Assembly (NCBI GenBank): GCA_963082975.1
Contig: OY720345.1
Span: 13,046,491 to 13,110,490 of the forward strand
Length of the DNA: 64,000 nt
Source of the DNA: Labia minor
Taxonomy: Eukaryota > Arthropoda > Insecta > Dermaptera > Spongiphoridae
Direction: 5' to 3'
Below, piece by piece: positions 1 to 64,000 of this stretch. Each line of letters starts with the position of its first letter. Position 1 is the first letter of the stretch. Under the pieces are notes generated by a model. The model was not told where the DNA came from. It made no database searches and saw nothing but the letters and a program-made list of their open reading frames with translations. Position numbers and translations under genes: made by a program.

Positions 1-20
1 CTCTTTAGTTACAAAATAAA

Positions 21-477
21 GGTAATTGTTTACAAAACAGGAATGAAACTTTACCAGTGGATTCCTTTTTTAATTCCAAAGAAACTTTCCTTATGCAATA
101 TTACCCGGTCTCTTCTAGTTTACGAGGTAAAAATTATTAAAATTTGCATATAAATCTATTTACATTCTATTTAGCTACCATGTTTTATTCATTTTTTCAT
201 CAGAGGGCTCTACTAATTTTCGGTTTTTTTTTGGATATATGAAAATTAAAAAATTAATTAATTAAATAATTTTTCTATGGTGAAAAAACGAATATAAGCG
301 AATAAGTGAAAAATTAGTGAATTAGTCAATAAAATATTACTTAATGGCTGTACATTTCGACGTTCCTAATCAGATAATCTGTCAAACTTAAAAAAAATTT
401 CTTTGGAATTAAAAAATAAATCCACTGGCAAAGTTTCATCCAAATCCCTGACGCTTCCCGTTTTGTAAACAATTACC
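21..477. mobile_element. Fold-back MITE, family FB copy 1
   Basis: Inverted arms at about 21-84 and 397-477 both begin GGTAATTGTTTACAAAAC from the outside and both carry TGAAACTTT-CCAGTGGATT further in. The core at 172-223 (TTAGCTACCATG to ACTAATTTTCGG) recurs in the copy at 7999-8539. No transposase frame and no convincing target duplication were seen, so the superfamily is unassigned. The central word CATCAGAGGGCTC is a decayed form of the CTCF-like core described for copy 2. Confidence 0.7.
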
Positions 478-1595
478 AAAAAAATTTTTCAAATACTACT
501 TTCTTGAGTGAATAAATACATAATCAGAAAATATTTTTAATATTTTTAAATTTTGAGACTCTTTCTAAACCGGACCGTCTAGCACGTGCCTACTGTGTCT
601 AATTGATAATTCACCAGTGAATATTATATACAGTGCATATTATATATATATGGTATATTTATAATTTCTATTGATAGTGAAATAAAATCGACAAACACAA
701 ATGAATGATTAATATAAATACAAATGAATAAATAAAACAAAATTAAAACAATTTACTTTTAAATAATTATAATTTTTTTATTGGGACAAAATTTATTTTC
801 AATATTTATTTTTTACCTGTACAGATAAGTATGTACCACAAAGTAAATATGATCTCTATTTGATCTGAATACTTGATCCAATTAATCCTATGTTTTTTAA
901 TAAAGGAACTTTAGAATACAATTTTTTCAAAAACCCAAATTCGATTTATTATTTATAATTAAAAATAAATCAAAGTAATTTGTTCCTTTACGACCAATTA
1001 TACTATTTTTACTTGTTTTTTTTATAACTTGGTGTCTTTTTCTTATTCTAATGCCAATAAATAAATTCACCTGTAGATATATTTTTTAAATCTTATCGGT
1101 GGCTCTTAATATTCAATCTATTCTCCTTCTGACACCCTCCATTCCCTTACCCATTCCATTTCTATTTTATGTTGTTGTAACTGTTGAAAGGTTTACGTTC
1201 ATATTTAAACTTGTGTGAGGATTAGAATCAATTGAATATTATTATCCAATAAGTATATATAACAAATATAAAAAATAGATTGTTCGTTTATTGAATACCT
1301 GGAAGGCAAACGCGATATCCGATTGAATATATAAATATCAATAAACTAAAAGAGAATGGAGAAAATTTGCAATGCAATTCGAAACCAATATATTTTTTAT
1401 TTTATTTTTAGAAGAATTGAATAAGCAATTGTGTCATGTAAAATTATATATATATATTAAAATACAATAAAATGAATAAATCCCCTCTTCACTTTTTCGG
1501 TTTCTTTAAATTTAATATCGCGATTTCAATAAATTAATTTTTAAAATTGAATTTTTTTTTACAACGATTTTTATCATTATATATATATATATATA
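478..1595. other. AT-rich DNA without recognised feature
   Basis: Long A/T runs and a (TA)n tract before 1594. Every short open frame here is low complexity with no recognisable domain. I see nothing I can name. Confidence 0.6.
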
Positions 1596-2207
1596 CGAGG
1601 TTTGTTCAAAAAAATGTTAATTTTGAATTTTCGCGGGCTGTATACATTCGATTATCAATTTTTTTTTGTTTGTTATGTTGGTACACACATGTTCCTCATA
1701 TATTAACATTATCAGCCATTTCGGATTAGTAGTTAGTTGTCTTTACTTAAAAAAAATAACAACGAATACTACAAGGAAGTTATGCAACGTTTGCGTGAAG
1801 CTCAAACGAACGGAATTGTGGAAAAACAAATCATGGATTCTGCATCACGATAATGCACCAGCTCAAACATCATTGCTTATCCATGATTTTTTGGCCAAAA
1901 TCAACACCGTAATCATGCTTCAACCACCATTATTCACCAGATTTGGCTCCCTGGGACTTATTCCTATTCCCAAAACTTAAGAGACCAATCAAAGGAAAGC
2001 CACAATTGAGATGAGTAAAAAATCGAAGAACACACAAAACGTGACTAACTTTTTCAGTTATCAAAAATAAACTACTAATCCCAAATGGCTGATAATGTCA
2101 ATATATAAGAAACATATGTGTACCAATATAACAAAAAAATAATTTCGATAATCGAACATACACAGCCAGAGAAATTCAAAATTTACCTTTTCTTTGAAGA
2201 GACCTCG
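1596..2207 (+). mobile_element. Fold-back mariner derivative M1
   Basis: A mariner remnant flanked by TA (1594-1595 and 2208-2209), starting CGAGGTTTGTTC and ending in the near complement AGACCTCG. The right end (about 2041-2207) is an inverted copy of the left 150 bp or so, including the 5' untranslated words GGCTGTGTATGTTCGATTAT and ACATTATCAGCCATTT, rather than a normal mariner 3' end. About 290 bp of transposase code remains between the arms. At 612 bp it is about half a full mariner and cannot be autonomous. It belongs to the same family as the copy at 62806-63521. Confidence 0.85.
1759..1980 (+). pseudogene. Mariner transposase fragment (Mos1/SETMAR-like), frameshifted
   Basis: The DNA encodes NNEYYKEVMQRLREAQTNGI in one frame, then shifts to LWKNKSWILHHDNAPAQTSL and DFLAKINTVIMLQPP in another. 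HHDNAP holds the second catalytic Asp of the D,D34D triad. The region of the first Asp is absent, and the third is lost after a change of frame (RFGSLGLIPIPK in place of the PDLAPCDFFLFPK-type block). The fragment is plainly non-functional; family assignment is secure from the HHDNAPA block. Confidence 0.88.
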
Positions 2208-2209
2208 TA

Positions 2210-2735
2210 TAATGACTATAAATTGATACGTCATGGATGGGTAAACAATGACTATTCAACTGATATTATTTATTTTATTTTTTTTAAATTATTATTGTAA
2301 CGCTCTAGAGATCAAGACGATATTTAATCTATATATATTTATATAGATACTATTTGAAGTTAAGGATCCAATTGCTTTGGGATGTCATTTCACACTTGAC
2401 CACAATATCAACAAAAAAAAACATTTTCGACACGCTCTTTTAGTTTAAATATTCAATTGCTTTCTTTATGCTTCTTTGAATATCTTCATGATTTATTTAT
2501 TTAAAATTAGTTGTTTTTTTTTACTTAAATTTAAAACTATCATAAATCAATTTATTAAATCAATTTGGTAGAAAATATGATAATTATTATAAAATAGAAA
2601 TATACAATACTAATCCTAATTTGTTTCGTATCATTATTTTATTTAATTCTTGCTCACTTGATTCCATTACTAATTTAATATTTATGCTAATGTAACTATC
2701 TAACAATAAATTTAATAATATGTACATTTCTTTTT
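2210..2735. other. AT-rich DNA without recognised feature
   Basis: A/T-rich spacer between the mariner M1 end and the first HA copy. No inverted repeat, tRNA box or coding remnant was noticed. Confidence 0.55.
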
Positions 2736-3148
2736 ACTATCTGCCCAGAGATAGTATTATGTTCGAGATTTTGATGTCTTTATACGTTTTGAAGGTCCCT
2801 GAGTCATTTTCACTAAGGTTGAGAAAAATTTCTCTATGTGTGTGTGGGTATGTAGGACAAGTTTGCGCAAAAACAGTTTGAGCTAGAATAATGAACTTTG
2901 GTACACGGGCATTATTATTATTATTAATTCGTTGTTTTCTATCGACTTTTGAGAAATTTAGCTCACTCGGAAGATGACCATTACATACCACGTTTTCATT
3001 TTTTTTCATCTAAACTGACATAAAAATAAAGATATATTTTTTTCATAGTTTATCACATGATTAAAAATTGTATAAAACTGTTATTGGTATAGAATTTCAG
3101 TCTGATTGAATCGCTGAAAGTACCAGAATTAATTTTTTCAATTTGCAT
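2736..3148 (+). mobile_element. HA element copy 1 (3'-truncated)
   Basis: It starts with the family's left hairpin ACTATCTGCCCAGAGATAGT and continues through the shared block (TTTGATGTCTTTATACGTTT, GGTCCCTGAGTCATTTTCAC, a TG-rich tract, AAACAGTTTGAGCTAGAATA). It stops after the AGTACCAGAATTAATTTTTT word, so the right subterminal repeat and right hairpin are missing. See 40917-41490 for the complete version. Confidence 0.82.
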
Positions 3149-3321
3149 TGTGATTTATATTTTTATTTTTATTACAACTGTTATTATCGGTATGTTATTT
3201 TTGAAAAGATTTCCAATTATTTTTATTTATTTATTGTAAATCTTTCAATGTAACCATGGTAACCATGAATAGACTTTTACCAAAATATTACTAATTAAAT
3301 TAATTTTGGATTTAACCACAC

Positions 3322-3452
3322 TAAAACCTTCCTTGGTATATCCACAACAATCCATGAAAGTTTCATCGCAATCGGACGGGTAGTTTTTGAGTTTAGGCGA
3401 GACTCACACACAGACATTGCCTTTTATATACATATATAGATTTTTTTTTCAA
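3322..3452 (+). mobile_element. Probable LINE-type 3' tail fragment
   Basis: The stretch CCATGAAAGTTTCATCGCAA-TCGGACGGGTAGTTTTTGAG followed by a GCGAGACTCACACACAGACA word and a TATATACATATATAGA end resembles 3' tails common among arthropod non-LTR retrotransposons. This comes from memory of such tails, not from an alignment. No coding portion is attached. A Helitron-like or Penelope-like origin is possible. Confidence 0.4.
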
Positions 3453-3895
3453 TTATCTTTTTCAATTATATAAAAATTAAATATAATATTTATTATAGGT
3501 ATATTGAATTATTTATTTTACTTTAAAACCAAAACCAAACAAACGATTAATTTCTACTTAAGTTAGATAATTATTTTCCAATCTACATATTTTAACATAA
3601 TTAAATATATATATATAGAATAAGTTGCTCACATCTTCTTAACTCTTCCTTAACTTATGTTAGTTTTAAAGATTTCAAAGTCAAAATGAAAACAACAACA
3701 TACGACATCTGCGTTAAGGAAGATGAAAGCACTCACCAAGCATTAATGGATCAAGATTAGCGTATTATTAATATTATTAATGCAAATTTCATTTCATAAT
3801 AATCAAAGGGCAAACACTCTACTAATAATAGATTAAATTGGTAAATAAATCTTTTTAATCATTTAATATATAGGTAAAATATATAAATATTTTTA
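3453..3895. other. AT-rich DNA without recognised feature
   Basis: Low-complexity A/T sequence, with a slightly richer patch at 3620-3770 that has no open frame or repeat match I could find in the window. Confidence 0.5.
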
Positions 3896-4240
3896 GGTAA
3901 ATCTTATCTTATTATATACTAGCAAAAAATGTTTATATATAATATATATATTTATATTTTTCAAATATTATACCGTTAGAAGAATTTTTTTGAAATTCAC
4001 ACCATAGATAATTTTATAAAGAAAAATCGATCTGTATTGGTTTCAGCCTCGAGAAAAATCAAAATTGTTAGTATTTTCTTAATTTAAAATAGTAAATTTA
4101 AATGACATCATTATCTACATTGCAAATAAAATAAAATTTAAAATATTTATGTTATAGCCATATATGTCTTTCAGTGCATTAATTATTAAATTAAATTATT
4201 ATTTTAAATTATTTGAAATTGTTTATTAGTTGTTTTTTTT
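3896..4240 (+). mobile_element. Diverged HB-related element (right half)
   Basis: From about 4025 the order of words follows the right half of HB: CTGTATTGGTTT, CCTCGAGAAAAAT, TTCTTAATTTAAAAT, a TGACATCA remnant of the CRE-like site, ATAAAATAAAATTTAAAATA, TTATGTTATAGCCATAT, and a TAAATTATTTGAAATTGTTT end. The minisatellite and left part are replaced by sequence resembling 24870-24980. It is old or belongs to a sister subfamily. Confidence 0.6.
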
Positions 4241-5318
4241 TAATTTTAATATTTTTTTAATGTAAAACTATAAAATAGATTACACTTAATTTCAATTTCT
4301 ATCTTTAAAAAATTTCAGTATAAATATTATAATGTCACATAATATAAAGTTTCTGTAGTTATTTAAAACATTTGTTTTTTTTTATCGAAAATCACTTTTA
4401 ATCAAGCAAATATAGTACATATATCAAATATACCTATATTAATATTAATATTATACATATTTTAATTAAATATCAAGATCATTTGTCATTTATCAAATAG
4501 TTTGCCTTTATTGCTCCACCAATTGCAAAAATTTTTCGATTTTTGCATCAGAGCGAAAAGAATTTGTGACATTGAAATCTCCTGAACAAAGTCAAGTCCT
4601 GAACACAGTCCTGAATGTTTCGTTGATTCAGCATATAATTTACAATTTTTTCAACATGATTTTGCACCGTTTTTGTTTTTTTTAAGAGTGGAAAAGCATC
4701 AATAGCCTATTTTATTCATAAAACTTAACAAAAGATTTAAGGTGTAATGTCACCTTTTAAACACATATTCGTTTGAAATAATTGGTAGAGTTGATGTTGT
4801 CCGATATATAATTATAATCTAGACTTTTTTCCAAATAGTAGTAGCAATATAAATTTCAATTTTATTTTTTAATTTAATATATACAAGCATTTATTATTTA
4901 TTTCTATTCTTTATAATTTATTTAAAATTTAGATCACGTTAGTCGGTATATTTTTATTTGGGAATCTTTCCTCTTTCTAAGGTATCTTTATCTATAGTCC
5001 AGATCAGATTATAATATAAAACCTTCACACGTCTTATTCTATCTATTTTTTTCTCTTTCGCTCTTTCTTTCACGCCGCATCATTTGATATTCCATACTCT
5101 ATCTGAGAAGGCTAATCACAAATTTGGTCACTCTGAATTTGAATTAATTTAACGTCAAACATTGCACGATTCTATTATGAACAATAAATTTAACTTTAAC
5201 TATACTCGAATGTTCATTTTTCTATGAATGTTAGCACAGGTAGTCAATATATTTATAATTTATTAAATTTCTAAATTTTTTTATTTTTATTTATTAAATA
5301 TTTATTAATATTCGTTAT
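4241..5318. other. AT-rich DNA without firm feature
   Basis: Mostly low-complexity A/T. The patch at 4490-4640 is less biased and gives a 45-residue minus-strand reading (ending NWWSNKGKLFDK) that I do not recognise. The patch at 4965-5110 is C/T-rich. Neither can be assigned. Confidence 0.45.
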
Positions 5319-5463
5319 GCAGTCTCCGCCATTTCCCGATGATGTCAGAATTTTTTTTTTGGCCCAAGGACCCTATTTTCAAATACTCTAAATTTACTCA
5401 CGTCCCCCAAGTTCATAGACCACGCCTTACACCCATATAATACAACCGGCAAAATAATTATTT
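5319..5463 (-). pseudogene. LINE reverse transcriptase C-terminal fragment, copy 1
   Basis: Read on the minus strand this gives ATTATTTTGCCGGTTGTA-TTATATGGGTG, encoding a decayed LPVVLYG-type block, then SKFRVFENRVLGPKK and GKWRRLHN with stops or shifts between. The same block occurs at 38998-39420 and inside both Helitrons (51235-51875, 57120-57750), so these are four copies of one non-LTR retrotransposon tail. Clade not determined. Confidence 0.75.
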
Positions 5464-5946
5464 TTATATTTTAATTTTGATAACCTTGTATAATAATTTT
5501 GACGAAATTAAATTAAATTTTTCTACATTTACAAATTCTATGATTAATCTATGAGATTTTGTCTATTAGTTCTATCCTTATTCAGTACTATTAATCTGGA
5601 ATAAATAAATAAATTACACTCTTACATATAATAATAACATTAAATTGAAATCATTATTAATTTACAAATTGTATATTCAATTATTAATTATTTTTTTCAG
5701 AATAAAAATTCAATTCATCTTTCTTTTGCCCATAAATGTTGCAAAGAAACCTATTTTCAAATTCTCTCTCTAATTAATGATAGAATATAAAATCATTCGG
5801 CGTGAAAGAAAGAGTGACACTAATCTTGGCTATCGTTTAATTTTTTTAGTAGATAACTTTTTTTTAGATATACGTAGTCTACTTATATCTTTGTCCACTG
5901 ACAATGAGCTTGAAGTCAAAAAGTTGAAGCAAAAACATTTGCAAAA
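5464..5946. other. AT-rich DNA without recognised feature
   Basis: A/T-rich spacer. The open frame near 5777-6004 runs into the fold-back mariner arm and has no domain, so I regard it as chance. Confidence 0.5.
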
Positions 5947-5948
5947 TA

Positions 5949-6461
5949 CTACTTGGGCTGAAAAGTCCCGGGATTTTTCAATAGATGACGCCAATAGAAA
6001 ATGAACATGACTCATTTCGAGAGGCTCATCTGTCACTAGTTTATGTATGAAGTATCATGACATTTCGTCCATTCGTTTACAACCTACAGTCGTTTGAGTG
6101 ACGATACTTTCGCCTTCATAAGAAAAATGGAAAAATAGGAATATCGCGTCTTGATTAAACATTGTTTTTTAATGGGAAAAACTTGTGAACACACACACAA
6201 TCATTGCGGTGGTTGCAGGAATGTTATTCCACATCTGCTCCTTCGAGAACAATATTATCAAGACGCTATATTCCTGTTTTTCCATTTTTCTTATAAAGGT
6301 GAAAGTATCGTTACTCAAACGACTGTAGTTTGTAAACGAATGGACGAAATGTCATGATACTTCATGCATAAACTAGTGACAGATGAGCCTCTCGAAATGA
6401 GTCATGTTCATTTTCTAGTGGCGTCATCTATTGAAAAATCTCGACTTTGCAGCCCATGTAG
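5949..6461. mobile_element. Fold-back mariner derivative M6
   Basis: TA-flanked (5947-5948 and 6462-6463), 513 bp. It starts CTACTTGGGCTGAAAAGTCC and ends with the inverted partner, AGTCGAGATTTTTCAA read outward-in and finishing CAGCCCATGTAG. The arms, about 5949-6157 and 6256-6461, are inverted copies of each other. Each carries the mariner 5' leader plus the transposase start (near 6127: M-E-K-stop-E-Y-R-V-L-I-K-H, with stop codon TAG). Only about 100 bp of unpaired sequence, with a (CA)4-5 tract, lies between. This is a second mariner lineage showing the same head-to-head structure as M1. Confidence 0.82.
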
Positions 6462-6839
6462 TATATTAGATTTTTAAATTTAAATTTTAAAAATTATTTA
6501 AAAAATAAAATGAATGTAATTTTATCTTATTTATAATATAATATTATATATTGAAAAATTTTCATAAAAAACATTTATGTTAATATACTCGTATATTTCT
6601 AGAAATTTATTCTCTTTTTTATTATTTCTATGAGATGCACACATAAATGAAATATAAATAAAATTTATAAATAATTTTGTTTATAGTAAATTTCTTGTGG
6701 AATATGTAAGTTAATTTGCAATTATTCTTAAATGAGATTTTTTTTTATTTTACATATTCAACCGGATTACTTCCTCTCTTTCTGACTGTTTAGTTGTTGT
6801 TTTTTTAATAAATATCTAATGTTTTTTAAAAAGAGTGGT
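6462..6839. other. AT-rich DNA without recognised feature
   Basis: Low-complexity A/T sequence between the fold-back mariner and the purine-rich island. Confidence 0.5.
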
Positions 6840-7390
6840 TATTTCTGAAAATGATCATCATGGCATTGTTTTTGACTCTCGTTTTCATTTTTTTTTTTAT
6901 CTTTTTCTCTCACACTCTCTTTTGAGTGTTAAAAACAACAACAACAACAACAACTCGGTCCGGCAGCAGAGGACAAATGGAGACAAATAATTAATGAAAC
7001 AAGTTGGTGTAGGAATATACTGATCGATGCAAACGAGAGTGAGGAGTGAGAGAGAGGGAGGGGGGAGGGGTTTTGGTGGTAGTGGTATAATGGCCCACCT
7101 AGAGAGAGAGATGATGTCCTTTTGAAGACAAATAGGCTTGCTAATTGTAATTGCCCTGAGAGAGAGAGAGAGAGAGAGCCGGACATGTGTCATTGCCTAG
7201 ATAGGAATTTATACTGCATACGACGAATGAATGACCGTGTCATTTGACTTCCCCCCCCCCTTTTTCTCCTCTCCATTTCGGAAGTGACAGAAACAAAAGC
7301 AAAAAAAAAAAAATCCATGTCCAAGTTGACTTTGTCTTTATCCCTATTCACTAACTTCCTCTCTTCTCTCTCTCGTTTCACTTCCATCCA
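6840..7390. repeat. Purine/pyrimidine-asymmetric simple-sequence island 1
   Basis: Holds (AAC)n at 6934-6954, a G/A-rich strand at 7035-7080 and (AG)11 at 7157-7178, then a C run at 7251-7260 and C/T-rich sequence to 7390. It contrasts with the A/T background on both sides. The overlapping short frames are serine/leucine-rich readings of the repeats and are not genes. It may be unique or regulatory DNA, but nothing in the sequence proves this. Confidence 0.6.
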
Positions 7391-7998
7391 CTTTCTTTAT
7401 TTTAATTTTTTTTTTAATTATTAAGAAAAAAAAAATCTACACTTGCTTCAATGTATTCAACAAATTAATCCATTTCCTTACAAATTTGTAATATTTTTTT
7501 ATAAAATCATACTAATCTATTTATTTATTATATTTTAATTTTTTTAGTTATTTTAAATTTCTTTTAAGATGATTTTCGAATTATGTCAATTCAAGTAATA
7601 TTTATACTATACTATTTTATTAATAAATAATATATATGTTTGATTTTTACCGTGTTTTTAATTATCTTTTTCACAAATTTTTTTTACTAATTACCATTTT
7701 ATGTTAATTTTGATCATTTGAAATATATTTCATATTAATTCAAATTTATTGATAAATAATAACAAGAAATAAAATTATTCCTAAATTTTATTTGTAATTT
7801 TTTTATGGTATTTCAACTTATGTTTACTTATATTTGTACTTTTTAAATTTAACATATAATTCCAGAACTGAAAATATCTATATTTCGTATATTTTAGCAC
7901 TTTCTTCTTTTTAAAGACCAGCAATAATTATGATCCAAATGCATTACGGGGATTTTTAAATTTTACTAATCTTTACTGTAATGAGAATTAGATTCGGA
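7391..7998. other. AT-rich DNA without recognised feature
   Basis: Nearly pure A/T sequence up to the fold-back element. Nothing supported. Confidence 0.55.
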
Positions 7999-8539
7999 AT
8001 ATATTTTTTGGACCAGGCACCTCTCGAGGACTTTGATGAAACTTCGCCAGTTGATTCTTTGATTAATTCTAAGAAACTTTTTCCTTAAGCAATTATTGGT
8101 CAGACTTCTAATTTTCGAGATAAAAAGGATTAAAGATTAGATATAAATCCATTGATATTCCATTTAGCTACCATGTTTTATCAGTTTGGCCAGCAGAGGG
8201 CGCGACTAATTTTCGGTTTTTTTCATTTCAGATTGTATATAGAAAAATTATAAAAAATTAATTAATTAAATAATTTCCCTATATCCAAACCAAACACAAA
8301 AAACCGAAAATTAGTGAATATGTGAATAATTAGTGAATTAGTTAATAAAAATTACTTAACGGCTGCACATTTCGACATTCATAACCATCTAATTTATATC
8401 TACTCTTTAATCATTTTTATCTCGAAAACTAGAAGTCTGTCCAATAATTGCCTAAGGAAAAAGTTTTTTAGAATTAATCAAAGAATCAACTGAAGAAGTT
8501 TCATCAAAGTCCTCGAGGTGCCTGGTTCAAAAAATATAT
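7999..8539. mobile_element. Fold-back MITE, family FB copy 2
   Basis: Inverted arms of about 150 bp (7999-8146 and 8391-8539) pair well: from outside in both read ATATATTTTTTG(G/A)ACCAGGC, ACCTC(TC)GAGGACTTTGATGA, AGTTGATTCTTTGATTAATT and CTTCTA(A/G)TTTTCGAGATAAA. The central core at 8164-8219 contains CCAGCAGAGGGCGC at 8190-8203, a full match to the vertebrate/insect CTCF consensus as I know it. No coding sequence. Confidence 0.8.
8190..8203 (+). promoter_or_regulatory. CTCF-like motif inside FB element
   Basis: CCAGCAGAGGGCGC fits CCASYAGRKGGCRS at all 14 positions. Copy 3 keeps GGCCAGTAGAGGGC in the opposite orientation (61096-61109) and copy 1 has a decayed form. A match is not evidence of binding; it is noted because the position is conserved relative to the fold-back core. 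Confidence 0.45.
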
Positions 8540-9540
8540 ACCATCGAAGATTCCAGGGTTACGAAATTACTAATTTTTAAAAAGAAAATTGAACAAAATA
8601 TAAATTTTTATTACATAAATACAAAAAAAAAACAACAAAAAAAATCATATTCAATAAATAATTTTTCACTTACCTGAAAACTCCACAATCTTTTATGTAA
8701 TTTATATATCTAAAAGAAACAAATATGATCAATGTAATATACGATATTTATTCGAAAATTAATTAAAATTACCAAATACTATTTACGAAATTTGTGATGA
8801 TCTCACTAGTAATCATACATTTTTTAAATATTGTTTTGTCATTTGTCATTTAATTTTTACCTTACGTGAAAATTCGACAATTTTTAAATTATTTGAATTG
8901 AATTATTGAATTTACACATCATTTCAATATATATAATTAATATCTATTTAGAAATAAATTAAAATTCATAAATAAAATAAATAATAATAAATAAATAAAT
9001 TGATTAAAATTACAAAATACCATTTACAACATTTGCAATGATCTCATTAGTAAACATAAATTTTTTAAATATTGTTTTTCATTTAACATTCCACTTAATT
9101 TTCCACAAAACATATCGCCTTGATGTACATTTTGGGATATTCTTCCAGAGAAAAAAAAGAAAATTAAAAAACGAAAACGAAACCGAGGTATTGGTGTATT
9201 TCAGTAACAATTGTCATTTGTATTATGTTTAACTATTATGATTATTATCAGTTCTTTAGTTTTTTTTCTCCCTTCATGATGAGTCTAAAAATCTTCACTG
9301 CCTACAACAATTCAAATAACATATTAACGATTTTATTATATAGGTCCCCCCTCCCTCACCTCTCTTCCTTCAGGCAGATTTTTGATGAAAAAAAAAATAT
9401 TTATCTATCTCTATCTTAAATAAATAAATAAATCTTATATTAGTATTTGTTAAAAAGTTAAATAAATAAATATATTTTTTAAGCAATAGGCTAAATTAAA
9501 TGAATATTTAACTTGTGACATTTGTCGTTGTATTTCAACC
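8540..9540. other. AT-rich DNA without recognised feature
   Basis: A/T-rich; two loosely similar stretches (8780-8870 and 9005-9085, both with AAATACNATTTACNANATTT and GATCTCANTAGTAA words) suggest an old local duplication of roughly 80 bp. No coding signal. Confidence 0.5.
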
Positions 9541-10235
9541 TATCATTTACTTAGTGGTAGATGGATGGAAGGGGAAATGAAGGAGAATGTGGGGTGGTCT
9601 ATTATTTATTCTTATTAATACTTTTACTTTTAGGTCGGTAAAGTTTAATGTCTTGTAGTCTTGAGGCATGACCAAGAGCAATAGTAAAATGGTAACGGGG
9701 AGGGGGGGGGGGCGAGGGGTGGTTTGTCTAAAGAAATAAACTTAGGACCCTGAATGAACACAAACAATCCCACTCTCACCCATCCATACTGTATTATTGT
9801 CCAGTTGCTTTGCATTGTATTTGCACGAAAGGCATCTATTGTGTCCACACTTTGAAGGCCATGTTAAATGCTGAATAAGTAGCCTGGTAGGTTTGAACCA
9901 ACCTACCCCTCCCTTTCTCAACACTCCATACCACACACAACCCCTCTATCCCCATCCCCCCCCATTCCCAATTCCACTCCCAGTATCACCGTCCCATTTT
10001 GCTATTCGCACATTCACTCTCACTTCTATGAACTTTCCCTTTTCCTCCTCTGTACTGGACACAACGAGGGGACTGGACAATTGGCCCTTTGGACACTTTA
10101 TCTTTGCAACTTGAAAGTAATCTCAAGAGAAAAGAAAAGGAGTGGGTGGTTTTGAAGAGAGCGCAAAAAAATATTTTAAATAAGATGAGAAATGAAAGTG
10201 TAAGAAACATTTTCATTGAATCTCAATATCATCGA
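9541..10235. repeat. Purine/pyrimidine-asymmetric island 2
   Basis: Contains a G tract at 9700-9712, a pyrimidine-rich strand at 9900-10060 (CCCCATCC-type words) and less repetitive sequence at 9770-9900 and 10070-10200. Short frames on both strands are compositional. No tRNA boxes or transposon ends found. Confidence 0.55.
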
Positions 10236-10335
10236 AAAATTGTGTTCTTACTCATACACTCTCATTGAAATTAGTTTCCCTTTTATCCTTTTCAATTCTT
10301 TTTTTCCCCCATTAAATCAATTTATTTTTCTAATA

Positions 10336-10966
10336 AAATAAGTTGGAGTGTCTTCACTCGTCTATCTCGCAATTTGATTAAATAACATAATATATTATAT
10401 TTAATTAATTAAATTATAAATTAAAATTAATAAATAATATTTATCAAACCAGCGCATGTTTGGCTCTTTGTTGATGGCACCACGTCACGTGCTGGCGTGT
10501 GATTTGCAGTGTTAAAAAATTAATTCTGGTACTTTCAGCGATTCAATCAAGCTGAAATTCGATATATAGCAGTTTTATACAATTTTTAATCATGTGAAAA
10601 ACTATCAAACATATATCTTTATTTTTACGGTCACTTTAGAGGAAAAAAAATCAAAACGTTGTAGGTAATGACCCTCTTCCGGTTGAGCTACATTTCTCAA
10701 AAGTTAATAGAAAACTACGAATTTTGAATAATGACCATGTACCAAATTTTATGATTCTAGCTCAAACCATTTTTCGTAATCTTATCTACATGCACACACA
10801 CACACACACACACACAGAGAGAGAGAGACAGAGACAGACATATATATATATATACATTTTTTCTAAACCTTAGTGAAAATGACTCAGGGACCTTCAAAAC
10901 GTATAAAAACATCAAAATCTCAACATCGAAAATTTTCATGATCGCAATACTATCTCTGGCGAGAAA
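10336..10966 (-). mobile_element. HA element copy 2, nearly complete
   Basis: On the minus strand it starts with the left hairpin region (AGAGATAGTATTGCGATCAT at its left end) and ends AGTGAAGACACTCCAACTTATTTT, a variant of the family's 3' hairpin and CTTATTTT terminus. The internal microsatellite is expanded here: (CA)n followed by (GA)n and (TA)n at 10791-10854, where other copies have a short TG-rich tract. Confidence 0.88.
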
Positions 10967-11054
10967 ATGGATACGAAATATACTTATTTACTTATTATAA
11001 AAGTAAAAAAAAAATAACTATTTGATAATCTCTTTTATATATAATAGAATAGTC

Positions 11055-11272
11055 CCGGTAACCGGGTCGCGAAATTTTAGAAATTCTTATTATTCTTATT
11101 ATTTTTCTAATATAATTATTTTGCAATTTTTGTGTATGAAATAAACAACTTGATTTTTATTGAAAAATCAAATTTGTGTTCTAAATAAATGTTTTTATTT
11201 TTAATGAAGTGGGTCGCGACATATTTTAAGACCTCGAACCGGGTCGCAGTCAAAAGAGTATGGGAAACACTG
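11055..11272. mobile_element. hAT-type MITE with 8-bp TSD GAATAGTC
   Basis: Direct repeats GAATAGTC at 11047-11054 and 11273-11280 flank 218 bp ending TATGGGAAACACTG, a normal hAT end. GGGTCGC words occur near both ends (CCGGGTCGCG left; GGGTCGCGAC and CCGGGTCGCAGTC right). The left terminus has lost the expected CAGTG start, so the element is damaged at one end while its target duplication survives. Confidence 0.72.
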
Positions 11273-11404
11273 GAATAGTCTATTAAATAAAATGTATATT
11301 AAAAAAACTATTTTTTTCAAATTAGTTTTCCAAATGTTTATAAAAAAATTAAAAAGATTTTAATATTAATTTATTTAGTTAATAACAAACTCTATATACA
11401 TGAG

Positions 11405-11476
11405 GCGAGAGGAGGTGGCCGAGTGTGGAAGGGAAGGCTAGATTAGAAAACAACCCTATAAGGGCTAAGCAGCTAG
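11405..11476 (+). mobile_element. Possible Helitron 3' end
   Basis: CCCT-ATA-AGGG (11454-11464) is a short hairpin followed 8 nt later by CTAG (11473-11476) and a T, with the same CAGCTAG-T ending as the Helitrons at 52100 and 57969. GGTGGCCGAGTG at 11413 resembles a tRNA A box. A matching 5' end was not found nearby, so this may be a stray end or coincidence. Confidence 0.35.
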
Positions 11477-11577
11477 TTTTAGTATAAAATGACATTTATA
11501 TGTATTATTCTATAGAAATATCTCTCTATTTAATATAATTAAATGGTCATTTCCCTATTGTATGTATGTATATAATC

Positions 11578-11645
11578 ATCTCTCTCTCTCTCTCTCTTTC
11601 TCTCTTTTATGCATTTAAGAGAGAGAGAGAGAGAAAGAGAGGGTG
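11578..11645. repeat. (CT)n/(AG)n inverted microsatellite hairpin
   Basis: A (CT)n tract interrupted as CTTTCTCTCTTTTATG is followed at once by CATTTAAGAGAG and (AG)n interrupted as GAGAAAGAGAG. The interruptions are placed symmetrically, so the two halves are inverted copies, not two independent tracts. The loop is only a few bases. Confidence 0.7.
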
Positions 11646-13309
11646 AAGTAGAATAATAATTATTATGCTACTATTCATAATATGAAATCTGTTTGGCCAT
11701 GTCCTCCGTCGTTGGTTGTTGTAAACGTAATCATCATTAGAGTTAGAGGTAGTGACGATGGGTGGCGTAGGAGAATGAAAGGGGGTATGGATGACAACCT
11801 CCCTCCACCACCACAAACATACATACATATATATGACTTCACATCTATTTCTATTAAAACAATGGAATGGCATCAAGGAAAATGAATTGAAATTATAATT
11901 CATTCATATTATCATGTTAATAAATTATATATAATATATTAATTATAATCATTATTATTATTATAATAATAATAATATTAATAATAATATAGACAAATTT
12001 ATTTCAAACAGAATTGAAAAATTATAATATCTAATTCATAATTATTATTAAATAATAGGTGTATTTCTTAATAAAATAAATTTTTATTAATTTTTGAATA
12101 TGGATTTGAGAGATTTAATTGTATAGTTTATTAATTTAATTTATTTAAATAAAATATATATATAATAAAATTAAATTAAATTAATACATTATTTATTAGA
12201 TTATTATTATTATTTATTTATTTGTTTCTTCTTGTATAGATTTACATTCATTCTAGTTTCATGATTTCCTGTCCTATTATTCTCATAAAAGAATAATACA
12301 AATATAATAAAAAACATTATAAAATAACGTTTTTTTCATGGAATAAAAAGAATAAAATAATTTTTCTATAAGCCTGGACAAACTTTATGGATGAATTGCT
12401 TCATATTCAACGAAAAACTTTGGCTCTAGACCTGATTAATAAGAATTCATTATTAATTTTAATTCTAAAAAATATTTTTTTTTAATTACTTTCAAAATGA
12501 AAATCTATCTTGAAATTAATATTTATGCTTCAGATTCCGTTGAAACAAAATAAAAAAGGAGTTCGTTACTAAAAGCAATTAATCTCTAATTACATTACAA
12601 TTAATTAATTATAAGTTAATTATATTTCTTCTATACCTTCTAGGAATCCATTGAAATATGTATAAAAATTTTCATAAGTCTAGCTCAATTTAAAGTTGAT
12701 GAAAAATCGATTTCAATTTGTAATAAGAGCGAACAGACAGACGGACAGACATGAAACGAAGTTGATAAAAACATTATAAAAATATAATTTCATTAACATC
12801 CTCCATTTAATAATGTATCCAAATATTATACATTACATGTATATTGAAAATTATATAAAAAATATAATTCATTTACTGAATTCAACAAATTATTATTATT
12901 TTTTAATTTGAATTAATTTTTTAAAAATTATTTTAATTATAATTAATAGTTATTATATAATTTTAGGATGATTTTTGTTTAGTTAAATTTCTAATTTAAA
13001 ATAAATAGTATAATATAAGTAATTGTAATTTTGATAAAAATTGATTAATTATTATGAAATATACATAATTCATACATAATTGTTTAATTGATTATAGAAC
13101 TTTATATTGAAATTTTTTCAGGATTTAATTTTATTAGTTTATTAATTTGTGAATATTAATTTATATATAAAATAAAAAAAAATAAAATAAATAAATATTT
13201 ATATTTTATAAAAATTAATATATCAATAATAAATTTTATATTTTATTAAATTTAAACATAAAAGAACAAAAATATATTTTTTTTATTATTCTAATTTTCT
13301 TTTACTTCT
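11646..13309. other. AT-rich DNA with a short mixed patch
   Basis: 11680-11885 is mixed-composition DNA whose short frames on both strands show no domain. 12360-12780 contains a GAACAGACAGACGGACAGAC word like those in transposon tails, next to GATGAAAAATCGATTTCAAT, so an old element tail is possible. The remainder to 13309 is almost pure A/T. Confidence 0.45.
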
Positions 13310-13832
13310 TTTTGCATGTTTTCTCACTCTCTCTCTCTCTTGTATATTCATCCACCCGGATAGATGATGATCGCATTCCAGAAAAACCATCCATTCTCCC
13401 TTACACCCCCCTCCCCCCCCCCCTCAACCACCATCATTCTCAAAAGTCGTTAACACGTCTCGGCCATTTGGTTATATTAAATAATTTTTTGGCATAAGCA
13501 AAAGATGAAGATCACTTCCCTTGTGTTCATGTCCTCGATTTTATTAAAGCCCTATGCTTGTTGGATTATCATCATCGTTCAACACCCCACCATTCTTTCC
13601 TTCACCTCCTCCTCTCCCCATCAAACCAACCAAGAACTCACCCCACCCCCATTCAATGGGAAACCATTTTTTGCTCTCGGTCTCTTCATCTACATTCTTA
13701 AATCATTCGATATTAAAAAAAAAATCATAAACGAAATAAAAAATAATATCAATTCTTTTTAATCAAATTCTTTATTTATTATTATTATTATTATTATTAT
13801 GTGAATATGTAGAAGGGGTGAAATTACATATA
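13310..13832. repeat. Pyrimidine-rich island 3 and (ATT)n
   Basis: C/T-rich top strand with a CT tract near 13327 and C runs near 13407-13422, then (ATT)n at about 13777-13799 just before the mariner. Frames here encode only low-complexity proline/serine readings. Confidence 0.55.
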
Positions 13833-14742
13833 TGAGGTGTGTTTGAAAAGTAAGGTAACTTTTCAAATTTCGCGTGCAACGTACTTTCGATTATCGATTT
13901 TTTTATTTTGTTATGTTGGTACTCTCTTCCCGAACATCTGTACCAAGTTTCAAGCGTATAGAATTTTTTGTTTGGTTGTGAGAGGCGTAAAGGTTATTAG
14001 TGTTATGCGTGCTCGGCGATTTTTTGCTATCGAAAAATATGGATCAAAGGATTTGCATCAAATTTTGTGTAAAAAATAAAATAAAGTGCTCCTAAACACT
14101 TGAAATGTTGACAGTGGCATACGGTGAAAATGTTCTGAGTAAAAAAAATGTTTACAAGTGGTACAAACTCTTCCAAGATGGCCGGGAAGATGCCAATGAC
14201 GAGCCTCGCTCTGGACGCTTTTGATCACTGTTTTCTTCGATTACCATGGCGTGGTGCATCAGGAGTTCTTACCATATGGTCGTACGGTCAATAAACAGTA
14301 TTATCTTGAAGTTATGCGCCGTTTGCGAGAAACAATACGAAGAAATCGTTTAGAATTGTGGAAAAACACATGGCCTTTGCATCACGATAATGCCCCTGCT
14401 CACTCATCTTTGCTTGTGAGGGATTTTTTGGCCAAAAACACACAGCCACCATATTCACCGGATTTGGCCTCATGTGACTTTTTCTTGTTCCCAAAACTAA
14501 AGAGACCTATGAAAAGACGGAGATTTGCAACGATTGAGGAGATACAGACTGCATCGCTGGAAGAGTTCAACACTATACCGAAAAGTGCTTATGAGAAGTG
14601 CTTTGAGGATTGGAAAAACCTTTGGTATAAGTGTATTGTATCTGAGGGGGATTACTTTGAAGGGAACAACATAAATATTGATAAATAAATAAATATTTTT
14701 TCTTAAAAATACAAAGTCACCTTATTTTTCGAACACACCTCG
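13833..14742 (+). mobile_element. Mos1/SETMAR-like mariner M2, internally deleted
   Basis: Flanked by TA (13831-13832, 14743-14744). The inverted ends pair as (T/C)GAGGTGTGTT(T/C)GAAAA and AAGGT(A/G)ACTTT. At 910 bp it is about 400 bp shorter than a typical 1.3-kb mariner. The N-terminal part (near 14062-14223) reads KFCVKN-, MLTVAYGENVLSKKN and VYKWYKLFQDGREDANDEPR-SGRF with shifts; code then jumps to the middle of the catalytic domain, so the second half of the DNA-binding region and the first catalytic Asp are deleted. It can be mobilised only by another copy's transposase. Confidence 0.92.
14221..14688 (+). pseudogene. Mariner transposase, C-terminal catalytic part
   Basis: An open frame of 155 residues covers the C-terminal half of a Mos1/SETMAR-type transposase: VFFDYHGVVHQEFLPYGRTV at the start, HHDNAPAH with catalytic Asp at residue 56, YSPDLASCDFFLFPK with the third Asp at residue 86, and a normal ending WKNLWYKCIVSEGDYFEG. 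The spacing between the two Asp residues is 29, not 34, because about five residues of the usual KNNTVIMPQPP stretch are missing. The first catalytic Asp lies in the deleted part. The apparent start codon is an artefact of the deletion; this is an open but inactive remnant. Confidence 0.9.
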
Positions 14743-14939
14743 TACATGACAATAATATTATTATTTTTAGAATTTAAATTAAATAGTAAATTATATTGTA
14801 ATCGAATGTACTTTATATCATTAAAATGATTTATTTTTATTTACAGCTTTACAACTAATAACCAATTATCAAAAAGAAACAATAAATTTTAATTTCAAAA
14901 AATTGTAATTAATATTATTACTAATATAAATAAAACAAA

Positions 14940-15580
14940 ATTTAGGCTATTTTCAACATAATTACCCTCTCCCCTTTTCGTTTTACTCGATTTACTCGGA
15001 AACCACTTTTGCACTGCTTCCTTAACTTCCTCATTGTTAGCAATTGTTTTTCCATGTAGGGCATCTTTGAGTTGTCCAAACAGGTAAAAATCAGATGGGG
15101 CAAGTTCGGGACTGTAAGCAGGATGAGGTAACCCAAGGGCAGGCGTTAAGGTGTTGAAGAATGACTTCTTTTGACAAGAGTTCATCTTCCTTCTTACTGA
15201 TAGCTGGTCTATCCTTGTGTTCTAGCATCTCAGAGTAGTATTGGCTATTGATAGTTCATTGATCTTCAACTCGCATTAGTCTGGACCCTACCACTGGACG
15301 CCCATATCGGGGTTCATCACCTACACTTGTTCGGCCATTATTAAACCGATCATCCCACTTCTAAAAATTTGCATCATTCACACCGCTCTTCTAAGGTCCA
15401 GTGAACTTATCATGTTGAACTGAAAATTTTGAGATTGTGTTGGCATAAAAAAATGAAACAGATCTGATCATAGCATATTCCAATGATACCGATTATCACC
15501 CCTGAAATTATTATTACACATTCATTGAATAGTTTTAAAATTATAGAATTTTTGTCTCTTTACTTATTGAATGACCCTCG
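14940..15580 (-). mobile_element. Decayed mariner M4, another lineage
   Basis: The minus-strand 5' end is CGAGGGTCATTCAATAAGTA next to TA (15581-15582). Downstream, frames read FNNGRTSVGDEPRYGRPVVG, then YYSEMLEHKDRPAISKKEDE (the YW-SEML-type block) and LPHPAYSPELAPSDFYLFGQ. The 3' inverted repeat was not found; the element fades near 14940. It is a separate family from M1-M3, with many shifts and internal loss of the first Asp block. Confidence 0.82.
14943..15185 (-). pseudogene. Mariner transposase C-terminal fragment
   Basis: Minus-strand peptide LTPALGLPHPAYSPELAPSD (with the third catalytic Asp) followed by FYLFGQLKDALHGKTIANNE and EVKEAVQKWF, a typical mariner C-terminus. It then shifts near KRGEGNYVEN, where the conserved GDYVEK-type end lies. 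The HHDNA block is not in frame upstream, so the gene is dead. Confidence 0.85.
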
Positions 15581-15582
15581 TA

Positions 15583-16381
15583 ATATAAAAACTATACATA
15601 TTGAAAATAAAACTTTTTTGTATTTATTTTTGCATTCAATTTTATAATATGGGCCTTGTGCAATTTTATAATTTTTTTTTCACTCTCTAGGATATATAAA
15701 TCTCAGCCATAAATAATATTTTCTCACTAAAAGGCGTAAGATGTTGATTGATATTTAATTAAAAGAGGATCAAGATAAATATATCTAATATATTTTTTGA
15801 TTTAGAATTCTTGTTCATATTCATTTCCTTATCTAATGAGAATAGATTGCGTTGCCATCTTTCTTCACTAAAACAACAACAAACAACTATAGGAGGGACT
15901 GATAGGGCAACCATCCCGAAAAAAGGGTGTATGTTGTGTGAGTGTGTGTGAGAGAGAGAGAGAGTGAGAGTGAGAGCCCTTTGGCGACATCAACCCTTAT
16001 ATAATCGATTAATATCAATGCAAGTCTGTCTTCTCGCTTTTGATATTCGTCATCATTATTTGCATTCTATTCTCTCTTTCTCACTCATGGACGTTGTTTT
16101 TTGCATTCTACCCTCTTTCTATATCTTTAATAATAATAATTTCTCATTTCTGTATATCTCCGGAAGGGTGGTTTATAATATAAGACTGTTTAATTAGAAA
16201 TATACGATAGGGTTGATAAATATCTTTTTATATAGGTATTTATTTCCCTTTCCATTCAAATATTATTTATTATATATAAAATATTATATTTATAATATAT
16301 ATAATGAATATATTGCCTTAATATTCGATCATATATGCATTTATTCAATTGATTTTAAAAAAAGGTTATTTCTCTATATTT
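15583..16381. other. Spacer with GT/GA island 4
   Basis: 15840-16100 is a mixed, less A/T-rich patch with (GTGTGA)n and GA repeats around 15930-15976. The rest is A/T-rich. The frames at 15964-16197 and 16213-16494 are low complexity, and the second enters element HB. Confidence 0.5.
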
Positions 16382-17044
16382 ACCGACCGACGATAGTAAG
16401 GGAGGTATTGTTTTTCACACCAAATTTCACATGTGGAGATTTTTACATATCTCCACGAATCATGCATTTTCTAAACAGAAAAAAGTATTTTTAGCATGAT
16501 GTCTGTCCGTCCGTTCGTCTGTCCGTCCGTCCGTCTGTCCGTCTGTCCGTCCGTCCGTCCGTATAGATGTGTACAGCCTGAACGGCTCAACCGATTTTGA
16601 TGAAATTTGGTATATTTACTTAATGCATCAGTGTGATGAATTGATCAACTTTTGGTGCAATTCCGGAAACCGGAAGTGGTAGTATTAGCGATCGACGATA
16701 GGAAGGAAAGGGTTATTTTCACACCAAAGGAGATTTTTTTATATATCACCACGAATCATGCACTTTGTATTGGTTTTATCCTCGAGAAAAATTATATTTA
16801 TTAGATTTTTCTTGATTTAAAATTATATGACGTCATCCAGCCATTCATGACGTCACAGCCTGGTCTTGCATATATATTATAAATAAAATAAAATTAAAAA
16901 TGTTTATATTTATTATTTATGTATCCATATCTGTTTTTTATTACATTAATAGATATATTAAAATTATTTGAAATTGTTTCTGTAGCTGGAAATTAATTTA
17001 TTTCAAACCGTCGGTCGGTTCGGACCTGGCCACAGGTCAACTTA
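16382..17044 (+). mobile_element. HB element copy 1, complete
   Basis: Left subterminal repeat ACCGACCGACGATAG is matched by the inverted CCGTCGGTCGG near the right end, followed by the hairpin GACCTG-GCCA-CAGGTC and terminus AACTTATTTT. A (TCCG/TCTG)n minisatellite occupies about 16503-16562, followed by GAACGGCTCAACCGATTTTG. No open frame. The layout (subterminal repeats, inner satellite, 3' hairpin) fits Helentron-associated elements of the DINE-1 type; superfamily assignment is inference. It directly abuts HA copy 3. Confidence 0.85.
16828..16855 (+). promoter_or_regulatory. Paired TGACGTCA (CRE-like) sites in HB copy 1
   Basis: Two perfect TGACGTCA palindromes at 16828-16835 and 16848-16855, 20 bp start to start. 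The same pair with the same spacing occurs at 27928-27955 and 45363-45390. TGACGTCA is the consensus for CREB/ATF-type bZIP factors; function here is not shown. Confidence 0.6.
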
Positions 17045-17047
17045 TTT

Positions 17048-17800
17048 TATTATCTCGTCAGAGATAGTATTGCGATCACGAAAATTTTCGATGTCGAGAT
17101 TTTAATGTTTTTATACGTTTTGAAGGTCCCTGAGTCATTATCAATAAGGTAATAAGACAAGATTACCCAAAAACGGTTTGAGCTAGAAGAATGAAATTTG
17201 GTATACGGGCTAATTCGTAGTTTTCTATCAACTTTTGAAAAATGTAGCTCATTCAGAAGAGAACCATTAGATACCACGTTTTGATTTTTTTTTCCTCTAA
17301 AGTGACCGTAAAAATAAAGATATAGGTTTGATAATTTTTCAAATGATTAAAAATTGTATAAAACTGCTATATATAGAATTTCAGCTGAAGAACCAGAATT
17401 AATTTTTTAACATTGCAAATTCGTAGTTTTCTATCAACTTTTGAGAAATGTAGCTCAACCGGAACAGGGTTGATTACCTACCACGCTTTTATTTTTTTTT
17501 CCTCTAAACCAGGGGTGTCAAACTCATAGGTACGCTTGGGCCAAACAATCAAGGTTTAACTTTAGGTGGGCCGCAAAAAAACCTTTTACCGTTTTTTTTA
17601 GAGAAAAATTGAAATTTTTTTATAAAAGTCGAAAGTGGTCGCGGGCAGCGAGTTTGACACCTCTCCTCTAAACAAACCGTATAAATCATTATTAATTTTA
17701 ATTTATAATTTAATTAATTAAATTTAATTTAAATATAATATAATATGATATTTAATCAAATTCATATTTCGAGATAGACGAGAGAAGACACTCCAGCTTA
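17048..17800 (+). mobile_element. HA element copy 3 with internal duplication and nested MITE
   Basis: Begins ATTATCTCGTCAGAGATAGT and ends CGAGATAGACGAGAGAAGAC then ACTCCAGCTTATTT. After the GAATTAATTTTTTAACATTG word at about 17405 the block GCAAATTCGTAGTTTTCTAT to CCTCTAAAC is present a second time, and a 156-bp hAT MITE is inserted in that second block. The length excess over the roughly 575-bp standard copy is explained by these two events. Confidence 0.85.
17510..17665. mobile_element. 156-bp hAT MITE with 8-bp TSD CTCTAAAC
   Basis: Starts CAGGGGTGTCAAACTCA and ends GAGTTTGACACCTCTC; direct repeats CTCTAAAC at 17502-17509 and 17666-17673. The interior has GGTGGGCCGCAAAAA and GTCGCGGGCAGC words typical of this hAT MITE type. 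Non-coding. Confidence 0.9.
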
Positions 17801-18733
17801 TTTAAAAATTGAAATCTAAAAATTAATTACCTTAACTATTAACTAGAAATAAACTAGATAAAGATCAATGCCAATAATTTAATCAATAAACTTACAAAAT
17901 TTATACACTGAATTTATTTTGCAAATCTTCCAAAAAACAAAACAAAAAAAAAACAATAATAATAATTATAAATAATTTCCAATATATATAAATTTCTGTT
18001 TTTTTAATTTATTATTATTATTTATTAATAAGTAATTCTAATTTAATTAATTTATGAAAACTAATTATAATTTTTTAAAAACATAGTGAGAAATTGACAA
18101 AGGTTTCTTAAGATAAGTGAATCAAAAAAAAAAAAATATCAAGTCAAAAAATCTAATTTATATTATTTAAATAAAAAAAAGATCCTCAAATAACGAATGT
18201 AATAAATAATTGAGAAAAGAGCGAAAGAAGATAAAATAGTAATTAAATTTACCGGGATTCGGGTAGAAGGAGGGAGAAAAACGAGATAGAACAAGATTTT
18301 TTTTTTTTTATTTTTAAAAAGTAGGTAGAGGAGATTGTAGAGTGGGGTGTTTGAGAGAGAGGAGGGAGAGAAGGAGAGGGTGGGGAAGGGTTAAGATAGC
18401 ATGAGATAGAATAGAGGAAGATTTTTTTTATTTTAATATTCTTTTTCGTTTTCGTGAAATCGAGAATCCGGAACAGTGAGTGAGTGAGAGGGAGATAGAA
18501 GGGTGAGGAAGGGGTACGGAAGGCCATTTATTACATCTAAGAGAATGATAAGGAGTAATTAAAAAAAAAAAACAGCGAGAGAATCAGAGATAGATATTCA
18601 AAAAAAAAAATAAAATAAAAAAAAAAAAAAAATTTCAACTAACTATAAAAAAAGAAAATTGATTTACAGATTTTTATCAATAATATTTATTTCCTATACT
18701 ATATAAATACATTCATTTTTTGAAAATTTAATC
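17801..18733. repeat. A/T-rich DNA and purine-rich island 5
   Basis: 17801-18230 is A/T-rich. 18240-18600 is strongly purine-rich on the top strand (GAGAGGAGGGAGAGAAGGAG-like) with A runs. The frames overlapping it are serine/proline-rich readings of the complement. No gene is supported. Confidence 0.55.
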
Positions 18734-18741
18734 TTTTAGAT

Positions 18742-19266
18742 CAGTGATTCTCAACCTTTTTTTTTTTTACCGCGGCACACTTTTAACGGTTTAAAAAAAT
18801 TCTTCTTCGTTGTCGATAACTTCCTAGCGGAAGTGTCGTGGCCCTAATAACTCCACAGGAGTCATAGGGTGTTCATGGGAAAATTTGACCGAAGTGGTTT
18901 CCCCTTGCCTTCTTCGGTGGGGCAGCCGATGTTAAATTGAATTAGATTTTTATATTTATTAATTTATTAATTAAATAAATATATAATCTTGAGTTCTATG
19001 CTGGGATTCGAACTCAGGCTTCCTGTGTAGAAGTCTAGTACTCTACCCACTCAGCCATGCTGCCCCTAAAAAAATTAGCCGCACACAAATAAAAAGGTAA
19101 GTGTAAAAGATTACCATATTGAAAAAAGTAGTCCCAAAAACGGTTTACCTTTTTTTTAGAATCAAATTGAAAAAATTTCGAAAAAAGTCGGAAATATTTA
19201 AGAGTCTCACTTTTGAAAATCTCGCGGCACACTAAAGTGCCGCGGTACAGTGGTTGAGAATCACTG
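18742..19266. mobile_element. hAT MITE with TSD TTTTAGAT, carrying a SINE
   Basis: CAGTGATTCTCAACC at the left and GGTTGAGAATCACTG at the right are perfect 15-bp inverted repeats, flanked by TTTTAGAT at 18734-18741 and 19267-19274. CGCGGCACAC and GTGCCGCGGTA are subterminal words. Without the SINE at 18802-19066 and its extra target copy, the MITE is about 250 bp. Same broad family as 29774-30100. Confidence 0.93.
18802..19066 (-). mobile_element. tRNA-derived SINE, family S2, with LINE-like tail
   Basis: 265 bp with 10-bp target duplications TAAAAAAATT (18792-18801 and 19067-19076). The minus strand begins GGGGCAGCATGGCTGAGTGG (pol III A box TGGCTGAGTGG) and has B box GAGTTCGAATCCC about 45 nt on. 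The body carries GAAGAAGGCAAGGGGAAACC and later GACTCCTGTGG and GGGCCACGACAC words, reminiscent of the tail of RTE/BovB-type LINEs and their SINEs; that resemblance is from memory. It lacks an A-rich tail. Confidence 0.82.
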
Positions 19267-19274
19267 TTTTAGAT

Positions 19275-19673
19275 ATAGAAAAGAAAATCTAAAACATATT
19301 TTTTAATAGTTATTTTAATGAATTTTTTTTTTAATTTCAAAATTTAATTCTAGAATTTAGGTAGACCTAATAAAACAAAATATTTTTTTGAGAATGATAT
19401 TGATTAAAAATTCATTGATTGACTAATAAAGAAATTTTTTCAAAAAAATTTTCTCTAATATTAATTTTTTTCAATAAAATCAATTAAAAAAGAATACCAC
19501 TTTCTAAAGAGTAACCCAAAAAGGGGAAACGTTTCAAATAACAATTACTGTAATATCTTTTGTCTATTTTTTCAAAAATAAGGTTCGATTTTCTCATGTA
19601 ATTATACAGCACACCATACATACGAGTTTTCCATTAATCAAATACCCCGTAAGATAAAAATATGTCTTTTTAG
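19275..19673. other. AT-rich DNA without recognised feature
   Basis: A/T-rich spacer; the patch at 19500-19640 is less biased but matches nothing else I noticed in the window. Confidence 0.45.
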
Positions 19674-19852
19674 TATCTAGTATTGCGATCACAAAAATTT
19701 TAGATATCGAGATTTTGATGTTTTTATACGTTTTGAAGGTTCCTGAATCATTTTCACTAAGGTTGAGAAAAAATGTCTGTGTGTGTGTATGTGTGTATGT
19801 ATGTAGACAAGATTACGCAAAAACGGTTTGAGCTAAAATAAAGAATATTTGT
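19674..19852 (+). mobile_element. HA element copy 4 (left fragment)
   Basis: Starts inside the left hairpin (TAGTATTGCGATCACAAAAA), passes the GAGATTTTGATGTTTTTATA block and a (TG)n-type tract, and stops after AAAAACGGTTTGAGCTAAAA. Right two thirds absent. Confidence 0.82.
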
Positions 19853-20069
19853 GCAATAATTTATTTTGCATTCGCACAAAACAATTGATTTAGATTTAGA
19901 TTTAGATTTTTTTTGGAATTCTAGTATTAATATAATATTATTATTTTTTTATTATTCATTATCGATGAATTCACAACAAAACCGATATAATTCCTTATTT
20001 AAAGAGTTTTATACCAAAAATTAATTTCTATATTTTTTTAAATATAAGAAACAATATATTTTATTTATT
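19853..20069. other. AT-rich spacer between HA fragments
   Basis: A/T-rich sequence with a (GATTTA)3-type patch at 19886-19906. Nothing else seen. Confidence 0.4.
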
Positions 20070-20365
20070 ACTACCTCGCCAGAGATAGTATTGCGATCAC
20101 AACAATTTTCGATGTTGAGATTTTGATGTTTTTATACGTTTTGAAGGTTCCTGAATCAAAGGTTGAGAAAAATGTTTGTATGTCTGTATGTGTGTGTGTG
20201 TGTGTGGACAAGAAAACGGTTGGAATTTAGTATACGGGCATTATTCAAAATTCGTATTATTCTATTCACTTTTGAAAAATGTAGCTCATTCGGAAGAGAA
20301 CCATTACCTTCAACGTTTTGATTTATTTTTCCTTTGAACTGACCGTAAAAATAAAGAAATTATCA
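20070..20365 (+). mobile_element. HA element copy 5 (left half)
   Basis: Begins ACTACCTCGCCAGAGATAGT and runs through the microsatellite to CTGACCGTAAAAATAAAGAA. It lacks part of the TGAGTCATTTTCACTA block and the whole right half. Confidence 0.83.
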
Positions 20366-20759
20366 TATTTTATTTTATCATGATATGTTTTACATGTTTT
20401 AGTTAAGTTACCAATTTCTAATTAATCAAATAGTTATAAATTATTCATAATAATCATAAAAGAAAATATATTTGTAAAATTACAATGTAATTTTATAATA
20501 TGTTATGTGTATATATTAGAATAAAAAAAAATAATAATTTAAATAATAACAATAAAATCTACTTAAGCGGTAATTTAATTATTTTATAAATTATATTATT
20601 ATAATTTTTTGTATATTTTTTCATTTAATGAAAACCAATTTTAGATAAATAACTATTTATTAACTAATTTTTAGTTTTTCTTATTTTTCTTATTAAATGG
20701 AAAATATTATGCAACAATATGATAGTCATTATTATGTATGTAGTTGATTTATAGTGCAA
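20366..20759. other. AT-rich DNA without recognised feature
   Basis: Low-complexity A/T sequence between HA copy 5 and the next island. Confidence 0.5.
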
Positions 20760-21190
20760 ATTAATTCCTATCGTGAGAGTAGGTGAGGGTGGTTCACCCT
20801 TTTCTATAAATGATTTACTATCATCTGGACTTATTCCGTAGGGAGGGAGGGGAAGGGGAGGGATGATATTCGGTTGTTTATGGCCAGGACAAGGAAGAGC
20901 CCCACTCACTTTACGTATTTCAATCAAAGACAGATTGCTAAAGAGGTGGGGGGCATTTATCATATGAGGTCGGGGTTCGATCCCCGGTTACGTGACTATA
21001 TGGACAGTTTAATGGGCCGATAGTAACGCGAGAGAGAGAGAGAGAGAGAGAAAGAGAGTAGTCGATGTATCATTGTCCGACAAAATGACAATTACACAAC
21101 TAGTTCTGGATGCCTGATCACCCACCCAACCACCCCTTTTATGTTCACCTTTAACCTACATCCGAATTAAGCAAATTACTTTCTTTTAAT
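20760..21190. repeat. Mixed-composition island 6
   Basis: G-rich patch near 20840-20860, (GA)n at 21030-21058, and a tRNA T-arm-like word TCGGGGTTCGATCCCCGG at 20968-20985 (five-base stem around TTCGATC). I found no matching acceptor or anticodon arm, so this is at most a tRNA or SINE relic. Confidence 0.5.
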
Positions 21191-21455
21191 AGTAAATATA
21201 TACATATGTATCCCCAGTTTCATATTATGAAATTAATTATAATAACTATTTGTCAATCTCTTAACTATTGAATGGTTGAATAATAAATAAATAATTAAAT
21301 AAAAATTATTTATAATATTATTTGCTTAAAAAAAAAATTATTTTATATTTGTACAATTTATTTCTGTAAATATTTTAAATTGGTAAATATATAATAAGTA
21401 AATATTAATTATATTAATAATAACAAACTTATCAAAATTATTACATTAATGATAA

Positions 21456-21753
21456 AGAGAAGGCGCCACAGGGTGGGAGGTTAGCGAAGCTGCCTAACAT
21501 TCTCGTGGTCCCGGGTTCAAGTCCCGGGCCTGGCAAGGGAATTTCCCTAGCTAGGGTCTATGGGACGGAGTCAACCCAGCCTCCGGGATCAACATTGGGG
21601 AATAGCTACTTGATAAAAAGTAGCGCCTCCGATCAAGAAAATCAAGGTAAAGGTTGATAGGACCCGTTCTACTGATCAGAGGACACCTCATTGATATAAC
21701 CGACATGATAGGTTTATCCTTCCGTAGGACGTACAAAGGTCAGAGTTTTTTTT
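21456..21753 (+). mobile_element. tRNA-derived SINE, family S1 copy 1
   Basis: Starts near GGCGCCACAGGGTGGGAGG, has B box GGTTCAAGTCC at 21514-21524 and an A-box-like TTAGCGAAGCTGC at 21481-21493, and ends GGTCAGAG plus a T run. TAATGATAA occurs at 21447-21455 and 21754-21762, the likely target duplication. The body (CATTGGGGAATAGC, GTAGCGCCTCCGATCAAGAA, GACCCGTTCTACTGATCAGA) is shared with the minus-strand copy at 47659-47931. The poly(T) rather than poly(A) 3' end is notable. Confidence 0.85.
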
Positions 21754-21762
21754 TAATGATAA

Positions 21763-22539
21763 GGAAAGAGATTTCTTTTTAAAATAATTTAATAAATAGA
21801 AAGTTTAATGTACCAATGCACATATAAGCTCAAAATATTTTTTCTCTTAAAATTCTTCAATTTTGAATTTCTTTTCTTTTATTTAATAAATAAAGTTTAA
21901 TTCAAATTGATACATAAAATATTTAAAATTAAAACTACTTTCGTTACTAATTTTAAGATAAAAAGTGCGGGCCTATAAATTAACATAAAGTTTATATAAA
22001 TAAATTAGTACCTACATATATGAGTGAGCCCATACAAAAACGAAGACTTAATAACTGTCCAAGATAATAGATCTTTTAGGTCTAAATTTAGTTGAATAAC
22101 CTAAAGTTGGTTTCTAAATAAATAAATAAATAGTTATGTTGTATTAAAATTATTTAATAAAACTTATTAAACTCGTTTTAACTCATTTATCAACGTTGTC
22201 ATATATTCTAACAAGTTAAATAAATGGATTAAAATTAATTAATTTGGGTCCATAACCGAAGAATATTCCATTACTAGATATGTGATAGCTCACTACTAAT
22301 TCTCAGATATCAAGATGGTTTTAAATTTTTTTTTTGTTTTAAACAATAATAAATTTATTAAATAAATAATATCTTAAAGATATAATATTTAAATTAGAAA
22401 TATTACCGTGGAAAAATATACAAATTCAAAAAGCAGTTTTAATCCTTGAAATTCTAGAATTAAAAACACGAAATTTTTCTTAAATAGTCTTATCCAGAAG
22501 CTAATACAATAAATGGAAAATATATACGAATTTATTTAA
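21763..22539. other. AT-rich DNA without firm feature
   Basis: A/T-rich. CCTAAAGTTGGTTTCTAAAT with (AAAT)n at 22095-22130 resembles CCTAAAATAGGTTTTAAATA with (AAAT)n at 41855-41890, a possible minor repeat. No coding signal. Confidence 0.45.
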
Positions 22540-23544
22540 TCTATATAATTAAACAACTTATACATAAACTCCTTCTAAACGGCTTCATAAATCTTAATGG
22601 TTCGGGTATCATTAGACCCAAGGATAAGGTATAAGTTTGAAAATTCAAAAAAGTTGATTCGTTCCAAAGTTATGGGCAAAAAATCGACCCAACCTAAATA
22701 AACAACGCTGGTGGCTCAGTTAAGAAGTTGACACTCAATATAAAATTAATAATTCTAGAAATTTCCATACAAAGCATGTTTATAATATTTAAATTTTTAT
22801 TTTAAGTTCTAATATTAAAAGTAAAATGAAATTAAATTAAATTACTTCTAATTGATAATAGTATAGTAAAGTAATAAATATTTTTTATATTTAAAATTAT
22901 ATTTTGAAAAATTGTGCCATTTACAAATTTGAAAACGAAGATCCAAATGAAAGAAAACGTCGATTGGCTAAAGAAAGAAGGGCACGATGGTTATCTCGGA
23001 AAAAAAGTAAAATAAGTCTGTATATTTTTGTTGAAGATATTGAATTGCTATTTTCTTTATTCATATTATTTATAGAATTATTTATTTCTTGACATATTTT
23101 GTACTTTGTTTTCGTTGTAAATATGACTAAAAAGTAGTAGTAAAAATTTATAAGGTAGCACATTTTATTTATTTTTATTACCTATTTTTTTTTTAGCAAA
23201 GATGTCCTATGATGATATAAATTAAACATTGGTTTATTAAACCATGTTAATTTTTCTGAGGACATCTATACAGAAAATTTTATAAAATAAAAGAATGTGT
23301 TAATATGGTAGGAGTTAAACAATTTAAAAGTCGAAAAAAGAGATATGCTACTCAAAAGTGATCCACAAAGGAGTTATATAAACTGAACCCAGTCGTGAAT
23401 ATGAAAATTTTAAAATACTGATTGAATTAAAATGAATTAAAACCTTTCGCACATACAGACTTCTAACAAATTACTATGTATTACATCGGGGGTACAGGGG
23501 GCTGTCTTAGTGCGAAAAGCGACGAAAGACCTCTGAGAAGCTAG
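22540..23544 (+). mobile_element. Helitron H3, short diverged relative of H1/H2
   Basis: 5' end TCTATATAATTAAAC preceded by A; ACTCCTTCTAAACGGCTTCA aligns with ACTCCTCCGAAACGGCTTGA of H1. The 3' end CGGGGGTACAGGGGGCTGTC ... GAGAAGCTAG is followed by T and aligns with H1's CGGGGGTACAGGGGGC ... CAGCTAG. ATACTGATTGAA-T-AAAATGAATTAAAACC near 23420 also matches H1. The terminal hairpin is degenerate. 1005 bp, non-autonomous. Confidence 0.68.
22906..23231 (+). pseudogene. Possible coding remnant inside Helitron H3
   Basis: Open from about 22906: residues FENEDPNERKRRLAKERRAR followed by WLSRKK, a basic stretch like the ERxxRLAKxRAxxR-type N-termini of Helitron helicase proteins as I remember them. 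A GTAAAAT donor-like site follows at about 23006 and a TTTTTTTTTTAG acceptor at 23185-23197; joining them would give KMSYDDIN and a stop. No Rep HUH motif or helicase domain is present. It could be chance or an unrelated exon. Confidence 0.3.
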
Positions 23545-23879
23545 TTATTATTATTTTTTCAGTTGTGTGTGAATTAATAATAAAAATTCAAACGTTTTCA
23601 TTGATTTTTTTTAGTTTTAAAGGCTATTGAAATCTTACTAACTATAAGTGAATTATTATACCAGCCTTTGCACTAAAATTTATTATTATATTTATTTATG
23701 ATGTATTTCCAAATTTAAAAGATATTTTAAATTTTAATATTATATTATAATTTCATTTCTGTTGATGGGGTTAGAGTATGGTTTAATATATATATATATA
23801 TGTATCTTTAAAATAAAATAAAAGAGCTACTTGAAATTCTCATCCAGCCATTCTATGGATTAAATCGCAATTAAGGAAA
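23545..23879. other. AT-rich DNA without recognised feature
   Basis: A/T-rich spacer following Helitron H3, with a (TA)n tract at about 23790-23802. Confidence 0.5.
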
Positions 23880-24400
23880 AAAAAGGTGATGGTGTTAGAT
23901 AGGACGAAAAGAAGAGGGGATGAGGCAGAAAATGGTAAGAGAGATGGAAGTTTTAAGGCACGGGCACAGAAAGAGAATTGGATGGATGGATATTATCCTA
24001 CTTTCAACAAAACTAACCTTCCCCCCTTCTCCTCCTCCTCCTCCCAAACCCTTCATCCGTTTTTTCCCTCGTCTGTGTCATTTTATATAATTGAGGTTTT
24101 CTTATTCCAAACATGCATTTAAATACCTCCACCACCCCCACCCACACCCTGTCTGCCTATAATGTCCGTCCATTCATTTTTTAAGTAGTCCTCCTTCTAA
24201 TCTCTTTCCTTTTTCTTAATCCCTTTATTTTTACATCGTCCTATCTCTTTTGCTCTGTTTGTCTCTGGATTAAAAAAGAATCCTACCACCATCCACCCTT
24301 CACTCTATCCTCACTCCCTCTTAGCCCTGCCATACCAGCCACAGTTCAGTAGAGAAAAAACATTCCTCTCTCTCTCATTCTAGTTTGAATATTCCTTGAA
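23880..24400. repeat. Pyrimidine-rich island 7
   Basis: G/A-rich start (23880-23990), then a long C/T-rich top strand to 24390 with CTCCTCCTCCTCCTCC, CCACCACCCCCACCC and a CT tract. The frame at 23886-24122 is low complexity past residue 40 and has no domain. Confidence 0.5.
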
Positions 24401-24830
24401 CGGATTTTAAAATAAAGAATTTTTTTTTGTTTACTCTTTTTACCTTAATAAATTATTATTTAAAAAAATAAATAAAAAATAGATAATCTAATTTTGCGAA
24501 AAATTAGATTATAAGGTGGTACAAGAAAAGTGGAATAAATTAGTGACAGATCTGAATCTGTTGCGAGGTTTGAGTGAGATTCTCAAATACACAACCACAA
24601 TATGTATAGTAAAGGAAAAAAATTAAATGCTAGGGTTGCGATGTTGTCGGGAGTTAAAAAGGCGCATTGACATTGTCCGTAATTTTGAGGAAGTGAATGA
24701 ACGCCGTTTATATTTGCAGTGAAGTTATTTTACAAGAACCAATAAAAACAAAACATTGTTCTAACTTTAAGAATATTCCAGTTAATAGTTTTTAATAAAA
24801 ACTTTTGAAAAACTGAAAAACTTAATCTTA
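24401..24830. other. AT-rich DNA with a mixed patch
   Basis: 24515-24730 has more balanced composition, but neither strand gives a reading I recognise. Confidence 0.45.
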
Positions 24831-25249
24831 TCTTATTATGCTAGCTAAAATTGTATATATCTATCTATCTATATATATTGGTTCTCAAAAACCGCTCTAA
24901 CGATTTTTTTCAAATTCACACTAGATATAGTATTTATAAAGAAAAATTAAGTTTTATTGATGATATCTCTTGAAACATTCAGCTTCATTATTAATTTCTT
25001 AATTGAAAATTATATATGGAAAACGTCAAAATTGGCCTCCATTTTTATTTGTATTAATATTTTTTTTTATTTAAAATATTTTAAAATTTATTATTTAATT
25101 TCGAAATAAAATTAAAAATATTTATTTTTAATAAAATATATATAGATATTTATTAATCTCTCTCAAAAAAAAAAAAATAAAATAAAAAACATCAAATCTG
25201 CCTGCTAAGACAGTAAAAAAATGACAATTTTTTATCTAAACATATATAG

Positions 25250-25330
25250 TACAGTGGCTAGAGAGATGTTTTATACGAGTGGATTTCGTCGGTTCGAAAC
25301 TCGCCGGGTGAATCGTTATTTAAAAATGAA
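25250..25330 (+). mobile_element. tRNA-like SINE head, family S3 copy 1
   Basis: A-box-like TGGCTAGAGAG at 25256-25266 and B box GGTTCGAAACTC at 25291-25302, followed by GCCGGGTGAATCG and an A/T tail. The B box and following CTCGCCG-GTG-ATCG-TAT-AAA run align with 58243-58290, so this is a small repeated family and not a lone coincidence. Confidence 0.6.
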
Positions 25331-25752
25331 AATGAAAATAATGAATTTGTTATTTTTTTTCTTTTTATCTATTGTTTACATTTTAATAAATTACTATTTT
25401 ATATTTATTTATTCATTGTTCTTTTATTAAATTTAATATTTATTAATATTATTTATTATTAATTTATATATTGATGACATCACAAATGACATTTATATTG
25501 AAATTTGACTCCCGCCTTTTTTTAAAGAATATTGTATTAATATTTTTTTTATATTTAAAATATTTTAAAATTTTTTATTTAATTTCGAAATAAAATTAAA
25601 AATATATATTTTTTTTATATTTAAAATATTTTAAAATTTTTTATTTAATTTCGAAATAAAATTAAAAATATATATTTTAATAATATTTTATAATTATAAA
25701 TTACGATATATATTTATCAATAATAATGAATTTTTTTTTTTAACTTAATTAC

Positions 25753-25778
25753 AGAGCCGAGGCTCGGGGTCCCGGTAT
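25753..25778 (+). repeat. GC-rich hairpin motif, copy 1
   Basis: GAGCC-GA-GGCTCGGGGTCCCGGTA preceded by a T run and TTAACTTAATTA. The same preface and hairpin occur at 27262-27293, and shorter relatives at 26281 and 27180. Confidence 0.6.
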
Positions 25779-26275
25779 GATCTTAATATATTGTGAGAAT
25801 TAGATAAATAATGTAGAGAGAAAAAAATATTTAAAAATAGATATTTATTTAAATGAAATAAAATTATTTAATTTACAGAATGAAAATGTCTATAATAATG
25901 TCTAAACATTTTTTCTTTATAATTTTACATTATAATAATACTAATTACAGTAGTTATAATATATGGGGAATTTTCAACTTTGACTGCCGATTTGACCATG
26001 TTCCCAAACGAATTTTAAAAAAACCAAGACCACTTTACATTTACACATTTTAAGCTCTAATCGAATCCAAAATCAAAATTTAAAAAATCGAAAAACAAAC
26101 TCACAGATATATAGATTTTATAAATGAACATTTATACAATTTATTTTAATTAATTTGAAACATTTTAGGAAACAAATTTTGAATGGGTCATTTTTAGAAA
26201 GCCCATTTAACAATTATAATAAATAATTAAAAAATTGTAAAATTTTTAAAGTATATAAAAATAAATTGTATAAAT

Positions 26276-26313
26276 TGGTTAAAGGGTCGAGTGATAGTTC
26301 GGTGTCCCAGGTA
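26276..26313 (+). repeat. GC-rich hairpin motif, copy 2
   Basis: AAAGGGTCGAGTGATAGTTC then GGTGTCCCAGGTA: a weakened GAGC-N4-GCTC stem followed by GGTGTCCCAGGTA. Shares its preface AAAGGGTCGAG with 27178. Confidence 0.55.
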
Positions 26314-26339
26314 TATATTTTATATTAACACGCCTACTT

Positions 26340-26523
26340 TTCTGTATAATAAAGATATAAAGAATCATATTTTAATTTTTATATAACCAAGAAATCATTT
26401 TTTCACTTAAAATATAGTTGTAAAGCCCAAATCTCCGATCCATATAACATCATCGACTGGGCCGCTACCAAAAGGAGTCTTCTCTTGCTCTGACTAGGGC
26501 CACCGGTATTTGCCATTAGTCTC
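26340..26523 (-). pseudogene. LINE reverse transcriptase fragment (second LINE type)
   Basis: The minus strand encodes LMANTGGPSQSKRRLLLVAA then QSMMLYGSEIWALQL, the block after the palm domain of non-LTR reverse transcriptases (compare the common LM-NIGGP and ILLYGAEIW motifs of R1/Jockey-like elements, from memory). About 35 codons are open. The adjoining ACCAAGAAATCATTTTTTCA also occurs in inverted form in the Helitrons near 50740. Confidence 0.8.
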
Positions 26524-26529
26524 GAAAAA

Positions 26530-26800
26530 ATAATATTAAATTTTATATAAATTTATAAATTAGAATATTTGAATTTGTTTAAATTTTAACACATGTAATC
26601 AATCATATGCATAAAGAATAGAAAATTTTGAAAATCAACTTGGTATTAAATTCAGAAAAAAAAATACTCATATATAGAATATATAGACTATTCGAATATA
26701 ATTGAAACTCTTTCTCTCCCTCTATTTTAAATTTGAAAAAACGGAGTGTTAAGAAATTAAGATTCCTTATACAACATGGATGGTTAAATGAATTGGGCTC
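26530..26800 (+). repeat. Segment shared with the Helitron interior
   Basis: From TTTAAATTTTAACACATGTA to TGTTAAGAAATTAAGATTCC this matches 51000-51215 in H1 with scattered differences, including the region around the hAT target (here ATATATAGACTATTCG, lacking the TAATAGAC form). It is either a source copy or another descendant of the DNA captured by the Helitron. Confidence 0.7.
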
Positions 26801-27177
26801 CCTACCTCCCTGAGAAATTCACATTAAAAATGTTTATAATATTTTAGTTTATTAAAACAAACTATTATTTTTTTATTTCAATATTTTTAATGTTAATACA
26901 ATAATTTTTATTTTATAATCTATAAAATAATTTAATTATTTTTAAAAACAACGGTCTTCAATTACAATTTTTTTACTCTCTACTGACTGTTCATTTCATA
27001 ACTGAAAATAGTGTCGAATAGAAATAGACGATATTACTTGGATTAATCTTATTATGCTAGCTAAAATTGTTTGTTTGTATTATTGAGGACCCCAGTTCAA
27101 TTCATTTTAATCAGATTGATGCAATGATGCAACATTTAATAATTGTAATAAATAATTAATTGTAGATTAATATTTTT

Positions 27178-27211
27178 TAAAGGGTCGAGCGACAGCTCGG
27201 TGTCCCAGGTA
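27178..27211 (+). repeat. GC-rich hairpin motif, copy 3
   Basis: AAAGGGTCGAGCGACAGCTC followed by GGTGTCCCAGGTATT: a GAGC-GACA-GCTC stem and the same downstream word as copy 2. Confidence 0.6.
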
Positions 27212-27261
27212 TTAATATTACCAGCCAAACCCAATAATAATGAATCATTTTTTTTAACTTA

Positions 27262-27297
27262 AGTACCGAGCCGAGGCTCGGGGTCCCGGTACTTAGA
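27262..27297. repeat. GC-rich hairpin motif, copy 4 (extended palindrome)
   Basis: AAGTACCGAGCC at the left pairs with GGCTCGG and CGGTACTT on the right, so the palindrome extends outside the hairpin. TTTTTTTTAACTTAA precedes it as in copy 1. Confidence 0.6.
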
Positions 27298-27505
27298 CAT
27301 TATCCCAAAATATTTTTGCATAGATCACTATTACACCTACACTCTGAAAACATAACACTGTTAAGGAATATTAAATTAATTGGTATTTATTTTTAAAACT
27401 AACTATAAGAAAATGAAAATTGTCAACATTTATTTATGATCAATGATTAATTTCAATTTTTGGAACATTTGACGCCCATTTTCTCTGTTATCATCCTACT
27501 TTTTT

Positions 27506-28134
27506 ACCGACCGACGATAGTAAGGAAGGTATTGTTTTCCCACCAAATTTCACATGTGGAGATTTTTACATATCTCCAGGAATCATGCATTTTCTTAACA
27601 GAAAAAAAGTATTTTTAGAATTATATCTGTCCGTCCGTCTGTCCATCCGTCCGTCTGTATAGATGTGTACAGCTTGAACGGCTCAACGAATTTTGATAAA
27701 ATTTGGTATATTTACTTATTGCATCAGTGGGATGAATTGATCAACTTTTGTTATATATCCGGAAACCGGAAGTGGTAGTATTACCGATCGACGATAGGAA
27801 GGGAAGGGTTATTTTCACACCAAATTTCACATGAGGAGATTTTTTACATATCTCCACGAATCATGCACTTTGTATTGGTTTTATCTTCGGAAAAAATCAT
27901 CTGCATTAGTTTTTTCTTAATTTAATATGACGTCACCTAGCCCTTGATGACGTCACAGCCAACTCCTACTTATATATTATAAATAAAATAAAATTAAAAA
28001 TATTTATGTTATATCCATATCTACTTTTTATTGCATTAATAGATACATCTAAATTATTTGAAATTGTTTCTATAACGGGAAATTAATTTATTTCAAACCG
28101 TCGGTTGGTTCTGTGCCTGGCCACAGGTCAACTT
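27506..28134 (+). mobile_element. HB element copy 2, complete
   Basis: Starts ACCGACCGACGATAGTAAGG and ends CCGTCGGTTGG ... GCCTGGCCACAGG-TCAACTTATTT. The minisatellite is shorter than in copy 1 (27632-27658). It retains both repeated blocks (ACCAAATTTCACATG-GGAGA twice) and the CRE-like pair. The flanking bases are T-rich on both sides. Confidence 0.87.
27928..27955 (+). promoter_or_regulatory. Paired TGACGTCA sites in HB copy 2
   Basis: Perfect TGACGTCA at 27928-27935 and 27948-27955 with the same 20-bp step as in the other copies, although the 12 bases between them have changed. Confidence 0.6.
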
Positions 28135-28870
28135 ATTTTTTAATATTTTTTAATTTAGGGTCCATTCTGTTATGATCTTATTATTTGAATACAATTTTTT
28201 AAATAATTTGAGTAGATACAAATAAAAGAATAGAATTAAGAAAAATTTTCAATGAAATTAAAATTCTTTCTATAAAAAAAATTGTTTTATATTTCTTTCT
28301 TATCTATAATACTCACTGAGATATTGGTTTTTAGTAGGTTTCGAAGTATTTTTCAAGATAATTTTTCATAGAAAATAGGCCTGCTATATTAATTTAATTT
28401 TTTTCTATTTTTTTTATTGATTTTATTTTAAAAGTTCAACTCCATTGAGCCTGTCAATCTGCTCAAGATCCACTTCTAATTTCGCTAGTTGCTCTTGGGT
28501 CTCTCGTTATCAACAAGTGATTTTATTTTTAACTTTTACAATTTTGAAAAAAACTTACTCCCCCAATCACTGATATATTGTATTACTTATTACTTATTAC
28601 TTATTGTTAATAATGTTAAACACAGTGAAAAATTAAATTTTTTATATATTAATTATTTTTTATTTTTAAAAATAAAAAAAATAATAATTATATAGAAGAT
28701 ATGAAATTTATATATCCAAAAGGGTCGCACAATGGTGTCATAAAATTATTTACTAAATTCAATATCTATAGTACTATTTCTGGTATTTTTATTTTGCATT
28801 TTTAAAATAACTTTTCACTTCTATAAATATATTTAGCCAAATACCGAATATATTTATATATATATAATGG
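28135..28870. other. AT-rich DNA without recognised feature
   Basis: A/T-rich. A (TATTACT)n-like patch lies at 28579-28605. Nothing supported. Confidence 0.5.
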
Positions 28871-29220
28871 TTAAGGATAATCCTCCTGACACCCACACTC
28901 ATCCCATCTTTCCAATTTCGCTCTAAATCTCTCTAGTAAAGCAGAAAATGATTTGTTACACGTTCAATTGATTTGTAGTTAGATGATGGGGATGACGTAG
29001 GAATTGAGTGTATACTGGATGGGTTTATGGATGGGTGTGGGTGGTTATATACCCTCCACCACTTCTCCCAACCACCCTCTCTCCCATATCTCCACCCACC
29101 CACAGGCTAGTGACTAAAGGGGGTGAGTCGGGAGTTAGGATTTGAGGGCAATTGACCTCTCTCTATGGATAATATATAATATAGCGACATATTCAATTCA
29201 TACATAACCGATGGGGCTTA
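28871..29220. repeat. Mixed island 8 with left arm of a distant inverted repeat
   Basis: Less A/T-rich, with GGGTGTGGGTGG and CACCCACCCACAGG words. 28932-29002 (AGTAAAGCAG ... GATGACGTAGG) is an inverted match to 30971-31037, about 2 kb away: CGTTCAATTGATTTGTAGTT and AGATGATGG-GATGACGTAGG are shared. No frame with a domain. Confidence 0.6.
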
Positions 29221-29317
29221 TTTATTTATTTATTGCTTTAAAATAATGCACATTGATTTTTTTTTTTACTTTATATATTTTAAAACAGAAAAGAAAAATT
29301 AAAAATAAAATATAAAT

Positions 29318-29560
29318 TATAATAATAATAATAATAATAGCCTTTATTAGTTCTTACATGTACATAATCATATTAAATAGTAATATAAATACAATAATAA
29401 TATTTACAAATTTATATACATTTTTTTTTTTTTTTTTTTTTATTTTTGTATGGAACTAGGCCCTTTTAGGGCATAGGCCTCTCCCAGTCTTTTCCATTTT
29501 GGCCTATCTCTTGCAATCTTCATCCAGTCTATCCCTACCTCTCTAATGAACTCTTTAGAG
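29318..29560 (-). pseudogene. LINE 3' end: C-terminal peptide, 3' UTR and repeat tail
   Basis: The minus strand reads EFIREVGIDWMKIARDRPKW then KRLGEAYALKGPSSIQK and stop (stop complement at 29440-29442). The W--IARDR--W--LGEAY ending is a widespread C-terminus of arthropod-type LINE polyproteins. It is followed by an A run, about 90 bp of UTR with AATAAAGGC, and a (TAT/ATT)n tail, as expected for the end of a truncated insertion. Confidence 0.85.
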
Positions 29561-29773
29561 GATCAAAAAAAAAAATATATATATTAATATAAATTAATGA
29601 GGAAAAAAATAAAAAATTTCAAACCCTTATTTTATTTTACTTCACTGACAATTCATAATGAAAAACATTTCTAATACTTCAAAAAATTCAGTTGTAGTTG
29701 CACAAATTTTTCAATTCTATTCTTTTATTAATATCTCTTGTGAGAAATTGCTTTTGTATTTCATTATTTACTC

Positions 29774-30100
29774 CAGTGATTCTCAAACCACTGTGCCGCC
29801 CACTTTTGTGTGCCGCCAAATTTTACAAATGTAAAATTCAAATAATACTTATTTATTTTATATGTATGTTAAAAAGGAAAAATGTTTTTGCGATCAGGCT
29901 CTTTCAATTTTTTCAAAATGGTTCTAAAAACAAAAGGTAAAAAAATGTGCCCGGCTATATTGAAAAAGGTTGCCGACCCCTGATTATTATCATAAACTAT
30001 ATTACACAGTCTATTATAGATATTATCTTTTTCTTTGTTTGCCGCCAAATTTTTAAACCGATAAAATTGTGCCGCGGTAAAAATAGGTTGAGAATCACTG
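29774..30100. mobile_element. hAT MITE (327 bp) with 8-bp TSD
   Basis: CAGTGATTCTCAAACCACTG at the left and AATAGGTTGAGAATCACTG at the right; flanks ATTTACTC (29766-29773) and ATCTACTC (30101-30108) differ at one base. Subterminal GTGCCGC words mark the same family as 18742. At about 30012-30019 it holds TATTATAG in the context CACAGTCTATTATAGA, the unoccupied equivalent of the site used by the big hAT at 32001. Confidence 0.88.
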
Positions 30101-30108
30101 ATCTACTC

Positions 30109-30899
30109 ACTTTGAGTGTAAATACATACTTGATAAATATTAAAATAATTATTTTAGTTTTTCCTTATTTTTTTTTTTTACAAATAATGATTTTTAAATT
30201 TTTATGGCTTTTATCATTTATTTAAATGTTAAGCAAATTTTTTGAAATTTAAAAATACCCTATTAAAAATTATCTACTCTCATATTATTACATAAAATAT
30301 TATTTTGTTAGAAAAATAAATAAATCAAAAAATAAAAAAAAAAAACAATAAAAATTTTAATATTCAAATTTTGAAATGAAAAAAATTTTTTTTAAAAAGT
30401 TATTAATAAATTGTGATTGTATTTTAATATGTAAATCTTTTATAATTATATTATATTTCCAAAATAGATAAATAAATAAATAAATTAATTAAAATATATA
30501 GCTTAATTAAATTTATAATATATTTAATCTATTTTAATTGAGTGATTTTAACGTGGAAGAAAACATAATTAATTAATTAATTATATTTGTGTGTAATTTT
30601 TAATAAAATTGTTTTTTAAAATGAATTTTCAAACAATTTATTTATTTATCTAATTATTTTATAATGAATCAATAGTTTCTTAATTATTTTGTTTTTATTA
30701 ATCTATAATGATTTTAAAAGTTTCAATTGCAAATAAATAAATAAATTTATCTCTATTCAAATAGATTATTGCTTTTATTATCATCTACATATGTTTTTTA
30801 TTCATCAAAAATAATAAAATACCATAAATATTAGTAAAAAAAAAAAAAAAACACACAATTTATTTGTTTCAAAATGTGTCAATTTGAATTAATTTTGAA
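30109..30899. other. AT-rich DNA without recognised feature
   Basis: Nearly pure A/T, including AATTAATTAATT and A runs. Nothing supported. Confidence 0.55.
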
Positions 30900-31270
30900 T
30901 TCAGTAGGGAGGGGGGGGGGCTAGTGTAAAAGAGGTTTTGGTTAGGAATAGGGAAGGGGTGTATTGTAATACCTACGTCATCTCCATCATCTAACTACAA
31001 ATCAATTGAACGGGTAGCAAATCATTTGCTTTACCAGGTTTCCAGGTTGAGAGCAACGGGTGGGATGCCTGGTTTGTGGGTGGATGGCAAATTATAGACG
31101 CTCGACTGACCGGGTGATAGGAGTGGCTATAAATTAGCTTCAGCCCTGCATCCATGGATTTCATATATGCTATACCACTATCCCTTTCTCCCACCACCTC
31201 TCCCCAACACCCTCTATATACTCATACCATCAGCTTGTTCGCTCTCCTGATTGTATACAATTGAAATACA
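30900..31270. repeat. Mixed island 9 with right arm of the distant inverted repeat
   Basis: G tract at 30907-30920, then the arm at 30971-31037 (CCTACGTCATCTCCATCATC and TAACTACAAATCAATTGAAC) complementary to 28932-29002. 31040-31260 is balanced-composition sequence with C/T-rich end; the minus-strand frame there has no domain. Confidence 0.6.
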
Positions 31271-31613
31271 AATTTCATATGATTGATCGCTTTTGAATTG
31301 CTAAATAGCATCAGTTTCCATATAATATATATATATATAAATTACAATTGAATTAACACAGAAATAAACAAACAAACAAAAAAAAAAACAAATAAATAAT
31401 TTCTTTTTTTAACATAACAAATGTAAAGATAATTATTTTTAATTATTTTAATTTCAATTAAATTAAATACTTAGAAACTGAAACATATCAATAGAGAATA
31501 AAAAAAACATTATATTCTACTTAAAATATTACTATTACTAACTAAGAGACATAAATTGAATTATAATATATATATATACTAGCCGTTCCCGGAATCATAA
31601 AACTCTTATACAA
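31271..31613. other. AT-rich DNA without recognised feature
   Basis: A/T-rich. ATATACTAGCCGTTCCCGG at 31573-31592 looks like the junction of a truncated element, but I cannot assign it. Confidence 0.45.
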
Positions 31614-31906
31614 TTAAGCCCAATTTACACGGGCTTAGTACTTGTCATTAGTTCAGGGGTGGGCAAATACTTTTAAGCGCGGGCCAAAATGAAATTTTCA
31701 AAAAGTCTTCCGGGCCTGAGGATCATATTTCGAAAACACTAATAAAAAAAATTTATCTTTTTTTTTTAGAGACATATTGAACGAAAAATCAAAATAAGAG
31801 CCAACTTTTTCAACGGGCCGGCGGGCGTTCAAAAAGCCCGCGCTTAAAAGTATTTGCCCACCCCTGAACTAATGACAAGTACTAAGCCCGTGTAAATTGG
31901 GCTTAA
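31614..31906. mobile_element. TTAA-flanked fold-back element with 71-bp perfect arms
   Basis: 31614-31684 and 31836-31906 are exact reverse complements. The outermost bases are TTAA on each side (31614-31617, 31903-31906), then GCCCAATTTACACGGGC. This fits a piggyBac-type TTAA MITE. Inside the arms, CAGGGGTGGGCAAATACTTT (31654) and its inverted partner ending CCCACCCCTG (31866) look like hAT termini, but no 8-bp direct duplication flanks them. Confidence 0.8.
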
Positions 31907-32386
31907 GAGCAATAATTCTCAAACTTTTTTCAACGGTTTAAAAATCTGGAGGCACACAAAGAAAAAGATAAGTGTAAAAGTTATTTATTTACCTATAATA
32001 CATAGGTTCTTAAACTTATGTACTCCACGGACCCCCACTTGAAAAAATTTTTTTTGACGGACCCCCATCACAACTTTAGGTACTTTACGTCATTTTATTA
32101 ATTAATTTCTGGCTTACGATCTCATAAGGACAAGGATATATGATGAATATTTCTAACAGTGATTGGTGAATAACGATTTTTTTGCATATTGTAGAACACA
32201 TTTTATTAGAAATTATAATATTGAAGAAAGAAAATACAAACATTGTCATAGCAACAAATCTCACAAATTATAATGGGTACTTACATTAAATTCATATAAA
32301 TATTTTATAATTTTTTTCAGAAAATATTAAATAAGAAATATTTTAAAAAATAACTGCATCTATCTCATTAAATATAACTTACATAT

Positions 32387-34246
32387 TTAATGAGATGTAT
32401 GCAGTTGTTTTCTTGAAACAAGAATCTCAATATCTGGCTTAATATTGGAAACTTTTAATCTAAGATCCGGCTCTACATTTAATTTGTTTCTATATTTAGA
32501 CTTAATATAAAATAGTACCGAAAAAGCTTGTTCGCATAAATATGTTGTGCAGAATGGAATCAAGTGTTGAAGTGCTTTATTTGCAAGCGCAGGATAATCT
32601 GACCTGAGAAGTAACCAAAAGTTGCTCAATTCAGTTTTGTTAAATTTTAGTTTATAAGTTGTATCACATGATAATTCCACGAGAATATCTTGTTCAGGTG
32701 CAGATAAATGTTTAGCATTTGTAATTTCCATATTAAATGGATCTCTGATCCAGTTATTGCAAGGATCAGGAGTAGAAAAATACTTCCTGAAGTTGCTTTT
32801 CAAAGTAATTAAATGTTCAACAAATAATTGACGCGTTTGATTAAGCAATTTTTCACTGGAGCTTTCTATGAAATCATTGAGAGTTGGAAAAGACTCATAT
32901 ACACCGTTCTGGATGCGTTTCGACCACAAGTCGATTTTTTTAATCATTGCTTCTATTTTATCTTCAACTTTAAATATATTTACAACAGTACCTTGCAGGC
33001 TCAAATTAAGTTCGTTCAATTTTGTAAAAATATCAGTCAAGTAAGCCACCTTAGCTAACCAGATAAAATCATTGAAACATTCGGTCAGTTCAAAATGCGC
33101 ATCTATTAAAAACAATCGTATTTCATCTCGAAGCTCAAAAAGGCGAATGAGTACTTTCCCGCGGGACAACCAACGTACATCTGTATGTAATAATAAATGT
33201 GTATGTTGACTACCCATTTCCTCACACAAAATTTTAAAAACTCTGGAATTAAGTGGACGAGCCTTAATGAAATTGACAATTTTAACTACTTCGTCTAATG
33301 TTCTTTTCAAATCTGGTGACATATTTTTGGCTGCTAATGATTCTCTGTGAATGCAGCAATGATTCCAAACAACCTGAGGCGCAACATTTTTAATAAGAGC
33401 AATCAATCCAGTTCTTGTACCTGACATTGCACGAGCACCATCAGTGCAAATTCCAACACATTTTGGCCACTCTATTTCATTTTCGGTTATAAAATTATTC
33501 AAACTGTTAAATATGTCATTAGCTGTCGTTCGTGAAGGTAGTGAATCACAAAACAATACATCTTCTTGTATTTGATTTTCAAACTCATATCTAATGAAAG
33601 CTAACAAATTGGCATTATTAGTGACATCAGTACTTTCATCCAATTGTAATGAGTAATAGTGACTTTTGCGCACTCTCGATATTAATTCTTCTTTTATATT
33701 ACATGACATGTCTTCAATCCTATTCTTAACCGTATCATTTGATAATGAAATCAAATTTATATCGTTTGCTGCTTTAGTTCCTAACATTATATTTGTAATT
33801 ACTTTTGTAGCAGGAAGAATTAATTGCTCTGCTATATTATGCGGCTTTCCTGCTTTAGCAATAAGTAGAGCTACTTCATATGATGCCATTACTGCTTTCT
33901 TACTCATACCACCAGATCCCGTCTTTACCATCAATTTCTGACTTGAATTAAGTTCTTCTTTTTTCATTTTAAAAAATTCGATAGACTTACTAACATGCTC
34001 GCTGTGCTTTGTTTGTAAATGACGTCTGAGATTAGCAGGTTTCATACTTTCATTGGATAAACTTTCCTGACATAGAACGCAGACTGGTCTTTCCACATCA
34101 TTGTTGCAAATATAAGTAAATCCAAATGATAAATAATCATCCGAATATTTTCTAGTTTTGCGTTTCTTGGTAGAGTTTGCTGTTGATGCCTCATCATCTG
34201 ATTCTTTCCGTTTCTGTGTTGAACCAGTTTGTAGCCAACGATCCAT
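32387..34246 (-). CDS. hAT transposase with BED zinc finger (619 aa), copy 1
   Basis: Single-exon transposase that would cut and paste the element carrying it, acting in the nucleus on its terminal repeats. It starts MDRWLQTGS after a basic linker-rich leader. The BED finger spans about residues 40-85 (C56, C59, H76, H81). The hAT RNase-H-like core shows LDESTD with D203, ICTDGARAM with D269, the CCIH motif (C297, H300) and the VRWLSRG block near 358. The C-terminal dimerisation region has WLLLRSDYPALA and CEQAFS with E572. D203, D269 and E572 are the expected catalytic triad. The overall layout is like the ZBED5/FAM200/SCAND3 relatives of hAT (recognised from memory). No stop, frameshift or missing key residue; identical to the protein at 54767. 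The start is chosen at MDRW, the usual beginning of this family. Confidence 0.96.
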   Translation of the reverse strand: MDRWLQTGSTQKRKESDDEASTANSTKKRKTRKYSDDYLSFGFTYICNNDVERPVCVLCQESLSNESMKPANLRRHLQTKHSEHVSKSIEFFKMKKEELNSSQKLMVKTGSGGMSKKAVMASYEVALLIAKAGKPHNIAEQLILPATKVITNIMLGTKAANDINLISLSNDTVKNRIEDMSCNIKEELISRVRKSHYYSLQLDESTDVTNNANLLAFIRYEFENQIQEDVLFCDSLPSRTTANDIFNSLNNFITENEIEWPKCVGICTDGARAMSGTRTGLIALIKNVAPQVVWNHCCIHRESLAAKNMSPDLKRTLDEVVKIVNFIKARPLNSRVFKILCEEMGSQHTHLLLHTDVRWLSRGKVLIRLFELRDEIRLFLIDAHFELTECFNDFIWLAKVAYLTDIFTKLNELNLSLQGTVVNIFKVEDKIEAMIKKIDLWSKRIQNGVYESFPTLNDFIESSSEKLLNQTRQLFVEHLITLKSNFRKYFSTPDPCNNWIRDPFNMEITNAKHLSAPEQDILVELSCDTTYKLKFNKTELSNFWLLLRSDYPALANKALQHLIPFCTTYLCEQAFSVLFYIKSKYRNKLNVEPDLRLKVSNIKPDIEILVSRKQLHTSH

Positions 34247-34470
34247 TTTATGGAGTAATTTATTAACATTGAACTACAATAATATAAATATAATATAAAT
34301 ATAATATAAATATAACGAATTATTATTTACTAGCTATGTTTTAATATGATTTTAAATGAATGTTTTAATATCATTTTAAATGAATGTTTTAAATCATTTT
34401 AATAAATGTTTTAAATCATTTTAAATAAATGATTTAATATCATTTTAAATGAATATTAATTTATATAATA

Positions 34471-34560
34471 AATATATTTCGTAATTTGATTCTAAAATAT
34501 TATTAATTTCGTAATTTGATTCTAAAATATTATTAATTTCGTAATTTGATTCTAAAATAT
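34471..34560. repeat. 30-bp minisatellite, three units
   Basis: Unit (minus-strand sense) TAATATTTTAGAATCAAATT plus ACGAAATTAA. Three units here, four at 54421-54540. This accounts exactly for the 30-bp size difference between the two hAT copies. Confidence 0.9.
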
Positions 34561-35639
34561 TATTAAAATAAATATTTTTTATTCATAAAACTAACTTATA
34601 CTTACTCTCAAAAACAGCCTTTCTGGGAAATTGCAAAATGTGTTTAGTGTTTTTATAAAATAATGATCATGCAAATTACACTAAAAATTAAAAAAAATTA
34701 TTAGCTATAATAAACTATTATTAGCTATAATTTAATTATAATTAATTAAATTAATAAAAATAATTTAAAGATACAACTCGTTGAGAAATGAACTTATAAT
34801 TAACATTAATAAAAATAATTTAAAGATACAACTCGTTGAGAAATGAACTTATAATTAACATTTGCTTTAAAACTGTTTAAAACCCCAGAGTGGACGCTGA
34901 CAATTTGGGTTTTTCCGGGTAAGACTGTCCCCTCCCCTGGTTTTCCCCAATAACAAAGTGAAAGAAAATTCCCTTATATGCCTCCCCTTCCGAGCCCCTA
35001 AGAGGGGTTATTTTAAAGGAACAATCGAAAAATGATTTTAAATGAATGAATGGATGAAAATTCAAATTTTATATATAGTTTTTTATATATGTTTATTTAT
35101 TCACAAAAAATTAATTGACATAATTATCAATTTAATAAAATAAAATAGTATTATTAATAGTATTAAATTATAGCCGTAATTCTCTAGGAGGATATAGTTA
35201 AACAATGAACTTTAAATATTTATATATGTATATATTTTTACGATGATTTTTTTCCGAGGACCGCGGACCCCCAGTAAAGGCTTCGCGGACCCCCAGGGGT
35301 CCGCGGACCACAGTTTAAGAACCACTGCTATAATAGACTGTGTAATATAGTTTAGGATAATAATCATAATTACCTTTTCAATAGTAGGACACATTTCTGA
35401 AATAATATAACAGGGGTGGGCACACTTGGTGATACCTAGAGCCATGTTGCAAAATTGAAAAAAAGTCGAAAATGTTTAAGAGCCTCTCGCAAAAACATTT
35501 TTTTTTACATACATATAAAATAATAAGTACTTTTTCTTAGTTTGAACTTTACATTTGTAAAATTTGGCAGCACATTTTGAAAATCTCGTGGTTGAGAATC
35601 ACTGAATTAGAGGGACAGGCGGCTTCTAGTCTTAATATA

Positions 35640-35689
35640 ATGAAGTTAGTTACAAATTAATAATTTTGGCAATTTGTAACTAACTTCAT
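35640..35689. repeat. Perfect 19-bp stem hairpin
   Basis: ATGAAGTTAGTTACAAATT (35640-35658) and its exact complement AATTTGTAACTAACTTCAT (35671-35689) enclose a 12-nt loop. It lies just outside the hAT nest. No flanking duplication found. Confidence 0.7.
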
Positions 35690-36479
35690 AATTTTTTTCA
35701 GACATCACATACATCCGACGGAAATTATATATATTGGTTTATCATTTTTATGGTTAAGATGCATTTGTTTAAAGATTTAAAAAAAAGAGTTAATAAAATC
35801 ACAAAATTGTAATTAGATAATAGTAACTAGTACGAGTGATTGTGATTTTGTGATTTATGATTGACTACCAATAACAAAATGGATAAGTAAATTTTTTACT
35901 TTCACTTTTTCTACTCATTTACCTCAATTTATTGATTTATAAAATATAAATAAATAGATAAAGATAAATGTTTAATTTCATATTACTTAAATATTATTAT
36001 TTGTAAAAATAAAATTTTCCATCATTTTTAATAATAATATTGCTGAGAGAAAAAAAAACACTTTAAAACACCTCAATTGAAGCAATATTATCAGGTATAG
36101 TTGTATTGACTTTGTATTTAATTTTAAGTGGATAATATTTTATTTACATATTTTTATATTAGTTTTGCGAGTTTGTTTTACGGGTAGGTAATGTGGACAA
36201 AGCAGTTAGAAATATTTAATAAATCCACCCCTTTTGTTCTTAACCCTCTGCTTTTCCTCATCTTCTCACACCACTTAAATATGCCCTTTTTCCTATTCTT
36301 CTTTAATCTCTCAGTTTTGTGAAGATTAGAATCTTTTCTTAAAAAACTTTTTCTGGTTAAAATAAAAAAAAAAGACAATAAGATAAAAAACCGACCGACT
36401 CGATTGAGATTGCATTGTCTCTTCTCTTTTTTGATCTTAATTTAAAATATATATCAAAGGATATTATAGATGTAAAAGG
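35690..36479. other. AT-rich DNA without recognised feature
   Basis: A/T-rich. The short frame at 36178-36378 has lysine/leucine-biased sequence and no domain. Confidence 0.5.
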
Positions 36480-37040
36480 ACAAAAGATTTATTAAAATGG
36501 TTTGATTAGATCCATCCACCCCCACCCACCCCCTCTCTCTTTGGTCGTAATATGCTTTCCCTTAGCCTCTCGCCAACCTCATCCTACCCCTTCCCTTCCC
36601 TCAGGGTAATATCCAGTTGGCACAACGGGGTCTCTTTTTTTCACTCAAGATAACCCCCCACCTCCCTCCACACCAGTCCTCTTACGCTTGTTGCTTGCTT
36701 TTTTTTTGTGAGATTAAAAAAATAATTTAAAATTTTTTATGATCAAAGTGAATGTTTTTTTTTATAGATAATTAATATTTGTTTTAAATTATGCAAATAT
36801 TAAATTTTTTAAAAAAATTCACAATTTCACCCAAAGATGATGATGATGATGATGTGCTCAGTTAAAATAAATGTAAGTAATAAAATTTATATATATTTTT
36901 AATTATTATTTGAAGTGTCCTCTAATCATATGGACAAAATGATAAAATTGAAGACACACACACACACACACACATTTATACACATATCATACTAAATACA
37001 ATATATTTTAAATTATGGTAGGTTAGAAATATGTTGCTAA
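36480..37040. repeat. Pyrimidine-rich island 10, (ATG)n and (CA)n
   Basis: C/T-rich top strand at 36510-36690 (CCACCCCCACCCACCCCC, then CTTCCCTTCCCT). (GAT)n at 36837-36854 and (CA)n at about 36953-36974. Otherwise A/T-rich. Confidence 0.55.
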
Positions 37041-37248
37041 AGTCCGGTAGCTAAGAGTTGGTGCGTGAGGGGTGACGGCCAGGAGAGAAGGGGGTGTTTT
37101 CCCCTCCACCGTAGTCTTCTACTCTCTCAAACTAAAATATAAAAAATTTATTATGAGTTATGAGCAACTAAGTTGCGGGGTGTGGTTTTCTAGGAATGGT
37201 GGGGGAGGGTGGGGGTGGGCTCATGCACCAACTCTTACCTCCCGGACT
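37041..37248. mobile_element. Possible MITE with about 30-bp inverted ends
   Basis: AGTCCGGTAGCTAAGAGTTG-GTGCGTGAG at the left pairs with CTCATGCACCAACTCTTACC-TCCCGGACT at the right, with four or so mismatches. TA lies near both edges. 208 bp, G-rich interior, no other copy seen here. Confidence 0.5.
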
Positions 37249-37499
37249 ATATTAAAAATAGAATTTATTTAAATGATAAATTCTATAATTGATATTTACA
37301 ACATTACTAGCAATATATATTTATATATTATTTATTCAATATGAATTTATGAATTAATTAATTTTCAAAATGTCTTTTTGAATAATGATTTTTGTTTTTA
37401 TTAATTAAATAAAGATTGTGATAGAATAATAGATGTATCTATATGTAGATTGTATCCTATTTATGTATAATATACATACATAATATTCGTATTCAGATA

Positions 37500-37880
37500 A
37501 GGGTAAGTAGTCAAAGATTGTTACCTCCCTTCTTCCTCCCTCACGCACTTTCCTATGTAGCCATTCCGTTGTGTGTCTATCTCTGCTTGCGTCGCTATCT
37601 CCATTTCTCTATCTATCTATCGTTCTATGTCAGTCATATATATTCGTTCAGGGATTTACACCTCATGTATACATTTGGAACCCCTTCCAGACCTCCTATC
37701 AGCTCCTAGGACCGTACGACCATCCAGGGAGCCATACCATTAATATAGACCGCTACTTCCGCACCTCCCCCCCACCTTTGTTTCTACCCCTCCGGTTGGT
37801 TTATTTCCAAACCCCCGCCCGCCTATCCCACCCTTCAACGCACACTGCCTTGTCATCTTGTATTCATATGACTTAGATTA
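37500..37880. repeat. Pyrimidine-rich island 11
   Basis: Balanced to C/T-rich sequence with CTCCCTTCTTCCTCCCTCAC and (CTAT)n near 37608-37625. Two overlapping frames of 60-100 codons in this patch share no motif with any family and are biased by composition. Confidence 0.5.
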
Positions 37881-38997
37881 TATATTAGTTAGAATATTAC
37901 TATATTAGCTAATACGCTTGTTGTGGTTGTTTTTTTTTTGTTTTATTTATTTATTTATTTATTATTATTTTTTATAATACCCATTCATTCATATACATTT
38001 ACCCCTTTTAGTTAGTCAACTAACTATGTTACCGTTAATTAAAGACGTCCCATTCATTATCTTGTTACTCTTAAATCAACGCCATGAAAATTAACAAAAA
38101 ATAAAAAAAAAATAACAATAATAATAACAAATAAATTAATATTATATAAATTAATTAAAAATTGATTGCTATTGATTAAATAACGGTCAATTTTAATTAA
38201 TAAAAAATGAAAAAATTAAAAATTTTACATTTTTCTTAAATTTCAATAATAAAATAAGTTCTTTGAATTATTTTATGTGTTTAATTGAACTGATATTATA
38301 ATAATTAATGAATATTTATTTATCTATTTCTGATTATTTCAATTTAATTATTCTAGTTTATTTTTTGTAATTATATTAGAAAGTTTAAATTTGTAATGAT
38401 AGAATGTCTATACTATTTTCTGAAAAAAAAAAATAAAAAAAAAAAATAAAAAATTGATAGATATAATTATGAAATTTATGTATCAATTTATTATTATATT
38501 GTATTATACATTTAATTATCCTTTTAGTTATAGGTTAGCTAGCTAGTTAGATTTACTAGGTACATATAATTAATTTTAAACTATTATTGTAAGTGTATAA
38601 TAATTATAATTTATAATATTAATAATAATAAAATTATCATCATCATCATCATCATCATCATTTTATGATTACTTAAAAATAAGAATTGTAAAATATATAC
38701 AAGTGAGTGTGCAATCTGATCTGGCATGTAATTATCTGTGTAATATTAGTAGTTAATAATGGAATGCCTTATTGGGAGGAGAGGATGATCAGGTCAGTTA
38801 ATTAAGCCTACCCATTTATCTCTCCATCCCTCAAACTACTCTCTCCTACGATTATTTATAATAAAATATCAGCGAGTTTATATTAACCATTAGTTAATTA
38901 TCAAATAATATTGATTTATCCTATATTATATTTTATTAAATATTTTATAATAAAAGATGATTTTCATTTATAATAGCAATATTTAATCTATCTTTTT
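37881..38997. other. AT-rich DNA with (ATC)n
   Basis: A/T-rich throughout except (ATC)8 at 38638-38661 and a small mixed patch at 38765-38850. Confidence 0.5.
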
Positions 38998-39420
38998 GGC
39001 TGTACGGAACTCGAAAGTTCTTGGCCGCCACCACCATCCAACTCCTACCCTCTCCCATCTCTTTTATATCCCTTTCTACATTATCCACTCACTGCGTCCT
39101 TGGTCTTTCATCCGGACGTTTCCCAATCGGTCTCCTCACCAATATATATTTTCGCCATTCTTTCTTCTCCCATTCTAGCCACGTGCCCTGTCCATCGCAG
39201 CCTTCTCGATTTTATAATTCTAACTATATCTGGAGATGCATAAAGGTCATGCAATTCCTCGTTATGTAGTCCCCGGGGACCTCATCTTTTTTTGGCCCAT
39301 AAATGCTTTGAAGAATACTATTCTCAAATACTACTAAATCTACCCTCGTCCCCTAAGGTCATAGACCATGCCTCACACACATATAATACAACCTGCAAAA
39401 TAATTGTTTTATATATTTTA
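38998..39420 (-). pseudogene. LINE reverse transcriptase C-terminal fragment, copy 2
   Basis: In minus orientation the order is TTGCAGGTTGTATTATATG, GTCTATGACCTTAGGGGAC, GGCCAAAAAAAGATGAGGTC, CAGGGCACGTGGCTAGAATG, CGTCCGGATGAAAGACCAAG and AACTTTCGAGTTCC, parallel to the Helitron-borne fragment at 51235-51875. Encoded pieces include FMGQKKMRSPG, then shifted G-VARMGEE and LGK-RP-GRP-like blocks. Many shifts; dead. Confidence 0.82.
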
Positions 39421-40139
39421 ATTCTGATCCCCTTTGATAATAATTTTCGCGAGATAAGCCATTAATATATAATAAAAATTATTATTATATATTATTATAT
39501 ATTATAATTATTATTATATATTATTATTATTATATTCAATTTATTAATTAATTTATTCGTAAAAAGTATTTTTTGTCATTTATTTTTTTTTTTTTATTAT
39601 TTTAATTTTTTTTTAATTTATTATATTTAAAAAATAATCATTGATGTTTCTTAATTTTAAAACTTTAAATACAATCCATTAGCATTCAACTTACTATTTT
39701 GAAATCGTATATTCAAGATAAATATTGGATATATTGAAGATATTTTGAAATAAACTGTTTAATTAAAATTTGCCCAGGTTACTCATATTTTTGGATTCAT
39801 TTAATATTTTTTTTTTATAATTTTAGATTTAGCTTGAAATATATTTAAGTACTCGTTAGACACTTATTAAACAATATAGGTACTTGTATGTAGGTATATA
39901 AGCCAAATTTCATTCAAATATTATATTTCGATTTCTAATCATATGGGACACCAACCAAGTATACTATCCTCCCATTACGTTCATTTATTAAAACATTTAC
40001 ATAAATAACAAGCAAACTATTTTCTCATGAAAATTATTATTTTTAATAAGAAGAAAAAAAAGAGAAAAAATATATAATAAATAAATAAATAAATATAATG
40101 TCTCTTTTTGTGTTTGAATGATAAAAATGTTTAAAATAT
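39421..40139. other. AT-rich DNA without recognised feature
   Basis: A/T-rich with an (ATTATTAT)n patch around 39478-39530. Nothing supported. Confidence 0.5.
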
Positions 40140-40720
40140 TACCAACCAATTCACTCTATTCCCTCCCTTCGCCCTATTTCCATCAATCCATCGAAAGTAT
40201 AATAAAAGAAGAGAAGAAAAGAGAGTGAATATTGATTCACGCATATATAATAAAGTTTTAAGATCTATATCCATCCAGTTTCCAGTTTGCTCCCTTTATC
40301 CTCTCCCCCTCCCCTCTCGCTTTGCCCACCCCCTTCTATCCTCCTCTTTCTTCTAAACACCATCGCAAAGAACCTCGTTTGGGGACACATTATAAGTCTC
40401 GTGTATAGAGAAAAAGAGAAAGAGAGAGTGAGAGAACAACGAAAGTAATAAATAATTTTGTACTTTATATCAAAAGTTAAGCTTGGAAAAATTTAAGGTG
40501 AAGTAATAAAAAAAAAAAAAGAAAATAGAAAGAGAGAGATAATGGAGGGCAAAACGGGACATAATTCAAGTTGAAAAAAAAAAAATAAAATAAAATTGCT
40601 TTTTGAGTAAATCGAAGGGGGTTTTGGTGCGCATTGGGTTGGGTTGGTTAGCCACGATTGTATGGTAGGTAGTTTCGAACTTCTTCCAGTTAAATAAGTT
40701 GAAACAAAAATTATGTTCTA
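40140..40720. repeat. Mixed island 12
   Basis: Pyrimidine-rich at 40140-40370, purine-rich (AGAGAAAGAGAGAG) at 40409-40440 and 40500-40560, then GGGTTGGGTTGGTTAGCC near 40640. No repeat ends or coding domain. Confidence 0.5.
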
Positions 40721-40916
40721 CAATTTGACCAGACAATTGTAAACTCATGTATAAATACCGTCAGGTCATAAAAAAAAGCTTCATAAATAAATACATAGGT
40801 ACATATTTAACATATAAATTTAATCACACAAAACTTTTCGATGCATTAAATCTAATTAACTACAATATTAATATTTATTTATTTGAAATGTTTATAAAAA
40901 TGATTAACACTTTATT

Positions 40917-41490
40917 ACTATCTCGTAAGAGATAGTATTGCGATCACGAAAATTTTCGATGTTGAGATTTTGATGTTTTTATACGTTTTAAAGGTTCCTG
41001 AATCATTTTCACTAAAGTTGAGAAAAATGTCTGTGTGTATGTATGTACCAAGATTACGCAAAAACGGTTTGAGCTATAATGATGAAATTTGGTACATGGC
41101 CATAGTTTTCTATCAACTTTTGAGAAATGTAGCTCAACCGGAAGAGGGTCATTACCTACAACGTTTTGATTTTTTTTCTTCTAAAGCGACCGTAAAAATA
41201 AAGATATTTGCTTGATAGTTTTTGACATGATTAAAGATTGTATAAAACTGCTATATATAGAATTTCAGCTTGATTGATTCGCTGAAATTACAAGAATTAA
41301 TTTTTTAACACTGCAAATCTCTCGCGCCAATACGTGACGTGGTGCCATCAACAAAAAACCAAACATGCGCTGCTTTAATATTTATTATTTATAATTTATA
41401 ATTAATTAAATTTAATTTAAATATAATATATTATGTTATTTAATCCAATTCAATTTGCGAGATAGTCGAGTGGAGACACTCCAGCTATTT
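40917..41490 (+). mobile_element. HA element copy 6, complete reference copy
   Basis: Left: ACTATCTCGTAAGAGATAGT hairpin, whose first arm is the 5' subterminal repeat. Right: inverted GCGAGATAGT at about 41458-41467, then hairpin GAGTG-GAGA-CACTC (41468-41481) and CAGCTATTTTTT (other copies CAGCTTATTTT). Internal TG-rich tract at 41031-41047. CACGTCACGTATTGGCGCGA-like sequence (complement) lies at about 41318-41350. No frame. Architecture as in HB, consistent with a Helentron-associated (DINE-1-like) element; classification is inference. Confidence 0.88.
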
Positions 41491-41985
41491 TTTTTTTAAA
41501 TTTAATAAGAATTATATATTTTTTATATGGTTAAATTAAATATAAATAACATATGATTGGCTATTAAAAATCAAATTAAAGTAAACGTAGCAGTAGTTGA
41601 CCGCCTTAAGAAAAAATTTCATAAAAATACACTATTATTCTGTAACAAAAGTGAGAATAACAACAAAACAAGTGCTAACACATATTGTATAACTATTTTT
41701 AATTATCATAAAAACACAAATATTCGGTTAATGAATATTTAAATATTTTTTTTTTAATTTTTTTCTAAACTTAATTTTTTTTTCTACTAATTGACCATCT
41801 TAAAATCTAAAGTTTTAGAAATTGACCATATTTTGACCCAATAATTGATCACCAACCTAAAATAGGTTTTAAATAAATAAATGAAATAAAATACACTAAG
41901 GATTGGTTTTATTATAATTTCTTATAATTTATTTTAATTCTTCTTTATATTTACAGTTTACATCGGGACATTTATTGTTTTACTA
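41491..41985. other. AT-rich DNA without firm feature
   Basis: A/T-rich; the frame at 41557-41742 is lysine/asparagine-rich with no domain. CAACCTAAAATAGG at 41852 resembles the patch at 22095. Confidence 0.45.
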
Positions 41986-41989
41986 ATTG

Positions 41990-42240
41990 CTCGAGGTGCC
42001 AACTAGGTTATTACAAATTTAATCAAGGATGTGAGGATTTTTGGGCATTTCCATAAATTCTCAATTGATCAAATCATGACTTCTTCAGTAAATTGAATGA
42101 TTTCTTTGGGAATATAATCTCCCTTATAAACAAAAACATCGCGTATTTGTTTACCTTTTTTTGAACACGCAACCATTGATTTTTAAAGCATTCTTATCCT
42201 CATCAGAAACATCAAGACAATTACACCTGTCCCTCGTTTT
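41990..42240 (-). pseudogene. Unidentified coding-like remnant
   Basis: Minus-strand reading NCLDVSDEDKNALKINGCVF then, after one extra base in an A run, KQIRDVFVYKGDYIPKEIIQ and FTEEVMI with a stop. Composition is protein-like, unlike the surrounding A/T frames. I do not recognise the family. A GGTAAAC at the break could also be a splice donor, so an exon end is an alternative to a frameshift. Low confidence. Confidence 0.3.
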
Positions 42241-42281
42241 ACACGGTACTTTTTTGCACGATTTCCATTTTACACGGTTTA

Positions 42282-42818
42282 TAAATTTGAATTGGATTAA
42301 ATAAAATATATTAATTTAAAATAAATTAATTAAATTATAAATTAAAATTAATAAATAATATTTATTAAACCAGCGTATGTTTGGCTCTTTTTTGTAGGAA
42401 CCACGTCACGTGTTGGCGCGTGAGATTTGCAGTGTTAAAAAATTAATTTTGGTACTTTCAGCGATTCAATCAAGCTGAAATTCTATATATTGCAGTTTTA
42501 TACAATTTTTAATCATGTGAAAAACATATATCTTTATTTTTACGGTCACTTTAGAGGAAAATAAAACAAAACGTTGTAGGTAATGACCCTCTTCCGGTTG
42601 AGCTACATTTCTCAAAAGTTGAGAGAAAACTACGAATTTTGAATAATACCCATGTACCAAATTTCATCATTTTAGCTCAAACCGTTTTTGTCTACATACA
42701 CACAGACATTTTTCTCAACCTTAGTGAAAATGACTCAGGAACCTTCAAAACATATAAAACATCAAAATCTCGACATCGAAAATTTTCGTGATTGCAATAC
42801 TATCTCAGGCGAGATAGT
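42282..42818 (-). mobile_element. HA element copy 7 (right end missing)
   Basis: Minus-strand start ACTATCTCGCCTGAGATAGT and full interior through the ATTTAAATTAA block, ending at CAATTCAAATTT. The terminal right subterminal repeat and hairpin are replaced by AAACCGTGTAAAATGG-type sequence (42235-42281), which may belong to another element. Confidence 0.85.
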
Positions 42819-43185
42819 AAAAAGTTTGAAGGAAAATTACACTCACAAAATATAGAAATATAATATTATTATATTTATAATATGAATTATGAGGAAAATT
42901 CAAAAATGACAATTTTATTTTTTCGTTTCAATATTTTGATTTTTTGTTTAAATTTGATATTTTAATGAAGAAATTAGATATTATAACTAAGAGTCATATT
43001 TTATAAATTTAATATGGAAAAAAATCAAAATGCAAATATATTCTCGTTTGATAATAAATTGGTTCATTTCTCAAACAGAAGATGTGTCTTCTGTCGCTCT
43101 CTCACATTCTAATGAATGAGAACTGTCTCTTCGGCCATTTAAAGGCTCAAATAGTACAGGATTTAGCCATTAAATACAACAAGTG

Positions 43186-43229
<44 letters not shown>

Positions 43230-43872
43230 GGATTCTCTTAACACTCTCCCATCCTCTTGTCGACTGTCGCAATCCCTCTCTCTCTCTCTCTTGTACCTTT
43301 GCTAATATTTCAAGGTAGGCTAATTAGATATTAGACTTGAAGCAGCTAACAGAGACATATATGCCCTCAAGGCAGCAACAATTCCAATTTATAACAATAC
43401 AAATATTTGTCGCGAATAAACTACTATACAATGTCATACGACACAAAAGATCATTTAAGAACATTTTGAATAATTATATAGTATGAAATTAGCAATTTGA
43501 AACAAAAGTGATAATTTTTTACTCTTGAATAGAGATAATTAAATTTTTAATTTTATTTTAACTTTTTTTATACACATATGAATATTATTATTATCAAATA
43601 TTATTTATTAATATATTATTATTAATTATAATCAAAAATAATAATATATAATAATAAATTCATTAAAGAGTAAACATACTTTCCTAGCAGATGTGCTTTG
43701 GAATTTTTTTAAAAACTATTGAACAACTTCCTTATACCAACCAATATTATAAGAATAGACCAAAAGAACCTCTCACATAGTCAAGCAGATCTACAAACCA
43801 CAAATAATCTGAAATCGTCATACAGGCTAATATGAACTTGCTTTTCGTATTGACAAAGTGTGGCATCTAAGA
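42819..43872. other. AT-rich spacer with (TA)n and mixed patch
   Basis: (TA)20 at 43187-43226 and (CT)n at 43272-43290 within a mixed patch (43070-43400). The rest is A/T-rich. Frames reading across (TA)n give alternating YI residues and are artefacts. Confidence 0.5.
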
Positions 43873-44457
43873 AATAAGCTGGAGTGTCTCCACTCGACTA
43901 TCTCGCAAATTTGAATTGGATTAAATAACATATATTATATTTAAATTAAATTTAATTAGTTATAAATTATAAATTAAAATTAATAAATAATATTTATTAA
44001 ACCAGCGCGTGTTTTGCTCTTTATTGATGGCCCCACATCACGTGCTGGGATGTCATTTGCAGTGTTAAAAAATTAATTCTGCTACTTTCAAAGGTTCAAT
44101 CAAGCTGAAATTCTATATATAGCAGTTTTATACAATCTTTAATCATATGAAAAATTATTAAACATATATCTTTATTTTTACGATCACTTTAGATGAAAAA
44201 AAAAAAACGTTGTAGATAATGACCCTCTTCCGGTCGAGCTACATTTCTCAAAAGTTGATACAAAACTACGAATTTTGAATAATGCCCGTATACCAAATTT
44301 CATGATTCTAGCTCAAAACGTTTTTGAGTAATCTTATCTATTATACATACACACACAAATCTAGACACACAGACATTTTTCTCAACCTTAGTGAAAATGA
44401 TTCAGGAACCTTCCAAACGTATAAAAACATCAAATTCTCGACATCTGGCGAGATTGT
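43873..44457 (-). mobile_element. HA element copy 8
   Basis: The minus-strand right end is complete (GAGTGGAGACACTCCAGCTTATTT). At the left end about 30 bp of the hairpin region (TAGTATTGCGATCACG and adjoining bases) is deleted, joining GCGAGAT... directly to GTCGAGAATTTG; only ACAATCTCGCCAGATGTC is left. Confidence 0.87.
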
Positions 44458-45161
44458 AAAAATAAATATTTGAGGAGGTGAAATTAAACCAGAAATATTA
44501 ACTGACTAGCTTACTATTCTTTTTTATTTGATTTATTTAAAATAATTATTAATTTTAAAATTAAATCTTATTTCTATGATGTGTGTAATAACTAATTTCA
44601 TTTAATTAATTAAAGTAAAATTATGTACTTATATATATATAATTCCTATAATTAATATTAATTTTATATTTATTATAAACCATTCTGAGTGATGATTTCA
44701 CAGTGACTCAGATATTTAATTCAGAGTTTATAAAAGTATGATTTACAGACAATTTAAAGATGGCTTGAAATATTAAATTCTAAGCAATGTATGTATGTAT
44801 ACCTTTTCATACAAGAAATATATATTATAAATAGATTTAATATAAAAACTGGTTGTTTAGAAAGATATGTTAAGAATTGTGATGATTGGAGAGTTTTATA
44901 CCAAAAATATAATAATTTATTTTAATATTTATTGATATAGCCCAGGCATGTCGAACCTTTTTCAATGCCTGTGCCACAAAATTATAATAAACCTTTTTGA
45001 AGTAACTAACACATGCCATGATTTTTTTCTCCACCACATGTACCCCTTTTAGCTTGAATATATAATGAAATATTTTTATATAACTTGTAATTATCCTGTA
45101 TAAAAGTGTTATAATTTTAAATATTAAACTTTATACCAAAAAAATAAAATGATTATTAAAT
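44458..45161. other. AT-rich DNA with a hAT-like end
   Basis: Mostly A/T. CAGGCATGTCGAACCTTTTT at 44947 with GTGCCACAAAA further on resembles the left end of a hAT MITE; no right end was found before HB copy 3. Confidence 0.45.
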
Positions 45162-45814
45162 AAGTTGACCTGTGTCCAGGTCCGAACCGACCGACGGTTT
45201 GAAATAAATTAATTTCCAGCTACAGAAACAATTTCAAATAATTTTAATATATCTATTAATGTAATAAAAAACAGATATGGATATAACATAAATATTTTTA
45301 ATTTTATTTTATTTATAATATATAGCTGAGGTAGCCGGCGTTGCCGGCGTTACCCGAGGCTGTGACGTCATGAAGGGCTGGGTGACGTCATATAATTTTA
45401 AATTAAGAAAAACATAATGAAGATGATTTTTCCCGAGGAAAAAACCAATACATTTGTGGTGATATGTAAAAAAATCTCCTTATGTGAAGAAAATAACCCT
45501 TCCCTTCTTATCGTCGATCGCTAATACTACCACTTCCGGTTTCCGGATTTGCACCAAAAGTTGATCAATTCATCCCACTGATGCATTAAGTAAATATACC
45601 AAATTTCATCAAAATCCGTTAAGCCGTTCAGGCTGTACACATCTATACGGACGGACGGACGGACAGACGGACAGACGGACAGACGGACGGACAGACATCA
45701 TGCTAAAAATACTTTTTTCTGTTAAGAAAATGCATGATTCGTGGAGATATGTAAAAATATCCACATGTGAAATTTGGTGTGAAAACAATACCTCCCTTAC
45801 TATCGTCGGTCGGT
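45162..45814 (-). mobile_element. HB element copy 3, complete
   Basis: Minus-strand start ACCGACCGACGATAGTAAGG and end CCGTCGGTCGGTTCGGACCT plus hairpin partner and CAACTTATTT. Minisatellite of GGAC/AGAC units at about 45653-45692. Near 45325-45355 it carries an extra GC-rich insert (GTAGCCGGCGTTGCCGGCGT) not seen in copies 1 and 2. Confidence 0.87.
45363..45390 (-). promoter_or_regulatory. Paired TGACGTCA sites in HB copy 3
   Basis: TGACGTCA at 45363-45370 and 45383-45390, again 20 bp apart, with a different 12-nt spacer sequence from copy 2. Confidence 0.6.
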
Positions 45815-47040
45815 AAAAATTTGGAATTTATATGTGGTAAAAAAATATATCTTTCTTAAAAATTGTATATCATTTTTTTTATTTTTATTGAATGGAAATT
45901 CTTTAATTGATTTTAATTTGTGTAGTCTTTAGTTGTTGATAATGACCAAAAAGCAAAATTTAAATCTAATTCCGTGAACCACTTACGTTTTCTTGTTTTG
46001 ACAATGCTATGTTAAATTCTAGACAAAGATTGCGATTCTGGCACTATTCTCCTACCGTCCTTTGGACAATGTAAAGCTTTGTTAAGCTTGATATAAATTT
46101 TAAAATGAATGTTGAATGTTTTTATACTTCTAATTTTATAGAATGTTTTTTAAAACTTTATTTGATACATTTTCAATGAACAGAAATAATAATAATTTCA
46201 ATAATTTTATATTATATTCATTTGGTATATATTATTTTTTAAAATTTTAATTATTTTTTAAAATTCAATCCTTTCTATTTTTTTGATTATTAACATTTTA
46301 AATGAATATAAAATTTAATTAAAATATATAAATCCAGTGTAAATATAATTTTTATTGAACATATTTTTTATTTAAATAAATAATAATTACATTAACTTTA
46401 GTTTTAACTTTAAATATTTGAATACTTACAATAATATGTCTTAAAACTTGAAAAATGATTAGAATGAAAAAATTGAATAATTTTTACAAAAATTTACATA
46501 GTTAACAATGGGTGTACTATACGAACAAATTGATAATTTGAATATTTTATTATTATTATTATTATATTATATTATTTAAATTTTATAATGACTAAATTTA
46601 AAATATAATAAAATGTTTACTTTCATTTTTTCTTCATTTATTTTTATAGATTTATATATATAAAATATTTAGAAATAGTTTTTGTAATAAATTTTTAAAA
46701 ATATAGATCACAAAGATTATAAATTTATATTAAGATGCAAGTAATTTGTTTATTTATATAGGTATTTTCTTTTATAATTTATTTTAATTATGGATCATAT
46801 AATAAATATTTGTATATATGACATAGATTTCAATTTATATTATTATTAATGAATTGATAATTATTTTTGAAATTTTGTAAAATTTTATAATAGGTTAGTT
46901 TCTTTAATTAAAGCAATTAATATTATTATTTATTGAATTTTAATAAATTTAATTAAACTTTTAATTAATTTAATTTAAATTAATTTATTAATTAACTTTA
47001 TTTATTAATTGATTTGTAGTAATTCATTTAGTCTCTACTT
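45815..47040. other. AT-rich DNA without recognised feature
   Basis: A/T-rich with one mixed patch at 45960-46085 lacking any coding or repeat signature. Confidence 0.5.
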
Positions 47041-47356
47041 CTTATTCTCTCTCATTTTGCATATATATTTTCTCTATTGGGATAAAAAAAAATAGAGTCG
47101 TATCGACTCGAGCATAGAGAGAAGAGATGCTGGAAAGACTAAGGGAGGAGGTGAAAGGACAAAGGGTTGGTTTTCTGGAATGAATATTCATGATCTATCT
47201 AAGCGAAATAGAGGTAGGGGTAGGAGGGTTTGGTTGATGATCCCGAAGGGTTGGTTGGTTTATCCTATTGCACGCCCTTCGAACCCTTCAATTTCGTCCA
47301 AGCTCTGGGCTTTATATGTATTTTAAGTTTATTAGAAGAACAAGCACTTACATAAC

Positions 47357-47409
<53 letters not shown>

Positions 47410-47410
47410 A
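47041..47410. repeat. Mixed island 13 and (TA)n
   Basis: Purine-rich patch 47110-47260 (GGTAGGGGTAGGAGGGTTTGG) followed by (TA)24 at 47360-47407. No gene. Confidence 0.5.
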
Positions 47411-47658
47411 ATCTATACAATATATGTTCTTATGTATTTATAATAAAGATAGAAAATGCATTAGAATAGGGAGTGAATTTTAAATTATGTTTTTCATAAT
47501 TTTTGATTTATTGTAAAATACATGTAATACAGTGGAAAAGAATAATAAAAATTGATAGATTCAAAGAAGGAACCAGCAAGTGATTTATGTAAATTTTATT
47601 TAATTTAAATTCTAATTTTTCGGATGACAAAATAATCAAAAAGTAAAATTTTATATAA

Positions 47659-47931
47659 AAAAAACCTCAGACGCCTACGCAAGGACAACGCCTATCAAGT
47701 CGGTTATATCAATGAGGTGTCCTATGATCAGTAGAACGGGTCCTATCAACCTTTGTCTAGATTTTCTTGATCGGAGGTGCTACTTTTTATCAAATAACTT
47801 CTCAATTTTGATCCTGGAGGCTGGGTTGATTTTGTCCAATACCCCCACTAGAGAAATTCCCTTGCCGGGATTTGAACCCGGGACCATGAGAATGTGAGCC
47901 AGCTACTCTACCTCCCACCCTGTGGCGCATT
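47659..47931 (-). mobile_element. tRNA-derived SINE, family S1 copy 2
   Basis: Perfect 15-bp target duplication TAAAATTTTATATAA at 47644-47658 and 47932-47946. The minus strand runs GCGCCACAGGGTGGGAGGTA, A-box region GGTAGAGTAGCTGGCTC, B box GGTTCAAATCC, body as in 21456-21753, ending CTGAGG plus a T run. The short frame spanning 47712-47897 on the plus strand is an artefact of the SINE. Confidence 0.9.
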
Positions 47932-47946
47932 TAAAATTTTATATAA

Positions 47947-48041
47947 TTATAATTATATAATTTTTTTTATTTCTGATATATATATATATATAAATTTATA
48001 TAAATCATTTAATTAGAAACAAACTAATAAAATAAATATAA

Positions 48042-48079
<38 letters not shown>

Positions 48080-48369
48080 TTATTATTAAATTATTATAGA
48101 TTATTAAATTATGACTAAAATTTATATCATATAAAATAAACAAATTATTCAAAAATTGAGAAATTTTTCCCCAAGTTCCTTAGAGTTTTTTGTGGTGTAT
48201 TTCTATTCTATTTTTTAAATGTTAGAATACTTCTAATATAATTCTTATAATTCTTATAACATTGGAAGATGGAACCATATTTTTATGTGTGGAGCAATTT
48301 CTATTGAATTTACACAATTGACTTGATTAAAAATATTAAAATGTGATTCAAAGTTTTTTGTGTGAGGTT
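47947..48369. other. AT-rich DNA with (TA)n
   Basis: (TA)n at about 47977-47991 and 48048-48074; the rest is A/T-rich without features. Confidence 0.5.
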
Positions 48370-48725
48370 TAGAAGAAATGAGAGATTAATAACCTGTGGG
48401 GTAATACGAGGGTGGAGTGGGTGATGGGTAGTTGGGGTTAAAGCTAAACATAAAGAAATCATAACTCAATTTGAAAGTTGTCCTCTAATGTCCCAGGTCG
48501 ATGCGTTTAATTCATTTTAAACGAGAATTTAGAGATTGACATGCCACATTTAATGGTGTTGTTGTTGTTGTTGTTGTTTAAACTTTAGCGAAAATTCTAA
48601 ATGTTGTACAGAATTTAATACACTCAAGCGTGTTGCAAACACCTGGATTATGATAAACGTTGAATTGTAAACGAATGACCCTAATCTCTCTCCCACCCCC
48701 CCTCTCCATCCCTTCAAATGATATC
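48370..48725. repeat. Mixed island 14
   Basis: G-rich patch 48395-48440, (GTT)n at 48558-48580 and C-rich patch near 48692-48712. No transposon end or coding domain. Confidence 0.5.
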
Positions 48726-49080
48726 ATTAATAAATAGTCAATTTATTAATATAGATAATAATAATTAAAACAAAATATAAAATAAAATTAAAATAATATA
48801 CTAAGAAATCATTAATATTTTTGTTATTGTTTTTACAAAATTGGATTGATACTCTATATAAAGTATATAATTAATTTAAAACCTTAATTGATTTTAAAAC
48901 TAAATTAAAAATAAAATCAATCGATGCTCTATAAAAGTGTTCATCCTTCTCCTTATACACACACAAACATTATGAATATTAAAACAAATACATATACTAT
49001 ATGTATAAACTAAATAGTTTTATTCATTTTTTCATTCAATTCTCACCCATTTAGAACCCTTGAAATTAAAATTATATTAA
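48726..49080. other. AT-rich DNA without recognised feature
   Basis: A/T-rich spacer before the TA-flanked MITE. Confidence 0.5.
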
Positions 49081-49082
49081 TA

Positions 49083-49470
49083 GGGTAAATCATATAGTCG
49101 TTGGCCCCCTTAAGCAATTCCTAGCAGTCTTTAATGCATATCTTGGCAAATTTCGGAACAATCTGTGTCAAATTAGAAATTTCCAGAACATATGATAGAT
49201 ACTATGAGCAGTTTGATGAATAAAAAAAAAAATCATTTTCTAATGACATTTTCAATAAGCACTTTTAAAAAAAAATCCTAAAAAAACAGTTATTTGCCCC
49301 CTGTCATAGTTATATAGTAGGTATTACTAAAGTGATTATACAACCTACAACAAACGATTACATAACCATAGTTAATAGCGCAATTTTTAAAATAAAAATC
49401 TCTTATTATTTGTGTTTTAGTGATAGGGGGCCAATGACTGCCTCGGGGCCAACGACTGTAAACTTTACCC
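49083..49470. mobile_element. TA-flanked MITE, 388 bp
   Basis: Inverted ends GGGTAAATCATATAGTCGTT-GGCCCC and GGGGCC-AACGACTGTAAACTTTACCC, flanked by TA at 49081-49082 and 49471-49472. TA duplication suggests Tc1/mariner/pogo-type mobilisation. The interior has GCCCCCTGTCATAG and AGGGGGCCAATGACTG words but no frame. Single copy in the window. Confidence 0.75.
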
Positions 49471-49967
49471 TAATATAATGTATATATTTATTAATTATTA
49501 ATTATTATTAATTATTATATTAGAAAATAGTTACAATATATGATATTTTATATTATATATATTATTAATAATAATAATTTTGAACTAAATAATTAAAATA
49601 AATTCAGCTTAGATGTTTAGTATGTTCACTTTCGAAAATCACCAAACAAATATGTAAGATTTTAATGTTATAATTTCTATATTGAGGGCTCTAAAATATA
49701 ATATCTTATATATAAAATTCTCGTGTCACAAAACTTTGAAATCATACTCCTCCGAAACGGCTTGACCGATTCTTATGAAATTTTTTATGTATATTCAATA
49801 GGTCTCAGGGCATGTCAGACTTCCTTTAGAAAACCGCTAATTGGTAAGGTGTGTCCAGGAAATGCTAATTAATTAAAAATAGTTTAGTTACCATACTAGC
49901 TCATAGAGGCACTGGTGGCAAAAATTTGAAATCTTATATATACCCTTATAAGAAGCTTCTAAACAAA

Positions 49968-50056
49968 AGCGGTTCCTGGCCGAGCGAGCTAGCGCGTCTT
50001 CTTATGACTCAGGGTGCAGGGTGCAACCCTGAGTTCGAAACTTGGAAAGGCACATT
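49968..50056 (+). other. tRNA-like pol III promoter module in Helitron H1
   Basis: A-box-like TGGCCGAGCGAGCTAGCG and B-box-like GAGTTCGAAAC about 45 nt later, with a GGGTGCAGGGTGCAACCC inner repeat. The H2 counterpart (about 52367-52440) has the same boxes with a 14-nt shorter middle. It resembles tRNA(Leu/Ser)-type SINE heads; whether it is transcribed is unknown. Confidence 0.55.
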
Positions 50057-50149
50057 TTTTTCTTTAAGTATTATATATTTTTTTTTTAAATTTATTAATT
50101 TTTATTATTTTAATATTTTATTAAATTAAATTTTATTATTAAATTTTAT

Positions 50150-50380
50150 TTTATTAAATTAATAATTATGTCAATTAATTTTTTCTGCATAAATAAACAT
50201 ATATAAAAAACTATATAAAATTTGAATTTTCATTCATTCATTTAAAATGATATTAAAATATTCCTTTGAAATATAATAAATAATTAAATTAATCCCTACT
50301 AGGGCCTCGGGGGGGGGGGGGAGGTAACTTTCTCTTTTTGGAAAAACCCATAATGCCATCCCCAGCTCGACTATCTATAT
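50150..50380 (+). repeat. hAT 5'-region fragment captured by Helitron H1
   Basis: ATTATGTCAATTAATTTTTT, AAATAAACATATATAAAAAA, CTATATAAAATTTGAATTTT and CATTCATTCATTTAAAAT match the hAT copy at 53845-53950 almost base for base. Further on, CCCTACTAGGG-CCTCGGGG-GAGG parallels CCCCTCTTAGGGGCTCGG-GGGGAGG. It is diverged, so captured earlier than the intact insertion in H2. Confidence 0.78.
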
Positions 50381-51234
50381 ATAAAAAAAGGTTTTTGTCT
50401 GCATATTGCTCAGAATTTAAAAATTATTATAATATTTCACTTTTTATTTTAAATTCTAATATTTAAATATCAATTAAATTAAATAATTTATTCTAAAAGT
50501 TCTCATTTAAATTTATTTAATAAAATATTTAGATCATATTTAACTTAATTTTTATTTATTATTCTTTCTATATAATTGAATATTTCTTCTTTTCTATTTG
50601 AAAGTGAAAGCTTAAAAAAACTGAATATATTATTTTTAAACTTTTATCAATACAAAAATATTTTCAAAACTTCAATTAAAATGACAAAATTTTATTATTT
50701 TTGTTTTTGTTTCAATTATTAATTACAAATATATTTTAAGTGCAAAAATGATTTCTTGGTTAATTAAAATATGTTTTTTAGACAAATGATATTACGAGAT
50801 GTTTTAAATTTATGTCTTTTTTATTTTGAGTATTTTTTTTTAAAATTAAAATTTGTTTTAAATCAAAATTATTGTATTCTATTATATTTTTTTATTAATA
50901 GACTTCTTTTTTTTATTTTTAATTTTTAATAAATTCTCTTTTTTGATATGATATTAATAAAAAATAATATTCAATTGTATTTAAATTTAAAAATTAGAAT
51001 ATTTGAATTTTTTTAAATTTTAACACATGTAATCATCAATCATATGGATAACGAATGGAACATTTTGAAAATCAAGTTGGTATTAAATTCAGAAAAAAAT
51101 ACTGATATATAGAATATAATAGACCATTCGAATATAATTTAAAACTATTTATCTCCTTTTATTTTAAATTTAAAAAAAGGGAGTGTTAAGAAATTAATAT
51201 GCCTGGATAGGTAAATGGGCTGGAAGAGGAGATA

Positions 51235-51875
51235 ATTTATAATTTTCTTCTAATTCAGATTGAAATTAATGGTGATAAGAAAAAATATTTAGTAACAAAA
51301 TCTATATACAAAATGTAGAATTTGAATATGTAGAAAAATTGAATGTAATCACGAAGGATAATAATATTTGAGAAGAATATATATATTTAAATCGAAGTTG
51401 TACTCGGGAAACGCCTGTTATCATGCAGTAAAGAGGCTTATCTCATCAAAATTATTATCAAAAGGAATCAAAATTAAAATATATAAACCAATTATTTTGC
51501 CTTTTGTATTATATGGGTGGGACGCAAAGGTCTATGACCCTGGGAGATGAGAGTAGATCCAGAGTATTCTTTCCAGCATTTATTGGCCAAAGAAAGATGA
51601 GGTCACCGGGGAATGGCGGAGACTGCACATCGAGGAATTGCATGACCTCTATGCATCTTCAGAAATAGTTAGGGTTATAAAAGCGAAAAAGCTGCGATAG
51701 GCAGGGGACGCGGCTAGAATGGGAGAGGAAAAAGATTTTGGATTGGAAAACGTCCGCTTGGAAGACCAAGGACGTGTAGGAAGGGACGTAAGAGAGATGG
51801 GACAAGGGCTCAGGATAGGGACACTTGGAGAAATGTGGTTGCTGCGGCCTAGAACTTTCGAGTTCCTTAGAGTCA
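51235..51875 (+). pseudogene. LINE RT C-terminus and 3' end captured by Helitron H1
   Basis: Frames read GNACYHAVKRLISSKLLSKG then IKIKIYKPIILPFVLYGW (the typical GNACYYAV--LLSS-LLS and TIILPVVLYG blocks), then a shifted GQRKMRSPGNGG, AARMGEE-like and RPLGRPRT segments. The fragment is shared with 5319-5463 and 38998-39420. Interrupted by stops; no activity possible. Confidence 0.85.
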
Positions 51876-52524
51876 CATAGATAGATAGATATAACATATA
51901 CAATAATAATATATATAATTAATTTAGTGATTAAATTAAAATGTATTTTAAATAAAAGAACACAAAAAGAAATGAATGTTTTATGTAATATACTGATTGA
52001 AACAAAATGGATGAAAACCTTTTACTCGGGGGGGGGGGGGTACAGGGGGCGGAGCCCCCGTCTAGGTGCGGAGAGCGCCGAAGGCGCTCGGGGCAGCTAG
52101 TCTTATATATAAAATTCTCGTGTCACAAAACTTTGAAATCATACTCCTCCGAAACGGCTTGACCGATTCTTATGAAATTTTTTATGTATATTCAGTAGGT
52201 CTCAGGGCATGTCAGACTTCCTTTAGAAAACCGCTAATTGGTAAGGTGTGTCCAGGAAATGCTAATTAATTAAAAATAGTTTAGTTACCATACTAGCTCA
52301 TAGAGGCACTGGTGGCAAAAATTTGAAATCTTATATATACCCTTATAAGAAGCTTCTAAACAAAAGCGGTTCCTGGCCGAGCGAGCTAGCGCGTCTTCTT
52401 ATGACTTTGCACCCTGAGTTCGAAACTTGCAAAGGCACATTTTTTTCTTTAAGTATTATATATTTTTTTTTAAAATTTATTAATTTTTATTATTTTAATA
52501 TTTTATTAAATTAAATTTTATTAT

Positions 52525-52660
52525 TAAAATAATTTTATTTTATTAAATTAAATTTTATTATTAAAATAATTTTATTTTATTAAATTAAATTTTATTATTA
52601 AAATAATTTTATTTTATTAAATTAAATTTTATTATTAAAATAATTTTATTTTATTAAATT
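52525..52660. repeat. A/T minisatellite expanded in Helitron H2
   Basis: Units of about 35 bp (TTAAATTAAATTTTATTATT plus AAAATAATTTTATTTTA) repeat about four times. H1 has a single equivalent near 50120-50160. Confidence 0.75.
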
Positions 52661-53655
52661 ATAATATTAAATTTTATTTTATTAAATTAATAATTATGTC
52701 AATTAATTTTTTCTGCATAAATAAACATATATAAAAAACTATATAAAATTTGAATTTTCATTCATTCATTTAAAATGATATTAAAATATTCCTTTGAAAT
52801 ATAATAAATAATTAAATTAATCCCTACTAGGGCCTCGGGGGGGGGGGGGGGGGAGGGGAGGTAACTTTCTCTTTTTGGAAAAACCCATATTGCCATCCCC
52901 AGCTCGACTATCTATATATAAAAAAAAGGTTTTTGTCTGCATATTGCTCAGAATTTAAAAATTATTATAATATTTCACTTTTTATTTTAAATTCTAATAT
53001 TTAAATATCAATTAAATTAAATAATTTATTCTAAAAGTTCTCATTTAAATTTATTTAATAAAATATTTAGATCATATTTAACTTAATTTTTATTTATTCT
53101 TTCTATATAATTGAATATTTCTTCTTTTCTATTTGAAAGTGAAAGCTTAAAAAAACTGAATATATTATTTTTAAACTTTTATCAATACAAAAATATTTTC
53201 AAAACTTCAATTAAAATGACAAAATTTTATTATTTTTGTTTTTGTTTCAATTATTAATTACAAATATATTTTAAGTGCAAAAATGATTTCTTGGTTAATT
53301 AAAATATGTTTTTTAGACAAATGATATAAACGAGATGTTTTAAATTTATGTCTTTTTTATATTGTAATTTTTTTTTAAAATTAAAATTTGTTTTAAATCA
53401 AAATTATTGTATTCTATTATATTTTTTTATTAATAGGCTTCTTTTTTTATTTTTAATTTTTAATAAATTCTCTTTTTTGATATGATATTAATAAAAAATA
53501 ATATTCAATTGTATTTAAATTTAAAAATTAGAATATTTGAATTTTTTTAAATTTTAACACATGTAATCAATCATATGGATAACGAATGGAACATTTTGAA
53601 AATCAAGTTGGTATTAAATTCAGAAAAAAATACTGATATATAGAATGTAATAGAC

Positions 53656-56600
53656 CAGTGGTTCTTAAACTGTGGTCCGCGAACCCCTGGGGGTCCGCGA
53701 AGCCTTTACTGGGGGTCCGCGGTCCTCGGAAAAAAATCATCGTAAAAATATATACATATATAAATATTTAAAGTTCATTGTTTAACTATATCCTCCTAGA
53801 GAATTACGGCTATAATTTAATACTATTAATAATACTATTTTATTTTATTAAATTGATAATTATGTCAATTAATTTTTTGTGAATAAATAAACATATATAA
53901 AAAACTATATATAAAATTTGAATTTTCATCCATTCATTCATTTAAAATCATTTTTCGATTGTTCCTTTAAAATAACCCCTCTTAGGGGCTCGGAAGGGGA
54001 GGCATATAAGGGAATTTTCTTTCACTTTGTTATTGGGGAAAACCAGGGGAGGGGACAGTCTTACCCGGAAAAACCCAAATTGTCAGCGTCCACTCTGGGG
54101 TTTTAAACAGTTTTAAAGCAAATGTTAATTATAAGTTCATTTCTCAACGAGTTGTATCTTTAAATTATTTTTATTAATGTTAATTATAAGTTCATTTCTC
54201 AACGAGTTGTATCTTTAAATTATTTTTATTAATTTAATTAATTATAATTAAATTATAGCTAATAATAGTTTATTATAGCTAATAATTTTTTTTAATTTTT
54301 AGTGTAATTTGCATGATCATTATTTTATAAAAACACTAAACACATTTTGCAATTTCCCAGAAAGGCTGTTTTTGAGAGTAAGTATAAGTTAGTTTTATGA
54401 ATAAAAAATATTTATTTTAATAATATTTTAGAATCAAATTACGAAATTAATAATATTTTAGAATCAAATTACGAAATTAATAATATTTTAGAATCAAATT
54501 ACGAAATTAATAATATTTTAGAATCAAATTACGAAATATATTTATTATATAAATTAATATTCATTTAAAATGATATTAAATCATTTATTTAAAATGATTT
54601 AAAACATTTATTAAAATGATTTAAAACATTCATTTAAAATGATATTAAAACATTCATTTAAAATCATATTAAAACATAGCTAGTAAATAATAATTCGTTA
54701 TATTTATATTATATTTATATTATATTTATATTATTGTAGTTCAATGTTAATAAATTACTCCATAAAATGGATCGTTGGCTACAAACTGGTTCAACACAGA
54801 AACGGAAAGAATCAGATGATGAGGCATCAACAGCAAACTCTACCAAGAAACGCAAAACTAGAAAATATTCGGATGATTATTTATCATTTGGATTTACTTA
54901 TATTTGCAACAATGATGTGGAAAGACCAGTCTGCGTTCTATGTCAGGAAAGTTTATCCAATGAAAGTATGAAACCTGCTAATCTCAGACGTCATTTACAA
55001 ACAAAGCACAGCGAGCATGTTAGTAAGTCTATCGAATTTTTTAAAATGAAAAAAGAAGAACTTAATTCAAGTCAGAAATTGATGGTAAAGACGGGATCTG
55101 GTGGTATGAGTAAGAAAGCAGTAATGGCATCATATGAAGTAGCTCTACTTATTGCTAAAGCAGGAAAGCCGCATAATATAGCAGAGCAATTAATTCTTCC
55201 TGCTACAAAAGTAATTACAAATATAATGTTAGGAACTAAAGCAGCAAACGATATAAATTTGATTTCATTATCAAATGATACGGTTAAGAATAGGATTGAA
55301 GACATGTCATGTAATATAAAAGAAGAATTAATATCGAGAGTGCGCAAAAGTCACTATTACTCATTACAATTGGATGAAAGTACTGATGTCACTAATAATG
55401 CCAATTTGTTAGCTTTCATTAGATATGAGTTTGAAAATCAAATACAAGAAGATGTATTGTTTTGTGATTCACTACCTTCACGAACGACAGCTAATGACAT
55501 ATTTAACAGTTTGAATAATTTTATAACCGAAAATGAAATAGAGTGGCCAAAATGTGTTGGAATTTGCACTGATGGTGCTCGTGCAATGTCAGGTACAAGA
55601 ACTGGATTGATTGCTCTTATTAAAAATGTTGCGCCTCAGGTTGTTTGGAATCATTGCTGCATTCACAGAGAATCATTAGCAGCCAAAAATATGTCACCAG
55701 ATTTGAAAAGAACATTAGACGAAGTAGTTAAAATTGTCAATTTCATTAAGGCTCGTCCACTTAATTCCAGAGTTTTTAAAATTTTGTGTGAGGAAATGGG
55801 TAGTCAACATACACATTTATTATTACATACAGATGTACGTTGGTTGTCCCGCGGGAAAGTACTCATTCGCCTTTTTGAGCTTCGAGATGAAATACGATTG
55901 TTTTTAATAGATGCGCATTTTGAACTGACCGAATGTTTCAATGATTTTATCTGGTTAGCTAAGGTGGCTTACTTGACTGATATTTTTACAAAATTGAACG
56001 AACTTAATTTGAGCCTGCAAGGTACTGTTGTAAATATATTTAAAGTTGAAGATAAAATAGAAGCAATGATTAAAAAAATCGACTTGTGGTCGAAACGCAT
56101 CCAGAACGGTGTATATGAGTCTTTTCCAACTCTCAATGATTTCATAGAAAGCTCCAGTGAAAAATTGCTTAATCAAACGCGTCAATTATTTGTTGAACAT
56201 TTAATTACTTTGAAAAGCAACTTCAGGAAGTATTTTTCTACTCCTGATCCTTGCAATAACTGGATCAGAGATCCATTTAATATGGAAATTACAAATGCTA
56301 AACATTTATCTGCACCTGAACAAGATATTCTCGTGGAATTATCATGTGATACAACTTATAAACTAAAATTTAACAAAACTGAATTGAGCAACTTTTGGTT
56401 ACTTCTCAGGTCAGATTATCCTGCGCTTGCAAATAAAGCACTTCAACACTTGATTCCATTCTGCACAACATATTTATGCGAACAAGCTTTTTCGGTACTA
56501 TTTTATATTAAGTCTAAATATAGAAACAAATTAAATGTAGAGCCGGATCTTAGATTAAAAGTTTCCAATATTAAGCCAGATATTGAGATTCTTGTTTCAA

Positions 56601-57012
56601 GAAAACAACTGCATACATCTCATTAAATATGTAAGTTATATTTAATGAGATAGATGCAGTTATTTTTTAAAATATTTCTTATTTAATATTTTCTGAAAAA
56701 AATTATAAAATATTTATATGAATTTAATGTAAGTACCCATTATAATTTGTGAGATTTGTTGCTATGACAATGTTTGTATTTTCTTTCTTCAATATTATAA
56801 TTTCTAATAAAATGTGTTCTACAATATGCAAAAAAATCGTTATTCACCAATCACTGTTAGAAATATTCATCATATATCCTTGTCCTTATGAGATCGTAAG
56901 CCAGAAATTAATTAATAAAATGACGTAAAGTACCTAAAGTTGTGATGGGGGTCCGTCAAAAAAAATTTTTTCAAGTGGGGGTCCGTGGAGTACATAAGTT
57001 TAAGAACCTATG
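53656..57012 (+). mobile_element. Complete autonomous hAT transposon, copy 2 (3357 bp)
   Basis: Target duplications TAATAGAC at 53648-53655 and 57013-57020 are identical. H1 carries the unfilled site as one TAATAGAC at 51117-51124. Ends, subterminal GGGGGTCCG words and 55-bp tandem duplication are as in copy 1. Four 30-bp units (54421-54540) instead of three give the only length difference found. Opposite orientation to copy 1. Confidence 0.97.
54767..56626 (+). CDS. hAT transposase with BED zinc finger (619 aa), copy 2
   Basis: Residue-for-residue identical to the product of the minus-strand gene at 32387-34246: BED finger C56/C59/H76/H81, catalytic D203, D269 and E572, C297/H300 motif, and C-terminal dimerisation block. 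It would excise and insert elements with CAGTGGTTCTTAAACT-type ends. It is the only gene in Helitron H2; orientation matches the Helitron. The upstream start context AAA-ATG-GAT follows about 1.1 kb of non-coding 5' sequence; promoter elements could not be picked out in the A/T-rich leader. Intact, so this copy or its twin may be active. A domesticated host gene is unlikely because the TIRs and target duplications are complete. Confidence 0.96.
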   Translation: MDRWLQTGSTQKRKESDDEASTANSTKKRKTRKYSDDYLSFGFTYICNNDVERPVCVLCQESLSNESMKPANLRRHLQTKHSEHVSKSIEFFKMKKEELNSSQKLMVKTGSGGMSKKAVMASYEVALLIAKAGKPHNIAEQLILPATKVITNIMLGTKAANDINLISLSNDTVKNRIEDMSCNIKEELISRVRKSHYYSLQLDESTDVTNNANLLAFIRYEFENQIQEDVLFCDSLPSRTTANDIFNSLNNFITENEIEWPKCVGICTDGARAMSGTRTGLIALIKNVAPQVVWNHCCIHRESLAAKNMSPDLKRTLDEVVKIVNFIKARPLNSRVFKILCEEMGSQHTHLLLHTDVRWLSRGKVLIRLFELRDEIRLFLIDAHFELTECFNDFIWLAKVAYLTDIFTKLNELNLSLQGTVVNIFKVEDKIEAMIKKIDLWSKRIQNGVYESFPTLNDFIESSSEKLLNQTRQLFVEHLITLKSNFRKYFSTPDPCNNWIRDPFNMEITNAKHLSAPEQDILVELSCDTTYKLKFNKTELSNFWLLLRSDYPALANKALQHLIPFCTTYLCEQAFSVLFYIKSKYRNKLNVEPDLRLKVSNIKPDIEILVSRKQLHTSH

Positions 57013-57119
57013 TAATAGACCATTCGAATATAATTTAAAACTATTTATCTCCTTTTATTTTAAATTTAAAAAAACGGAGTGTTAAGAAATTAAGATGCCT
57101 GGATAGGTAAATGGGCTGG

Positions 57120-57750
57120 AAGAGGAGGGAATTTATAATTTTCTTCTAATTCAGATTGAAATTAATGGTGATAAGAAAAAATATTTAGTAACAAAATCTA
57201 TATACAAAATGTAGAATTTGAATATGTAGAAAAATTGAATGTAATCACGAAGGATAATAATATTTGAGAAGAATATATATATTTAAATCGAAGTTGTAAT
57301 CGGGAAACGCCTGTTATCATGCAGTAAAGAGGCTTATCTCATCAAAATTATTATCAAAAGGAATCAAAATTAAAATATATAAACCAATTATTTTGCCTGT
57401 TGTATTATATGGGTGGGACGCAAGGTCTATGACCCTGGGAGATGAGAGTAGATCCAGAGTATTCTTTCCAGCATTTATTGGCCAAAGAAAGATGAGGTCA
57501 CCGGGGAATGGCGGAGACTGCACATCGAGGAATTGCATGACCTCTATGCATCTTCAGAAATAGTTAGGGTTAGGCACGGGACGCGGCTAGAATGGGAGAG
57601 GAAAAAGATTTTGGATTGGAAAACGTCCGCTTGGAAGACCAAGGACGTGTAGGAAGGGACGTAAGAGAGATGGGACAAGGGCTCAGGATAGGGACACTTG
57701 GAGAAATGTGGTTGCTGCGGCCTAGAACTTTCGAGTTCCTTAGAGTCACA
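57120..57750 (+). pseudogene. LINE fragment captured by Helitron H2
   Basis: Same captured block as in H1 with small changes: LPVVLYGW is better preserved here (CCTGTTGTATTATATGGG), while a deletion at about 57570 removes roughly 18 bp (AAAAGCGAAAAAGCTGCG in H1). Confidence 0.83.
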
Positions 57751-57969
57751 TAGATAGATAGATATAACATATACAATAATAATATATATAATTAATTTAG
57801 TGATTAAATTAAAATGTATTTTAAATAAGAACACAAAAAGAAATGAATGTTTTATGTAATATACTGATTGAAACAAAATGGATGAAAACCTTTTACTCGG
57901 GGGGGGGGGTACAGGGGGCGGAGCCCCCGTCTAGGTGCGGAGAGCGCCGAAGGCGCTCGGGGCAGCTAG

Positions 57970-58194
57970 TATATATATATATATGAATATAATATATGAT
58001 GGGACAGTAAATATAAATATTTTTTTTTTAAATTTAAATAAATAATTAATAAAAAGTTATTATTTTTTTTAAAGGATGTAGAAATTTAATTTCTTAGGAA
58101 TACCAAAAATGAATTAAAATAACCTTTAAATTATTTGTAAAATAAATAAAAAAAATAATTTGTGAATTTATTAACCGGCATTATATGTATATAT
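57970..58194. other. AT-rich DNA after the Helitron pair
   Basis: (TA)n then A/T-rich sequence. T at 57970 is the 3' target base of the Helitron pair. Confidence 0.5.
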
Positions 58195-58480
58195 TCCCGG
58201 AAGCTTAGCCGCGAGGTTATAGTGACCGGTCCGCCGACTCGAGTTCGTGGGTTCAAACCTCGCCGAGTGCATCGATATATAAATATAAATAAAAATAATA
58301 AACAAATCTGAGAAAGCTGGCTAAATGGATATAAATTCCGAAAAAGCAGAAAAAAAAATATATGTATATATTGACTAATATAACTAATTATATTATTTAT
58401 AATAATCATATAAATTAGGTGAACACACAGTTCGCCTTCTGGTGGTCTATTTTCTGGCATGTCGGCTCCACTCATCGGCG
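58195..58480 (+). mobile_element. tRNA-like SINE, family S3 copy 2
   Basis: GGAAGCTTAGCCGCGAGGTT (A-box-like TTAGCCGCGAGG) and B box GGGTTCAAACC at 58249-58259, followed by TCGCCGAGTGCATCG and an A/T-rich stretch as in 25250-25330. Further words TCTGAGAAAGCTGGCTAAAT and GTTCGCCTTCTGG lie downstream but have no second copy here, so the 3' boundary is uncertain. Confidence 0.6.
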
Positions 58481-58991
58481 CTACTGGTCATATTTACTAC
58501 AGTAAATGGTAGTTTAATTTAAATGTTATCTGGACTTAATTTCAATTTTTTATTTGCAATCTATTTTTAACTTATTCATAAGTATTTCGAGCAGTTAAAA
58601 AAAATTGAAATTCGATAATCTACATAATTAATTCAATACAAAACAATTTGTATCAAAGAGGGATTAGTGTTAAAGTATATTTTTTTTTATTAAAATCGAC
58701 TAAACAAAAGTGCTACTTTACATCAGTAATTTTATAGTTTATTTTTATAGTTTTCTGGAAAAAATACGATTTTGATTGAACACGTATTAAATTTATTTTT
58801 AATATCAAAAAGATTTGATTTACTTTGAAATACTAGATATGTGATTAACTCTCCCACAATGTTATTTATCATAAAAGATGGTAAACTTTTTATTAAATTA
58901 ATAATTATTTTAAAAGAATATTGATCAAAAAAAAAATATTAAGAATAGGTGATTAGTAATAGTTGTGTGATATTGGCACCTAATTGTTTTT
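58481..58991. other. AT-rich DNA without recognised feature
   Basis: A/T-rich spacer up to HA copy 9. Confidence 0.5.
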
Positions 58992-59516
58992 ACTATCTCG
59001 CAAATTTTCGATGTTGAAATTTTGATGTTTTTATACGTTTTGAAGATTCCTAAATCATTTTCACTAAGGTTGAGAAAAATGTTTGTGTGTCTATATTTGT
59101 GTGTGTATGTATAATAGACAAGATTACAGGAGCTAGTATCATGAAATTTTGTATACGGGCATTATTCAAAATTCGTAGTTTTCTATCAACTTTTGAAAAA
59201 TATAGCTCAACTGGAAGAGGGTCATTACCTACAACGTTTTGATTTTCTTCCTCTAAATTACCCGTAAAAATAAAGATATAAGTTTGATAGATTTTCACAT
59301 GATTAAAAATTGTATAAAACTGCTATATATATAATTTCAGCTTGATCGAATCGCTGAAAGTACCGGAATTAATTTTTTAACACTGCACATAAATAAATAT
59401 TATTTATTAATTTTAATTTATAATTTATAATTAATTAAATTTAATTTAAATATATAATATATGTTATTTAATCCAATTCAAATTTGCGAGAAAGTCGAGT
59501 GGAGACACTAAGCTTA
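58992..59516 (+). mobile_element. HA element copy 9
   Basis: The left end keeps the subterminal repeat ACTATCTCGC but has lost the second hairpin arm (AGAGATAGTATTGCGATCACG is deleted). The right end GCGAGAAAGTCGAGTGGAGA then CACTAAGCTTATTTT is complete, and the sequence between follows the reference copy. Confidence 0.87.
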
Positions 59517-60110
59517 TTTTATTTTAATATAAGATTACAGTCAAATAGATATGTTCTTTGATGTTTATAGATTTATGAACGAGATATGTATGTATTAAAC
59601 AGATGCATGTATGATACTATCTTAAATCTTTTAAAGTTTTGTGTTTAATATAAAAAGATTTTCTTAATTATTTACATTTCTTGGATATATATATATATAA
59701 ATATGTTTTTAATAAATATGAGAATGTAAATATTAGAACAGATACTTTAATAAAATGCCTTAGAATGGAATAAATCTTTCATATATGTATTTATGTATAA
59801 TATTATCAAATATTAATTTTTGGTTTCAAATATCTCCAAGAAAGAAGATTAATATCTCCATACGTATTTTGAAGTGTCTCTTTCGTATTCTCTTAGTATA
59901 TATATATATATATGGGCGTTAATATATGCAAGTCAATAAAGGTCCTAAGGAATAAGAAGAACAAGATCTCTCTCTCTCTCTCTCTCTCTTACTCATGGAG
60001 AATGAAATGTTGTAACAAAACAAACAGACAAACAAACAAACGAAACATCAAATGAAATGGAATCTAATTAAACACATTCGGTTCGGTTTCGACATAGAAA
60101 GAGAAAAGAC
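59517..60110. other. AT-rich DNA with (TA)n and (CT)n
   Basis: (TA)n at 59687-59700 and 59898-59913, (CT)11 at about 59967-59989, then (AAAC)n at 60018-60042. No gene. Confidence 0.5.
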
Positions 60111-60400
60111 AGGGACTTGTGTGTATGCCCTTTTAGCCCTTTTCGAGGTCTTTCGTCTTTTTAGGATGAGATCTGACTGTGTATGATGGGAGGGAGGGGT
60201 CGGTGTCAGGGGGCATGCCTACTCAGATGAGCAGATCAGAGAGTGAAAGAGTAAAAACGAGTCGACAGTTCAAATAGACAAAGCGAGCAATGAAAACCAA
60301 CCAACAACTACCAGTTTAACTAACTAGAGAGAATTGGAATGGGAATTCGTCCAATAGTAGGAGAAAAAAATATATACTATATATACCTACATTAACATTA
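60111..60400. repeat. Mixed island 15
   Basis: Balanced-composition patch with GATGGGAGGGAGGGGTCGG near 60184 and no recognisable frame or repeat. Confidence 0.45.
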
Positions 60401-60904
60401 CATCTTAACTAAAAAGAGAAATACAATAAATAACCAAATTAAATTCATTACTCTCTAATTAAATATATATATATATATATATCATTATCTACTCTTGTAA
60501 AAAATTTATTATATTATATCACTTATTTATATAAAAATAAAGTGAATAAATTATATACTTGAAATATATAATAATAGAGTAAAATTAATTTTTAATAGAA
60601 AAAATAGTTAATATGTACTTAATCTATAATATTTATTTGTGTTTGTGAATGTGAGTTATAAGAATATAATTAATTTTTCTAATTTTTTTGTTCCCTTTTT
60701 ATTTTTTCTTTAATTAGTTAAGAAATATTTTTTAAACATGAATTGTTATATAGAAATATAGAAATTAATATTTGTAATTTCATTTAAAAGAGTGCTGGGG
60801 ATTTAATTTTAATTTAATTTTTATAATAATATAATAAAATATATTTTTTCTTTTTATATGATTAAAAAACAGTCATTTTTAATTTTAAATATTAAAAATA
60901 ATCG
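60401..60904. other. AT-rich DNA without recognised feature
   Basis: A/T-rich with (TA)n at 60465-60482. Confidence 0.5.
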
Positions 60905-61590
60905 TAATTGTTCAGGAGACGGGGTATTTTATTTTATTTTGATCAAACTTCGCCAGTGGATTCCTTGTTTAATTATAAAAAAAACTTTTTCCTTGGGCAA
61001 TAGAGGGAGTCTCATCTAGTTTTCGAGATAAAAATTATTAAAGTTTGAACATTGACATTACATATACATCCAATGGACACATAGCGGCGAAGTTGAAGCC
61101 CTCTACTGGCCAAATCAATACACATTATAAATATATATGTGTCCAAAGGATATGTATACCATATCGCACTCCGGCAAGAACAGTGACACAACTAAAAAAA
61201 AATCCCGATTTTGAGCTAAGTTTAAGTACACTGGTGAATGGATCTGTTATACAACTACGAGCACGAAAAATGTCATATCTGTAACTTTAGATTTGTCCGC
61301 AATATGGCAGTTTTGTCATCTTTACTTTTAGGTTAGTTGACACTTTTAATTTTATTTAATTCAATATTGTAGAAATTCAAGGTTTTTTAGTTGTGTCACT
61401 GTTCTTGCCGGGGTACGATATGTAATGTCAATATTTAAACATTAATAATTTTCACCAGAGAAGAAAACTAGAAGAAATCTCCTATATTATTATCTAAGAA
61501 AAAAGTTTCTTAGAATTAAACAAGGAATCCACTGGCCAAGTTTCATCAAAATAAAATGTGAGGTACCCCGTCTTCTGAACAATTAATTAC
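60905..61590. mobile_element. Fold-back MITE, family FB copy 3, with nested MITE
   Basis: Outer arms 60905-61067 and 61421-61590: TAATTGTTCAG(G/A)AGACGGGGTA, GCCAGTGGATTCCTTGTTTA and GACATTACATAT are shared in inverted orientation. The core carries CCCTCTACTGGCC (the CTCF-like word in complement, 61099-61111). A smaller inverted-repeat element lies at 61160-61422. Confidence 0.8.
61160..61422. mobile_element. Nested MITE with about 38-bp inverted ends
   Basis: CATATCGCACTCCGGCAAGA-ACAGTGACACAACTAAAAAA at the left pairs with the complementary right end ending TTGCCGGGGTACGATATG, with two differences. It lies inside FB copy 3. No target duplication is obvious; superfamily unknown. The short frame crossing it is chance. 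Confidence 0.7.
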
Positions 61591-61859
61591 CAAAATAATA
61601 TAATTTAGGTAGATTAAATTCATTATACAAATTAATTTCTGAGATAACACTGTATATATTTTTTATTCAAAATTATCATTAATAATATTAATTTATTGAA
61701 TTTTCAATTTTTAAAATTAATTTGACAGATTCTATATTTGCAAATATAATCTATTAATCTTATTAATATGAACAGTTGTAATATATGATAATTTTATAAA
61801 ATTCATCATCAGTGAAGCATTTTTAATTAATAATAATGACTTTATTATATGAAGATGTA
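61591..61859. other. AT-rich DNA without recognised feature
   Basis: A/T-rich spacer. Confidence 0.45.
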
Positions 61860-62200
61860 TATAGTAGAATGGGAGGGAATACACCCACACTTCTTTCTCT
61901 CTCTCTTACAATATTCATTCACTCCCTCCACACTCATTCTTCTTTTTTTTTTTTTTATTCTAAAAGTTGCTATAAATTATAAATAGGATAATAAGAGCAG
62001 GGTGATATATGTTCCACTTTGGTTCTTTTTCAGTCGATATGCAAAAGAGCAAGTGGATTTCTCTCGTTGTAGCCTTAAACGACATTCGACTCGTTGCGTT
62101 TGAGTAGAAGGGGACGGGGGAGGATGAGGGAGGTGGAAAGGAGAGACGCGCCCCCACGGGGGTGCTTTCTACCACCCACCACCACCATCACTCTGTCATT
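61860..62200. repeat. Mixed island 16
   Basis: CT-rich 61890-61945, then balanced sequence, G-rich 62110-62165 and (CCA)n-like 62172-62190. The minus-strand frame at 61960-62175 shows no domain. Confidence 0.45.
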
Positions 62201-62805
62201 CTTTTCTTTTTTTTATTTTAGGGCTGTAAATCTTTGATTTATCGCTTCTTATGACATCGAATATTCGACATTTGTTTAAAAGCATTATATTTTCTTTTAT
62301 TCTCCTTTCTATCCCTCTTCTCTATTCGTGATTCTTTTTTCTTACTATCTTTTCTATATTCTTATAGCATATATAAAATCGACAAACACATTAAAACTGG
62401 AAATAACAATAGCAACATATCAAACGATTAAATTAACTATTAAATAAATAATTTAATCTTCTGATGTATAAGAAAACGGGGGAAAAAAAATCAAATTAAT
62501 ATCATCTAAAGATCTTATGTGTAGTTCTTAATATTAACTATAATAACATTATAATACTGCTAAAATATAACATGAAAATGTTTATTATCTTCTACTTTAT
62601 TTATATTTGATAATGTTAAATGTAAACTACAAAATCGACAACAGAATCATTTTTTTTTTAATTACCTAAATGTGGTATATTTTTTAAATATGTAGTTAAT
62701 ATCATAAAATTAATTAATATTATTATTTATATTTCTAAAAAAAGTTTATTAGAACTAAATAATAATTTAATATTAAATAAAAAATTGTATATCTACTATT
62801 CATTT
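62201..62805. other. AT-rich DNA without recognised feature
   Basis: A/T-rich spacer before the mariner. Confidence 0.5.
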
Positions 62806-63521
62806 GGGAGGGGAGAGGAAGAAAAGAAATGGTGAATTTAAAATTTTCGCAGGCTGTGTATATTCGAATATCGAATTTTTTTTTTTTTTTGTTATGTTGG
62901 TACATATATGTTTCTCATATGTTGACATTATCAGTCATTTTGGTAGTTTGTTATTGACCACTGAAAAAGTTTTTGTGTTCTTCGATTTTTTACTTTAAAA
63001 AAAATGGATTAGAGAATCTGTATTAAATTTTGTGTTAAAAATGAAATAAAGTGCTCCAACACACTGTGGCATTAGGCGAGTCTACTTTGTCTAAAAAAAT
63101 GTTTATAAGTGGTACATCCGACTGAAAAAAGCACGCCAAATTCGATAAATGTGAAGATTTCTTCGATTACAATGGCGTGATGCATCATGAGTTCTTGTCA
63201 TGATCGGAATTGTGGAAGAACAAATTATGGATTCTGAACCAGCACACACATCATTGCTTGTTTGTGATTTGTGGGCCAAAAACAACACCGTAATCATGCC
63301 TCAACCACCGTATTCACCATATTTGGCTCCCTACGACTTTTTCCTATTCCCAAAACTGAAGAGACCAATGAAAGGAAAGCGTTTGATGAGATAAAGTCGG
63401 AATCGAAGAACGAGCTAATGGCCATACCATACCGAAAAGCGCATTTCAGAAGTGCTTCGACGATTGGAAGAAGCGTTAGCATAAATGCATTATATCTGAG
63501 GCAAATGGCTATTGATGAATA
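62806..63521 (+). mobile_element. Mos1/SETMAR-like mariner M3, decayed, cut by assembly gap
   Basis: The 5' leader matches M1 (TTTTCGCAGGCTGTGTATAT, TTATGTTGGTACATATATGT, GACATTATCAGTCATTTTGG). The TIR start has decayed to GGAGGGGAGAGGAAG. The 3' end is lost in the N run. Confidence 0.83.
63000..63519 (+). pseudogene. Mariner transposase remnants
   Basis: Shifted pieces: CVKNEIKCS-like and ALGESTLSKKMFISGTSD-like near 63030-63120; LRLQWRDAS/YNGVMHHEFLS near 63165-63200; then EPAHTSLLVCDLWAKNNTVI and MPQPPYSPYLAPYDFFLFPK in frame, ending PKLKRPMKG and a shift. The HHDN Asp region reads DSEPAH; 34 residues separate it from the Asp of APYD, confirming D,D34D spacing for this family. The first Asp block is deleted. 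Confidence 0.83.
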
Positions 63522-63721
63522 NNNNNNNNNNNNNNNNNNNNNNNNNNNNNNNNNNNNNNNNNNNNNNNNNNNNNNNNNNNNNNNNNNNNNNNNNNNNNNN
63601 NNNNNNNNNNNNNNNNNNNNNNNNNNNNNNNNNNNNNNNNNNNNNNNNNNNNNNNNNNNNNNNNNNNNNNNNNNNNNNNNNNNNNNNNNNNNNNNNNNNN
63701 NNNNNNNNNNNNNNNNNNNNN
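63522..63721. other. Assembly gap (200 N)
   Basis: A run of exactly 200 N, probably a fixed-size scaffold gap whose true length is unknown. It separates two different mariner remnants, so the mariner repeat probably broke the assembly. Confidence 0.98.
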
Positions 63722-63789
63722 AGCTGGACTAATTTAGTAAAATAGCAGACTACCTCGTTATTGAAGAAGAAAATGGAAAAAAGTGAATA

Positions 63790-64000
63790 TCCATGAAAAT
63801 CCATGAATTGGGACACGAATTGCTCCCTCATCCGCCATATTCTCCAGATTTTAGTGTCTATATCTTGTTTCCAACCCTGAAGAAATGAATCCAAAGATGA
63901 AATCATCTCACAAACCAATACCTATTTTGATGCCTTAAACAAATATTATTTTTTGAAAGGAATCAAAAAATTAGAGAAACGTTGGACGAACTGTATTAAG
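63790..64000 (+). pseudogene. Mariner transposase C-terminal remnant M5 (third lineage)
   Basis: Reads ELGHELLPHPPYSPDFSVYI then LFPTLKK-stop, with a further frame KYYFLKGIKKLEKRWTNCIK-like at the window edge (actual reading has shifts). The block LLPHPPYSPD...LFP-LKK and the RWT-CI ending are typical of another mariner subfamily. The third catalytic Asp (usually APSD) is changed to SVY. The element continues beyond the window. Confidence 0.8.

Follow-up and report, generated by a model that had tools for sequence, protein, structure and literature searches.

Two near-identical hAT transposon copies in Labia minor belong to a recently multiplied family of roughly 1,500 mostly full-length copies

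We have analysed a 64,000-nucleotide stretch of Labia minor DNA (the window) that contains two elements, A and B. Both are very probably autonomous copies of a Buster-type hAT cut-and-paste transposon whose recent spread has left roughly 1,500 copies, most of them full length. In most large DNA-transposon families, dead copies or short non-autonomous ones prevail. A family of ~1,500 near-identical copies caught early, with subfamilies, nested inserts, variable internal arrays and mostly full-length sampled copies, is a good natural experiment on the onset of a burst, the rise in copy number and recombination among copies. It may also be regarded as a candidate source of active hAT transposase for gene-transfer work.

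A sequence-only reading of the window had described A and B as intact elements of 3327 and 3357 bp that differ by one minisatellite unit, three versus four. The lengths were confirmed, as were the unit counts with TRF (3.0 and 4.0 units); full alignment of A with the reverse complement of B gave 31 differing columns, of which 30 are the extra 30-bp unit and the last is a substitution that had gone unmentioned. The many nucleotide differences that would have spoken against a recent origin are thus lacking, the alignment holding this one substitution only. A different change occurs at the same place (53682 in B) in another copy, L049. Since both the unit difference and the substitution lie outside the ORF, the two 619-residue proteins are identical, as had been stated, and both target duplications are indeed perfect. 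The elements do lie in opposite orientations, at a distance of 18.3 kb edge to edge rather than 19 kb. Features are listed in Table 1.

Table 1. Positions of hAT and Helitron-like features in the window
Feature	Position	Strand	Remarks
hAT copy A	32001..35327	- (coding strand)	3327 bp, full length
hAT copy B	53656..57012	+ (coding strand)	3357 bp, full length
A transposase ORF	32387..34246	-	619 aa
B transposase ORF	54767..56626	+	619 aa, same protein as A
Sole A/B substitution	35301 (A), 53682 (B)		C in A, T in B on aligned strand
A left target duplication	31993..32000	.	CTATAATA
A right target duplication	35328..35335	.	CTATAATA; perfect match to left
B left target duplication	53648..53655	.	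TAATAGAC
B right target duplication	57013..57020	.	TAATAGAC; perfect match to left
B 5' end	53656..53720	+	TIR CAGTGGTTCTTAAACT; 3 GGTCCG motifs, element positions 19, 37, 59
B 3' end	56948..57012	+	TIR; 2 GGTCCG motifs, element positions 3295, 3325
30-bp array in A	34476..34566	.	3 units (TRF 3.0, 100% match)
30-bp array in B	54417..54537	.	4 units (TRF 4.0, 100% match)
24-bp array in A	34336..34454	.	+1 unit in L033, -1 unit in L059
11-bp array in A	34279..34315	.	one unit fewer in 6/36 copies
55-bp duplication in A	34743..34862	.	one unit fewer in 4/36 copies
First tandem Helitron-like repeat	49704..52100	+	empty counterpart of B target
Second tandem Helitron-like repeat	52101..57969	+	broken by copy B
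Empty site	51117..51124	+	single TAATAGAC in first repeat
Part of ~100-bp AT-rich stretch shared with Helitron-like repeat	53866..53905	+	38/40 bases; cf. 50172-50211, 52700-52739

A whole-element DNA search of the host genome, by a program that skips very common words, returned no match, and the family was counted instead from exact or near-exact patterns and protein matches. In the 604-Mb host assembly we counted 1,541 exact 41-bp left ends, 1,509 exact right-end 43-mers and 1,593 ORF starts with at most 3 mismatches in 43; the reversed-pattern control gave 0 in each case. Because ends are not more numerous than ORF starts, short two-ended derivatives look rare. Nor was a short derivative seen within the window, where a scan with the 12-bp TIR core gave 10 matches against 9.7 expected and was exact only at the four ends of A and B. 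In the first 40 Mb of C1, the ORF start lay 2232-2315 bp from 92 of the 97 listed left ends (exactly 2246 bp in 77), and for three there was no ORF start. Protein matches were 100% identical and open in all 71 that were scored, these having been selected by score as the top 71 of 3,642 first-look candidates. When 30 copies were picked by their left end alone, all aligned with A over 1,541 bp, 29 of them with 0-3 substitutions and one (L014, left out of the substitution counts) with a 14-bp gap. The hAT family therefore consists of roughly 1,500 near-identical, mostly full-length copies, of which A and B are ordinary members.

Divergence was measured among 36 sampled full copies, from which L002 and L007 (internal inserts) were excluded; L034, which another copy appears to have disrupted, and L047, with a deletion in its 3' TIR, were left out of the alignment of L031-L060. 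Pairs differ by 3.6 substitutions on average, and 12.7% of the 630 pairs by one or none. The sequence of A equals the majority sequence, column by column, of 30 aligned copies and is identical to three of 35 other aligned copies (L038, L039 and L044). Given these identities, the share of pairs at one substitution or fewer and the 53% of pairs that differ in their number of 30-bp units, A and B are not each other's special relatives. The ORF part was read in 29 copies, two of which contain a stop; counted per copy, there were 5 synonymous, 19 nonsynonymous and 2 stop changes against neutral expectations of 20.8, 74.1 and 5.1%, and ORF decay among copies looks neutral. Target duplications of 8 bp are identical at all 28 of the L031-L060 loci for which both ends were located, and they match in five of six further copies read at both ends, L006 having a one-base mismatch. 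The very recent transposition proposed earlier is borne out by the near-identity of ~1,500 copies, these perfect duplications and an empty site for B. Noncoding divergence among copies is ~0.1%, so that 'recent' does not mean 'this generation', and the present activity proposed earlier stays only a possibility.

Gain or loss of 30-bp units is the commonest kind of difference among copies; two of the 36 copies gave no reading for this array. The 24-bp array could not be read in L035 and L001, nor the 11-bp array in L031. Length changes other than whole array units occur in L035 (a 20-bp deletion in the region of the 24-bp array), L001, L060 and several further cases. Conversion between array units was considered as the source of 911G>T and rejected, the base being absent from every other unit.

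The transposase matches the hAT dimerisation domain (PF05699; E 8.5e-4, 19.5 bits) and the BED finger (PF02892; E 0.0074, 16.7 bits) below the curated cut-offs of 21.4 and 20.6, and its residues 56-81 show a C-x2-C and H-x4-H pattern. Sequence searches against the PDB gave no match, an AlphaFold model from the single sequence was too poor for fold reading (mean pLDDT 34.1), and pattern-based scans of viral contigs and prokaryote genomes yielded no confirmed relative. The catalytic residues, which had been reported as present, can be given candidate positions at D203, D269 and E572, a putative triad assigned from motifs. The TcBuster triad is D223/D289/E589, with which the D-D spacing of 66 in this putative triad agrees. 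The short imperfect TIRs start with CA (CAGTGGTTCTTAAAC / CATAGGTTCTTAAAC), as is characteristic of the hAT superfamily, and the 8-bp target duplications of A, B and the sampled copies are likewise of hAT type. Among 55 distinct target strings (read on the 3' side only for L001-L030), T stands at position 4 in all 55 and A at position 5 in 54. Targets of Hermes are of the nTnnnnAn type. The Buster consensus is given as nnnTAnnn with 8-bp duplications (PMC3499496), and target sites of this form point to a Buster-type hAT.

The preferred reading supposes that the 619-residue transposase, with its N-terminal BED-like zinc finger and putative triad, would bind ends made up of the short TIRs and GGTCCG subterminal repeats, the GGTCCG motifs being candidate binding sites for the finger. 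It would then cut the element out and integrate it at 8-bp nnnTAnnn targets. Copies would become more numerous as the gaps left by excision are repaired from a sister or another copy, and such repair, together with replication slippage, may alter the four internal tandem arrays, usually in steps of whole units, and reshuffle variants between copies.

Several known systems share parts of this picture. TcBuster of Tribolium castaneum, a Buster-family element, likewise has 8-bp nnnTAnnn target duplications (PMC3499496); our element, likened to it by target site and putative triad spacing, has four internal tandem arrays and ~1,500 copies. Hermes, a hAT of the Ac family, carries a BED finger and, close to its ends, short subterminal repeats (PMC10368747); the putative BED-like finger and presumed binding repeats found here are similar, although the Hermes motif is AAGT rather than GGTCCG. 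The mariner lineage Rpmar0 of Rhodnius prolixus is another DNA transposon that multiplied explosively within a single genome in recent times, to >8,000 copies (PMC4678618), but it belongs to a different superfamily, and that study stresses many deleted copies, whereas ends do not outnumber ORF starts here. Galileo, a P-superfamily DNA transposon of Drosophila, also has internal tandem repeats, in D. willistoni in one copy alone, and its copy variation has been attributed to slippage and template switching as well as gap repair (PMC4168063); unlike our element, whose TIRs are short and whose sampled copies are mostly intact, it has long TIRs and many defective copies.

Copy B lies within the second of two tandem repeats, which begin with TCTTATATATAAAA at 49704 and 52101, have outer flanks A and T, and end at 52100 and 57969 in the hairpin GAGCGCC-GAA-GGCGCTC followed by CTAG. 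Hallmarks of Helitrons are a 5' TC, a 3' hairpin followed by CTRR, and insertion between A and T. By these features, the repeat that hosts B has the ends and target of a Helitron. The neighbouring paralogous repeat keeps the empty site, and B is therefore a real insertion and not an assembly duplicate. Window self-comparison, alignment and a 40-mer all identified an AT-rich stretch of ~100 bp common to the hAT element and the Helitron-like repeat, and the Helitron-like version of the 40-mer occurs 601 times in the host genome. BLAST of five Helitron-like loci against the hAT element gave no match with the filter on, the shared stretch being AT-rich. No hits came from Rfam and tRNA scans of the window.

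An assembly artefact, in which either A or B merely duplicates its counterpart or is a collapsed consensus of it, is extremely improbable. Their near-identity would fit such an artefact, and errors in assembly can produce array differences of this sort, but A and B differ in their flanks and target duplications, and B has its empty paralogous site. The 380-bp flanks of 30 copies, moreover, match only three times on one side, in short and always inverted stretches, and not at all on the other. A local origin, in which one of the pair arose from the other by a short hop within the region, is easier to entertain and still decidedly unlikely. In its favour are the 18-kb distance between the two and their difference of a single substitution and a single unit. 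Over the first 41 Mb of C1, gaps below 20 kb separate 11 of 99 neighbours against 4.7 expected (P 0.006), and 3171G>A and A329V, each present in only two of 29 copies, are in both cases carried by neighbours along C1. However, gaps under 10, 50 and 100 kb are not in significant excess (P 0.09, 0.23 and 0.38), variants common to neighbours (5 vs 3.3 expected) are not significant overall (P 0.21), and the resemblance of A and B is matched by the identity of A to copies at three other places and by the frequency of equally close pairs and of unit differences throughout the family.

As to where the burst began, horizontal transfer into the host shortly beforehand, rather than revival of an old resident, is a serious possibility that we place somewhat below an even chance. 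Traces of an older layer are scarce: from the ratio of 100 exact ORF starts to 97 left ends in the first 40 Mb of C1, ~1,589 ORF starts are predicted genome-wide, and 1,593 were found at up to 3 mismatches in 43, a comparison that covers copies up to ~7% diverged in this genome alone. Against transfer stands the AT-rich stretch held in common with the abundant Helitron-like repeat, an indication that both already resided in one genome ahead of the burst. We regard as rather doubtful the further proposal that ~1,500 copies with almost no short derivatives reflect a mobility that needs the whole element, with copies exchanging segments in excision repair and the family evolving as a recombining population instead of as separate lineages. 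A need for the whole element could lie, for example, in the internal arrays or in a cis-acting transposase.

Some variants look to have been reshuffled between copies, as judged from three sites; 3280A>T was excluded from this argument because it sits at the border of an A-run and a T-run. A 638-bp resident repeat occupies the same position of the hAT element at two genomic places with 0/638 differences, and the subfamily with this insert has moved after gaining it. Another insert, of ~2.07 kb, was considered as retroposed with a 19-bp duplication, which was rejected when stricter alignment left an overlap of ~2 bp. Copies with this insert have a slightly different 5' end, so that it may either have been gained by them or lost by the main form.

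The two hAT copies of the window, A and B, belong to a burst rather than forming a pair. Pattern counts over the host assembly (604,477,936 bases in 71 contigs, with the window at C2:13046491-13110490) gave 1,541 exact matches to the 41-bp left end, 1,593 matches with at most 3 mismatches to the start of the transposase open reading frame (ORF) and 1,509 exact matches to a 43-bp stretch of the right end; the reversed control pattern for each of the three gave 0 matches. Taking 3.33 kb per copy, the family would occupy about 5 Mb, or some 0.8% of the genome. Because the ends are not more numerous than the ORF starts, short derivatives keeping both ends appear to be rare. Spacings were compared among about the first 100 places listed for each pattern, all on contig C1. 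Between 0 and 40 Mb, the distance from left end to ORF start was 2232-2315 bp for 92 of 97 left ends (77 at exactly 2246 bp), 701 bp for one and 4968 bp for another; the remaining 3 had no ORF start. A right end followed within 5 kb for 93 of 100 listed ORF starts and was missing for 7. Of these 93 pairs, 34 had the reference length, 16 were 30 bp shorter, 5 were 30 bp longer and 11 deviated by more than 130 bp; deviations of -69, -21, -2, +3 and +125 bp equal no small sum of array units.

Alignment of A with the reverse complement of B gave 31 differing columns, made up of one 30-bp unit and one substitution, all outside the two 619-codon ORFs. The sequence-only reading, which had described two intact copies differing by one minisatellite unit, was borne out, with three perfect units against four by TRF; it had overlooked the substitution and placed the copies 19 kb apart, the actual distance being 18.3 kb. 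Of the length differences observed among copies, such a change in unit number was the most frequent. One, two, three and four 30-bp units were counted in 1, 8, 22 and 3 of 34 readable copies, respectively, so that 53% of pairs among these copies differ, and whole-unit changes also affect arrays of 55-, 24- and 11-bp units. Deletions of 20 bp (L035) and 2 bp (L001) do not fit this pattern. Substitutions were counted in 36 full copies, namely A, B, 28 of the 30 chosen by protein score (L031-L060) and 6 of 8 fetched copies chosen by left end. The mean distance from A was 1.86 substitutions, pairs differed by 3.58 on average and by 12 at most, and four copies, including A, were identical. Noncoding divergence from A was 0.102% per site; coding divergence is biased low by the selection of L031-L060 on protein score. 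At an insect mutation rate of about 3e-9 per site per generation, 0.1% would correspond to a few hundred thousand generations, as a rough order of magnitude only.

All 71 scored protein matches, the best by score of 3,642 initial candidates and all lying on C1, were open and identical to the window protein across 619 residues. The first 30 left-end places on C1 (L001-L030) were chosen with no part played by the protein, and all matched A across the 1,541 bp compared: 29 copies differed by 0-3 substitutions, and the remaining one had a 14-bp gap. Two of the 29 had a stop within this stretch. Counted copy by copy, the 29 together carried 5 synonymous changes, 19 non-synonymous changes (8 of them A511T) and 2 stops, uniform mutation being expected to yield 20.8, 74.1 and 5.1%; counted once each, the distinct changes were 5, 11 and 2. 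The ORF was uninterrupted in 7 of 8 left-end-chosen copies read over its whole length; one of these 7 (L009) has D269V at a presumed catalytic residue.

Self-comparison of the window showed that the flanks of B match 49704-52111 with B as the sole interruption, and when joined they align with this paralogue through a single TAATAGAC at 51117-51124, the empty site of B. Both arms start with TCTTATATATAAAA and close with a GC hairpin followed by CTAG, and the bases flanking the two on the outside are A and T; the arms are tandem Helitron-like repeats. The B insertion looks younger than the duplication of these arms, since 15 of 1,804 aligned sites (0.83%, plus 12 gaps, computed without the array-rich part) separate the two arms, against 1 of 3,327 between A and B.

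In two groups of hAT copies the 5' noncoding part is lengthened: among the listed places, 2 of 100 ORF starts showed +641 bp and 4 of 100 showed +2,057 to +2,088 bp, two examples of each kind being read. The shorter extra DNA is a 638-bp insert, 89% identical to 10344-10964 and thus a copy of a repeat common in the window. It sits at one hAT position (3-bp overlap at 245-247) in two genomic places, with 638 of 638 bases identical. One carrier (L007) is flanked on both sides by its own target duplication, GTCTAAAT; for the second carrier one side was read, and it shows CAATAATA. This hAT subfamily thus transposed after acquiring the insert. In the second group (L002, with L062 and L069, and L070), the two stretches of about 2.07 kb that were read show 0 substitutions over 2,068 positions and three small gaps relative to each other, and one copy bears the target duplication CTCTACTG on both sides. 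Since these copies begin with CAGCGG, not CAGTGG, and the overlap is only about 2 bp, the extra DNA may have been inserted, or these copies may represent a longer, older form of the family. A further copy, L034, breaks off at position 139, where a second one begins in opposite orientation, and its distance to the next right end exceeds the reference by 3,331 bp; read on one side, it looks like one copy inserted into another.

All four combinations of 911G>T with 3241T>A were observed, and likewise all four of 127T>G with 911G>T. With moderate confidence, we attribute this pattern, which involves three sites, to copies exchanging segments, with gap repair as the simplest route; recurrent mutation could also have produced it. 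The 911T base was absent from the other units of its array that were compared. As to the origin of the family, the ORF-start search, within 3 mismatches in 43, gave little sign of an older layer, which fits recent arrival, and horizontal transfer is a possible source. The hAT element has about 100 AT-rich bp in common with the Helitron-like repeat, and a 40-mer of this stretch in its Helitron-like form occurs 601 times, so one of the two probably acquired the stretch from the other while both were in one genome. Filtered BLAST of five Helitron-like loci against the hAT element gave no match, so the evidence for sharing is the alignment and the 40-mer.

Among 99 gaps between neighbouring copies in the first 41 Mb of C1, 11 were shorter than 20 kb where 4.7 would be expected (P 0.006), with no significant excess below 10, 50 or 100 kb (P 0.09, 0.23 and 0.38) and no significant sharing of variants between neighbours (5 vs 3.3, P 0.21). 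Short hops may happen; from this it does not follow that one of A and B is the parent of the other.

On its integration signature, the family is filed as a putative Buster-type hAT: among 55 distinct target strings, T4 was found in 55 and A5 in 54, giving the nnnTAnnn consensus also known for TcBuster (PMC3499496). Pfam matches to the hAT dimerisation domain and a BED finger lie at the expected places, with scores under the cut-offs. The terminal inverted repeats (TIRs) are short and imperfect. One copy (L047) lacks 14 bases of the 3' TIR and has an intact target duplication. GGTCCG occurs five times in B in a single direction, three times in the first 64 bp and twice in the last 63 bp; by analogy with the subterminal repeats of Hermes (PMC10368747), these may be binding sites of the BED-like finger. 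Bursts of this scale are on record for mariner (PMC4678618), and internal tandem repeats for Galileo (PMC4168063). Among the titles and abstract openings listed, none described a hAT burst of this kind, hAT minisatellites or gap-repair exchange, which is not proof of absence.

Features of the window, with positions and possible assignments
Feature	Position	Observation	Assignment
hAT copy A	32001-35327 (-)	target duplication CTATAATA	
hAT copy B	53656-57012 (+)	target duplication TAATAGAC	
First arm	49704-52100		Helitron-like (putative)
Second arm	52101-57969	interrupted by B	Helitron-like (putative)
Relative of B-flank repeat	26525-26767	more diverged	
37-bp array in second arm	52499-52669	4.6 units at 98%; none listed by TRF in first arm	
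Repeat of ~600 bp	10332-10964, 40909-41494, 42284-42825, 43869-44445, 58888-59527	also shorter pieces; copy inside hAT subfamily	
Repeat of ~670 bp (second family)	16376-17054, 27501-28149, 45146-45820	GACG/GTCC microsatellite in two of three copies (TRF)	
Large imperfect palindrome	5943-6467	about 85% to own reverse complement; ends TACTTGGGCTGAAAAGTCCCGGGA, which we take to resemble a mariner-type terminus	possibly mariner foldback or MITE
Self-complementary long repeat	7996-8542	74% to own reverse complement	
Palindromic 293-bp repeat	31614-31906	ends TTAAGCCC...GGGCTTAA; 94 bp from A	presumably resembles piggyBac-type MITE with TTAA target
Mariner-type transposase fragment	14221-14688	Pfam Transposase_1, E 1.8e-9; related pieces near 1592-2211 and 62823-63501	
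Run of N	63522-63721	exactly 200 N	probably scaffold gap
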